Position numbers and translations under genes: made by a program. A model generated the notes under the pieces. That model searched no databases. It saw nothing but the letters and a program-made list of their open reading frames with translations, and was not told where the DNA came from. Positions 1-64,000 of a stretch of DNA of 64,000 nt are shown one piece after another. The stretch is taken from contig JAVXUO010002328.1 of NCBI GenBank assembly GCA_033065855.1, forward strand, positions 1 through 64,000. The letters run 5' to 3'. The DNA comes from Escallonia rubra (Eukaryota > Streptophyta > Magnoliopsida > Escalloniales > Escalloniaceae). How positions within the stretch are numbered: the first letter of the stretch is position 1; each line of letters opens with the position of its first letter.

Positions 1-305
1 GAGTATTACCTCATTCCTCATTTGGCTGATTCACAAGGGATGTAGGTGGTTGTCTGAGTGATCCCAAGATGTGAGCTCGTCCACCTGTATTCGTCTGAGG
101 TTTAGTATTTTGTTAAGGCATTATGCAGTTGGCTTAGAAGGAACTTTGTAATATGTTTTTGGGTCCGTCTCTTGTTAGTTCGACTTACACTGGTGGATGC
201 CCTTTGTTTTTTCTTGTGTTTCCTTTTCCCTTTTAATCGGTGAAATATAACCGTAATTTGTAGCAGTAACCTTGATTATGGATCTACATCTTTACTTGCA
301 TATAG
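1..305 (+). other. Intron of the amidase gene (window edge)
   Basis: Non-coding, T-rich sequence ending in an acceptor AG at 304-305, just before the first amidase exon in the window. No coding segment of the family was recognised here, so the N-terminal exons lie to the left of the window. Confidence 0.6.
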
Positions 306-3300
306 GTCCCCTTCATGGGATACCATATGGGTTGAAGGACATAATTGCAGTGCCACATTACAAGACAACTTGGGGATCGACATCATTCAAACATCAAGTT
401 CTTGACATTGAAGCTTGGGTTTATAAAAGGTCATATAGCTTTTCTAGTATACCAGCAGTCAGAAGTAAATCAGGATCACGCTAAATTTTTTTTTGTAAAC
501 TCTGCTCGAAACAGGTTGAAGTCTGCTGGGGCAGTTCTCGTGGCAAAGCTTGTAAGTGGATCATTGGCATATGATGACATTTGGTTTGGCGGCAGGACGA
601 GGAACCCATGGAACATTGAGGAATATTCTACTGGTTCATCAGCTGGGCCTGCTGCTAGCACCTCGGCAGGTGTTTTACTGCTTTATAAAAAGAGAAAAAG
701 CGTTTGGAGTACATTAAGGAAAACTTTTAAACCAATAACAACTAATGTGTGCAGTAACTTTGGAATAACAATAAACTTTTTCCTAGGGAAGTATTGATGG
801 ATAGTGTTGCATTTTTTATGAGCATCGGGCACCTGGGAGTGAAACAGTGCATGAATCTTTTCCTTGTTTTCTTTCCCTACTAAACTTTTGAATGTTCAAA
901 CATGTTCCGCTCAAATTTAGCCATGTTCCTTGAATTTTTTGGCCTTCTGGGAATTCCTTACGACCTTATTAAACTCTGGCCGGGCCATTTGGTCATGTTT
1001 GTCATTAGTGCTTATATGTAATTGAGAGAAAATGAATGTATTTCGCGAATCGTATGTCATTTGAATTTGGAAAGTATAAGTGGCTTTGTTTAACATACTA
1101 TGGTAAGTTCACACATCGTTTTTAAAAAAGAAAATTTCCTTCTTCACAGGTATGGTTCCATTTGCAATTGGCTCCGAAACAGCAGGGTCCATTACCTACC
1201 CTGCAGCTCGTTGTGGTGTTACTGCATTGCGCCCAACTTTTGGTACTGTTGGTCGGACTGGTGTCATGAGCATATCTGAGAGCTTGGTGATTATCTAAAA
1301 TCTTTTGTTTCGCATGTTCACGTTTCTTTTTCTCTCGCGATAATTGCGAATACGAAACCCTTTATGTTAGACAGGATAAACTGGGGCCTTTCTGCAGAAG
1401 TGCTGCAGACTGCACTATTGTTCTGGATGCCATACGAGGAAAGGATCCAGATGATCCGTCTTCACGAAGAATTTTCCTTGATGACCCATTCTCGGTTGAC
1501 ATTACACAGTTAACTGTTGGATATCTCGAGGATGCAGAGATGGAGGTACGTGGATCTATTTCAAATATTTGACTTTATAGATTCTCTCCAAGTTTTTCAT
1601 CTAAGTTAGTGATCATGCAATTGATAACTATCTGACGGCAATGACAGGTTGTTCATGTGCTCGAGTCAATGGGTGTTAAAGTGATCCCTTTCAAATTGAA
1701 TTACACTGTTGACTCTGCTCAAGGTATCTTAAATTTCACAATGGACGTTGATATGCTGGCTCACTTTGATGAGTGGCAGCGCTCCAGCAAGGACGATGAA
1801 TATGAAGCTCAAGATCAATGGCCTCTTGAACTTCGCCGTGCACGTGTAATACCTGCTGTAGACTATTTTCAGGTGAGTCATCCAGTATTTGATTGGGGTT
1901 ACTAGCATTCCTTTTTGCAGCTTTAAAATGGTATGTTTATATGTTTACAGTGGATCTTTCTATACTTACTTATAAGGGAAATGAGCTTTAGAGTAGAGAA
2001 GGACACCATTCTTTCTTCTCTGCTGATGAAGTGGCTAAATTAGAGGTTCAGATTAATGTCTTTTGCTCTGGGTAGAGACTGAACACTGAAGCTAAAAACT
2101 ACACTATATTACTAGTATATGATCTGTTAGCAGATACAATCTTTTTTGTTACATATTTCGCGATCTTCATGTCTAGTTTTATTGAGGTCATTTTACTACG
2201 GCGAAGTTGAATGATGAGAGATTATTTTTGTGAACCATCCACTTGTGAAGTACATATGAACAGTGGCGGAACCAGGATTTCATCCCAAGGGGGGCTAAAA
2301 ATATATCGAAGGAGATAAATATTTTTATAAGTAAAATAGCACACAAAAACAAAGTACACTTTTCCAGTCATGTTTTATTATCGCGTTAACCTAATTAACT
2401 TAATTTCACCCCACCATTCAACTAAATCACATATCCGACATCTCAATCCAATTGGGTCCCATCCTCCATCAACCATCTCAATTCTCAAATGCTCAATGCA
2501 CAATTAACAACATATAATCAGCATGAAAATAATATCAATTTTTAAATGCACAATTAACACAACCTAAAATTATCAATCAAATAATCAATGCTCAAATGGG
2601 ATAAAAATCCAATTGGGTCCCATCATCCATCAACAATATCAACAATCTCAAATCTAAGTGCTCAATGCACGATTAACATCCATAAAGCATCAATTAGTAA
2701 TCTAAATTATCAAATACACAACTAACAACCTAAAATTATTAATCAAATAATCAATTCTCAATAACAAAAGAAATTGTTCAAAATGCACACTGACCTCCGT
2801 CCTCAGAAATCAGAACGGCGTCATTGTCGCAATGTTGTCGGTGACTGAAACTCAAAGTCAGATCTGCAATTTCACTATTTCAAGCGTCGTGACCGCCGAA
2901 CGGCAGTGGCGGAACTTCCTCGGTTCGTGCGCCGGCTCGTAGACGGTAGATCTAAGCTAGATCTGCCGCCCAGATCTGTTCTGGCCGGAGTCGCCGGAGT
3001 TGGGTGGGGACTGGCCGGAGTTGGGGTGGGGACCGCCGGACTGAGGAGGGCCTTCGCCTGCTTCGCGCTTCGGAATCGGTGGACCGCCGGACTGAGGAGG
3101 GCCTTCGCCGACCAACTGATGAGCCCAGCTGAGCCGACGACCGGTGGCCGTGCGTCGGTGGGTGGTGCCGGCGTGCAGGCGGTGCGGCGAGCCGCGGTGG
3201 CTGAGAGAGCCGAGAGAGGAGGACTGGAGGAGAGATGCCGGCGTCACGGCGTGAGAGCTTCACTGACGCCACGGCGACCGCCGACCGGCGTACGTGCAGT

Positions 3301-5642
3301 TCGGTGAGCCGGTGTCCGACTGTCCGGTGACTGTGAGCCGGCTGAGAGAGGAGGAGAGAGAGAGAGAAAGGAAAAGTTGCAAATGAAAAAAATACACTAT
3401 ATATTTAAATATATTTTTTCAAAATCTGAGGGGGGGCTATAGCACCCCCTCGTACAAGCGTAGTTCCGCCCCTGCATATGAAGCTTGATAGCAAAGAAGA
3501 AGATAAACATAGAGAACCGTATATGGACAATATTGGTTAGTGATGAAGACTGAAGTCATGACATGTTGAGTTGACAAAGTAATTTGATGTGGATAAAACA
3601 ACCAAACTTTCGGTACTATGTTATAGATCCAGATCAACAATTTGGTTAAAATATCTGCTTGCCGTCTCACATTGAAAAAAATAAGACTATGGCAGTGGCC
3701 TCGTAGGACCCTGCTGTGGAGCTCCAGTTACCTACTTGTCTAGCCCTTTTGAGAGAGGAAATATGATGCTGTCAGCTGTTGTTTTTGGGTCGTACAATCA
3801 GGTTGAGCAACACTTTTTTCACAAGGAAATTATGTAATCACAATGACTACATGAGGGAAGTCTTTTGTTTCACACATTCTTGGTGAATCTAGAGGCGACG
3901 TTGTTATTCATTTTTATCAGTTGCATACAAAGAAACAGTCCGGATCATTTTCATCAACGATCTTCAGTTGGTTGAAATGGCAGGTTTCTGATGCAGCATT
4001 CCGTTGGGACATGAAAGGCTGAACACCCCACTGCATGGTCTTGGCTAATGGGTCGAAAATAGCACAGAAATAAGATTAGCTGAGTACATCAAAGCCTAGA
4101 CAATCATGAGTCGCAGGACGAAAGAGAAAATCTCAAACCCTATGCTATAGGAAATTATGCACTGGCATGGGCGAATTATTTTTGTCTGGCCCTTGCCAAT
4201 TTTGCTTTGCTAAGTGCCACAACTACCCAAGATAAAGCCCCGTCATTTCAACCCCCCTCTTCTTTTATATTCCCACAGCACAAATTGCCTCCCTGAGGCT
4301 GTATGTATTACACATTTGTTGGTGGCTACTGGCTGGCCCTGCACCTAGTCTAGCCGGAGTGGAAGGCCTGCGTCTGCCAATTTGCAAACTAACCCCCAGG
4401 CTGTATCTAGTCTCCTTGTGAAATTGGTAGAATTTTGATTTGTGTGAGAGGCTCACCAACAACAGAATTATCGATTCTAATATTTGTTCCTTTGACTCAC
4501 TGTTTGCTCGTAGTTGGAATCCGCACAAGGTCATGCACGTCAGTATGACATTCCTACACGTAGTCTTGCCTTATTTGTGGAATGACCGCCAATATTACAA
4601 CTATTTCATACAGCATTTGCTGCCTATGACATCTCAAATCCAGTTGCATCCTGAGGAGACATTCTGCTCAATCGTTCACTCATCAGGCTTCATTTATTGT
4701 TCGTGTTAATTGTTGAAGTGCTTGCTGGCAGTAGCATAAGCTGTGAATCTTGTAGTTAAAATAGAGATGTGAAAAGATTGTTGTGAAATGACTTCTTATT
4801 GTTGGCCTTTTCATGGATTCGGTGGTTATTATAGCATGTAATTTGTCCATTTATCCGACATGTGGACTTCTTACATTCACTTGTCTTCCAATTTGCACGT
4901 TGTTTTTAGGACATGGAATGACTTCTTGCGACTACTTCCTGGGAGATTAAAATTTTATTTTCTCTTACCCCCTGATATCGTTGAGAGCAGCTTATTAGCT
5001 GCTATTATTTTAATTTTGTTGATTTGAGTTAACTGAATAATTGTCTCCAGGCACAAAGGGCACGGGGAAAATTGATTCGAGAAATAAGGGAGAGTTTCAA
5101 AGTGGATGCATTTGTTGGCAATGCCACAGACTGGGAGAAAGTTTGCGTGGGGAATCTAGTCGGCATGCCTGTGATTGTTGTTCCGACGGGCTTCACTAAA
5201 ATATCTGACCCTCCTTCAAATACGCGAAGAAGAACTACTATCACCACTGGCATTTATGCTCCTCCTGACCATGATCACATCGTAAGCTCCTTTTTAACCG
5301 ACACTTGTATGCTTGACCTTCTCCCATGATGAATATATTCTAGCTGCTGGTTTCTTATAGGTAGATAACGCGTGCCTTTCTAGTATTAAGAAACCTCATA
5401 ATATTTCTTCTCTAGTGTACATTCAAAGAAAGAAAAGAAAATTTACTTACTCTTGTTTTGCCATGTATTATGTATTTACTTGCTAAGATTTTGTCCATGC
5501 TCAGGCTTTAGCATTGGCCATGGCATACCAGTCAGTCACCGACCATCACAAACAGCGGCCACCCATAGATGATCTTGGGCCGGATGACTCGATTCGATAT
5601 CCACCGGAGGCTGTCACCCCTCCCAGGCAACTGCGAGGTTGA
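306..5642 (+). CDS. Amidase signature family protein, 3' part (7 exons)
   Basis: A serine hydrolase of the amidase-signature family, which cleaves carboxamide bonds with a Ser-cisSer-Lys triad. Exons are 306-429, 515-669, 1150-1286, 1375-1545, 1648-1872, 5051-5281 and 5505-5642. All introns are GT-AG and all phases agree, giving 392 residues and a TGA stop. The general-base Lys is in GIPYGLKD (codon 335-337), the cis-Ser is in TGSSAG (636-641) and the nucleophile Ser is in GSETAGSI (1188-1190). GSETAGS has Ala where TGGS is usual. The end of the protein, rich in Pro and Arg, resembles the Arabidopsis At5g07360 type of amidase rather than GatA; this comparison is from memory. The substrate cannot be predicted. 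The N-terminal third lies outside the window. The fifth intron is 3178 bp and carries a hAT insertion; no exon is disrupted, so the gene looks functional. Confidence 0.9.
2261..3474. mobile_element. Non-autonomous hAT element (Tip100-like ends) in amidase intron
   Basis: The element begins CAGTGGCGGAACCAGG and ends in the inverted counterpart (reverse complement CAGGGGCGGAACTACG). It is flanked by a perfect 8 bp duplication CATATGAA at 2253-2260 and 3475-3482, as expected for hAT. It is 1214 bp and encodes no transposase. The left half is AT-rich. The 2880-3350 stretch is strongly GC-rich and has a GGACCGCCGGACTGAGGAGG motif repeated near 3030 and 3080. A second copy of the left terminal motif, CAGTGGCGGAAC, lies inside at 2904-2915. 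Reading frames on both strands of the GC-rich part look like composition artefacts. Confidence 0.9.
3483..5050 (+). other. Remainder of amidase intron 5
   Basis: Non-coding intron sequence downstream of the hAT insertion, ending in a pyrimidine-rich tract and CAG at 5048-5050. No second element or coding segment was recognised. Confidence 0.6.
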
Positions 5643-8600
5643 AGACTGCATCTGCAGCTTACAACAGCTTCTTTGTAGAACTTCAGCAACTTCGACAACC
5701 TCATTGATGCCATCATTTGTTGTATTTCTGGGCAACTGTATTATCAGAAATGGCTGTTATAGTTTGTAAGCAGCATTCCTGTAGAAATTACCGAAATTAA
5801 AATACTGAAGGGCGGATCAAATAATGGAGAAAAAGTGAAACGGAAAAAGGTTACCTTTGTCTTCAAATATGGAAATATCATCTTAAAGATGGTTATGCAT
5901 GCCTTTTGACTAAGAATGGATGGAGATTGATAACTTTTCAGATTATGCTTTTTTAACTGTTGTTTTGACAATGAAACCAACTTTACAACAGGCATTATTG
6001 TAAGACAAGGTACACTTATGGGCAGTTCTGGTTTACAGTATGAAGGTTGACTTTTGTCTCTGACCCATTGATTCTGCACTTGTGAAATGGTACCAAGTAA
6101 ATTGAAAGGTGGGGCTGATATATGGGCAGTAGAATTGTTTGAGATTGAGCTTGTAAAATGCGAAATTTTAGCAGCTAGCATTGACGTACAAAGACACAGG
6201 CTTACTCCGGTTTACTAGTCAAAAAAGTTATGCTCTCTTTTGTACTTCAATGCAGAGTTGATATGGTGAAACAAGTCTACGTTTATTGAACATAATAAAT
6301 ATTGTTCTTAGTCATTCATGATTATCAGATCAGACGGAAGCTAATGTTATAGAAGGAAGAGTTGAGAGAGGCATGAAATTATTTTACTATATATGTAACG
6401 GTTCTAGATGATCGGGACCATTTATTTTACACCATTCAATAATTTTTACTTTAAGTATGTATTCTTGATCAGATAGGTGCAACTTAATTTTGGTTTGTCG
6501 CCCAATTTGGATTAGCGTGAATTTAAGAAAATCTTGGTATTTTCCAAGAGCGCACATGATACTCAAAAGGGTTAGGTAGACCTATTTTTTCGGGTTTTGT
6601 CTTTGATACATTGACCACATTTTTGTAATTTAAAGTAGGCTTGTTTAACCCAATTTTTATGTAAATTTTTACTATGCTTAACAATATTGAATTTGTTAAT
6701 CTCATCAAGTAATTACCAACTAAAATCTCGTGTTATGCGCGGGACCCGATATATATCAACTCTGGTGATAATTGTGAAAAGTAGGCGAAGGAAGGTTATG
6801 AATGAACGATATATAAGTCATGGAGTGGGACGGTCATACTTTCTGATAAATTATATCCTACCACCAAGAAAAATGACATTGCCAGAAATTGACAAAGTAA
6901 TATTTCCATTTATTCATCAAAAGGGACATATAGAAAGTAACTTTCTGACCAATTATATTTCACCTATTTAGTTGTATCTAAGAACAAGAAAATTTCTAGA
7001 ATAAAAGGATTTGACATTTAGAAGATAAAGAATGTGCAAGTTGAATCTAAATACGTATAATATATATCGTCACTCTTGCTCACTTAACTCTCACTCGTTT
7101 GAGAACGTCTGGAAAATAAAAATGATGTACTTCTGATCCTTATGAATAGAATTCTGTACCATGTGAAATCTATTAAGCTTGAGTTCGGCGTACATGTAGT
7201 CATATATACAATGGTACATGCTCGATTTACCAATGTCAACCACAGGGAGATAATATAATAATAATAATAATAATAATAATTTTTAAAACAAGCAAGAACA
7301 TCTTTGCAATTAAGGTAAACCATAATTGTGCTAGGTCACTGTGCTTGATATGCCCCGAGAGGGACAAATCCATCCTTGCGTAAGCTTGCCCACCTTGTCA
7401 TGAAACTTCAACTCCACCCATGATGACTGTGTTGCATATAAGGAACAGTTGAGTTTTCACTAAATTACTCCACATGTTCTACGATTTATATTCTTGTAAT
7501 ATCTTTTGATTTATAAGGATTGGTTAAGTATAAATGAGCATAAAACCCCATACTTTTAACTCGTTTTATGAAACACCCCAATTTATTTATTTATTGATCT
7601 ATTTCTATCACCTTAAGCTTCTATTTTTTTTGTTCCACGTATCATTATTTAACGTGAAAACAATCAATTTTTTTTAAGGTTCTATTAGACTTTTGAGGAC
7701 AAAATCAACAATTCATGCAGAAACTTAGGTGGCACCAGCCATATCAACCCTATTTTCTCTCTCCTTTTCCCTCTGGCCAAACCCACCCATTTTCTCTTCC
7801 CGTTGGCCATCACCACACCCACCACCAACCGCCACTTCCTATCAGCCATCACCACTACCCCACAACCCAAACATCGCCGTTACCCTTTTTCCTAACCTGC
7901 CGACCACCACTTCCCCACAACCCAAACCACCACTGTCGCCCCCTTTCCCCTAACCTACCAATGTGGACTCTTCCCCCTAACATAATGTTGCGATCCTTTT
8001 TCCCTTAATCCGCCCCCCGCTTTCTGTAATTGTGATGGTTGATGAATGGTCGGTGGTGGGTGCCACGGTGCTTACAAATGAGGTTGGTAATTTGGTTGCA
8101 GAATGCAACACTTAGCCGGCGAGGTTCAATCTTCAACCCTTTGCCCTAGACTTTAATGAGTTCGCTAATGGGGAAAAAGGGCCAGTAACGTGTTCGAGAA
8201 AGGGGTAGCGGCGAGTTTAGTGACAGGGTGAATGTGATAGGTTAAGGGAAAGATCAGAGAACAAAATTTGACACGCAACGACCGACAATGATTAAGTATG
8301 ATATGTGACTGCCAACAGAGATACTTTATGCGAACCGTCCCTTTTGCCATCTCAAAAGTGTAAACGGAACTTAATTTCTTCAAGTCAGATGATAGGTAGA
8401 GTACAAAAGTGGAAGCATGGAGTAATGGAGATGGAAAAAAACAAAAAACTTAGGATGCTTTGTGCAAACAAGCCCAACGTATGTAGTTTTACACTAAAAA
8501 CAATTTGCATTTTGACAAATAAAATGAGAAAAGAAATAATGAGTAATAAGATGAATGAAAAAGTGAGTACATACTAACTTAGAGATTTCCTAAAAAGCAA

Positions 8601-10387
8601 ACAAGACCCAGATTTTAAAGTGGAGCTGGGTATAAGACACGTGCCAATGCATAACTTCTGTTTTTCTGATATAAACTCAGAATCTCATCTGCCATTAGCC
8701 AATTTGGAAGGTCTCCTAGTAATTACAAGTTTCAACTGACAACTATAGTTGACAGACTATGCCTTTCACAAATCATTTGAGGTGGGCCTGTCAATTGTGC
8801 ATTGGAAAGTTTAGCTTTTCTTGCGACATTTTGATAAAGCACACGAATATAGATCCAAAGGTTTAGCTATGTAATTGTTGCTAAAAAGACAGAAGCATCA
8901 TCTTTTCAGCAAGAAAAAAAAAACTTTAAGCATAATTTTATATCCACAGTACTGTAGAGGATCTCAATTCTCAAAATATCACGTGTAAAAAGTAGATCTA
9001 CCTTATATGTCCTTAAGTCAAGATTTTTCGTCGAATTTATCGTATTCGTAGAAAATCTTTGTGTGACGAGGCTGTGTAAAGTAACACAAAGTCCCATCGA
9101 TCTAAAGCCCTTCCAATTTTAGATAGTTTAGGTCTTTCTAAAAGTCATTTTTTGCGTCAACATCGTATCTTTCTTGGACATCTACACGATGCAATCAAAG
9201 TATTTTTGGCAAGTCCAATTCCTGATTTGAGCTTTCCTTAAGCTTATGTCAAGAAGTGGCATTTTCTTGGTAACATTATAGCAACAATTACAAGTTTAGT
9301 AGAAGTACTATGTGGACTCTCAGAATTCCTTTTCAAATCACTTCTGGAGTTCCACTGATCTCCATTTGCTCATTGCAGACAATAGTTAGTATACAATAAT
9401 ATAATTTATAAATTCCTGGACAAACTAAGATCAATCTTTCACGTATCTCATAGAAATGCACACAATTTTGATATATCTGAAACTCTAGTATTTGTTGTAT
9501 TAGAACAACACACTATGTTTGATTGTTTTGTTTCATTTTTCAAAGAGAGTTATTGTTATTTATAACAAAGTTACAGTTGAAGTCATAGTCGAAGTTTCTA
9601 ATAAATAGCCCGTATATGAGTTGCAACCTATAGTTAAATAGAGTTATTGTTATTTTTCACTGAGGGTACGCTTGAAAGATGTTCGGCCCTTAAATTCTTT
9701 TCTATGCTACTAACTTTGAAATTCCTGTTTCCATCATCAATTATAATTGACGAACAATTACGTTATGCTATGTTGTTGGATTTCTTTCATGTTTACAATA
9801 TTTCCTTTCGATACTTACTCCTTCCAATAAAAAATTAAGTACGTCCCTTCTTTTCACCACAATTTTTAGAATATTTTCACCTAAAGCAATGCACAATTGC
9901 AAACGATACAAAGATCGAATAAATCACTCATAACGAGTTTCAAAATTCATTTCGCCAAATAACAACTCAATAAATTTGACTGATTTGTTTCTTTTTCCAA
10001 CAACTTTTAGTAAGCGAGTACTATAGATAAACATACTACATTCATGACAAAAGAGCTTCGTGGTTGCGTTTGTTCTAAAAGTGATCGATGTGTAAATTAT
10101 TTTCTACTCTACTAATTTAAAAATTTCCTTTCCGATCGCAAGTGAATAATCGACAACACGTATATTACTACGTTATTTTAATCAATTTCTTTAACTTGTT
10201 CCTTCAAATTCGAGTTCCAAAGCATAAATGCCAAAACTAAATGTAATTAATTTTTTTTTCTTAATTTAAGACATTAGTTCAATTCATTTCTTTTCCTATT
10301 TTTCCGCAAATCCCATCCCAAAATTCACCTCCGCGTTAAACGGTAAAAACCTGCCCATCCTGCGGTAACAGCACTTTTAGCCCACAA
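5643..10387. other. Intergenic region between amidase and Tudor-SN
   Basis: No gene was recognised. The first few hundred bases are presumably the amidase 3' UTR. An (AAT)n microsatellite lies at about 7257-7280. A C-rich stretch at 7730-8010 with repeated CCACCA/CATCACCA motifs resembles the interior of MITE-like elements elsewhere in the window. The motif near 6395-6450 (TAACGGTTCTAGATGATCGG) has diverged relatives near 36130, 40300, 43530 and 55420, so it is dispersed repeat material. Confidence 0.5.
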
Positions 10388-10716
10388 GACGTGACAATTG
10401 CCGTTATCAGGCTGACGTCAGAAATAATCCCACCAAGTCCGACGTGTCACCGCCCCATTTGCCGCTTCCCAAAATCGCCGTCATAAAAGCCTGACAAAAG
10501 AAATTCACCCGCCCCACCGTCGTTATCTGTCATTTTTCCCCGCAAAATAAAAGAAATTCGATAGATTTGGAGTGGGGACACTGACACGGGCCCTTTTATG
10601 GCATTTTTAGTAAATTTACCCAAAACAGAGGGCCTGCTTTTATCCTCAAATGCCCCCCCTCTATATTAGTTCCCTTCTATATATACAACTCCCCCACCTA
10701 AATATATATATATATA
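10388..10716 (+). promoter_or_regulatory. Tudor-SN core promoter with ACGT-core elements
   Basis: A TATA-type run (TAAATATATATATATATAG) at about 10698-10716 is followed by a pyrimidine-rich leader. Upstream are GACGTGAC near 10388, a palindromic TGACGTCA at 10413-10420 and GACGTGTC at 10441-10448. These ACGT cores are known binding sites of plant bZIP factors. The transcription start is inferred to be about 10740 from TATA spacing and is not proven. Confidence 0.5.
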
Positions 10717-10734
10717 GCAGAGTGTGTTGCATAT

Positions 10735-11655
10735 CCTCTTTCTCTCCCTCTGATCCGCCGTCCCGAGCCTTCGCGCACAATTACACATCGGTAGGTGATA
10801 TGCGAATCCCTCTGGAATTGAAATTTGGCGACGAATTGTTCAGATTTGTGACGATTTTGTAGGTAATTTGGCGATCGGATCGGTGTGATTTGGTGGATTT
10901 TTATCGTCCCTTGTCTCCGATCGGTGCAGTGTAGCAAGCTTTTTGTACTGATCATCGGTAACGCTCCCAGATCTCTTTCTCTCCGTGCATGCATGTATAG
11001 TTAGCGACTAAGTTTAGCTTCTGTATGTCAATGTGTAGGGAATGAATTGGAATTGTTGGTATGAATGCTCGAGTATCGTGTATGTGTCTGTGATTAGTGC
11101 TGGTTTGACTTTTTCTGATTGTATTGGATCCGGATGCTTCTGTCCGAAACGCTGTGATAGATTTAGACGGTTTAATAAACACACTGTCCGCGTGACATCT
11201 ATTGGAGTGTCTGTGTACGTATGTTCCTGAAGTTTCGATTTGTGGCGTAGTTTAATTATGGATCTGAAGATTCTCTATGCGAATGTTTGTTTTAAGGAGT
11301 TGCAATTTAATGAGTGTTTTAGGTTTTGGTGCGTATTAAGCATGCTCTAGGTATGCATTTAATGGAAAATTACTTATGACTTCCGCCTGCCTTTACATGT
11401 TGGGTTAAAGATACAAACTTTTATGTTGAATCGGTGTTTCTGATTTTGCACGAAGTTTTGACTTTTTGGTGCTTCACGAATACGTTTGCATGTACACGTG
11501 TATGTGCAGCCTGTAGACCTGTTCATAAAGTCCCTAGGGTATGCTTGTGGTAGTGTGCATTGTATGAGCTGTGACCCTTGTCCAGTTGAATAATATGTCA
11601 TATAGAAATTACTCTAGTCTGAACTCTTCAATTGCGCAGATCTTTAGCTGTTGCG
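10735..11655 (+). other. Tudor-SN 5' leader containing an intron
   Basis: The leader starts in a CT-rich stretch typical of plant 5' UTRs. A clear acceptor (TTGCGCAG, ending at 11639) lies 16 bases before the ATG, and no in-frame coding exon lies upstream, so the 5' UTR is interrupted by an intron. Donors at about 10791, 10863 and 10958 are all plausible; the sequence does not decide between them. Confidence 0.55.
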
Positions 11656-14600
11656 ATGGCATCAACAGCTGGAGGGACATGGTTGAGAGGAAAGGTGAAA
11701 GCTGTTGCATCTGGTGACAGTTTGTTGATAATGGGGAGCAGCAAGGCTGAGATCCCTCCTGAGAAAACCATCACCTTGTCATCCCTTATTGCACCCAGAT
11801 TGGTATGTTTATTTTAGGTCAATGTGCTTTGTCTATGGTGCCTCAGTTCAGTTTTTGTTTATCGGATGATAATTCTTTTCTAGTTTGCCAATTACATGTG
11901 ATCATTTTCGTTTCTCTTTCTAATGGCATTAAATCCTATTTTAAATTTTGTCGTTTTAGTTTTTAAGACGGTTTAGAGAAGGTTTTAAGTCCAGGCTTAA
12001 ACCTGTGAAAGTGCGTTGACTTCTTTACCACATTAGAGTTCACTGGGTTTTGATTCTTTCTGGTAATAAAAATTAGTCGGCATCCGATAAGTTACAGCTT
12101 AAGAGGGCGAGACATGAGGACTTTATGAAGGGTTAATCAAAGAAATTGTGAAACCCAACGCCAACAATGCAGTAGGTAAATTGCAAACATGATAGACAGA
12201 AAGCAGTCAAGACACAAAACAAAAGAAAATTCCAAGGACAAGATGAAGAATGCGACAACCTTTACTAGTTTAGCTGCTTTTAGGAAGCAAAGAGTTTTTA
12301 GAATATACATGGGTCAATTAACTGGTCTGTATTTAGCCCGTAGCTAAGAAGTCTGACTGGTGAAAACATGAGGAGATCGTATTTCTTTTTTCTACGTTTG
12401 ACAGGTGATTATAAATCTTTGATTCTCGGCATGATTGCTCATAATGGATCTATTTTTTCTGCTACTTGGTGTATAGGCGCGCAGAGGTGGCATTGATGAG
12501 CCATTTGCATGGCATAGCAGGGAATATCTAAGGAAGCTATGTATAGGAAAGGTGATTCTTAGTTCAATCTCCAGGTTTTATTGTTTCGATTTATGTTAAA
12601 TTTTGTTGGTTACAAATGCGGTATGCATGTTATATCTGACCTGCTTCATATTATCAATAGGACGTCACTTTCAGAGTGGATTATACTGTGCAATCCATAG
12701 GGCGAGAATTTGGCTCGGTTTTCCTTGGCGATAAGAATGTTGCATTACTGGTTGTTGCTGAAGGCTGGGCAAAGGTTCCATCATCTTTTCCATCTGCATG
12801 TGCATTCATAGCGTTTGATTTCTGCATTTTATATATGAGCATTGGCTGAATTGGCTGTTACAGGTTAGGGAGCAGGGTCAACAGAAGGGAGAAGCTAGTC
12901 CATATTTAGCAGAATTGATACGTCTCGAAGATCAAGCCAAGCAACAAGGTTTAGGTCGATGGAGCAGGGTTAGTCTAAGCACTTCTGCCCCACCTTGAAT
13001 ACTTTTCTATTTTGAGTTATGTTGGCAATGTAGCAGAGTAGCTTTCACTTATTATGGAAAAGCAGCCATTAATAATTACTGGTATTTTTTTTTTCATATG
13101 CAAATTGGCACTCTTGTGTTATCCAGCTGAAACTAAGCATTTCCTAAGAGCTTCATCTATGTACAGTCATACTTGACATTCATTTCCTTGACAAGCAATA
13201 GATCTTCCCTGGCTGGTCAGGTCTTGTCACTCATAGTGATCCCCTTTTGTAAAGTTCCACGTTAATTACTTTGTTTAAAAGAAACTGATATACAGTCTTT
13301 TGGGTGCACCTGCCTTACTTGATATTGCAAAGAAGGTGAGAAAGAGAAGATGTATAATGGGAAAAAGCTATATAGGGGGGAGAGGGAGCGAAGGAGAGGG
13401 AGCGAGAGAGGAGGAGAGGAGAGAGGAGGGGGGGGGGGAGAAGAGAGTGAGATAGAGCAGTTCTTTAAGGTACTTTTTGTAACTTTGGTTCAAATCTGGT
13501 TGTGAGGTGGATAAAGAGTTATTGAAAATAATTATATTTATTAGCCAAATTATCATTATAAGATTATGTAATTTGACTAATTTCATAAGTTGTCCATTTT
13601 GTAGCGCTATAATTCTATTCTATTGTTGGAGTACTTCAGTTGAAGCTGTTCTGGAAAAGACTTTTTGTGCAATAACTTGTTAATGTCTAAATGTTTCCCT
13701 GCTGGTAACAGGAACCAGGTGCTTCTGAGGCAGCCATCAGAAATCTACCTCCCTCTGCCATCGGTGATTCGGGTAACTTCGATACAAGGGGATTCCTAGA
13801 TGCGAACAAAGGTAGGTCCTTGGAAGCTATTGTTGAGCAGGTTCGTGATGGAAGCACTGTTCGTGTTTATCTGCTTCCTGAATATCAGTTTATCCAAGTG
13901 ATTGTCGCTGGAGTCCAGGTTGGCATCCTAACTTATAATGCATACCTTCTAAAAGAATAAAGTATTCCTTGTTTATTAGCACCACAAACCAGTTGCCCAG
14001 ATTCAGGTTTTTCTTTTGTCCTGAACCAGTCACCATCAATGGGAAGAAGGGCTGCACCAGAAACTGTGGTTCAACCTCAACTAACCTCGGATGAACCAAA
14101 TGGTGAATCTTCTGCCGAATCTCGTTCCCCCTTGACATCAGCTCAGAGACTTGCAGCCTCATCGACATCCTTAAATGAAGTTGCTGCGGAACCTTATGGG
14201 AGGGAAGCCAAACATTTCACAGAAGTTCGTGTACTAAATAGAGATGTGAGTAGTCCTTTGTTCAACAATTCCTATACTGCATATGCTTTTGATAGACTTA
14301 CTTATGGTGTAATTTACAGGTCCGTATTGTCTTGGAGGACGTTGACAAATTTTCCAATCTGGTTGGTTCTGTATATTATCCTGATGGTGAATCTGCAAAG
14401 GACTTGGCACTGGAGCTTGTTGAAAATGTAACTCCATGTTCTATATTGCTATATTTCTATATTATGTGATCATCAAACGTTTTAATTGGATGAATTTTTA
14501 TGAATATGATCAGTTTGATAATGTATTATCATTGTGAAATTGCTAGACTAATCCTTTTGGTACATCTGCATCGGATTTTGCTGTTGCTTGAAGTATTTTA

Positions 14601-15128
14601 TCCATTGGATGGTAGTGAGTTAGCTAATTTACGTCATGATGCTGTTGATCGAATAACAAACTTGAAAGAAGAATATAATGAACGAAGTACCATGTTCTTA
14701 TCCTGCGGTAATATTAATAACTTATGTGTGGTTTGACATGTCCCTTTTACTTCGAGCTATGCCCATAGCAATCACCTTTATTTCCATGTATTACATGTTC
14801 ATATTCTTTGCAGCCCCTATGTCATCTTTTTACTTTCAACTGCTGGTTGTAGTAAAATCTCCTGATACGATTGTACACGGCCTTGTGTTCCGATGTAGAC
14901 AGAAGTAGAAAGTCCCGTGTTTAGATGAAGAAAATCATACCTGGTGTAAGCTTGTGGAAACAATTATGGGCTCCATCAGCGACTATGCAAGTTTTGATAT
15001 ATTTGGCTTTGTTTATGTATTAGTTTTTTTGCTATTAGGACAACAAAGAAAATTGTTGATTACAAAAGAGATTCCGGAATCCTCTAAAAGAACAATTCAT
15101 CTGATAGTTCATCCAGTCATCTTTCCAT

Positions 15129-15194
<66 letters not shown>

Positions 15195-18100
15195 ACATAT
15201 ATGTATTTTTACATATATGTTTAATTCTGCCATCCCTTCTTTCTGTATATAGGGTTTAGCTAAATACGTTGAATGGAGTGCAAATATGCTGGAAGATGAT
15301 GCCAAGCGGCGGCTAAAGTCTGCTGAACTCCAGGCAAAGAAAACACGGTTGAGATTTTGGACAAACTATGTACCTCCAGTTTCGAATTCAAAAGCAATTC
15401 ATGACCAGAATTTCACAGGAAAGGTCAGTATATGTCCATTGTAAATCTCTTATTAAGTATTTCCCTTGAATTCTCTCATCTTTTGGACTTTCTCCAGGTG
15501 ATTGAGGTTGTTAGTGGCGACTGCATCACTGTAGCAGATGATTCTATACCATTTGGCAGTCCACAAGCAGAGCGACGCGTAAATCTCTCAAGTATTAGGT
15601 GTCCCAAACTGGGCAATCCTCGTAGAGATGAAAAACCTGCCAGCTATGCCCGCGAAGCAAGGGAGTTTTTGCGAACGCGCCTAATTGGGCGTCAGGTATG
15701 AATACTTGGACATTATCACTTGCTATTGCTGTTTTTAGAAGAGTGAACAATATTTAGTTCAATTGCTTTTACCTATTTCCAGGTTCAAGTTTCAATGGAA
15801 TATTCTAGGAAGGTCGGTTTGGCAGATGGACCTAGTGCAACTGTCCCGGCAGATTCAAGGGTAATGGATTTTGGATCGGTCTTTCTGGTGTCTCCTGCCA
15901 AGGATGATGCCTCACCTGCTCCATCTGCCACAGGCACTCAGCAGTCAGGGGCAAATGTAGCTGAGCTAGTGATTGCTCGTGGCTTTGGCTCTGTCGTTAG
16001 GCACCGCGATTTTGAGGAAAGATCAAACTACTATGATGCCCTTCTTTCTGCTGAATCACGTGCTATTGCTGGGAAGAAGGGAGTCCATTCTGCTAAGGAC
16101 CCTCCAAGCATGCATGTTAAAGACCTCCTAACGGTTAGGAAATTGCCACTGAGACTAGCTTTTACTTTGTTTATCAACCTGGTATAGTTCTTCACTTCTG
16201 CTTTATTTATTTTTCTTCAGGCTCCAGCCAAGAAAGTGAAGGATTTCTTGCCATTTCTTCAACGGAATAGGAGGATGCCTGCTGTTGTTGAATATGTCTT
16301 TAGTGGTCACCGGTTTAAGCTATATATTCCCAAGGAAACATGCAGCATTGCTTTCTCATTCTCTGGTGTTAGATGCCCTGGTCGCGATGAGCCTTATTCC
16401 AATGAAGCAATTGCACTTATGAGACGGAAAATCATGCAAAGGGATGTTGAGGTACGGCATTGCCATTTTTACCTAGCACCCTGCTCCCTAGTTTTTGGGA
16501 AGTGATAGCTGCACTCTGATTTTTAACCATTTTGTCACTAAATATTGGAGAAGCAACATTTAAACTTCTTTGCATTCTCAGATCGAAGTAGAGACCGTGG
16601 ATAGAACTGGTACTTTCTTAGGTTCGTTATGGGAGTCAAGAACCAACGGGGCACTGCCGCTTCTTGAAGCTGGACTGGCGAAGCTTCAAACTTTTGGAGC
16701 TGACAGGATCCCAGATGCGCACCTGCTTGCGCAGGCCGAGCAATCTGCGAAGACGCAGAAATTGAAGGTGAAAAACAGAAAATGTTATCAATAAGAGTCT
16801 CGTATTGGTTATGATGCTAATATATGTTTTCTTGCAGATTTGGGAGACCTACGTTGAAGGAGAGGAAGTTTCCAATGGTCCAGCTGCTGACAGAAGGCAG
16901 AAAGAGGAACTGAAGGTACTAAGGATTTAGTATTTTGTTGCTCAATACCTGCTTAATGTGCTGTTATTTTGTTTATGGTCCGTCTTATTAAAATTATACA
17001 TTCAGGTTGTGGTTACTGAGGTCTTGCCCGGTGGCAAGTTTTATGTCCAATCGGTTGGAGATCAGAAAGTCGCCTCCATTCAGCAGAAACTTGCTTCTTT
17101 AAACCTTCAAGAGGCTCCCTTAATTGGTGCCTTCAATCCAAAGAAGGGTGATATTATCCTTGCTCAATTTAGCGCAGATAACTCCTGGAACAGAGCAATG
17201 GTAACATCCTATTGCCTCTGTTTCTATTACTTGGTATATTTGTGCACGTGTATTCTTTAATAAATAGCTCTTCATTATAGTCACTTGGTGAGGAGGTTAA
17301 ATAAGTGACCTGGATGCATAGTCTGACATATTATAGGTGCAATCCAGTGACAAAATCACCATTGTATCACCTGTATGCTAAGCTTCTACTGCAAGCAACA
17401 TCAACTACTTCAGCCACGGGCTATTGATTCTTAGAGTGACACTATGAGGGTGCTTGGGATTGATTATGAGATGGTCAAACCTGATTTAATTTAGATTAAA
17501 TTAGGTATGTGGGTGTTTGGCAAAAGAGATTAAGAGATTTAATCCATCTCCTGAAGCTAAAAACTGATTTAATCCATAATCCTCAAAATTGAGGATTATG
17601 AAATAATCACTTTTTTCATAATCAGGTTTGACCTTCTAATTTGCCATCATATCCCCACATTTTTCACAAAAAGACCTCTCATACCCCTTAAGTAATTATC
17701 TTAGATAGTTTCTGGAGTTTATCTCTTCTCTTATTGCTAACTCTTCTTCTACAACTATATAATCTTTTTTTTTTTGCTTAAGATAAATTTTATTTTTAAT
17801 TTGGGGGATGTTATCATACTATAAGCAATAACATGAGATTGTTTGTGTTTTTAATTTAAAATAAAAAGTAACAACTTCTATAGGTGCGTGAAAATTGTTA
17901 TTTTAATAATTTTTTTGGGCATTATAGTTACTTTCGAATAAAAGTTATGTTAACGTTGCTTGAATATCAAAAAATTGTTTATTGAGTGTCCTCTATGGTC
18001 ATTTTGTTATAGTGAAACTGATTTAAGTACTTTTTATCCAAACACGTTTTATAGATTTAATCTAGTTTACAATTACTTTTGTCAAACAGCAAACTGATTC

Positions 18101-19861
18101 TAATTAAATCAGATTTTGAAAACTGATTAAGATTTAAGATGAATCTGCTTTTTTTAATCAGTCCCAAATGGGCTCTATGCTTAGTGAAAGGGATCTAAAT
18201 GGAATATGGTGTTTTTCTACATATGTTTGTTAAAAAGTACTTACATGGGTTTACATTTTTGCAAAATAGGAAATAAGCATGTAATCCCTTGACCTGTTTT
18301 GTTCTAATGATGTCTTTCGGCATGCACACAAATACACACACACACACAAAAACAGTATTTATTTTCTTAGTGGAATTGATGGAAAATGAAGTATTACTCC
18401 CTTCGTTTCTTTGGCTTTTCCCCTTTGACTTTTTGCGGAACCCTAGGACACAATTTGGTACATTTAAACGCTGAATTGAACTCAAATAGCAATTATAGAT
18501 TAAATAGGTATCGTTTTCCAAGTCAATGAGTAAAGGGGGAAATTCAATGAGACGGAGGTAGTATGATGTTCCAGTGACACTTCGACACAAAATAGTAAGA
18601 GTGTAAGGCGTTGGTTTGGGAGAATGGTTTGTCAATAATTATTTTTTAACACTTATATTTGTGAATTTGAAAATGAATGTGGAAATTTTAGGACCTCAAT
18701 TTAGAGAACAAAATTTAAGATGCATAGAAATCTCACATGTTTTAGGCGCACATATTTTGCATTGATGGTTTTTTGGTTTCAAATTAAAAGTTGCAACGGC
18801 ACACTGGTGTTACGTAAAGGACCAGCTTGGTGATGGAAAAAGAAGAGATATAGACCGTCAAGTCAAATATAAATTGCGTTGGTTATGCGCTTGTAGAAGC
18901 ACTTGTTATTTTCTTATCTGAACAGTTAAGAGTCACTTCCTTCGTAATATAAACGTTACACGTTAAGTTGCTCGAAGATTATTCTAATCTGCTCCCTATA
19001 CAATTACAAATGAAGGTTGTAAATGCTCCCCGAGATGCTGTTGAATCTCCAAATGACAAGTTTGAGGTGTTTTATATCGACTATGGCAATCAAGAAGAGG
19101 TCACTTACAGTCGGTTGCGACCACTTGATCCTTCTGTCTCCTCTGCACCTGGCCTTGCTCAACTGTGCAGTCTCGCTCATGTAAAGGTTCCAAGTAAGGA
19201 TGAGGATTACTGGGAGGAAGCAGCTGAGTATCTAAGCGACCTCACGCTAAATGGTCCAAACGAATTTAAGGCTGTGATTGAGGAGAGGGATACTTCTGGA
19301 GGAAAAGTGAAAGGACAAGGGACTGGGACAATCCTCGTTGTTACTTTGGTTGACCCAGAAACTAGTACCAGCGTAAATGCTGTCATGCTCAAGGTTCGAA
19401 TGTTAGCACACACTTACGATGTTATTTGCTATTCCTTTTCCCAGTTACTAAGAACAATACTTGCTGCTTAAATGACAACTTTCTGGCTGATTTCGTCGGA
19501 ATATTTTGGACTACACTTTAAAGGGTTTCCTTTCTTCTTGCGATTCATTTCCTTTTGGCTGTATGCTGCTTGGAAAAGTTGTCTTTTTTCTAGCTCTACA
19601 ACGTTTTTGCTTTTGTCATGCCATTGTTTTGCAGCTGTGTCTTTGACACGGTGTTTAATATGTTGAACTCTGCAGGAAGGAGCAGCTAGGTTGGAGAAGA
19701 GGAAGAAATGGGAGTTCAAGGATAAGCAACAGATCCTGGATGAATTAGAAAAATTGCAAACAGAAGCACGAAAGGAGAGACTCGGGATTTGGGTGTACGG
19801 AGATGTCCAGTCGGATGACGAGGAGCCGAGCTTCGCAAAGAAAGCCGGTGGGAAGCGATGA
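11656..19861 (+). CDS. TSN: Tudor-SN (Tudor/staphylococcal-nuclease domain protein)
   Basis: A multifunctional RNA-binding nuclease of RNA metabolism, stress granules and ER-associated mRNA. Coding exons: 11656-11802, 12477-12551, 12661-12774, 12864-12968, 13712-13918, 14030-14245, 14320-14427, 15253-15423, 15498-15695, 15783-16133, 16221-16451, 16582-16767, 16838-16915, 17006-17200, 19016-19393, 19676-19861. Every intron is GT-AG phase 0, giving 981 residues against about 990 for Arabidopsis TSN1 and TSN2. Four SN-like repeats span roughly residues 10-150, 160-335, 380-560 and 575-705. The Tudor domain is at about 730-850, with the core FYIDYGNQEEV near 815, followed by a partial fifth SN fold. 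The C-terminus is basic (AKKAGGKR). The start is set by MASTAGGTWLRGKVKAV, the usual plant TSN N-terminus. Intron 15 (17201-19015) is enlarged by two DNA elements. No defect is seen. Confidence 0.97.
15131..15192. repeat. Compound microsatellite (CT)n(TA)n(CA)n in Tudor-SN intron 8
   Basis: Three dinucleotide runs follow each other without a break. They end about 60 bases before the exon 9 acceptor. Confidence 0.95.
17457..18174. mobile_element. Non-autonomous TIR element in Tudor-SN intron 15
   Basis: The 718 bp element has imperfect terminal inverted repeats, AGGGTGCTTGGGATTGATTA on the left and AGCCCATTTGGGACTGATTA as the reverse complement of the right. It is flanked by the direct repeat CTATG (17452-17456 and 18175-18179). 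Inner inverted motifs GGTCAAACCTGATT (about 17473) and AATCAGGTTTGACC (about 17620) are also present. It encodes nothing. The 5 bp flank does not fit a standard superfamily, so the class is left open. Confidence 0.6.
18397..18561. mobile_element. Stowaway-like MITE (Tc1/mariner type)
   Basis: The 165 bp element starts CTCCCTTCGTTTC and ends GAGACGGAGGTAG, an imperfect inverted pair. It is flanked by TA on both sides (18395-18396 and 18562-18563). The CTCCCTCCGT-type end is characteristic of Stowaway elements. It lies in Tudor-SN intron 15, away from the splice sites. Confidence 0.75.
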
Positions 19862-20342
19862 ATACAAAAGTTTTGTAGCCTGCATTAAAAACTTAGATGA
19901 GAACAAACTTCTTCTGCGGGAGATGAGGTAAAGCTACAGGCAAGTTAGAAAGAAAGACGATGAAGGTTTAATTTAATTTACATCCATAATTTCCTTTTAA
20001 TTTTTTTTTTCTTTTTATAAAAAGAAACATTGGGGAAGTTGTAGTGTGGAGGTGAGGGAACAATTTTGCTGCTCTAGTTTTTGTCTCTTTGTTTTTCCTT
20101 TTCATTTCAATTTATAGAACGCTTAATAATATGACCTCGTGATAATGGAGGAGACCAACAATTTCAAAGTGTAGCGATGCTCAGGTTTTCTTTTATTGTT
20201 CAATTCTGTCTGCTTTTTTTTTTAGTCTGCTGCTGCTTATTTTCTAGCCACGGTTCAAGGATTCCTTGGGATTACGGAATATAAGTATTACGAGTTATAG
20301 GGGTTTTTTGGAATTATAATAACATAATAGTTGTTTTTAGCA
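19862..20342 (+). other. Tudor-SN 3' UTR and downstream flank
   Basis: AT-rich sequence after the stop, with T-runs and several near-AATAAA signals between about 20110 and 20150, where the transcript probably ends. No other feature was recognised. Confidence 0.5.
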
Positions 20343-20594
20343 AACTTGTTTGGATAAGGTGTATCAAAATCAGTTCCAAAGTGACAAAATGACTTAAGAA
20401 GTCAAGTGTTTCAAGATGATAAAGATATTTGTAGTTAATAGGAATATTTTGGTACTTGGTCAAACTTGATTATGAAAAAGTCATGAACTTAAATTTCTTA
20501 TTTTATTGGATTATGATTTAATTAGTTTTTAGCTTTTAAAAGCTGATTTAATCGGCATCGTCTCTTAGCCAAATGCCTAACAACTTTTGATTTA

Positions 20595-21593
20595 GGGTTA
20601 ATTACACACATGTCCTTGAGGTTAGGGGTAATTATAGTTAATGACACAAAGTTTCAATATGTAACATTCTATGACCAAAAGTGTTTCAAATGTATCATTC
20701 GTTAGGGCCGTCCAAAAAGTGTATTTTTTTTAAGATGTCATCAATACGTGTTTTTAAAATGACAATATTACCCTTTGTATTTATATACAGAATATTTTAA
20801 AAATTCGATCTACCAATTAGGGTTTCAAAACCCTAATTTGTAAATTAGAACTTCAATTCAATCTGCAATTTCTCAAAGGGTCTCAATCTGCTAATTAGGG
20901 TTTCAAAACCCCAATTTAGAAATTAAATTAGGGTTACTCTTCAATCTAAGTCATCCCCTACCTAGCCGCTAGCGCCTCTCTGTCCATACCCCGTCGGCGC
21001 CTCCCTGTCCCCACCCCCCGGTGCCTCCTCTCTCCAACTTCCCTTACACTCTCTCTTTCTGCAACTCCCCCGTTGCCGCCGCTCACCCTCCCCCCACCCC
21101 GTCGCCGCCCCCACCTTTCCCTCACCTGTCGCAGATCCCACTCTCCATTCACCCCGTCGCAGATCCCATCTTCCCCTCACCGATCGCAGATCTCATCTTC
21201 CCTCATCGGTCGCAGATCTCATCTTCCCCTCACCGGTCGTAGATCCCATCTTCCTCTCACAATCCTCCCCCTTTCTTTGTCTCTATTTGGCATCTCGCTA
21301 TCGACGACTACAATCTTCTGGTGATGGGTGAATATGTCTCCAATCTCCAAGTCCTGAATAATGCTTCTTCCATCATCTGGATTACACGGACATAACAAAC
21401 AGTGGACTTCAGATGAAAGGAATAGGGATGGATGGTATTTTATTTTAAAGTCAGGGGCAATCAAGTCTTTTTGTCAAAACCGTTAAGTATTTTTGTATTC
21501 CGTTTGGTCAACGGACATAAGTGTAATTATTGCAAACTATTGTCCTCGCGTGTAATTATCCCCAAACCTCAGGGACATATGTGTAATTAGCCC
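20595..21593. mobile_element. Non-autonomous Mutator-like element (MULE/MITE)
   Basis: The 999 bp element starts GGGTTAATTACACACATGTC and ends with the inverted counterpart ACATATGTGTAATTAGCCC. It is flanked by a perfect 9 bp duplication TTTGATTTA at 20586-20594 and 21594-21602, the length expected for Mutator-type elements. This terminus is very common in eudicot genomes. The interior (about 20960-21270) is C-rich and differs sharply from the AT-rich ends, which could be captured host DNA. No transposase is present. Confidence 0.88.
21120..21262. repeat. Short tandem repeat inside the Mutator-like element
   Basis: About five imperfect copies of a 27-28 base unit built on GTCGCAGATCCCATCTTCCC, with spacers CTCACCG/TCATCG. 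The copies differ at a few positions, so the array is not brand new. Confidence 0.8.
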
Positions 21594-21652
21594 TTTGATT
21601 TAACTGAGAAGTAGTCAAGTCTGACCATTTCTGAATCAGTTCCAAACAAGTT

Positions 21653-24020
21653 CTAAGAATAGAATTATATACAAGAAGAAAAGGGTCGAAAAGAGTAATG
21701 ACAATTTAGCATGGCCCTGTTGCTAAAATTCTTGTGTGATAACTTCCATGGCTGTCACTAGCGTACTAGTGAGAGAGAGGGATTCAATGCATATTCTTTG
21801 CATCATCTATCCAGGTAACCCTTTAGTTTGGTACCCCCAACACAGGCAGTCCCTTTGTTTACTTTGCTCTCCGCAAAGGGCATGGTGGTCTTTTTCCGAG
21901 ACCATTAATCTAAACGCGATGTATGTCTGTTTTTACAAGATACGCGTTCAAGAATCACCTTTCGATTGTAATGATTTTCATTAATCTTTCGTAGCAACAA
22001 AAAGAAGCATACACTAATGCAAAATTCAACCCAAGAAACTACGTATAAGTTAGAATTCGTACGGTGTGGTGGGCTTTGGTGATGGCAATGAAGGGTGCGG
22101 TGAGAGATAATGGTGCACTAAGAGAAGAAGTCAAGCCAAGGAGGAGAAACGAATGGTAAAAGGAGACTCGGGAGAGGTTAAAAGTGGGTAAGGAAGGAAG
22201 TAGGTGAAGAGGGAGAATGTAAGTTAGGAGAAGTAAATTTTTTTTTTTTTTTGAATTTTCAGTTAAGAGAAAGAGTTAAACTTGAGAAATTAGCACAAAA
22301 TATTTCTGTATAGGCAAGGCAAGGTACATCTTAAAATAGTAAAGCCAACAAGGGTTGGTTTAGCGATCTCCAGAATCTCAATCTAAGTTTTCTACCTGAG
22401 TTTGAGTCTTGTCCGCCGAACTTGTTGGTGGCAAATTTACGTCCTCGCCCTCCATGTGCTCCACATACGAGTCTTCGTGTGCTTCGACCCCGACATAGGT
22501 ACGAAAATTAGGGGCTCAGATGTATGTGGCGGCCTTGTAGGTTCCCGAAACGCAATACTCCATGCCAGTTAAATTAGAACCATATTGTTCAGCCTTTTTT
22601 GCAACAAAAAAAAAAAAAAAAAAATCTCAGAATAATAAGGAGCCAGTTATTTAGGGTGGAGGGCAGTACATAAACCAATTCAGCACATGGTTTCTTTTTC
22701 ACAAAGTTATGTCCAAATCCTACAACATGCAATGCAATCTACGCCCTCCATCAGAGCTAGTATGTTTAAGCCCTATTAAACTTAAATAGAATAATAATAA
22801 CCTTTTTTGTTGTTTCTCGCTATTTTATGCGTGCACTTTCTCTAAATTTGCATCTCTCATCCCTCTTCACGGCATACACGCACATGCGGCCATCATGTTA
22901 ATATATACGGTTTTAGTTCGTTCATTTTGCTTAATTTTTTCATCCACGGCCGACGATCTTTATATTTTCGAAAGTTTTCTTATATACGGCCAATTCATTT
23001 AACTAGTTTTACGAATGAAAAAAAAATCTCTTTTTGTAATTTTGTGTTGACTCATCAAAGTACAGTCCTTTTGTTTGGATGTGGGTGACTTGGGAGGAAC
23101 TTAATCTCGTTTTACTCTTGCTACAATGATGCTCAAGCATTACTTTGTAACAAAGTCTCAAATTCACTACATGTCATTTAATGATTTCTCTTTTCACGTA
23201 TGCACTTGTATGGAATGCTTGGTTCGAGTTTAAGTCATTTGTATTGTATACTTCCCTGGCATTGTGGGATGCTTAATTGTCATCCCTTCCGCTTAGAAGG
23301 AGGAAAATATTAAAACAAATACAACAGCCATGGTCAACCTGCAATCGATACATGTCCATCTCATGCTACAAAAGATTTCATAGAACATATAAGGACATTT
23401 TTTTGCCCGTAGATGAGCTAAGCTAGACATGAACACATACCCTAGGAAGCGTGCCCGTAGATGAACTAAGCTAGACATGAACAAGAAATCCGTCCAGCTA
23501 GTTCAAGTTACACCCTACTTTATTATTACGTATATATAGACTCGAATTTCAAAATTTTGCCCCCACCCAAATTTTAGGGGCATTAATGTCCATTTAATGG
23601 TCCTGTTACCACAAGATACAAAATTGAGGATTACTAATCTCTTACATTTTGTGAAACATAATTTGTCCAACATCTAATCATGCAAAGTCTTTTCACTAAA
23701 ACCACACCCAGCCACTAAAAATTGCTTTATTTATAGACTAGACATCCGGTAACGACCTGCCAACAACAAGCATAATGATGAAACAACAATCATGCAAGTT
23801 ACCTTCAAGAATCCATTAACTTCAAAAATCTTGCCTGGTGGGTAAAATCTCATATACAATGCCATACATTTGGTTACTCAAAACAAGCCTTAATAAGTGA
23901 AGAAACTGACTGGTAAAGTGAAAATTCAGGGCAGAAGCAACTACGGGGGCTAAAAATACCTATCAAAAGTGAAGAAACAAAAATAACCACTTGAAAGTGC
24001 CACGGTTTCTCTCCCCGCCT
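21653..24020. other. Intergenic region between Tudor-SN and calnexin
   Basis: No gene was recognised. The last 200 bases or so are presumably the calnexin 3' UTR. A near-identical pair of copies of CCCGTAGATGARCTAAGCTA followed by GACATGAAC lies at 23407-23435 and 23454-23482. A possible SINE is listed separately. Confidence 0.5.
22338..22624 (+). mobile_element. Possible tRNA-derived SINE with poly(A) tail
   Basis: A box A-like stretch (GGGTTGGTTTAGCG, about 22352) is followed about 45 bases later by a box B-like TGAGTTTGAGTCTT (22397). The sequence ends in a run of about 19 A at 22606-22624. No target duplication was found, and both boxes are diverged. Confidence 0.4.
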
Positions 24021-26938
24021 CTAATTCTCACGCCTGGTAGTCCTCCGACGAGGAGCGGCGGTGTTGTCCTCGGCCGTCTCTTCCTTCTCTTCAGTACTTT
24101 CTTGATTGTTCGAGGTCTCAGCAACATCGTCAGTCTTCTTCGCTTCGCCACTTACTATTGCCTGCGGGCAAAAGACAAATACATATGAGTTCACCTATAC
24201 ACAAGGCTCTAGAACTGAAAAATAAAGCGAGAAAATGGTATCAACACCCACCGGTTTCTTGCCGCCAAATAAGATCCTCAAAATGAAAGTGAAGATAACA
24301 AGTACAACAGCGACAAGGGCACCAATTGTAAGATTTGCTTGCTTCTCTGCTTTCTCGATGACATCCTGCGAGGCAAGTTTAAAGGTGTCAGGTACTAAAA
24401 AACAAGAAACTGCATAAATGAAATTGTCTGACTACGAACCAGAATTTCAGGCTTGTGAACGCTCAAGAAAGGGATGTCGGCAATCTTGTAAAGATAGTCA
24501 AATACCAGCTTCTGCAACAAGTAGACAGAAAATATGGTTAAATCTAGGAAACATACTGTTCATCATGAAAGATGAAGAGAATAATGCCCCGCATTATAGA
24601 GTACCTGGTAACCCTTGAGACCCTCCGAAAGACTGGCAGCTTCATCCTCAGCTTTCTGTTTCTCCTTCTCCTCATCGAACTTTGGCTTCCACTTGGTCTC
24701 CCGGAATGACTCTGCAACTTTCTCATCACCTGCTATCAGGATATTGTCGAACAATATACCATCTTGCATTGTCCAAATCTCAATGCCAATCGCAGCAATG
24801 TCCTCGAAGTCAGGTTTTTCGAGTTCAAAGTAGCTGGGGTTGGGAATTTGCTGAGGCTTCCAAATACCCTTGTAGTTGGGGTTGTCAATAAGGGGTGCAT
24901 GCCACTTTCCCTTGTAAGCTGGGTTCCTTTTCATTGGCCTCTTCCACTCCCCACAACCAGGTGCTGCCTCACACTTGGGGTTGTCAATCTTAGGAGCCTC
25001 CCATTCACCATCCTCTTCATCATCCCAATCTTCAGGTTTAGTTGCCTCTGGATCGTCAATGTCCTCAGGCTCATCATCCAACCATCCTTCAGGCTTTTCA
25101 GCTCCCTCATCCTCAATTTCCATGGGTGCATCTTCATCCCAGTCATCCGGTTTTGTAGCATCTGGGTCTGGGATTTTTGCCCTCTCATCCCAGTCCTCAG
25201 GCTTCTTATCATCTGGGTCAGGAATAGTCTTGGCAGGGATTAGAGCAGGCTCAAAATCCTCAGAAGACAAAAAGTTTGCCTTTTTCTTCTCTTCTCCGTC
25301 AATTAAGATCTGCAACTCATTATCAGGTTTCAAAATGGCGGTGTACACATGAGTTAGTTTGTCAGATGGTACAGATGGCGGAAACTTGAGATGGTGCTCA
25401 ACATATTCTCCACTCTTGGGGTTCTTATGTTTGAAGATAAAGTGAACCTTGTTCGTCCCACCACATTTGTCAGGTCCAAACATTATAGAGTAAGGGGACT
25501 CATTGTCAAATCCCTTAGGCACCCACCCAGCTTCCTGTGGTCGAAGATACTTCAAGTATGCACCACCACATTCCAGTCCATTCTGGAGACGAGTTTCAAA
25601 CTGAAGGACAACGGTTCCATCTTTCAGATCTACAGGCTCATCGAGCTCCTTCACAATTGCGTACTTCCTAGCCTTCTCGCTCACGAGAAGCCCATAATCA
25701 TCATGTCCCTCACTTTTTGAGTGTATCCACGAACCTAAAAGACAAAATCACAGAAATAAGTTCACCTCAAAATTTTAGAAAGCAGTAGAGGTTACGCCAT
25801 AGAATTATCACAGATAGAAATAGCTACCCTCAAAAGCCAAAGACCTCAAAAATTAGATGCACGTCAATGTTCCAAAATGGAATGCTAACATATATAGGCA
25901 TGAAACTTTTTTTGACAAAAAATTCCTGCACTTCTACAGAGTTTTCCCTTTAAATCAACACATCGCTAGATACCGAGACATATAATGGTACAATGACTTG
26001 AAACAAGAGACGGATGTTTACCAATCCAATTACAAACAAGCATTTAAAACCATACGTGATTTTCGCCTACCAAATAGACTTAAGCAGTAAAGATCGCTCT
26101 GTGCTTCCACATATGCATGGTCGTTCAACCGAAGCTAAGCAGCCAATTGTCCAAAAATGATTCGAAGGGCAGGAAGGATTTTATCCTAAGTTTCTAACTA
26201 CCATTAGCTCACATCACAAATGCAAATAGTATGTTAGTGCGACAACAAAAATGTACCTCCACGCTACAATTGATATCTGTCAATATAAGGTTATCACAGT
26301 TCATGTTTCCCCAAGTTGTCAAGTACAACTTCAATACTACCCTATCTCACCTTTTTCCTTTGTTCTCATGGTTTTGCTGCAAGCTAAACTGTAAATGCCA
26401 ACGTCTACCACATGATATTACACTCAAGGCATCACAAAAATGTGGTACAGTTCAAATTGCTTCAGATAAATTGTCATTCTTTCAAATAAGGGGCATCAAT
26501 TACATGGATGAACTCTTCGACTTTCTAAAGTAACAACTTTTAATCCCCGCCCAGGCATTTGCAAATCCACGAAATAACCAATCACAATTCAAATCTTAAC
26601 AAATTCAACAAACATAAAGCATAGCATCAATATACAACAACAAAAAAAAAGAATCTACCTTGATACTCCTCTTTCTCGGACACGATCCAACGGCCATCAA
26701 ACGCTTCATCAAACGACTCGTAAAATTTCTACCAACAGCAAAGGAAAACCAAAATCAACTCCTAAAACACAGATCCACGCACAAGCACGCACACACGCAC
26801 AGATTCACACAACATTTAACCGAGAAAAACAAAGCCCAAGCTTACCGTATCAGCAGAAGCGTATATCTGAGAAACAAACAAGCCGATCAAAAGCAGCATA
26901 TAGTACTGCAACCACATCCTCCTTTTAATCTCTTGCAT
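24021..26938 (-). CDS. CNX: Calnexin, ER lectin chaperone
   Basis: A membrane-bound, calcium-binding chaperone that holds monoglucosylated N-glycoproteins in the ER. Exons in gene order: 26938-26846, 26728-26659, 25734-24605, 24511-24440, 24365-24252, 24161-24021. All junctions are GT-AG and in phase, giving 539 residues against about 530 for Arabidopsis CNX1. A signal peptide covers about residues 1-28; a second in-frame ATG is at codon 8. The lectin domain follows, with the Cys pair near residues 110 and 144. The P-domain (about 225-358) has the tandem IPDP..KPEDWDE and then G.W..P.I.NP.Y repeats. One membrane segment is at about 467-488. The short charged cytosolic tail ends RRTTRREN, with Arg-rich ER-retention character. 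A calreticulin is excluded by the membrane segment and the lack of a C-terminal HDEL. The gene looks intact. Confidence 0.97.
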
Positions 26939-27034
26939 GATGAATCGAAACCCTAACCCTAGACGGAGCGATCTGATCTGGGAGGGGCAAAATGCGAAGA
27001 GAGTGGGGCTTTTGGGCGAGGAATTGCTTCATTT

Positions 27035-27138
27035 ACATATATAGATATATATAGATCTTCGGGACTAGTGGCGTCGAGTTGTATCGGCCAATGGTGTGTG
27101 AGACCACGTGAATTGGGCGAATGGGAAGCTGACACGTG
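27035..27138 (-). promoter_or_regulatory. Calnexin promoter: TATA run, CCAAT box and two G-boxes
   Basis: A TATATAT-type run at about 27035-27053 lies about 100 bases upstream of the calnexin ATG. Further upstream are CCAAT (27088-27092 on the + strand) and CACGTG, 12 bases apart (27105-27110). A second CACGTG is at 27133-27138. ER-stress elements combine CCAAT with CACG (canonical spacing 10), bound by NF-Y and bZIP28-type factors, so this is a near match. ER-stress control is therefore an inference. Confidence 0.5.
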
Positions 27139-28576
27139 AGAAGTGTCGACGGGATCCGTATAGCCTGCAGAAGTACGAGAACTTACGGCTGGGATTGATC
27201 GGGTGTTTGGAAATCGGATGGATCCGCTTTGACCATTTTGTGGACTGTACCATTTTGTGGGCACTACTAATGTGATATACTGACGTGTTTCATAAAATAA
27301 TACGTATTCGTATCATTGATGTCTCGATGTTTGTTGTCTCCAATTTTTCATCAATAATTATATATATATCTGTAATAGTATTAATCAGCAAAATTGAGAA
27401 AAAAAACCTAATTTTGCTCTCTTTCCCTTTCTTATATCTTCGGTTTCTACCGTTGTTGCCTAACAACCATCGGCCCACCATTACTCACTATCGGCATTCA
27501 CCCCACCTACCACTAATATTCACTACTATCTTTACCGACGACTAAAACTCACCACCATCACCACCTTATCCTACAATTGCTAGATCTGCTATTCACATCT
27601 CTAACCACCAGCTCCACCACCTCGATGTTTTCACTGCCAACTGCCCCAGATTTGCCACATCGTCTTTAGCTCTTTGTTGGACTGTCGGGGCAAACACAAT
27701 AGTGTCGTACCAATTTTTCTCAAACGCTCAAACACCCATATTAGCTAGATCGACTTAACTTGCTGTGGCGGCGGCAACGAAGGGCGCGAAGGGGCTTATT
27801 ACAACTATGGCGGGTTGCAACATCTAGCTAGAAATTGCCCTATGCATAGTAAGCAGAGGACTCGCTTGCTATACACATGGGAAGGAGGAGCACTTTTGTG
27901 TTGGTTGGATGTAAATGCCGCTTTATATGTGCCAACGTTAAGGGCACACAGCTTTTTTGGATTGAAAAATGTGGATGGAAGGACTAATTTTATAAATTTG
28001 TGCAATGTACGAGAACTAACATGGCAAATTTTGTAATTCAGTGACACACATTTTAGAAATGAGCCCATAGTTCAAGGTACTAAAATGTAACTAACCCCTC
28101 TAATCTTGGGCGGAGTGAAGGAAATCACGTGAATTTGTTAGGATAATTCTGGCTTTATCAATCAATAAAACTTTCTTGAGTAATATTCTAGTTCTCACCA
28201 TTTCATCCCACATTTTGGCACCTACATGACTTGATAGCCATATAAGTACGCCATGACCCACCTATTTAAAATACTATTTTCTCTTTCATTACCCACATTC
28301 TTCCCAACTTTTATCTTTCGCTCTCTTTGATCACCGACACCAACCACCACCATACAAGGGGAATGGTTATACCTTGAAATGGTAAGGCGGGTGTAGACGT
28401 TGGGGTGAAGGGATGAGGGATGTGTAGAAGTGGTGGGTGGCGGTTGGTTAAACTAGTAGTGCAATTTTGCTAAAACAAAATCGCACATAGAGACACCAAT
28501 GATTGCATTTCTCGCAGAATGATTTGGCGTCTTGAAATAGTTGTCGTATCACGTTGGACTCAAAATGTGAATAAAA
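27139..28576. other. Intergenic region, repeat-derived
   Basis: No intact gene. It contains a C-rich CACCA stretch (27470-27620), a zinc-knuckle relic (listed separately) and AT-rich filler. Confidence 0.5.
27765..28035 (+). pseudogene. Relic of a Gly-rich CCHC zinc-knuckle coding sequence
   Basis: The frame reads GGGNEGREGAYYNYGGLQHLARNC. This closely follows the Gly-rich linker and CCHC knuckle (C..C....H....C) of plant cold-shock and glycine-rich RNA-binding proteins, but the first two Cys are both Tyr and a Gly before His is Gln. The frame then continues for about 60 codons with no recognisable domain. No start codon or second knuckle was seen. A retrotransposon gag knuckle is the other possibility. 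Confidence 0.35.
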
Positions 28577-28592
28577 TAGTGAAAACTATATC

Positions 28593-28776
28593 TTTTTTTT
28601 TTTGGTTAGACCACCCGGTTTCCGGACACCACATTGGGAGTCGACTAATCCGGGTTCGAGCCGGGCATGGCGGAAAAGCTCTCCCTACCAAGTTTTAACG
28701 CAGCTGCATTCCCAGGGCTCGAACACGAGACCTCTGGTTAAGCTAGGACAACCCCTTACCAGCTGACCTACGCGCT
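28593..28776 (-). mobile_element. tRNA-derived SINE
   Basis: On the minus strand the 184 bp element opens with a tRNA-like head: box A-like GTAGGTCAGCTGGTAAGG and box B GTGTTCGAGCCC. It ends in GGGTGGTCTAACC plus an A-run. It is flanked by a perfect 16 bp duplication TAGTGAAAACTATATC (28577-28592 and 28777-28792), the hallmark of LINE-driven retroposition. The intact duplication suggests a fairly recent insertion. Confidence 0.85.
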
Positions 28777-28792
28777 TAGTGAAAACTATATC

Positions 28793-29284
28793 ATTATTCA
28801 AGAGAAGTGGTGATCTCTAACATGCATTATCACATACACACCAAACAACCATACATACATTGTTCTAGGATAACTGCATTTATACAACAGACAATCACTT
28901 TGTTATTTTGAATGTCTATTCTAACACCCTAAAATGCTTCTCCACATTTTGATTTGTCACATAAAGGTTGACATTTGTCCTAAATTATGGTGCAAGCACG
29001 TGAAAAAAAGCGTTTTTACAGGCAAATTAAGCCTAAACTCAATCTATCATGCATGAGGGTGGGCAACTGCCCACCTTACTTAGCATGTGGCTCTGCCACT
29101 GAAATTAATAGAGGAATTGGAAGGTTTGATTATAAGCTGAAGAAAAGTCAAAACTCTAGAGAGCTTGACCTCAGGATCAACGATCAAAACAAATAAATGG
29201 TGCTAATTTTTTTTCTTCTTAGACATGTAAACTTGGCAACTTGACTTGCATACCTAGTAAAATATGTATTCCGAGCGCCACTTC
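28793..29284. other. Intergenic spacer
   Basis: AT-rich sequence without recognisable genes or elements. An open frame at 28987-29196 has no family resemblance and was not accepted. Confidence 0.4.
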
Positions 29285-29990
29285 TCGTTTGCAAATACAG
29301 GAAATTGAATCTGGAAACCAGCAGTTTCTGAACTTCTCTCTCAAAGGTTCATCTTGAAGCTTACCAATTATAATTAAGGCTTGCTAAGATAATTAGATAA
29401 GCCCTTGAGGGAGAGAGTTCAGAGAAAGTTGGGTCTCCAAGGACCTTTCGCAGCCGAATGTCCCAACACAACACACGTAGAGGAGGAAAGAAGGAAGGCA
29501 GAAAAATGGTGGTATATACAGATACATACGAGCTATTTCAGGTCACATTGGTATTGTAAGGAATAAAGTATGTTATGGTAGATGATAAGATGTCTAAATC
29601 CATTTTCTTATACTCCGTATTTGATAATTTCTTGGAAACTCTGCACTGGCTCACACTTGCGATGAAACTTCATCTGCAAGTCCTAAGAAGAACAAGAGGG
29701 AGGGTTGCTGCACTTGCAGCAGAAGTAAAGGATCCCGAGTCATCATTACATGGACACACAGTATTCTAGCATTGCTATTTTGAAGTCTAGTGAGTTATGC
29801 CACGTGCCCTTGGAAGATTTATAGTATAATAATGCATAGGCGTGTAAGGTCCTGATAGGACCATGTAAAAACAATTCTAAAATAAATCAAATGGTTTAGT
29901 GATCGGAAGAGTGTGCTTCTTCCGACCTTTTTTAAAACTATCTACGAGGACTTGATAATATTTTCAAATTTCTTTTCACTTTAAACTTTT
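29285..29990 (+). repeat. Unit 0 of the tandemly duplicated hairpin segment
   Basis: This stretch matches 41226-41930 (unit C) in order: hairpin, then the motif with CGAGGGTTGCTG and GCAGCAGAAGT, then GCATTGCTATTTTTGAAGTC, then the CTTCTTCCGACC region and GAGGACTTGATAATATT. The copies are clearly diverged, with many substitutions and small indels, so the duplication is old. It lacks the rest of the larger units. Confidence 0.7.
29323..29431 (+). ncRNA. miR477-like hairpin H0 (unit 0)
   Basis: The 5' arm (29325-29352, TTCTGAACTTCTCTCTCAAA then GGTTCATC) pairs with the 3' arm (29394-29426, containing AAGCCCTTGAGGGAGAGAGT). There is only one bulge and about three non-pairs, because most differences are G:U pairs. 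The 5' strand CTCTCTCAAAGGTTC closely resembles miR477-5p (core CTCCCTCAAGGGCTTC, recalled from miRBase). The loop is about 40 bases. The stem is long enough for Dicer-like processing. Expression is unknown, and the assignment rests on structure plus family resemblance. Confidence 0.55.
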
Positions 29991-31175
29991 TTCAGTGCTG
30001 TTTAAGTTATATGTACTCTAGTACTCAATCTATTTTTCACTCGTAATCAAATCACGTATATTAGTACATTAATGGACATAGACAATCTATCTCCATTGTG
30101 TTTGCAATGATCAACTCTTATAAAATTATAACACTTTGAGAGTATAAAAGCTTCAATTCACAGATTGAATACACTTTGGTGACTATTTCAGTGAGTTAAA
30201 CAGTTGATTTGATGTATCTAGGATAAGGCTGTTTAGCTGAGATAAACGAATGCGTGCTAACATAAAGTAGGAGCTAGTTTGTGTTGCTGAAGAGGATTAA
30301 TTGATACAAAATTTACCACTTTTATAGTCGAGGTTGCAATCACATAGCCTAAGATCAATCTAATCCAGAGATGCCACGTATCTCAGCGTGCTTGCTTCAT
30401 TTACCCTTCTACTTACATTAAGCTTCTTTGATTTGATATGACTTTGTCGTGTAGAGATGAGATATAGCATCATTTTACCTTCTTACCTAAGTTTTCATCT
30501 GGCCTTCATCATGTTTTTTACATTTTTTCTGATTATGGCACATTGCACTGATAAAACTTCATGCCCGGTATCCACAAGTTACTTGTCATTCCTTTGTTCA
30601 GAAATGGCCACGTGTCATGTAGTCATAGTTGTAATTGATTCGACTATTTTGATAAACAGTCACAGTTTAGCTCTCGAATGAATCAGCCTTTAGTGGAGAC
30701 TTGTCTTCATGTCAATCCTTAACTCCCTCGTGACGTGGTATGTAAATGTCTCGGGGCGAATCAACCTTTGTTATCCCGAGACTCTGCATTTTTACTTGGT
30801 ACATACAATATTTATAAAATAACTGCGGTCAAGGCAGGGGGTTTAAAGCAATGTAGTTTTAATTTTTAAATAAATATATTCAATATGCACCGAATTTCTT
30901 GAGACATGTCACAAAAAAAGAAACAGAATGTAACATCTCCAACGAAGTATGGCCTCATTAGCTAGTGAAAAGTTTTGGTTCATCTTTTAAGAACCAATTA
31001 TTAGCTCATCTCATTTAATTGAGTAAAAATTAAAATACAAAACACAACTTTTGCTTAAACTGCTTAGGTCGGCTATATAATGCCTAGGACTACTAATGTG
31101 CACCATACCTAACACAAATGTCAAGCACAACTTTGCCACTTGAGAGTCTGATCCAAATGGTGAAAAGTGAAGTAT
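29991..31175. other. Intergenic spacer
   Basis: AT-rich, with no recognisable gene or element. The open frame at 30457-30681 shows no family resemblance. Confidence 0.4.
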
Positions 31176-31178
31176 TAA

Positions 31179-31579
31179 GGCTTCGTTTGACAAAACTTTT
31201 TTTTTTGTTTTCAGTTTTTAAAGAACAGTTTTTAAAAAGCAGCTTAATTTTTTTTACAAAAACAAGTGGGTGTTTGATAACCCTTTTTTTTTAGGTTTTT
31301 TTTTTTGTGTTTGGTAACCCTTTTTATTTTGACTTTTTTTGTGGTGGTTTGCGGTGGCGGTGGTGGGGCGTAACGGTGGTCGGCGGCTGGAGGTGGTCTA
31401 AAAAAAAAAAACCAAAAGTGAAAAAAAAAAACCAGTTTTTGGAGATTTTTTTTTTTTACTTTTCAAATTAAAACTGGTTGTTTAAATTGAAAAAAAAAAA
31501 TGGTTACCAAACGCTCCTTTTTTTTTCAATTTTTAAAACTGAAAAAAAAAGAGCAAAAAAAAGAGTGTCAAACCTAGCC
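31179..31579. mobile_element. PIF/Harbinger (Tourist-like) MITE
   Basis: The 401 bp element starts GGCTTCGTTTGACA and ends TGTCAAACCTAGCC, an inverted pair. It is flanked by TAA at 31176-31178 and 31580-31582, the 3 bp duplication of PIF/Harbinger elements. The interior is A- and T-runs around a GGTGG-rich core. No coding capacity. Confidence 0.8.
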
Positions 31580-31799
31580 TAAGAAAACGCATATTGGCCA
31601 GGGAATGGTGACTGTGGAATTTGGTGGCTGGCCTCTAGTAAGCATAGGGCCACTCCCTGACCTTTCGAATAATACTTGTGTTAGAGACTACATTGATAAC
31701 GGTGGATGAGATAGTAAAATTTTTTTTAATCTTTGGCCCCAACCTCTCGTTCACAAAATCTTGACCATCCCGCTCCCTTACTGTCACGACACAGTCGAC

Positions 31800-32825
31800 A
31801 CGCTAATCTGATCCTTAGATAAAGGGGAATGTACGGTAAAATCTGCGTACAACAGTCTCACGCACACAAACTGAGCACCGTCCTGATAATCTGACTTGGA
31901 TGTGGACGGTGCCATGCGCCCCGCGACTCCAAAGATTCCTCTGGAAAGGCAGTCACCAAGCTCTTTCGGTACGAGACAACCTCCACTAGCTAGATGATAA
32001 AACTTGCCCTTATGGGTGCGGAAATAGCAAGACCGTGGACCATGGCCTCTGTCAATGCCATATCGTCAAAGATATCTGGTACATGCTCCAACTGCATACC
32101 TCCGGCTCCACCGCTACTCTCCAAAAACCTGTCTCTCACTACTTAGTGCAAGGAAAATGCGATGCATTTCAAGCCATGAACCTTCACGATTTATCATCAA
32201 TACCCTTTTTCTGTTCTTTCTAGATACTATTTAGAAATATCAGAATCAACTTTCCCTCTTCCATCAACCTTTCCCAACCACGACATCCATAAGCTAACGC
32301 TTATTTGTTCTTTGTCAACTGTGAGGGAACTATAAAGCCTTCTAAAATGGTTATTCAAGTGGGTAGAAACCACCCCTGTCTAATTGGGTTAAAGTGAACC
32401 CGGATGGTAGCGTCTTAAAAATTTGGGCTATGTGAGAATGGAAGCGCTGATCCATGACCATATTAGAAAATGTTTAATGGGTTGCTCTCGTGAAATATTT
32501 ATGATCGACAACCACATCGCTGAATGATGGGCTGTCTGTAATGGCCTACTCCTTGCATGGGAAGAAAATCATCGGAACATTATGCTGGAAGTGGACGACA
32601 CTAGTGTTGCCCACATGCTTCTACACCCCATAACCCCCATCGCCCCTAACATTGCAACTTTGGTGTTGGATTGCAGGGAGCTCCTTAGACGACCTTGGTA
32701 GGTGCAAGTGTCCCATGTATATATAAATACTAACTTTTGTGCGGACTTAATGTCGAAGCAGGCGGGAAATCAGCAATATACATACCAGCATTATCATAAA
32801 CAAGATATGATATCCAATCTAAAAG
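31800..32825 (+). pseudogene. LINE relic: reverse-transcriptase zinc finger and RNase H-like part
   Basis: The frames, broken by stops and shifts, read KGECTVKSAYNSL, then RLQRFLWK, then CPYGCGNSKTVDHGLCQCHI (about 31840-32060). This is the zf-RVT region of plant LINEs, with its C..C...H....C pattern. About 350 bases later come KVNPDGS and the RNase H-like stretch LLLAWEE.HRNIMLEVDDT (about 32390-32720). Several frameshifts and stops show it is dead. The reverse transcriptase core itself is absent. Confidence 0.75.
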
Positions 32826-33597
32826 CATAAGTTTGAAAGAAGAATAATTTTAACAGTTGTATAAATTGATTCCGATCACCATGTGTAATGTGTGACTTTA
32901 ATAGCCCCCCTTATGTATAACATGACATATGAGGCGATCGCATGATTTATGTCACAACCCGAATCCACGGGTAGGCCTGTGAGCTAGATCCGTGATTGGC
33001 CACAGACCCACTCGGACATCCATTCAGGGCTCTGCCAGGCCTTATTAAAACCTGTATACAAATCTAGAGCCATGCATTTAACTAACACCTTAATAAGACT
33101 TCTAAAGTGGTACTTAAAGATCTTTCTGAAAATTATCTCTACTAAATTCCTCCATGAATGACTAACATAAATCATCAAAACTTAATGGAGATCTAAGCTC
33201 CAATCAATTCTCAAATATAAATAGAGTAGTACTACAATTTCTCAAACGGGCTTAAATTAACTCCCTAACGAGCATCTCTTGTGACTCTATCCTTATTACC
33301 CTCATAGTAGTCAGGTTCATCTAAGTGATCACCTGAAAACATTTATAAAAGGATGAGCTGGGAGCCTGGGGCCCAGTAAATACATATGCCATATCTTTAA
33401 AAGAGGTTTGAGGATTTCAAACATGCCATGGGTTTTTCTTTTCGAAATCAGGAATTCAATGTCAACAAAATAAAATATTACTCAGCATATTTACATACAT
33501 ATATGCACTTGCACCAAAAGAATCTCAATTGGAGTACAATCATCAAGAAAACTCATTAGCAACTATCAACGTTAATCATAACTTGGTATACTACGGT

Positions 33598-33755
33598 CAG
33601 TGTATGGTCCCACTGACTAGGACCCAAAATCCATCCTCCATCAGGGATAAACATTATTGTGGATACAAGGGCGAACCACAATGCAACAGTACTGTGCGTC
33701 AACATATAGTCCCATTGACCAGGACCCGGAATCCACTTTCCCCCGTGGATGTGGG
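33598..33755. repeat. Duplicated motif in the solo LTR
   Basis: The motif GGTCCCACTGACTAGGACCC followed by AAAATCCA recurs about 105 bases later as AGTCCCATTGACCAGGACCC followed by GGAATCCA. This looks like an internal tandem duplication of the LTR. Confidence 0.7.
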
Positions 33756-34559
33756 GCACAGTAACCCAGTCAAATTATCATCTCATTCAACATGTATTGG
33801 ATATAGTTCATTTACTCACACAACAAGTCCATGGCATTCTAATTCAAATTCTCATCAAGTGATTTATCATGAAAACAGATGTAGTAAAAGTACTTCAAGA
33901 GCTTTATTTGACTTAAAACATGTATACATTATATATATTTTATAAATAAAGTATAAGAAGGAATATGACAGACTACTTACCTCGTTCAATAACTGGTTCT
34001 TGTACTTGCTCAAAAGCCGGTCCTAACTCTTGTCTATCGAAACCTAAACGACAAACCACACAGATGTTAATTATTCATTGCCGCTTGAGCATGCCTAAGT
34101 ATTAAGTTCCCCCAAGTGAGTAAAATTATCAAACCGCCCCTAGACTTTTGTATCCCTCACGCCTAACGTACCATTATACACCTAGAAATAACCTAAAAGA
34201 ATCTTTTTAAACTACTAGGTGGGATTTTCGTACAAGAATGACCTTTATGAGAATTCTCCGTTTGAAACCCTAAATCGCTCCTTAAATTGAGCGTTAATGT
34301 TCATGTTTCAATAATATATCAAACGGCACCGAAATGGCATGAGATTTCAGAACCTCAAGTATCTCAATGTGTTTAGATCACTGTAAATTTTTTGGCTATA
34401 TCAAACAATTCAAAAGCCTGTTTTAAAATAAAATCATTTCAGGCCTATTCCATGCCCAAAAAAAATCCACGTTGAAGGTTTTGCAAAAATAATGAGAGTT
34501 TTAGTTTTGTACTTTACCCAAATATGCTCAGAAATGGTTTAAGAAGTTTTGAGCAATGG

Positions 34560-35060
34560 ACTGATCTGTAATTCTAGAAACAACATTTTTTTTCAGCAAA
34601 CCTTAGTTTGTACATTGGCCATTTTGAGTCTGAAACATGATGAGTATTAGAAAACTAAAAACTACAAAGTTAGAGTAGATTTTCTAAGGTTTTCAGAAAT
34701 ATAAGGGTCTTCAAAAATCTAACGAGTAATGACTTCTCTACAGTAAATCGAAGTGGCTGATCAAAACAGCACATATCTGTGCAAACCAGTTTTGTTCAAT
34801 AGTTATTTTGGAGCAGAAACACTATGAATCTCAGAAAACTCAAAACTACAAAGTTGAAGAGGACTTTCTAAGGGTTCTAGAAATATAAATTTCACAAAAA
34901 TTTCATGAGTAATTAATTTTTTATGACAAATCAAAGTAACTGATAGAAACCGAAAAATATGGACTTCTACAGTGAATTGAATTTAAAGTCATTATTTCAA
35001 TTTGCAAACGTGAGATTCTGAGAAAACTCAAAACTACAAATTGAAGGCGACACAATGACA
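34560..35060. repeat. Degenerate tandem array in the solo LTR
   Basis: Three to four diverged copies of a unit of roughly 160 bases. Each contains AAAACTCAAAACTACAAAGT, then a (G)ACTTTCTAAGG motif and an (T)CTAYAGTRAATC-like stretch. The copies differ by indels. Confidence 0.65.
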
Positions 35061-36224
35061 TTTTCAGAAAGAGCATAATCATCTCAATTAAATTTGAAAT
35101 AAAGGAAATATTATAAAAACTCTAACCTACTCTTACGCTGCACTACAATAGCCTTCTTCTCAAACACAACCACATCTCACTCTCTGAAACACACACAATA
35201 CCTAACACTCAAAGTAATAACCACTGAATTCATACATAAAACCTAGCTAGAACACCCAATAACATGGCCAAGATTAAAGAGGGAGGTTAGAGATTTTTAC
35301 TTTGAAATCTTCTTGCCATAGCTTGCTTCTTCTCTCTCTTTAATTTATGTAAAATAAGGTGGCTGCAAAAGCTTGGATGACTGTCCTCTAAAAGTCTCAT
35401 TAATATATGGTTGCCCTAGTTTGGAATATTTCTAAAGACCCCCCTCACACTTAACTATTTTCTTATTTCATCCACATCACTTTAAAAGATTACAAACTCT
35501 TTAGATTAAGATCTAACACAAAGTTTCTTTTGTCAACTAAATAAAATTTCGGGTATTCCAATCTCCCCATCTCATTAATTTGTAACTTAAGAGCATTATA
35601 AATTGTCGATAAAAGTCACAATCAATACAACTGGTGATAATGGTCGCTAAAGACTCCAATTACTGTATATTATCACAACCGCCGCTAAAGAATTAACTAA
35701 AATTTTAGGATTCACCGTAAACCATATTCTAGGTGCGGGGTATTACAATTTAAGTTTTGGTGTCCAACATAAAAGCACACTTATAAGAAGCATAAGACTA
35801 TCAGCTATAAGAACTGATTCTAATCCCCATGTATAATCGATGTATGACTTTTAACAACGATAAAAAAAGAAAGTTGCTCTTTGTACTTTTAATTTGGCTT
35901 GGATTGTTAAAACAAAGAGCTAGTAGCCACCGGTTTCTTGCGCCACCTTTCTTAGTGTCATCCCACTGCCACCGTTACCGCCACTGTAGCCATTGCGGTG
36001 ACCGACTTTTTCTTTTTGAAGAAAGGTTTTTTATGGCAATATAATAGGCAGGTAATCTGTACATTTAATTTGATTTTATGAAGGAAAACCACTAGTTCAA
36101 TGACTAAGGAAGGATGATGTTATTTACTATATATTAAGTGATTCTAGATTGTTGGGATCATTGATCCTGGAGCACCAAAAATTTTCACCTCAACATAGGA
36201 GATATCTCAAAACCTTCTACACTT

Positions 36225-36441
36225 CTACCTCGGATTTCCGTTGACTTATGTTTTGTAAGTTCTTGGTAAACCGCGTTGAAGCTAGACTTTCTTGATGAGG
36301 TCGTCCAATCTTAATACATGAGCACTTACCAATATGTTTCCTTGTATTGTTTGTCCGTATAAACGGGGATAAAACTTAGGACAATGAGATTATGACTAAG
36401 GCGTTTTTGTATTTATTCAGCTCGTCGTCCATGATAGATAG
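36225..36441 (+). repeat. Start of unit C of the duplicated segment (left of the LTR insertion)
   Basis: It carries the module TTCTTGGTAAACC..., then GACTTTCTTGATGAGG and a GTTTGTCCGTATAAACGGG motif. Diverged copies of this module start units A (about 41920) and B (about 54600) and occur again near 46115 and 58040. The unit resumes at 39713 after the LTR element. The segment 35753-36225 to its left has no recognised feature. Confidence 0.7.
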
Positions 36442-36857
36442 TGTTACGAAATCGCTCTAGATAGATATGTATAGAACACGATAACCAAATAAGAAAACAC
36501 AAGAAATATGAGAGAACTCAAATCCACTTTGCACAAGTCAGATTTACAACGCTCCCTTACGTGTATCTCTCAATTGTTTTCCTACTCAAAGAAGGACTCT
36601 TCTTTCTTTGCCTACCCAAAGAAAGACTATCCTCTCTTTCCTACTCAAAGAAGGACTCTTCTTTCTTGGCCTACTCAAAGAAGGACTCTCCTCTCTTGCC
36701 CTTAAACACTATACAAGACACCTTACTTATACTTGGAGAAAGCAGTGATCTTCTCTCTCCAAGCAATGTGGGACAAGATGTCTTATATACTAAGGGCCAA
36801 GTTGCAACCTTCTTTGAGTAATCGATGTGGGACATAAATACAAGACATATATCAACA
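36442..36857 (-). repeat. Left LTR (3' LTR of the element)
   Basis: Starts TGTTACG and ends ATATCAACA on the plus strand. It contains four CTACTCAAAGAAGGACTCTT-type short tandem copies, at about 36585-36690. Short open frames in it recur in the other LTR and are not genes. Confidence 0.95.
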
Positions 36858-36868
36858 ATCTCCACCTT
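36858..36868 (-). other. Polypurine tract of the LTR element
   Basis: On the minus strand AAGGTGGAGAT directly abuts the 3' LTR, the expected position for the plus-strand primer. Confidence 0.7.
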
Positions 36869-36980
36869 GGCTTGTATTAACAAACCATTCCATGAGGAAA
36901 CTGTAATATGCCTTCAGTATCTTCTTCATGTACTCCACCTTGCATCCCCTTTAAAGGTAGGGATGCACTCCACCTTGAGC

Positions 36981-37565
36981 TCAGCAAGAAAGAAGATGAA
37001 TCAAGCTCAAGCAATGCTTGAACTTCTCTGTCGTGACTATCTTTGTGCCCATATCAACTGCGTAGGTTCTCGGCCCTATCTGCCTCTCACCATAGCATAG
37101 CGTCGATCCCTTGTCCAGCTGTAACACTGTAATCCCCTTACGTGCGTCAGCCCCATCCTTGGACACCAACGTGATCATCCACTCCGCCATTATCATCACC
37201 TCGCAATATGGATTAAGCGTAGCGCTTGACTTCTCCATGAAGCCCATCCCAAGCACCACCCCAAGCTCATCCATGTCGATGATGTTGAAGTCGGCCTTTC
37301 TTGTCCATCTGTCGATCCTCAAATCGACGTTCTTGACGACTCCCTTCGTCGGTCGCTCATCGGCATTCATGGCCGTGAACCAACTCCCATCCTTAGTTGG
37401 TTTTAGCCCAAGCCACTCTGTAACCCTCGGACTCATGAAGTTGTGGGTAGCCCCGGTATCCACAAGCGCTTCTTGAGTCTTCCCGACAACATCCACTGCT
37501 GCGTAGAGCAAGCCCCGTCTCTTCTTGCTCTTCTTCCCCTTGGCAGCTTTTTCCTTTGACTTCTA
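36981..37565 (-). CDS. Retroviral-type aspartic protease frame of the LTR element
   Basis: The frame contains ALVDTGATHNFMS, the DTGA active-site motif of gag-derived aspartic proteases, followed about 65 residues later by DELGVVLGMGF. It continues in the same frame as gag, directly after one TAG codon at 37565-37563, through a Lys-rich linker. The first in-frame Met reported is at 37511, beyond the linker. It may be made only by stop read-through, or the TAG may be a mutated Gln codon (CAG). The frame stops about 120 bases before the LTR, and no later pol domain follows. Confidence 0.85.
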
Positions 37566-39146
37566 CACGAACGCATTGACCATCTGCAATGCCCCTATGC
37601 GTGCCTCCCCGTAGCTTCTGGAAGAATCTCCCTTGCTGCTTTTGTGCTTCTCGAGGAACGCAATCATCTTGCCCTTATGCGGGCAATCCTTCCCGTAATG
37701 CGGACATGCACAGTAGAAGCATTCTCTTCTAAGCCCTCCATGAGCCTTGTGGTCACAAGAATCACCCTGTTTGCGACTTTCTCCATGCTTATTCTCCTCC
37801 TTATGATGGCGGTGACGTACCTTGTCCCCACTCCGCTCATCATCGATTGCCTTGGGCGAGCCACTCTTCGACCTACCATCTCCCCCATCTTTGGCACGCT
37901 CGTGCCTTGGAGATCTCGGCCTTTCACGTTGCTTGAAGTCTCCTAACCTCTCGACAATCACCATGGCGGAAGCCAAGTCGTGAGGTTCCCTTCGCCGCAA
38001 CTCTATGGCAACCCATTGTTGCAACCCATCAATGAAGAAGCATAGTCGCTGCCTCTCGGACATCTCTGGTATTTCGAGCATCAAAGCCGAGTACTCCTTC
38101 ACATACTCACAGATGCTCCCTTTTGCCTTAGCCGTCGAAGGTTTATCATCGACGCTATCGGGATAGAACTGCCTTTGTAGTTCACGCTTGAACTTCTCCC
38201 ATGTTTTGACGTCGCACCCATCCGTATAGCGACGCCTCCACCATAAGGCAATCGTATCCGTAAGGTACATGACTGTTGTTTGCACCTTCTTCTCCTCGTC
38301 GATGTCGAGGGCTTCAAAGTACCGCTCCAAGTGCCAAAAGAAGTAATCCACCTGCCTCACCTCTCTCGCTCTATAGTACGATCTCGGCTTCGGCATTTTC
38401 TTTCTCCTTGGCTGCACCGCGATACGCCCCTGCCTCGTAGCTCTTGTAAGCTCCTTCTTACAAGCAGCTAGTTCTTCTTGGAGCTCCATGACTTGTCCCT
38501 TGAGGTCCTTGCGCTGTTGCACCTCCCGCTTGGTGACATGGGCGACCCTCTCCTCGATCAAGTCATCTAGCTCCTCTACGAACACATCGACTTCCCGTTC
38601 CAGCACAGTTAATCGGCTGTCTACCTCCAAGTCATCTAATCTATTAAAGATTAGCTCCACCTGACTTGCGACAGTCCGCTGCACCTTCTCCTCGTCAATG
38701 TCGAGGGCTTCAAAGTACCGTTCCAAGTGCCAAAAGAAGTTATCCACCTGCCACGCCTCTCTCGTTCTATCGTACGATCTCGGCTCCGGCATTTTCTTTT
38801 GTCTTGGCTGCACTGCGATACACCCCTGCCTCGTAGCTCTTGTAAGCTCCTTCTTACAAGCAGCTAGTTCTTCTTGGAGCTCCATGACTTGTCCCTTGAG
38901 GTCCTTGCACCGTTGCACCTCTTGCTTGGTGAAATGGGCGACCCTCTCCTCGATCAAGTCATCTAACTCCTCTGCGAACACATCGAATTTCCTTTCTGGC
39001 ACAGCTAGTCGACTATCTACCTCCAAGTCATCTAATCTATTGAAGATTAGCTCCACCTGACTTGCGACAGTCCGCTGCAAGTGCTCTCCAAGTGCCTCGA
39101 GCTCGCTCCTCGTGCATGCTTTGGCATCCCCTGTCGCACTACTCAA
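37563..39146 (-). CDS. Gag protein of the LTR element (527 aa)
   Basis: The structural nucleocapsid-type protein. A coiled-coil, charged N-terminal half holds a 132-residue tandem duplication (residues about 25-156 and 157-288; 396 bp period, copies at about 38286-38681 and 38682-39077). The retrotransposon gag domain follows (TDTIALWWRRRY and WEKFKRELQRQFYP, about residues 295-345). A charged Arg/Lys/His/Glu stretch and a zinc knuckle C-x2-C-x3-H-x4-C (CFYCACPHYGKDC, about 470) come next. The gag domain is of the Ty3 type. The frame is open throughout and ends in TAG. The duplicated block is unusual, because it repeats the region just before the gag domain. Confidence 0.93.
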   Translation of the reverse strand: MSSATGDAKACTRSELEALGEHLQRTVASQVELIFNRLDDLEVDSRLAVPERKFDVFAEELDDLIEERVAHFTKQEVQRCKDLKGQVMELQEELAACKKELTRATRQGCIAVQPRQKKMPEPRSYDRTREAWQVDNFFWHLERYFEALDIDEEKVQRTVASQVELIFNRLDDLEVDSRLTVLEREVDVFVEELDDLIEERVAHVTKREVQQRKDLKGQVMELQEELAACKKELTRATRQGRIAVQPRRKKMPKPRSYYRAREVRQVDYFFWHLERYFEALDIDEEKKVQTTVMYLTDTIALWWRRRYTDGCDVKTWEKFKRELQRQFYPDSVDDKPSTAKAKGSICEYVKEYSALMLEIPEMSERQRLCFFIDGLQQWVAIELRRREPHDLASAMVIVERLGDFKQRERPRSPRHERAKDGGDGRSKSGSPKAIDDERSGDKVRHRHHKEENKHGESRKQGDSCDHKAHGGLRRECFYCACPHYGKDCPHKGKMIAFLEKHKSSKGDSSRSYGEARIGALQMVNAFV

Positions 39147-39281
39147 ATCCTTTACTGTGCTCTGCCATATGCCAAAATTCGTCTTTCCATCGAATTGTCA
39201 CAGGCATACTTCATGGTCGTGTTGTCTACATATTTATCCTCTCAAATCGATTTCAATTTTGCCAAAAAAATAAACCTGGAA

Positions 39282-39294
39282 GCTCTTGATACCA
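39282..39294 (-). other. Primer-binding site of the LTR element
   Basis: On the minus strand TGGTATCAAGAGC lies 2 bases downstream of the 5' LTR. The first eight bases match the usual initiator-methionine tRNA complement (TGGTATCAGAGC); there is one extra A. Confidence 0.8.
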
Positions 39295-39296
39295 CT

Positions 39297-39712
39297 TGTT
39301 ACGAAATCGCTCTAGATAGATATGTATAGAACACGATAACCAAATAAGAAAACACAAGAAATATGAGAGAACTCAAATCCACTTTGCACAAGTCAGATTT
39401 ACAACGCTCCCTTACGTGTATCTCTCAATTGTTTTCCTACTCAAAGAAGGACTCTTCTTTCTTTGCCTACCCAAAGAAAGACTATCCTCTCTTTCCTACT
39501 CAAAGAAGGACTCTTCTTTCTTGGCCTACTCAAAGAAGGACTCTCCTCTCTTGCCCTTAAACACTATACAAGACACCTTACTTATACTTGGAGAAAGCAG
39601 TGATCTTCTCTCTCCAAGCAATGTGGGACAAGATGTCTTATATACTAAGGGCCAAGTTGCAACCTTCTTTGAGTAATCGATGTGGGAAATAAATACAAGA
39701 CATATATCAACA
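39297..39712 (-). repeat. Right LTR (5' LTR of the element)
   Basis: A 416 bp copy of the left LTR at an offset of 2855 bases, with one visible substitution near 39688. Confidence 0.95.
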
Positions 39713-41225
39713 GATAGGATTGGCAGCTTCGTTTTGTTCGGCTCTTTGTTGCAGTGCATCTCGGATTTTCAAGGTTGTGTTGGGCAAAATTGATGGCTGA
39801 CCTTCTTGCAAGCAAAGGAACTCGACAAACCAGATTATTATTTGTACCTTGAAGACATTCATAGAGAATTGAAAAGCATTTGCATTCGGAAGGCAACAAG
39901 TAAATTCCCCAAGTAATTTTAGGAAAACTGATAATTCGGTGGCAACTTTAAAGCTAGTCCACTCTAAGTTGTATTACACATAGCATTTTAAGTGCCACCG
40001 AAAAAAAAAAATGGAGGGAGCTAGTCCAATTTTACAGTGGGATTAACTTTAAGGGATACTTCATCTTGTATAGTTTTCAACACCTATACTTCAACGTCGT
40101 AATTTAACCCACCAAAGCCCTTTGGACAGTTTATTTAGCTAAAATAGAAAAAGATAGGTCTTGAAACATTGGATTCAACCATATAAGACTCAGTGAGAGG
40201 AAGACGAACGCGATAGGAGAAGGAGTTAAAGGAGACACAGAGTTACTATTATACTAGGATTAACGTACAAGAAATATGTAATCGTTATATTATATTCAAC
40301 GGCGCTAGATGATTGAAACCATGAATTCCGACCGTCCAATAATTTTTACCGGATTAGAGGTTAGAAGGCCAGCTTGGGTTTGCTTGTCTGCCTTCTATTG
40401 GTAGAATGTTAAAGAACTCTGTCGAAGCTTCCAGTTACTGCCAAAAAGAAAAATGGAGTGTTTGCTCATTTAACTTGTCTTGACTTGACTAAAGTTGGCT
40501 TTCTACTTTCATTTAGACAACATCAAGACTTCCCTTTTGTGCATGACCGAATCCTCGCTGACTCTATCTACAGACCTTGAACGAAGTTAATTTCTCCAAA
40601 AATTTGTCTTCAGGAACAATCCTCTGTAGTAATGACGATGAGTCGGCCCTCTGAGCTCCACTTTTACCCTGCAGCTTCGGACGGAGCGCAGCCCAATTCA
40701 CTGCTGAGTAGCTCAAAAAGTCATGCTAACTCCTACTATTACTTAAAGAAATTGCAAGATATGTAGGGCCGAGGCCAGAGAAATAATAGCCCAAGATAGA
40801 AAAGCAGTTTTTATAATTCAAGGTGGGCGAAACTGCAAGTTCTAATGCATTAATTTATCCTGCGATGATTTGTAAAAGATGCATCATGGAAAGATTAAGG
40901 TGGGCAAGTGCCGACCTACGGTTACATGTGGCCTCGCCACACTGACGATATGTCTAGCCCATTTTCCAGACGACCATGCGTGGATCTTCTGATTGTGATC
41001 AAATACAATAGAGACAAACATCATAATGTAAAGAAGATGAAGAACCAAAGCACAAAGAGGCTTTGAATTGAGAGTATGGGTAGGCTTTAATTCCAAGACA
41101 GTCAAGTCAGTGAGTAATGATTTGCTTATCACTAAAAGCATCACCGGGAGATCATTCAATATGCTTCCACGATAGATACCCCTCATGCACGTTCGGACAT
41201 AACATGAATCCCAATGGGGGAAGCC

Positions 41226-41318
41226 AGCTTTTTCTGGACTCTACGTCTCAACGGCTGCTCCAAAAGTTACACAAGGATGATTTGAGTTAGCCGTTGAGGG
41301 AGAGAGTTCAGAGAAAGT
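41226..41318 (+). ncRNA. miR477-like hairpin H1 (unit C)
   Basis: The 5' arm (41229-41261: TTTTTCTGGACTCTACGTCT, then CAACGGCTGCTCC) pairs with the 3' arm (41283-41317, containing TAGCCGTTGAGGGAGAGAGT). About 26 of 33 positions pair. The loop is about 22 bases. The 5' strand CCTCAAGGGCTTC of miR477 is represented by TCTCAACGGCTGC, with a compensating C to G change in the 3' arm. Upstream sequence is shared with H2 and H3, so these are copies of one locus. Confidence 0.5.
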
Positions 41319-41379
41319 TGGATTTCCAAGACTTTTTCGCCGCTGCATGGTTTTCGCCATGTCCATGTATATCTTCTGT

Positions 41380-41383
<4 letters not shown>

Positions 41384-41462
<79 letters not shown>
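41384..41462. repeat. Compound microsatellite (TA)n(GA)n
   Basis: About 17 TA units run directly into about 22 GA units. It is absent from the matching place in units A and B, so it expanded in unit C only. Confidence 0.95.
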
Positions 41463-41466
<4 letters not shown>

Positions 41467-42466
41467 CCATGATGGCATGTTTTTATCCATCTTCTTTTAT
41501 TTGTTATACTTGGAAAACTTCTGCACTTTCAATAGCTCACGCTTGAAAGGATCGAGACTTCGTCTCCAACTCCTCAGAACGAGAGGGTTGCTGTATTTGC
41601 AGCAGAAGTGAAGGACCCCGACCCCGGCTGATTATCATTGCATGGACATACAATATTTCTATAGCATTGCTATTTTTGAAGTCCAGTGGGTTATGGTACA
41701 TGTTTGTAAGGCGCTCTGACACGTTCTTTCTGAAAACTGGTAGATATCTTAATGCGATAGGCATGTCAGGTTTTGACCGAACCATGTTAAAAATATTTCA
41801 AATAATATGAACGGTCTATCTTTTGAGGGAGTGCGCTTCTTCACAGACTCTTTTCAAGACTATATATCTGTGAGGACTTGATAATATTCTCATATTTCTT
41901 TTGGTCTAAGATTTTAGGACTTTCTTGGTAAACCCCGTTGGTTAAAGCTAAAGCTAAGATTTTCTTGGTAAACCCCGTCGGATAAAGCTAAGATTTTCTT
42001 GATGAGGATGATTTAGTACATGAGCACTTATCTATATGTTTCCTTGTACTGTTTGTCTGTACAAACGGGACAATGAGATTATGACAAGCTCGTATTTTGC
42101 ATTTATTCGGTGAGATGCCCATCATAGGATTGGCTGCTTTTGTTTTGGTCGGCTCTTTGTTGGAGGCCATCTCGGATTTTCTAGGTAGTGATGGGCAAAA
42201 TCAATCGCTGACCATCTTGCATGCAAAAAAACTGAACAAAGAGAGATTCATGTGCGCCTTGAAGACATCTTAAGGGAATTGAAAAATATAATAGTACTTA
42301 TTTGCTTATATAAATAGAGTTGCCTTTGGAAAGGCAACCCAAGTAAATTTCCCAAGTAAGTTGAGAGAAGATAATTCCACCGCGAATTGTTACTAGTCCC
42401 CTCTAAATTGTTTCTAAGGAATTACACGACGATACGTGCCTCCAAAATTATTTTTGGAGTGAGTTA

Positions 42467-43302
42467 GAGTGTGCTTGATAACGCAATTAAACACTTAAAA
42501 TTTAAAGTTTTCAATGATTTTCAATTAAGTGCGTTTGATAACGTTAAACTATGCATCTCTTAAAAATATTAATTCCTACAAAAAATAGACTAAAAATTTA
42601 AGTTATGGTGGACTTACTTAATACTGATCACTTAATTCTAAGTGAGATGGTTAAAAGTTATTTAACATATTTTTTAAATAAAAAATAATTACTACCACGA
42701 TGCTGCCTTAATTAATTTGCTGGCAACATGCCTCCACCATAATACAACCACCACCACAACCATTATTTCCTTTTGCTATCACCACCACAATTACCACGAC
42801 CTAGTTACTATCACCACCACCACCGTACACCATCACAAGGCAACGCCACCTTCACCATACCGCCGCTATTGTCACACGTCCATTTCCGCTAAAAACATTT
42901 AAAGATCCACCAAACTACAACTATTGTCATGACCGCCATGTCGCCACCTATCGCTATCATTATGATTACTAACATTACGTTTTCACGCACCATTACCGCC
43001 ATCATTGACAATTTTTTACCGCGACCGCTGTCACCATCACCAGCACTACTCTATTGTCACTGCCACCGCCACCACCAACACGGTTTTAGCCCCTAAAAAA
43101 AGTTATAAAGCACGTAAACAAATGTATAATTTTGGTAAAATGGATAAATTTGTAAATAAACTATTTTCAGACATCTGCTTTTGGTTTACTAAATAGGTTA
43201 ACTTATTTTTCAGTAAAAATTCAGTCGTTTAAAGTTTTCAGTTTTACGAATTCAGTGCTTAACTTTTTCAGCACTTAAATTTCAGTTTTATCAAACAGCC
43301 TT
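42467..43302. mobile_element. PIF/Harbinger-type MITE in unit A
   Basis: The 836 bp element begins GAGTGTGCTTGATAAC and ends TTATCAAACAGCCTT, an imperfect inverted pair. It is flanked by TTA (42464-42466 and 43303-43305). Units B (about 55165) and C (about 40015) have the uninterrupted sequence TGGAGTGATCTAGTCCAA or close relatives, confirming an insertion in unit A only. The core is rich in CACCAC repeats and encodes nothing. Confidence 0.75.
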
Positions 43303-44172
43303 TTAATCTAATTTTATAGTGAAATCAACTTTATGGGTATTTTGTCTTGCACGGTGTGCAACACTTAAATGTCAAATTTAACTCCCTAAAGCCCCTTAGA
43401 TTTGTGCAAATTATAAAAATATATTGCATAGTTTCAGACCATTAGTCTCAAACGAGAGGGAGACGAATGTGATAAGAGAAAAGGCTAAAGGAGACACAAA
43501 TCGAGTTACTAAACTCTATATTTAACGGTACTAAATTATCGGAATCATGAATTCTGAACCATCCAATAATTTACCAAATTAGAGGTAGACAATCTTATAC
43601 CAGTTTTACACTTTACGATAAGGCCAGCTAGGTTGCTTTCCTGCAATGCATGTCTATCTTCTATTGGAAAAATGTTAAAGAACTCTACCGAAGCTGCCAG
43701 TTTTTTGTCAAAAAGAAAAATGAAGTGCTTCTCAATTAACTTGACTTGACTAAAGTTGGCTTCTACTTTCTTCTTCTATTTTTGGATAGAAGATGAGAAT
43801 AGGATATATAAAAGCGTTGGTGCAGCGTTTATAAGAATTTGATCATCATGACATGCCATGATTTTGCACACAAACATTACATAGGAACATTTAGGTAGTT
43901 CTATTTATAGGCTAACAAACAACATCAAATATTGTCACACAAGAGAGGATTAGACCTGGGGGCATAGCAACAAAACGTCATTATAGCCCGTAATAATGCA
44001 CATCAATCCGGACTTGACAAGTAAAAGTTACTACAGATCTGGCCTTCCAAAGTATCAACGTTTTAACCTTGTTCATATTATGATAGTGAATATCAGTAGC
44101 TATATAGCAAAAGTCATATAGAAGTAGTCCCATAGTCCCACCTCTCTTCTACTTCTATTTAGACAACCAGTT

Positions 44173-44176
<4 letters not shown>

Positions 44177-44218
<42 letters not shown>
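44177..44218. repeat. (GA)n microsatellite
   Basis: A run of about 21 GA units, unit A only. Confidence 0.95.
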
Positions 44219-44222
<4 letters not shown>

Positions 44223-44829
44223 CTTTTGTGCATGTATATATGCATCCCTGCTGGCTCTCTCTTAGACACCTTGAATACTCCAGTCTTACTGAGGGGATTT
44301 TATAGGCAGAAAGCAAAAATAGGCGGAAATCCATGCAAACCATAATATTTCTCTGTAGATTGTGTGGTCTCCAGCTAGCCTATGGGCTCTCATCACGCCA
44401 ATTGCAAAAGTGGCATATTTTCTGTTCTTCGAGACAGCAAGCTAAAATATATCAAAAGTATGAAGCTAGAACAAATAACTGGAAATCTTGGGGAAAAATC
44501 GGAAAAACACACTTGAGAGTTGAGATGTTAACTAGGTTAATATTTCTTGGACAATTTGTCTTCTGGAACATTAATCCTCCAAAGCTTCAGTACTGCCTTC
44601 TTTTCATTCTTCCGTGTGATAAGAGTAACGATGATGACTTGGCCCTCTGAACTCCACTTTTGCCCTGCAGCTTCGGACTGAGCGCATGCAGTTCACCTCC
44701 GGTTAGCTCAAAAAGTCATGCTAACTCCTATCACTTGAAGAAATTACAAGATATATGTAGGGTGAGGCCAGAGAAATCTACTTTATAGTGCGCAACCGCT
44801 ATAGCCGCAGATAATAAAGCAGTCTTTTA

Positions 44830-45180
44830 TGATCGAAAGATTAAGGTCGGAAAGTGCAGACCAGCTTTGGTTACTTGTGGCCTCGCCAGACTGATAATAT
44901 GTGTTGCCCATCTTCCATACGACAATGCGTGAATCTTCTAATTGTACTTAAATACAAGAGAGAAACATCACACTGTAAAAGAAAATGAGGAACCAAAGCA
45001 CAAAGAGGCTTTGCGAGCATGGTTAGGCTTTAGTTAGAACACATTCAAGTTAGTGTGTGATGATTGCTTACCACTAAAAGAAAGCATCACCTGGAATAGG
45101 TGATCATTCAATGCATGAATGTTCCACGATAAACCCCTCACATTCGGACATAATTAACATGAATCCCAATGGGGAAAGCC
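44830..45180 (+). promoter_or_regulatory. Conserved region upstream of hairpin H2
   Basis: The 350 bases upstream of H2 are shared in order with the matching regions of H1 (40880-41220) and H3 (56140-56500). Shared motifs include GATTAAGGT, TGGCCTCGCCA, AACCAAAGCACAAAGAGGCT and GATCATTCAAT. TTTATAGTGCGC just upstream (44785, and 56096 in unit B) could be a TATA element. Promoter function is inferred from position and conservation only. Confidence 0.35.
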
Positions 45181-45183
45181 AGC

Positions 45184-45272
45184 CTTTTCTGAACTCTTCG
45201 CCTCAACGGCTGCTCCAAAAGCTATACAAGTAGGATTTGATTAGCCGTTGAGGGAGAGAGTTCAGAGAAAGT
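45184..45272 (+). ncRNA. miR477-like hairpin H2 (unit A)
   Basis: The 5' arm (45185-45217: TTTTCTGAACTCTTCGCCTC then AACGGCTGCTC) pairs with the 3' arm (45239-45271, with TAGCCGTTGAGGGAGAGAGT and TCAGAGAAAG). Pairing continues outward: GGGGAAAGCCAG against the complement of TTGGATTTCC. This is the cleanest and longest stem of the family. The 5' strand CCTCAACGGCTGCTC aligns to miR477-5p CCTCAAGGGCTTCTC with two differences. It is the best candidate for a functional precursor here. Confidence 0.6.
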
Positions 45273-45692
45273 TGGATTTCCAAGACCTCTTCGCAGCTGC
45301 ATGTCTTTTGGTTTTCGCCATATCCATGTATATCTTCTGTATTCGTACGACAAGAAACGTTTATCATTTCAATAATTTCTCTTTTGGTACTACTACTCTC
45401 ATGCATCAAGTAATTATTATGTGGTAACTTCTGCATGGCCTCTGAGAAGTGGAACAAGAAACCTTTTCAGCCCTTAATGACAACGAACTATGGAATAAGT
45501 GGTTGCTTCCAACACAACAAAGTATGATCAGTTGAACTAGTTATGTTCTTGCTACTCCATTTGCTAGTAACAACACTCACCATTATAAATGCATATAGTA
45601 CAATCATGCATCGGTGTTACTTGGCGGGAGCCTTCTAATTATACTGCCCCCTCACTTGAACTAGACATATATACATGTATTTATTACCACTC

Positions 45693-45722
45693 AGGTTACC
45701 TCCAAAATATCGGAGGTAACCT
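45693..45722. repeat. Perfect short inverted repeat conserved in units A and B
   Basis: AGGTTACCTCC, an 8-base loop, then GGAGGTAACCT. The same arms occur in unit B at 57626-57655 with a changed loop (AAAATATC against ACATTATC). Arms are conserved and the loop is not, which suggests structural constraint or chance in a short time span. Confidence 0.8.
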
Positions 45723-46961
45723 TCTCAGACATGTAATGGAGGAGAGCCTTCTAGCGTCCACCCCTCACCCCCTTTTGTTAGGCCCAGAAAATAGATTAAT
45801 TTGTCTAACAAAAGTTCTTCATTGACCCAAAATGTCAAGTGCAAGGACTGCTTGGCAAATGCTTTAAAAACAAAGATACGTACCTTCATCTATGACTCGT
45901 ACTGACCAGGATCTGCATAAAGTTGTAGGGCATGTGAAGATTTGTATCACGAAATTGTTGGGAGGCTTCTGATATTAATACTGTCATAACCTACAAATTC
46001 ATGTCCTAGACAAGAAATAATGATGCCCTGCACGAGGGACATTACAAAGCTTTATTCCTTGATATGTGTACTTCTACAAGAATGTTCCGGTTAAACAGTC
46101 ACTCGTCTTCTTGGTAAACCCAGCCAATTAGAACTAGATTTTCTTGATGAAGACGTCAAAAATTGGGCACGAGATTTGTCGTATAAACGGGGCTACAACT
46201 TAGGACAATGAGAATACGGCACATTAGCCCTTTGTAGCTTTCCACTTCTCTATTCTTTGACAAAAATTCCTGTTTTGACCATACTTAAATTGGCAGCTTT
46301 AGTCACAGCCGCCTTCTAGATCTTTGCTGGTTCAGTTCTGCATCTTCTTGCAGATGATGATCAACGCCTTAACACTGGTATATGAGTAGTGAATCCGACT
46401 AAATCGTATCCCACTTGTAAATCAGTGTAGTTGAAAGTAAAAGCTCGTGAAAAAGCTAGCTGCTCGCTACTGTGGCTACATATATAGCTAAGGGGAGTGA
46501 GTCATACCAGCTTTGTTGTCAACATATCGTACCTCAAGGTGTTTATTATATTAACTAGTGACTAGCAGCTTGTAAGGATAAACACTAGCCTTGCATAGTT
46601 AGCGCGTGTTAGTTTGCTACGTATGCTCATGTTAGCTTAATGTTTCCCAAATAAACCAGCTTAGATTGCTTAAACAAAGTTTCGTTACGTAATTTATCGA
46701 ATGTGGGTGCTGTTGTGACTGCCAAATTAATACTTAAATCATGATCAGCAAAACTGACTAGTAGCAGACAAAGCATGGAAAATCATAAATAACTCCTCTT
46801 AGCTGAACTGATTTACCTGTGGAAATACTATATTTGCAGCAAATCATATGGCAAGGCGTTAAACGCACACTTTTGCTCTTCCATTGCGAGGCAAGATCGA
46901 GTAGTTGTCTCGTGTTTATGCTTGGTAAATCGAGACGGTCAAGAAACAGCCCCGAGGAGCG

Positions 46962-47062
46962 AGTCTTCAACCACCCTCAGGGCTTCCAACATTTCAGTAT
47001 TTTTAGCCATTTGTTAGCTAGCCTGGAATATTGGAAGCCCTTGAGGATAGTTGGAAACTTCC
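46962..47062 (+). ncRNA. Second miR477-like hairpin H4 (unit A)
   Basis: The 5' arm (46963-46997: TCTTCAACCACCCTCAGGGC then TTCCAACATTTCAG) pairs with the 3' arm (47023-47060: CTGGAATATTGGAAGCCCTT then GAGGATAGTTGGAAACTT). There is one bulge and a few mismatches over about 35 pairs; the loop is 25 bases. The 5' strand CCACCCTCAGGGCTTCCAA matches the other miR477 sub-type recalled as ending GGCTTCCAA. It lies about 1.8 kb downstream of H2, in the same orientation. Confidence 0.6.
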
Positions 47063-47099
47063 CCTTATCACTGATAACAAAGGCTTTCTAGTCTATTGC

Positions 47100-49120
47100 T
47101 CACTTCTTACCATGAAACAATAGCGTGCTAGCTTATTATATAGAGACGGTTGACCTCTACATTAATTTCAACAGAAAAAGCTGATCGAATCCCACCTTGT
47201 TAAATGGCTTTATTGAGTTGCTTGCGAATATCCAAACTTTTAAGACCACTAATAACTAGCTAATGCATGGTTTACTGTTTAACTCCACAAAATACATTTG
47301 TCGCGACGTTTCTTAATGTGTAGGGTGACACTAAATTCAATCTCTTATTGTTTTGGGGTTAAATGCAGACCACTACAAGGTTGTATTTCATTTTATTTTA
47401 GCGACAAAAGGTTTTTGAAGAAGTGAAAATTTAGCAAAAGGGGAGTGGTGCTGGTCGAATGGAACTAGAATCTTGGGTGAACTCATTCTTTAATTCAAGG
47501 GTCAAGAGAATAACTGGTAGCTTTCCCATAGGAAATTAGCCGCCCTTTGATCAGCCGCCCTTTGATCGTGGCCAAGAGATCCTTTTTTCTAAAGATTATG
47601 TGCGATTTGAACTTCATTATCGAGGAATGGATTCTCAAGAGATTGGACACGAACCTGCGTATTGGAAAGTTTTTGGTCAATATATATTCCATCACCTTTG
47701 GGGTGTGAATGTCAAACTAAAGGTTAACATGTGAAACTGCGAAGAATATTTGATACAATGATCCATATGGATTAGAAAACAATAAAGATGTACGTGTCTA
47801 AAACATTCGTACTCGCGACGAGATCACGGTCATACGTTCCAGGCTTGTGGAAGGTTGAATAATTGGGTGGATGGATTCTTTCCTTCTAACAGAAAAAATA
47901 AAAATAAAATTAAACACCCACCATACATATTCGCAAATAAGTTCTAATCATCATAAACGACCTCCTCCGAATTTTTTTTGTTCTCCCAACTAAAAAAATC
48001 TTACTCTCGCCTTCACACATACGCACACTCCTCTTCCTCTCCACACGGAAAAAAGGGAATCTCTTTTGGCACCTGAAAAAAAAGTACGCGGCCACTCTTA
48101 GCGTGACACATGTCATATAAGGTCACATTATGGTTGTGACCACTTCTACGCATCGGACATCTAATTCAGTTCACCTCCTTTCCCTTCATTTGATGAAGTA
48201 TCCTTGCTTATCCAGAATTTCTCTCTCGAGATAATCACCAAATAATTTTCTTTCATTAGGATCAATTTATTGTCTTCCCTTAGGAAAAAGTTTCTCCAAT
48301 GTAAGGGTAAGGTACATCTAAGCCCCCAATACTCATATCTTGGATTCTCCTTCCGTTGGCCCGCTGTCCTCGTACCGTCGCCGTACCACAATGCCCAGAC
48401 TGCTGTGCTATATACCGTTGTGCTAGGTCTCCCCATATATTTTCCACAACAGCACCAATTCAACAAAAATTATGGTGTCACTTAGCGACGATTTCAATGA
48501 AGTTGCTAATGAATTTTAACAGCAAGTTTTCTTCATTGAATAAAAGAGTTAGAGATGTTTTGTTCGAACCCGAGTCCCGTAATAAAGGTTGGTCGGGCAC
48601 GAGATGCCGTCGTGCTCGTCCGGCTCGTTCAAGTTGTTTTATCACATTATTCCCCCTACTTCGTACTAATATTTTCCCTTTGATTGGCCGTGACATATGG
48701 CCTGTCAACCCCCAAACCCATTCTCAGAGACCTCCCAAACCCCAAAACCCTGATCTCTCTCCTCCAAAACCCCAGTTTTTCCTCTCCCTCATGCCAGACT
48801 ATTCTCAGACCTCCCAAACCCCAAACCCCAAAATCCTAATCTCTCTCCTCCAAAACCCCAGTTTTTCCCTCTCCCACATGCCAAACTATTGAATTATAAA
48901 AGTAGGATTTCATTCACATCATGTTGGTTGAGTACAAGCACTTATATATAGGTGGAATTGATAATTCAAATTTATTGATAACTCAACCTAACAATATTAT
49001 CTTCAAAAATACTAATCACTTCTTATTTAAAAGTTAAACTTAACAATTCTAGATTGATCTAATATTATCTAACACACACCTTCTCATTCTGTCTTACAAA
49101 CCCACAAACACCCCACCATC
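47100..49120 (+). other. Unit A interior without recognised genes
   Basis: The sequence matches 59060-62530 of unit B, minus the hAT insertions there. C-rich stretches of repeated CTCCCAAACCCCAAAACCC at 48710-48890 are duplicated in tandem within unit A (two copies about 75 bases apart). No intact reading frame of a known family. Confidence 0.5.
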
Positions 49121-49490
49121 TCCACCAAATTCTCTTCAATGCCATCACTTTTGGCCAATTTAGTGACCTTTTTTTTTATCTAGCAAGCCTCTCCACCAGT
49201 CTCTCTCTTTTCCCCAAAATGACAATTCCTGGAATTTCATGTTCCAAGTCTAATCTCACAGCTCAATGCCACAATAAATAATCCTCTTGTGCAACCAGAT
49301 GATCCGAAAACGGCCGTAGACTTTGTGCTTTAAATAAAGGCTAAGAGATTCATTGTATGTGTGTGAAATTAGGGTTGCATTTTGATGCTTTCGTGCAAAA
49401 TGCGCTTATTTCGATGTTTTTTCAGTATGCTGTTGTTGAATTAGCAAGAAAGTGTTTGATATGGTGGATACGGTGACGTCGAGTAGTATG
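49120..49490 (+). pseudogene. PPR-protein relic (unit A copy)
   Basis: The sequence parallels the better preserved copy at 62540-62930: the CTCCACCAGTCTCTCTC leader, GATGATCCGAAA, then the piece encoding GEEIHC.CV and the FVQNALISM-type segment. About 50 bases that encode the PDEYTFPSV PPR motif in unit B are deleted here, and stops follow. It is dead. Confidence 0.7.
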
Positions 49491-49989
49491 ATTTTGGGGT
49501 ATTTAGAGAGATTGTTGTAGTGGTGCATTAAGGGTGTTTGGGGAATTTGGGTGACTGTGATGTGAGGCATGAAAGAGAGGTTTTATATAGCCAAATAAGG
49601 TCAGAGATGTTGACATGTCTTACTATGAACGGGCAAGCTTGGATGTTTTAAGTAACAAAAAGAAGAAAAAGAGGAATAAATGAGAGAGAAAGAAGGTAAC
49701 TTTTGCTGGGTTGATCTAATAAGGGTTTAACCTAAAAGTTCACTTCTAAAAAACCTCAGATTTGTCCCTGAAATAAGTTTGGTATATTGTATTTTGGCCT
49801 CATACACGTAAACATTTCTTCAAGAGGTGTCGGACACGGTTTCGGGTAATTTAAAAGTAAATAAATAAATTCGGACACTGCTGGGAGATTCGAGCACGTC
49901 TTCGGAGGTATCAGTGAGGTTTCGAGGTGCCCGTAGATGTCAGACATCATATGTCGACCTATATAAGGTGTCAGTGATTCCAAGGTTTT

Positions 49990-50290
49990 TATCCGTAAGA
50001 AAGGTGGACAATCTCTTAATCATCTGTTGTTTGATCGTGCAGTTGCTAAAAGAAGTTGGGATTTTGTCTTCAGTACTGTGAGTTTTAGACTTTTAGCTAC
50101 GAAATACTTTATTTTGTACTGGATTTACTGAGGAGCTCCAAGTTTTATAAAAAGACGGAGCGAAAGCAGGAAACTCAAATTCTTAGCTTTTGTTGCATAT
50201 TGCTTGTTTTGGTGCACCTGAAGGGGAGGCATAGGAGAACTTTTCAGGAAATGGTTCTCCTTTTTCGTGTCTGCTATAGCTGAGGAGGTT
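49990..50290 (+). pseudogene. LINE zf-RVT relic (unit A copy)
   Basis: Frames read DHLLFDRAVAKRSWDFVFS and later a VHLKGRHRRTF-like piece. This matches the tail of the plant LINE zinc-finger region (DHLLLHC.VA..LW, then WRERNNRCFED). Frameshifts and stops separate the pieces. The unit B copy is at 63340-63575. Confidence 0.55.
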
Positions 50291-50899
50291 TGATGCAGTT
50301 CTGATCCTATCAAGGTGGTCAACAGATCCATTCATACAACATGCAATGTTTTGAGAAGAATTGCCATTCCTTTAATACAGCTTGATGTTGTGTAATGATA
50401 GCTGATACCTATACTGTTCGTGTACATGGGTGGAACAAGAATATTGCACGATTTGAGAAGACATGGAATAATTCTACTTATCAAAGGAAGAAAAAGGTAC
50501 TCCAACCACTGTAATGAAATTAATCTGGCGTAGAGTGTAACATTATAAGCTTCGGATTGCAAACATGATTTTGAGAAGGATGTTCACGCTCAAATTTTGT
50601 GATTTAGGGATATCTTAACATGAGTCACCGCTGTATGAAAAAAAAATCTATGAAGTGTTCTTATACAGCTATGGTTGTGATTACATAATCTACCTTTGCT
50701 GCCAAACTTGCCAAGGTCTATATCTTGTGAGCAAAGTCCCTCTTTGAAGTATATTTTCTGACCCGGCACTGCATTGAGTGCTTTATAGCATTGCTTCCAA
50801 ATGTACATTTTTACATGAGTTGCCACTGCCTTCAAGTGCTCTAGTCTTTTCATGGTTGTCAACCAAAAACTTTTATAGCTTGAGCCTAGAGTTGGAAGT

Positions 50900-51637
50900 A
50901 TCCGCTGGAATTCTGTCGGATTGTGTTTGGGAATTCTAATATTTTGCTGCTAGCTAAAACTCCGTGTTATGCGCCGCCACAAAATGAAAATTTATTTACT
51001 TCCAAGTCGCTTTTTAAAAAGTTTAGAGTGCTACACGTAAAAAATGAAGGAAAAAACACACAGTTTCCCATTAAACGGTAAATAAAAAATAAATGACTTA
51101 TGCGCTTTTGTTACGCTCGCATCTCTATCGACTACCATAATAACGGCCACCCTCTCGATGTGGCTTCCGAGATCCACCCCTATTGAATATATTCAGGCAC
51201 TATTTGATTGCTTTTGTATTGATTCTATATATACGGCCCTTTCGAGCACTTTGTGAAATATTATTGGAAAATATCCAAAAAAATAGTTTGGAGTAACTCG
51301 ATACAAATGCGCACATTATCTTTTCCTCAAATATGCTTAATTTGCATGCAAAAAATACATGTTTCTTCTTCTACGCTTTTTTTTTTTAACTAGCAGAAAG
51401 AATAAGTTGTCTCAGTTAAATATTAAAGTAGTTTGTTCATAACATGAGGATAAAGAAAAGTTGCATGCACACACAACCGTAAAAGCTCTCAAAATGAGCT
51501 TCTATTAGCTTTATTTATGACATTCTTTAAAAAATTAGACTTTTCTACGTAATACAGTCATTAGAAACCTAATTATTACATTACAATTTGCTTACATAAT
51601 AACAAGAAATTATGGCAATTAAAGTATTTAACAAGAA

Positions 51638-51640
<3 letters not shown>
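50900..51640. other. Spacer between unit A and the GC-rich island
   Basis: AT-rich, no gene or element recognised. The right boundary of unit A cannot be fixed, because unit B runs off the window. Confidence 0.4.

Positions 51641-51671
<31 letters not shown>
51641..51671. repeat. (TA)n microsatellite
   Basis: About 15 TA units directly before the GGGCCC-rich island. Confidence 0.95.
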
Positions 51672-51672
<1 letters not shown>

Positions 51673-51875
51673 ATTGGGCCCGGGCCCGGCCCAAGCCCGG
51701 CCCTAAATATAGGGCCTAGGGCCAAGGCTTGGACTGGGCCTAGATACCCCATTAATCTGGCCAGGCCCGGCCCGGTTTCCATTCTCTCTGGCCCGGCCCC
51801 GGCCCTGGCCCTGGCCCTTTTTCTCTTTTGGACCACTGGGCCCAGGCTGGGCCGGCCCAAGCCCGGCCCGTTGAC
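51672..51875. repeat. GGGCCC/GGCCCGGCCC-rich island
   Basis: About 200 bases dominated by GGCCCGGCCC, GGGCCC, GCCCAAGCCCGGCCC and GGGCC repeats in AT-rich surroundings. The motifs are self-complementary, so either strand can fold. Similar GGCCC-rich low-complexity repeats occur in plants, but no TIR or target duplication was seen. Confidence 0.75.
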
Positions 51876-52259
51876 AGAGTTTGCGTGTAGCTTTGTGTCT
51901 ACGATCAGTGTAGCTTCGGATCCACTCCTACTGACTTCAACGTTTCAGTATGCAGCTTGCTGAAATGGCAAGGCAAGAATATTTATTAGATATACTGAAC
52001 GCATGTATCCAGTACCAATTCTGATAATCTAAGGTTTCTTGTAGGATTGTGTATGACATATATATGGACCGAGGTAGAGAACGAAATGACGTTGATGTAG
52101 CTAGCCCACTCCGAGCCGATGAAGTTAATCTTAACTTTGGCGGTCGGATTGGGTTATAGTTCATGTTGTCGAAGTTCTTATGTTAAAGATGAAAAATGAT
52201 GTTAACGAATATGCAATAGCTGTTCAGAGGGGCAAGGAATGAGCTACATGCATAAGCTT

Positions 52260-52559
52260 TTACCTGGCAAGGATGGCCCCATGGCTGGGATCAGGAATAA
52301 AGCGATCACGATGATCCATATCCTGCACATGGGCCACCTTTCGGAAGAAGGATTTCGTGATGAATTTCTCGGCCTCGTCCACTACATGCTCGGGCTCTTC
52401 CACCTCTGGCAGCGTCTCCCTCCTCGACTTCCTCACATGCACGTTTGGAGACCCCCTCAGCTGGTGGAATGCCGTGTATAGCCCTAGCGACGTTGACACC
52501 ACTATCATCCCTAATGCCACGCATACCGGCACTATATCTCCCTTCAGACGAGAAGGCAA
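52260..52559 (-). CDS. B12D / NDUFA4-like small membrane protein, start codon TTG
   Basis: A 99-codon open frame resembling the B12D family (related to complex I/IV subunit NDUFA4/MLRQ, mitochondrial inner membrane). It has a short basic start, a hydrophobic segment (VPVCVALGMIVVSTSLGLY, about residues 11-29), then GSPNVHVRKSRRET, which matches the family's NP.VRV.K.NR motif, and an acidic then basic tail. The family's start aligns with the first codon, but that codon is TTG, with no in-frame ATG upstream before a stop-free splice-like acceptor (TTTGCAG). A TATA-like TTTATAA is at 52626-52620. The stop (TAA) overlaps a possible donor CAG|GTAAAA, so a further exon is possible. It is either a start-lost copy, a gene with an upstream exon, or a non-AUG start. 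Confidence 0.55.
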   Translation of the reverse strand: MPSRLKGDIVPVCVALGMIVVSTSLGLYTAFHQLRGSPNVHVRKSRRETLPEVEEPEHVVDEAEKFITKSFFRKVAHVQDMDHRDRFIPDPSHGAILAR

Positions 52560-52660
52560 AGCCTTGGCCAGGCCACAGATACTGCAAATGCAGTAGAGAG
52601 AATGCGAACAGAGCAGGGGTTATAAAGCGCGGAGGAAATGATTCCAAGCTTGCTTGCCTG

Positions 52661-52695
52661 TTGTTTCATGATTCTGGGTGTGAATCATGAAACAA
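52661..52695. repeat. Perfect 14 bp inverted repeat
   Basis: TTGTTTCATGATTC, a 7-base loop (TGGGTGT), then GAATCATGAAACAA. It lies just upstream of the B12D-like frame. Possible cruciform or terminator-like stem; the role is unknown. Confidence 0.9.
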
Positions 52696-53113
52696 GAGCA
52701 CACATTACGACAACGCGACTGTACGCTTCGATTCGAATTAAAGCTTAATGTACAACCTAAAAATACACTTAGATGAAGGATAAGTAGTCCACTAGTCATA
52801 AGAAGAGATCTCTGCCCCACGTATATATAGTCCAAGTGTGGCCTTTAACAACAATGAAAAAAGAAATCCGCACTTTGTACTTTCGCCTATCTCATGATTA
52901 GCATCTTTGATTCGACAATTCTAAATGCTCAAGGCCATTGGTGAACATCGAACGTCATACTATATTTTCTCGTACTTATGTCTGATTGGTGATTGAATAC
53001 CAAGTTTTATTAATGTATATAGTTGGCCGATGTTAGAGCAAGATTAATATTGCTTTGGTTTTCCTTCAAAATAAAAGCAAATTAAAATGTACAGTACAAA
53101 TTATCCGTCTATT

Positions 53114-54513
53114 GCCGTAAAATTAATGCACTTTTCCCGCCCGAGCTTGGCCAGAAAATCATGGCCATACATTTCCCGAAACATGATTTTGAGGATCAAC
53201 AAGTATGGGGACATACCAAGGATAGTAACTTTACGGTAGCCTCGGCTTACAACATGTTATTTGCAAAGAAAAATATAGCTCTGAATTTACTTCCTCAGCC
53301 TCCTTCACGGCCGCCTCTACTCCAACATGACGTCTGGAGGAAGTTATGGCAGCTACCAGTGCCATTGAAGATTAATTTCCTAATATGACAAATCTTATGG
53401 GATCGCTTAACACTTTATACAAACCTACAGCGACTCAACATTACTACTAGCAATCTTTGCCCGCTATGCAATCTTCATCCGGAGGATATTGGGCATGCCT
53501 TTATGTCTTGTCCTTTGGTGCGGCAGATATGGTTTGGCATACCGCTTGGTATCAGAACAGATACTATTGGGGTCTCGTTCAAGGAATGGCTAATTGCTTG
53601 GCTAATGAAGAAGCCAAGTGCGCCAGGAAATTGGCTAGCTGTCGTATATTTCTTCGTTACTATCTGGGTTGTGTGGACCTGTAGAAATCACCTAGTATTC
53701 CGGCAAATCCCCTTCACCCCACTCCCGATATTACAGAAAATTATATCCCTGTCTAATTTAATTTACACTCACATGCATAAATTACCCACTTCACCTAGGA
53801 ATTTACCACGACCCAACTGTTCACCTCAACATATATCCACCCTCACTAACACACATGTAGGTCCTTTTAACATTTATTTTAACCCTTCTCTGTGCCCCTG
53901 TAGCCTGCTCCCCAAAATTACCATGATCATCCATGCTTGTTTTGATCCCTCTCGCTTTAGGGTTGGGATCGGTCTCTCTTGCTACACCAATAATATCCGG
54001 TGTGGCTCAGCTTCCTTCTCAGCTGTCTCGTCGGACCTATATACTGCTCTTGCACATTGCATGCTTCATACGTCTACATATATGGGCTTTGAAACAGCGT
54101 TTTGTTCATATCCATGTACTAACAATGTCTTCTTTTCTGCTGAACCAGATGTCGGGATCTGAGCATATCATTGACACGGTGGCACCTATTATCTATGACT
54201 TTTGCCATATAGTTAAGGAATTCCATCATTATAGTACTGCCAGTGCAGCTCCTAGTCTAGTGAAGGAAGCCCGAGCTCTAGCTCTTTTTGCTTGCCAAGC
54301 TCGATCGACAGTCTACCAGGACTCGATCATTGGTTACTTACGGCGATGAGTCCTGGCCATGATGGAATGGCATAGATACTTATGGTGTTTACTGTTTTAG
54401 TTTTTCCGTACTCTTTTTTCTTATCTGTTGTATGGCCCTGAGGCCGGTATCCCTTGCTCTCTTGAACTATGGATCTTTTCATATCAATGCAATTCTCTTA
54501 TTACCAAAAAAAA
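53114..54513 (+). pseudogene. 5'-truncated LINE: zf-RVT and RNase H-like tail with poly(A)
   Basis: The frame opens in the middle of the protein (INALFPPELGQ...). It passes through WRKLWQLPVPLKINFLI, then a TGA where Trp is expected, then the zinc-finger core CPLCNLHPEDIGHAFMSCPL, WFGIPLG, and an RNase H-like domain (CFDPSRFRVGIGLS at about 53938). It becomes broken after about 54160 and ends in an eight-A run at 54506-54513. 5' truncation plus poly(A) is the usual LINE insertion form. It has frameshifts and lacks the reverse transcriptase core, so it is inactive. Confidence 0.85.
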
Positions 54514-56524
54514 CATAGAAGATATTCCGAAGCTTTATACACCTGCACCTCGATGCATGTACTTTCCCCAAGGATTTCTGTTGACTTATGTTTTGCAATT
54601 TCTTGGTAAACCCCGTCAGTTAGAGCTAAGATTTCCTTGATGAGGACGTCCAATCTTAGTACATGTAACATGAGCACTTGTCAATATGTTTCCTTGTACT
54701 GTTTGTCCGTATAGAAACGGGACATTAAGATTATGACAAGCTCGTATTTTGCATTTATATGATAGGATTGGCAGCTTTTGTTGTGGTCGGCTATTTGTTG
54801 GAGCGCATCTCGGATTTTCTTTGTATTGATGGGCAAAATCGATCGCTGACCATCTTGCACGCAAAAAAGCTGAACAAAAAGAGTATTATGTGTGCCTTGA
54901 AAACATCTTAAGAGAATTGTAAAGTACGGAGTAGAGTTGCCCTTGGAAGGCAACCCAAGTAAATTTCGCAAGTAAGTTTAGAGAAATTAATAATTCCACC
55001 ACAAGTTGTTCCTAGTCCGCTCTAAATTGTTACCAGAGAATTACATGACGACATTTGGAATCAGTGTCCGACTTTGTCTCTCTTTCTTTCGATATGATGA
55101 GTAAGGTGGCTGCGGTATCTATCTTTATACCACCTTATGCGAGGACGTGCCACCAAAAATATTATGGAGTGATCTAGTCCAACTTTACAGTGAGAATAAC
55201 TTTAGGGGTATTTTATCTTGTGCAGTTTTCAACACTTATACTTCAATTTGTAATTTAACCCACTAAAGCCCATTAGACAATCCACTTCATCCAGATAATA
55301 CAAAGATGCTTCATAGTTTCGGATTATTGGTCCCAACCGTATAGAATTGTTGAACGAGAGGGAGACGAATGACAAAGGAGAAGGGCCTAAAGGAGACACG
55401 GAGTTATTAGACTATATTTATCGGTAATAGACGATCGGAATCATGAATTTGGGACCATCAAATAAATTTTACCAAATTAGAGGTATACAATCTTATACTT
55501 AATTTTACTATAAGGCCAGCTAGGTTGCATTCTTGCATGCATGTCTATCTTCTATAGGTAGAATGTTAGAGAACTCTATCGAAGCTGCCAACTTTTGTCA
55601 AAAAGAAAAATTGAATGCTGCTCAATTGACTTGTCTTGACTTGACTAAAGTTGGCTTTCTACTTGTATTTGGATAACCAAGACTTCTCTTTTATGAGGGG
55701 GGAAAAACATTCCCTTTTATGCATGTACGCATTCTTGCTGACTCTCTCATCATGCCAATTACAAAAGTGGCATATTCCCTGTTCTTACAGACAGCAAGCT
55801 AAATATACCAAAAAAATGTAACGAACTGAAAATCTTGGAAAAAAAATTGTTTGAAAAAACACCCTGAGATGTGAACTAGGTTAATTTCTTGAACAATCTG
55901 TCTTCTGGAACAATCCTCCAAAGCTTCAGTACGGCCCGTTCTTCATTCGGACATACCGTATCTTTCGAGTGATAAGAGTAACGGTGATGACTTGGCCCTC
56001 TGAGCGTCACTTTTGTCCTGCAGCTTCGGACCGTGCTAACTCCTATTACTTGAAGAAAGCGCAAGATATGTGGGGCGAGGCCAGAGAAATACTCTTTATA
56101 GTGCGCGACCGCTATAGTCGCAGATAATAAAGCAGTCTTTTATGATCGAAAGATTAAGGTCGGAAAGTGCTGACCAGCTCTGGTTATATGTGGCCTCGCC
56201 AGTCGCCACAATGATAATATTTCTTGCCCATCTTCTATACGACGTCCATGCGTGAATCTTCTGACTGTACTTAAATACAAGAGAGAAACATCATACCGTA
56301 AAACAAAATGAAGAACCAAAGCACAAAGAGGCTTTGAGAGCATGGTTAGGTTTCATTCATTCGAAGACATTCAAGTTAATATCCGATGATTGCTTACCAC
56401 TTGTAAAAGCAGCACCTGGAATGGTTGATCATTCAATGCATGGATGCTTCCACGATCTGGCTAAACCCCTTACGTTTGGACATAACATGAGTCCTAATGG
56501 GGAAAGCCAGCTTTTTCTGAACTC

Positions 56525-56570
56525 TGTTGGAAGCGTAATGGGATCACAAACAAATAATTCGAACAACTGC

Positions 56571-56603
<33 letters not shown>

Positions 56604-57116
56604 ACACAAGATTTCTCATACAAGAACTCACTTGAACAAAATATATGTAACTCTCACAAACTTGGTGTTTCACACCTCTCTCAATTTGTTTCTCTTCCTC
56701 ACACACAAGCTGCTGCTTGGTTTTTTCTCTCTCAAAGTAACTCACTCATTCTCTCTTTTTACACAAGCTGCTGCTTGTTTTCTCTCCCAAAATCACTCTC
56801 TAATACTCTCACACACTAAACTTAAAAACAACAAACAAGACTCCATATATATAGAAGGAGTATGTCGGCAACCATGCATTATCTTCTCAAAACTTCCAAG
56901 TCGGCAACTTCATCTTCTCCGACCTTCTTAACCCATGCACTAGTCAAAACATTGCAACCATTTTCAAATTCCATGAGTCGGCAGCCTCCAAATCTCCTTA
57001 TCTTCTTCTTGAGTCGGTTGGCAGCTAGGTGAGTCTTCTAATTGGTAACCTCCTTATCTTTATATTCTTCCAAGTCAACATTTGCAACTCATTTGATGAG
57101 GGTTTGAATTCTAACA
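56525..57116. mobile_element. Solo LTR inserted in hairpin H3
   Basis: The 592 bp LTR starts TGTTGGAAGCG and ends GAATTCTAACA, flanked by the perfect 5 bp duplication AACTC (56520-56524 and 57117-57121). No internal region remains. Units A and C show the uninterrupted site (for example TCTGAACTCTTCGCC in unit A). The LTR contains a (TA)n run at 56574-56601 and a duplicated ACACAAGCTGCTGCTTG motif. It separates the basal from the apical stem of the unit B hairpin. Confidence 0.93.
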
Positions 57117-57200
57117 AACTCTACGCCTCAACGGCTGTTCCAGAAGTTGTACAAGTGGAATTCGAGTTAGCCGTTGAGGGAGAGAATTCAGAGAAAGTTG
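57117..57200 (+). ncRNA. miR477-like hairpin H3 (unit B), basal stem split by a solo LTR
   Basis: The apical stem is retained: 5' arm 57117-57142 (AACTCTACGCCTCAACGGCT, then GTTCC) and 3' arm 57164-57190 (TAGCCGTTGAGGGAGAGAAT). The outer sequence that pairs in H2 (GGGGAAAGCCAG, TTTTTCTG) now lies 600 bases upstream, beyond the solo LTR. One substitution (G to A) occurs in the 3' arm relative to H1 and H2. Dicer-like processing of a plant precursor usually needs the lower stem, so this copy is probably impaired. Confidence 0.5.
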
Positions 57201-57625
57201 GATTTCCAAGACCTTCTCGCTGCACGACTTTCGGTTTTCGCCATGCCCATGTATATATTCTGTATACATATGACAAGAAACGTGTATCTTTTCAGTAATT
57301 TCTCCTTTGGTATTACTCTCATGCATCAAGTAATTATTATGTGGCAACTTCAGCTAGCGCGCATGGCCTCTGAGTAAGTGGAACAAGAAACTTTTCAGCC
57401 CTTAATTAATGCTCATGAATTAGGGAATGGGGGCGTTGCTTCCAACACAACAAAATTTAATCACTTAAACTACCCATCTTCTCGCCAGTCCATGCTAGTA
57501 ATGACATCTCACTCGCTCTGACAACTTCAAATGCACATGATACAATCATGCACCGGTACAACTTGATGAGAGACTTCTAAAAAACCTGCCCCTCGAACTA
57601 GACGTACCTGTATTCATTACCACTC

Positions 57626-57655
57626 AGGTTACCTCCACATTATCGGAGGTAACCT
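57626..57655. repeat. Perfect short inverted repeat, unit B copy
   Basis: The same AGGTTACCTCC arms as in unit A at 45693-45722, with loop ACATTATC. Confidence 0.8.
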
Positions 57656-58916
57656 TCTCAGACCTGTAATGGAGGAGAGCCTTCTAACGTCCTCCCTCCA
57701 CCCTCTTATTGCTAGGCACAGGAAATAGGTCAGTCTTAACAAAAATTCTTCATTCACCCAAAATGTGAAGTGCAAGGACTGCTTGGCAAATGCATTTAAA
57801 ACAAAGAAACACGTACCTTCATGTATGACTGGTACTAACAAGAATCTGCATAAACTTGTAGGGCGTGTGAGGATTTGTATCAGAAAAGAGTTGGGAGGCT
57901 TCTGATATTAATACTGGCATAACCTACAAATTCATGTCCTAGACAAGAAATTATGATGCCCTACACGAGGGACAACACAAAGCTTTATTCCTTGATATGT
58001 GTACTTCTACAAGAATGTTCCTGTAGACCAGTTACTCCTCTTCTTGGTAAACCCAGCCAATTAGAATTAGGTTGTCTTGATGAGGACGTCAAAATTTGGG
58101 CACGAGATTTGTCCTATAAACGGGGCTACAACTTAGGATAATGAGAATACGGCACATTAGCCTTTTGTAGTTTTCCACTTTTCTGTTCTTTGATATTCGA
58201 AGCGTGTAAAGCAAGAGAGTTGCCGAAAAAATCCCTGTTTCGTCAATACCAAAATTGGCAGCTTTAGTTACAGCCGCCTTCTGTACGTAGCTGTGCTGGT
58301 TCAGTTCTGCATCTTCTTGTAGTGAATTTCTTGCCGTATCTCTACTAAAAGTAGTTCAATCAATACCTTGACAGAGCTGGTAGATGGCTGGTGAATCCGA
58401 CCAAATCGTATCCCACTTGTAAATCAGTGTGGTTGACAGTAAAAGCTAGCTAGACGCTCAGTGTGGCTACATTTATAGCTAATGAGAGCGAGTCATACCA
58501 GCTTTGATGTCAGCATAAGGTGTTATTGTAATAACTAGTGACAAGCAGCTTACAGGGATAAACATTGAACTTGTATAAGTTTGCTATGTATGCTCATGTT
58601 AGCTTACGTAAGATTTCCTTAGTAAACCAGCTTAGATTGCTTAAACAAATTTTTGTTACGTATTTTTTTGAACATGCGAGCGTCAGTGACCGCAGAATTA
58701 AAACGAAATTTCGATTAGCAAAACTGACTAGTAGCAAACAAAAGTATGGAAAATCATAAATATCACCTCAGTTACCCGTGGAAGTTCTATTTGCAACATA
58801 TCATATCGCATTATGGTAAACACACGTGTTCGCTCTTCCATTGGCAGGCAAGATCGAGTGGTTGTCACGTGTTTATGCTTGGTAAAGCGAGACAGTCGAG
58901 ACACAACCCCGAAGAG

Positions 58917-59018
58917 CGAGTCTTCAACCGCCCTCAGGGCTTCCAACATTTCAGTTTTTTAAGCCATTTATTAGCTAGCCTGGAATATTGGAAGCCCTTG
59001 AGGGTAGTTGGAAACTTC
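58917..59018 (+). ncRNA. Second miR477-like hairpin H5 (unit B)
   Basis: The 5' arm (58920-58954: GTCTTCAACCGCCCTCAGGG then CTTCCAACATTTCAG) pairs with the 3' arm (58980-59017: CTGGAATATTGGAAGCCCTT then GAGGGTAGTTGGAAACT). Relative to H4 the 5' arm changes A to G (CCACCC to CCGCCC) and the 3' arm changes A to G (GGATAG to GGGTAG), so pairing is kept as strong. The arms are nearly identical in A and B while the loop differs more. Confidence 0.6.
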
Positions 59019-59968
59019 TCCTTATTATTGATAACAAAGGCTTTCTTTTCTATAGCTCACTTCTTAACATGATACAATCCCTTGCTGGTGGCTTATTATA
59101 TAGAGACGGTTGACCTCTACTCTACATTGATTTCATCAGAAAAGCTGATCGAATCCCACCTTGTTAAATGTCTTTATTGAGTTGCTTGCGAATATTCAAA
59201 CTATTAAGACCACTGATAACTAGCTAATGCATGGTTTACTTTTCAACGTTCGCAAAATACACGTGTAAGCAACGTTTTGTAATGTATAGGGTGACACTAA
59301 ATTCAATATTTTATCGTTTTGGGTTAAATGCACACCTCTACAAGGTAGTATTTTATTTTATTTTAGCAACAAAAAATTTCTGAAAGAGTGTAGATTTAGC
59401 AAAAGGGGAGCGGCGCTGGTGGAATGGAAACTAGAATCATGGATGGACTCATCTTTTTACTTCAAGGGTCAAGAGAATAACCGGTAGCTTTCCCATAGGA
59501 AATTAGCCCTTTGATCATACCCAAGAGATCCCTTTTTTCTAAAGATTATGTGCGATTTGAACTTCATTATCGAGGAATGGATTCTCAAGAGAATATTGGA
59601 CACGAACCTGTGAATTGGAAAATTTTTGGTCAGTAAATATTCCATCACTTTTTGGTCGTGAATGTCAAACTAGAGCGATGACGAATATTTGATACAACAA
59701 TCCATATGGATTTCGAAATTATAAAGATATGTATCTTAAATATTCGTACTCGCGACGAGATTACGATTATAAGTTCGAGGCTTGTGGGAGGTTGAATAAT
59801 TGGCTGGATGGATTCTATCCTTCTAACAAACCAAAAAAAAAAAAAAAAAATCCCACCATACATATTCGCAAATAACTTCTAACCATCATAAACACCTCCT
59901 TGGACAAATATTTGTTCTTCCAACTAAAAAAACTTACCCTCGCCAAAACATATTTGCACCCCTCTTCT

Positions 59969-61024
59969 CAGAGGCGGAGCTCCTGCCTGACCGGGGGGGG
60001 CCACGGCACCCCCAACTTTTTGGAAAATTATTTTTTTTAATTATTTTAATTAGATACTCATTTTTTACGTATTTACAAAAATGTCATTATATCGTAACTA
60101 ATTGATTAGGGTTTCTTTTTGTTGTATTCTTTACGCTTTGAGTCACCGGCCGTCATAATCATTTCGTTCTCATTCTTCATTCTTCCAAATCTTAAATTTC
60201 AAATCTCCGAATTACGAAAAAATATGAATTGATCGAGGTGAGTTCTTTTGTTTTAAGTTTAATTCTTGAAGTATTAACAAATTCAATAGTTACGCTACTT
60301 ATCGTATTAATGTATTCAATTGTTACGCTATTTTAATAGTTACGCTATTCATTAGTTTAATTTTTATAGTATTAACGTATTCAATTGTTACACTATTTCA
60401 ATAGTTAAGCTATCGTTAGTTTAATTCTTATAGTATTAGTGTATTCAATAGTTACGAAAAAATACGAACTGAGCAATTTACTATACATTTATCGTACTCA
60501 ATAGTTACGCTAATTATAATATGTTTATTTTTGTAGATGAGAAAGTCAAAGTCACGCACAATTGATTCTTTCTTTCAAACAAAAAATGTTAGCAGTAGCA
60601 ATGTTGATGAATGACTTCCTCCAACCAAGAATGTTAATGATGATAACATTGTCGCACCAATTCCTAATCTTGCTACTGACGTTGAGATTTTGAGTCCAGA
60701 AAGTCGACCTAAAAAATTTCCAAGACTTGAAAGTACGAACGTCAGCAATGATTTTGATTGTGCACATTGAGAAAGATATTGTGAAAACGTTTACTATAGA
60801 CTCGATCATTGATGATTTTCGTGACTATAAAGAACGCCGAGTTCTGCTTTAACCATCAATGTATAGAGTTATTTTTCTTGTTTTGTGAAACCTTGATGAA
60901 CTACATTTAATCTTAGTGTTTTTTTTATTTTTCATGGTTTATGTAAACTCGAACCTTCTTCATTCATTTAGTTAGTCATCAAATTTTTTATGTCTTTTTG
61001 GCCCCCCGGTTAGACTTTCTGGAT
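59969..61024 (+). mobile_element. hAT element (Tip100-like) with transposase remnant
   Basis: It starts CAGAGGCGGAGCTCC. The right side, ending CCCGGTTAGACTTTCTGGAT, is the typical sub-terminal hAT stretch, but the final CCGCC..CTG is lost. CTCTTCT flanks both ends, a near-complete 8 bp duplication. Unit A (about 48030) has the empty site. A C-run and A-run at 61032-61054 follow. It is a deletion derivative. Confidence 0.7.
60539..60830 (+). pseudogene. N-terminal remnant of a TTF/MYM-type hAT transposase
   Basis: ATG at 60539 opens MRKSKSRTIDSFFQTK, the typical start of the zinc-finger MYM type 1-like hAT proteins of plants. A stop follows after about 24 codons. The frame then continues with NVNDDNIVAPIPN and ESRPKKFPRLE before further stops. 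The TTF zinc finger and the catalytic region are missing. Confidence 0.75.
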
Positions 61025-61588
61025 CTCTTCTCCCCCCCCCCAAAAAAAAAAAAAAAGAATCTCTTTTGGTACATGATGTAGGAAATAATACGTGGCCACT
61101 TTTAGCGTGAACTTGTCACGTTTAGGCGACCACGATCTATTTGGATCAGACATCTAATTCAGTTCACCTCGTTTCCCTTCATGTGGTGAGTATCCTTGCT
61201 TTTTCAGAATTCCGTCAGAGGATAATCACCAATTGATTGTCTTCCATTAGGAAAAAGGTAGGCTCTCCCATGTTCGGGTACATTTAAGCCTCAATATTCT
61301 CGAGTTCTCCTCTCCCATATGATGATCTTCCGTATCGCTGTGCCCGTACGTGCCTCCATACGGCTGTGCTAATTGCGATGTCCCCATATTTTGTCCAAAC
61401 AACACCAATTCAAGAAAAATTTTGGTGTCACTTACCGGCAATTTAATGAGTTTTAACTTCGAGTTTTCAATCGGTGAATAAAAGAGTTAGAAACATTTTG
61501 TTCAAACCCGAGTCAATCACAACGGTATAATAGGGTTGGTCAGGCATGAGAAGCCACCAAACTCGTCCGGCCCATTCAATTTGTTTTA

Positions 61589-62307
61589 CAAGGGCGGACC
61601 ACCCCCATGACTGTGGTGTGGTGGTGGTGGTGGTGGTGGTGGGGGGGGGGGGGGGGGGGGGGCATGACACCCCTCAAATTTTTTGGAATTTTTTTTTAGT
61701 TTCATAGATAATGAGTAAACATAATTAAAATATTTAAAATGTTTACAAAATTTCATTATATTGTAACATTAATTTATTATGATTTCATTTTGTTGTGTCT
61801 TTTACTCTTTGTACCCTATCATAGTTTTTATCTTTGTCATTTTTTTGCTTTATCTTCATTCTTCTAAATTCAAAATGCTAGAAATCAACATTACAAAAAA
61901 AAAAAAGAAAGAATAGATTAAGGTTCGTTCTTTTTTTTATTTAGTTTAAATTCTTATAGTTGGTTGACTTATACGTAACTAATGTACTCATATAGTTATT
62001 AATCACATTAATAATATATTTATATAGTAAGAGTTAAGCTTTTCTCATGCAAAATTAGAAATTTATTGTTGACGAACCTTAGCAAGTTAAATAAATCACT
62101 ATGTTAGTGAAAATATATATTGTTAGTAGTTAAATTGAGTAATCTATTTTGTATTTAACGGATTCAATAGTGACGCTAATTATAATGTGTTTTTGATTAT
62201 ATATTTTATGTGAACTTGAGCCTTTTGAATCCTTTTGTGTTCGCCATCAAAATTTTCTTTTATGATTTTTTAGCGCCCCCGATTTAGACTTTCTGAATCT
62301 GTCCATG
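61589..62307. mobile_element. Deleted hAT element in unit B
   Basis: The 719 bp element starts CAAGGGCGGACCAC and ends CTGAATCTGTCCATG, degenerate Tip100-like ends. It is flanked by a perfect 8 bp duplication TTGTTTTA (61581-61588 and 62308-62315). Unit A has the empty site (TTGTTTTATCACA at about 48636). No transposase. Confidence 0.8.
61617..61662. repeat. (GGT)n followed by a run of about 22 G
   Basis: GTGGTGGTGG repeats run straight into a long poly-G tract inside the hAT element. Runs of this length are prone to error in assembly and are a G-quadruplex candidate. Confidence 0.9.
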
Positions 62308-62539
62308 TTGTTTTACCAAATTAGTCCTTACTACGTACCTTGTGTTTTTCCTTTAGATTGGCTGTAACATCTGGCCCGTCACCTACAGTCATAAGTGTTA
62401 GTTACACAAAAAAACACTCAAATCAAATGCATCACCTTCCCCCCTTTCTAAGACCTCCCAAACCCAAAACCCTAATCTCCCCTCCAAAACCCCAACCTTC
62501 TCATTCCCTCTCTTAAAAACCCACAAACACCCCCACCAT

Positions 62540-62930
62540 CTCCACCAAATTCTCTCCAATGCCATCACCCCTTAATATCCAGCAAGCTTCTCCACCAGTC
62601 TCTCTCTTTTCCCCAAACTGCCCATTCCTGGAATACAATGTTCCAAGTCTAATCTCACAGCTCAATATCCCTCAATAAGTAATCCTCTTTTACAACCAGA
62701 TGATCCGAAACGGCACCGTCCCGGATGAGTACACCTTTCCTTCTGTCTTCAAAGCTTGCGTTAGACTTTGTGTTTTAAATAAAGGCGAAGAGATTCATTG
62801 TTTGTGTGTGGAATTAGGGTTGCATTTAGATGTTTCCGTGCAAAATGCACTTATTTCGATGTTTTTTCAGTTTGCGGTTGTTGAATTAGCCAAAAAGTGT
62901 TTGATATGGTGGATAGGGTGACGTTGAGCA
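62540..62930 (+). pseudogene. PPR-protein relic (unit B copy)
   Basis: A frame from 62700 reads MIRNGTVPDEYTFPSVFKAC, then RLCVLNKGEEIHC and VQNALISM. This is a pentatricopeptide-repeat (PLS-type organelle RNA-editing class) segment of about two motifs. A frameshift near 62895 changes the expected KVFDMV.RVT into KCLIWWIG and a stop. No upstream transit peptide or further repeats follow, so it is a truncated relic. Confidence 0.85.
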
Positions 62931-63339
62931 GGTATTTTTAAATAGACAGATGCATCTGTAAATAAGGTCACAAATGTTGGCATATCTTAGTTTGGATGCT
63001 TTAAGTAACAAAAAGAATGAAAATAGAAATAGATGAGAGAGACAAAAAGTAAATTTTGCTAGGTCGATCTGATAAGGATTTGACCTAAAAATTCACTTCT
63101 AAAAAACCCCAAATTTGTCCTGAAATAAGTTTGGTACATTGTATTTTGGCCTCATACGCGTAAACACTTCTTTAAGAGGTGTCGGACACGGTATTGGGTA
63201 ATTTAAAAGTAAATAAACAAATTCGGACACCGCTGAGAGGTTTGAACAGGTGTCCAGACCTATCGGTGAGTTATTGGACACAATATATCCACCTATATGA
63301 GGTGTCGGTGCTTCCTAGGTTCTTTCTCTGTTAGAGAGG

Positions 63340-63580
63340 CGGGGAGACTCTTGATCATCTGTTGTTTGATCTTGCAGTTGCTAAAAGAAGTTGGAATTTT
63401 ATCTTTAGTATCATGCCTTTTAGACTATCAGTTACGAAATACTTTATTTGTGCTGGATTTGCTGAGGAGCTCCCTTTTCTCAGCTTTTGTTGCATATTGC
63501 TTGTTTCGGTGCACTTGAAGGGGAGGCATAGGAGAACTTTTCAGGAAATAGTTCTCCCTTTTCGTGTCTGCTAGAGCTGA
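63340..63580 (+). pseudogene. LINE zf-RVT relic (unit B copy)
   Basis: The frame reads DHLLFDLAVAKRSWNFIFS and then CCILLVSVHLKGRHRRTFQ. This follows the LINE pattern of a zinc-finger tail and the WRERNNR.FED-like motif. It matches the copy at 49990-50290 and is broken by frame changes. Confidence 0.55.
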
Positions 63581-64000
63581 GGAGGTTTGATGCAGTTCTG
63601 ATCCTATCAAGGTGGTCAACAGATCCATTCATACAACATGCAATGTTTGAGAAGAATTGCCATTCCTTTAATACAGCTTGATGTTGTGTATTTATAGCTG
63701 ATACGGTATACCGTTCGTCTACATGGGTGGAAAAATGTACTCCAACCACTGTAATGAGAATAATCTGGCGTATAGTGTAACATTATAAGCTTCGGATTGC
63801 AAACATGATTTTGAGAAGGATGTTCACGCTCAAATTTTGTGATTTAGGGATATCTAAACATGAGTCATCGCTGTATGAAAAAAACGTATGAAGTGTGCTT
63901 ATACCGCTATGGTTGTGATTACGTAATCTATCTTTGCGGCCAAACTTGCGGAGGTATATTTATCTTGTGAGCAAAGTCCCTCTTGTATATTTTCTGCATT

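Follow-up and report, generated by a model that had tools for sequence, protein, structure and literature searches.

A probable MIR1446–MIR477 type locus in Escallonia rubra, copied into four units and partly decayed by retroelements

What kind of locus is formed by six hairpins lying in four duplicated units of a 64,000-nucleotide stretch of Escallonia rubra DNA (the whole stretch that we analysed, hereafter the window), and do these hairpins represent one microRNA family or two? A preliminary description had seen an array of hairpins of a single miR477-like family grown by tandem duplication, and had named folding of each hairpin and self-comparison of the window as ways of checking this. 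We consider it likely that the array is a plant locus of the MIR1446-MIR477 type in which duplication produced four units and retroelements caused partial decay, and whose minus-strand transcripts would give rise to miR1446 and miR477 and thereby to cleavage of GRAS transcripts. Feature coordinates are collected in Table 1.

Self-BLAST of the window revealed blocks in direct orientation whose order is preserved across units, and together with Rfam searches and folding this establishes four units of one shared orientation (0, C, A, and B) holding six hairpins in total. The duplicative growth of a MIRNA array is well supported by these blocks and hairpins. The longest block joins positions 45192–48036 of unit A to 57117–59967 of unit B (80.6% identity, E = 0), and a global alignment of 44380–48040 in A to its counterpart in B yields 87.5% identity over aligned bases (3042 of 3478). 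The A and B copies may be called old, by which we mean only this divergence of their sequences. Homology of C to A and B comes in pieces between 36221 and 41388. Unit 0 matches C over 29388–29976/41276–41902 (63.9%, E = 1.7e-46) and A over 29297–29462/45157–45305 (69.8%, E = 8e-14), and so shares no more than about 0.7 kb. Further upstream from the first hairpin, in the minus-strand sense, units 0 and C are alike, and neither resembles A or B; the units thus have orientation and order in common, as had been claimed, but share them unequally. The first hairpin was found in all four units and the second in A and B, again as described before, except that an insertion splits the first hairpin of B. 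Units 0 and C both lack the second hairpin, and in C the BLAST homology to A and B stops near 41388. On the same strand, 1679 and 1710 nt separate MIR477 from MIR1446 in A and B, respectively, so that the two genes are neighbours there, as in the poplar clusters. Unit B may continue beyond the end of the window. The A/B block 50490–50760/63730–63996 is 91% identical in self-BLAST, above the blocks next to it, and ORFs that overlap it have no match in Pfam.

Table 1. Positions of the duplicated units and of the features within them, numbered from the first base of the window.
Feature	Position	Strand	Remarks
Unit 0	29297..29976	-	extent of homology to C; to A over 29297-29462; self-BLAST
Unit C	36221..41902	-	LTR element interrupts it; over 41498-41902, homology to unit 0 only; self-BLAST
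Unit A	41961..50760	-	extent of homology to B; self-BLAST
Unit B	54561..63996	-	extent of homology to C and A; self-BLAST
MIR1446-type hairpin, unit 0	29313..29437	-	candidate mature 29405-29424; 17 exact bases of published miR477 on same arm
MIR1446-type hairpin, unit C	41219..41326	-	candidate mature 41294-41313; 6 unpaired mature bases
MIR1446-type hairpin, unit A	45174..45280	-	candidate mature 45248-45267
MIR1446-type hairpin, unit B, larger piece	57117..57206	-	candidate mature 57174-57193; rest of 3' arm at about 56502-56524, past insertion
MIR477 hairpin, unit A	46961..47061	-	miR477-like 5' arm at about 47033-47053; RF00780, 75.8 bits
MIR477 hairpin, unit B	58918..59018	-	miR477-like 5' arm at about 58990-59010; RF00780, 76.6 bits
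592-bp insertion in first hairpin of unit B	56525..57116	.	TG...CA ends; AACTC on either side
LTR element inside unit C	36442..39712	-	LTR pair 99.76% identical (416 bp); GATAG as target duplication; ORFs for gag and aspartic protease
TATA-like motif upstream of MIR477, unit A	47135..47142	-	weakly indicated
TATA-like motif upstream of MIR477, unit B	59095..59102	-	weakly indicated

Folding bore out all six hairpins, each of which did better than every one of its own 200 dinucleotide shuffles (z from -4.3 to -7.8); the sequence folded for the first hairpin of B contains 11 bases of the insertion. At curated Rfam cutoffs, the window holds exactly two matches, both to MIR477 (RF00780, gathering score 65 bits), namely the second hairpins of A and B. 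The E-values of this pair are 5e-16 and 9e-16, and the minus strand scores clearly better than the plus strand (76.6 versus 55.3 and 75.8 versus 50.4 bits). The four first hairpins match MIR1446 (RF00954) at a relaxed E-value, with 56.6, 47.1, 45.2, and 29.3 bits on the better strand (E = 1.5e-10, 9.6e-8, 3.3e-7, and 0.016). Since all four stay below the RF00954 gathering score of 70, we name them MIR1446-type and do not treat them as certified members. Among the four first hairpins, only that of unit 0 was listed against RF00780, with 25.8 bits on the plus strand and below the gathering score. The notion that all six are simply MIR477 was rejected because the four first hairpins fail this model. 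By current catalogues, the single miR477-like family of the preliminary description therefore resolves into four MIR1446-type hairpins and two that pass the MIR477 cutoff.

A search of positions 1–29000 found no Rfam family reaching an E-value of 0.1, and a model trained on the four first hairpins revealed no fifth copy in the window: its 10 matches at E ≤ 10 were the four hairpins, their four reverse strands, the arm split off in B (56502–56535), and one stretch over a (GA)n run (E = 0.08). The lack of further hairpin copies in the window is one of the points that make it very improbable that inverted-repeat transposons, or inverted repeats feeding 24-nt siRNAs instead of miRNAs, account for the hairpins. 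Such a reading would agree with long hairpins that are well paired on both strands and with the many transposon pieces in the region, but the hairpins lie in duplicated units that have long flanks in common, match curated miRNA families, and contain published miRNA sequences. MITE-type transposons were rejected because of these long common flanks.

From the Rfam score alone the strand of the first hairpins is not decidable, the plus strand being slightly ahead of the minus strand in A (56.6/54.0 bits), C (45.2/39.2), and B (29.3/26.9). As probes for the mature sequences we used the published miR1446 and miR477 of Nicotiana attenuata (PMC3502350). The miR1446 probe agrees with the minus-strand 5' arm at 19 of 20 positions in units 0, C, and A and at 18 of 20 in B, the first base being mismatched in all four. 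Its match scores are 38, 38, 38, and 33 on the minus strand and at most 28 on the plus strand, so that the mature match favours the minus strand. Cassava mes-miR1446b, for which a shifted register of the cut is reported (PMC4730657), agrees at 21 of 22 positions in C and A and at 20 of 22 in 0 and B. The exact match to published miR477 begins at its 6th or 7th base in the MIR477 hairpins of A and B.

The mature 20-mer is the same in units 0, C, and A. When 0 is compared with A, 9 of 227 20-base windows are fully conserved (mean 13.0 matches); these nine overlap and begin at the mature sequence (45248–45256), whereas in the 3' arm 29 of 42 positions agree. C and A have an identical 46-base 5' arm and a 3' arm with 41 of 46 matches; their flanks are about 92% alike too (60/64 and 52/57), and the fully conserved windows (39 of 227) are not the mature ones alone. 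Between A and B, 2 of the 64 bases in the MIR477 arms are changed, versus 12.5% over the aligned region, a degree of conservation matched by 43 of 3500 similarly spaced window pairs with the pair itself counted. Taken as a pattern of sequence, this conservation is modest and compatible with a constrained guide strand.

In a plant miRNA precursor, the duplex is well paired, with five or fewer mismatches. Unpaired mature bases number 1 and 2 in the MIR477 hairpins of A and B, respectively, and 2 in the first hairpin of A, 3 in 0, 6 in C, and 3 in B, where the lower stem is lost. The insertion responsible for this loss leaves an upper duplex that is still able to pair; in the predicted fold, the first mature bases pair with insertion-derived sequence. 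Its ends and flanking repeats (Table 1) point to a solo LTR, and the same site is empty in A and C, where the hairpin is uninterrupted. The LTR element inside unit C is young. Its gag is of the Ty3 capsid type, no reverse-transcriptase domain was found in the ORFs tested, and a 396-bp stretch within it is tandemly doubled (38289–39079, 92%). Damage of this kind raises the question of whether the hairpins were merely copied, with most copies having lost expression or processing and, at best, only unit A and the MIR477 of B still functional. The cut first hairpin of B, the poorly paired duplex of C, the position of all four first hairpins under the RF00954 cutoff, and the retroelements within units B and C all agree with such a decaying array. 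We nevertheless regard it as unlikely, given that the mature 20-mer is the same in 0, C, and A even though 0 and A are about 70% alike elsewhere.

If the array is a working MIR1446-MIR477 locus, as we prefer, RNA polymerase II would transcribe it from the minus strand. Dicer-like 1 would then cut the transcripts into miR1446 from the 5' arm in units 0 and A, possibly in C, and hardly in B, and would yield miR477 from units A and B. The motif TCTATATAATA lies upstream of the folded stretch in both MIR477 copies, at 71 and 74 bases, and hints weakly at a promoter of these copies. No TATA-like motif was found upstream of MIR1446 in A, and that of unit C sits within a (TA)n run. By analogy with poplar, both miRNAs would guide cleavage of the mRNA of a GRAS (DELLA-like) transcription factor; the sequence itself shows the duplication, six hairpins, their family matches, conservation of the 5' arm, and one broken copy, whereas transcription, processing, and this target are inferred. 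According to the poplar study, miR1446 and miR477 both target one DELLA-like GRAS gene, with cleavage validated for each (Merchan 2009, PMC2812943). GRAS genes are also named in Eucommia, as the predicted target of miR477a (with bHLH for miR477b; PMC5099690), and in citrus, among the listed targets of miR1446 (with a glycosyltransferase for miR477; PMC4634795). Other targets on record are weak, non-GRAS ones of miR1446 in a poplar degradome (PMC3630063), a reductase for miR1446 in tomato (PMC12428225), and sucrose synthase for miR477 in poplar (PMC9100975). Targeting of GRAS as in poplar appears most likely.

Two catalogued families that share a GRAS target in poplar could be one family separated by a shift of register, and the hairpin of unit 0 makes this question testable. 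When the N. attenuata miR477 was scanned over both strands of the whole window (60-base stretches in steps of 20), the six best places were the six hairpins, with scores of 34 (unit 0), 28, 27, 27, 27, and 26; the next were 21 and 21, on the reverse strands of the MIR477 hairpins, and then 20. The earlier impression of miR477-like hairpins is partly borne out by this coincidence. The best match of all is the MIR1446-type hairpin of unit 0, in which 17 exact miR477 bases overlap miR1446 in one arm, the miR477 register beginning about 8 bases further in than that of miR1446 (29424). Shuffles of the hairpin reached the miR477 score in 0 of 10000 cases for units 0 and B, in 2 for C, and in 3 for A. 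A divergent miR477, cassava miR477j, misses the six hairpins when run over the whole window: its best place lies near 30681 (score 23), with 20 to 22 for the first hairpins and only 17, on the reverse strand, for the MIR477 hairpins. The published mature miR1446 and miR477 of N. attenuata are as alike as 67 of 10000 shuffles, and cassava miR1446b and N. attenuata miR477 as 16 of 10000.

We looked for MIR1446–MIR477 homology across entire precursors, and the comparisons, at best suggestive, did not show it. In gapped comparisons of whole hairpins, 4 to 56 of 1000 shuffles reached the score (five of eight pairs). Short local comparisons were equalled by 0 and 6 of 1000 shuffles when unit 0 was involved and by 46 to 193 of 1000 in the six pairs without it. 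The Rfam consensus strings of MIR1446 and MIR477 gave no relation (273 of 2000 shuffles as good), nor did those of RF00954 and RF03477 (703 of 2000). No statement of a relation between MIR1446 and MIR477 was found in the accessible text of the open-licence literature searched.

We tentatively propose, at somewhat less than an even chance, that MIR1446 and MIR477 are one family whose divergence came about by tandem duplication and by a change in the register at which Dicer cuts, unit 0 being a surviving composite in which a single 5' arm would encode both miRNAs in overlapping registers. Had the two arisen separately, both out of pieces of one GRAS target gene, they would share a core without descent of one from the other. 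That both poplar miRNAs target one GRAS gene (PMC2812943) suits such origins, as does the at best suggestive likeness of the precursors beyond the core (4 to 56 of 1000; 273 of 2000 for the consensus strings). The 17 exact miR477 bases in a hairpin that is otherwise MIR1446-type (0 of 10000 shuffles) speak against them, and we see separate origins as possible, at a chance below even.

Of the 27 listed ORFs of at least 100 aa in the 29–64 kb region, 17 were scanned against Pfam. Domains above the cutoff were a transposon gag, on an ORF that also matches RILP, an aspartic protease, and zf-RVT; B12D and RVT_3 fell below it. As far as these 17 ORFs go, the region was fairly described as holding hardly any intact protein genes. 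An ORF at 52260–52619 on the minus strand, between units A and B, has a weak, below-cutoff match to B12D/MLRQ subunit (E = 0.048) and no second copy within the window; it may be a real gene exon. Also between A and B, the ORF at 53389–54162 (plus strand) carries the reverse-transcriptase zinc-binding domain (zf-RVT) and is probably a relic of a non-LTR retroelement. Left of the array lie a Tudor-domain exon (18953–19471, plus strand), which presumably comes from a Tudor-SN type gene, and a calnexin exon (24563–25747, minus strand; Pfam Calreticulin). Among the 120 matches listed of 7709, the closest to the calnexin exon is from Escallonia herrerae (97%, 364 of 377 residues), and the other listed matches reach at most 90%, which, for this one protein, fits a source in or near Escallonia among the campanulid asterids.

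How, then, does the array compare with known systems? The second hairpins of A and B both exceed the gathering score of the Rfam MIR477 family (RF00780), and differ from published miR477 in the 5' part of the mature region. The first hairpins share with Rfam MIR1446 (RF00954) the hairpin layout and the mature 5' arm, but all four remain below its gathering score of 70. Poplar ptr-miR7009, which from its sequence we read as miR1446, is entered three times on LG_XII and once on LG_XV, with a table value of 5 in a column taken to be loci (Barakat 2007, PMC2270843); compared by this table alone, the likeness to the Escallonia array consists in several loci on one linkage group. The arrangement, which had been thought undescribed, is on record in poplar, where MIR1446b-477a and MIR1446a-477b were published as clusters of non-homologous miRNAs (Merchan 2009, PMC2812943). 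As in Escallonia, MIR1446 there adjoins MIR477 and occurs in multiple copies; unlike the poplar loci, the Escallonia array has four duplicated units, two of which are without MIR477, and one MIR1446-type hairpin cut by the putative solo LTR. The kind of locus is thus already known, and it is of mild interest that a single place shows copies of a known miRNA gene pair undergoing duplication, disruption by transposons, and loss. What sets the Escallonia array apart is the composite arm of unit 0.
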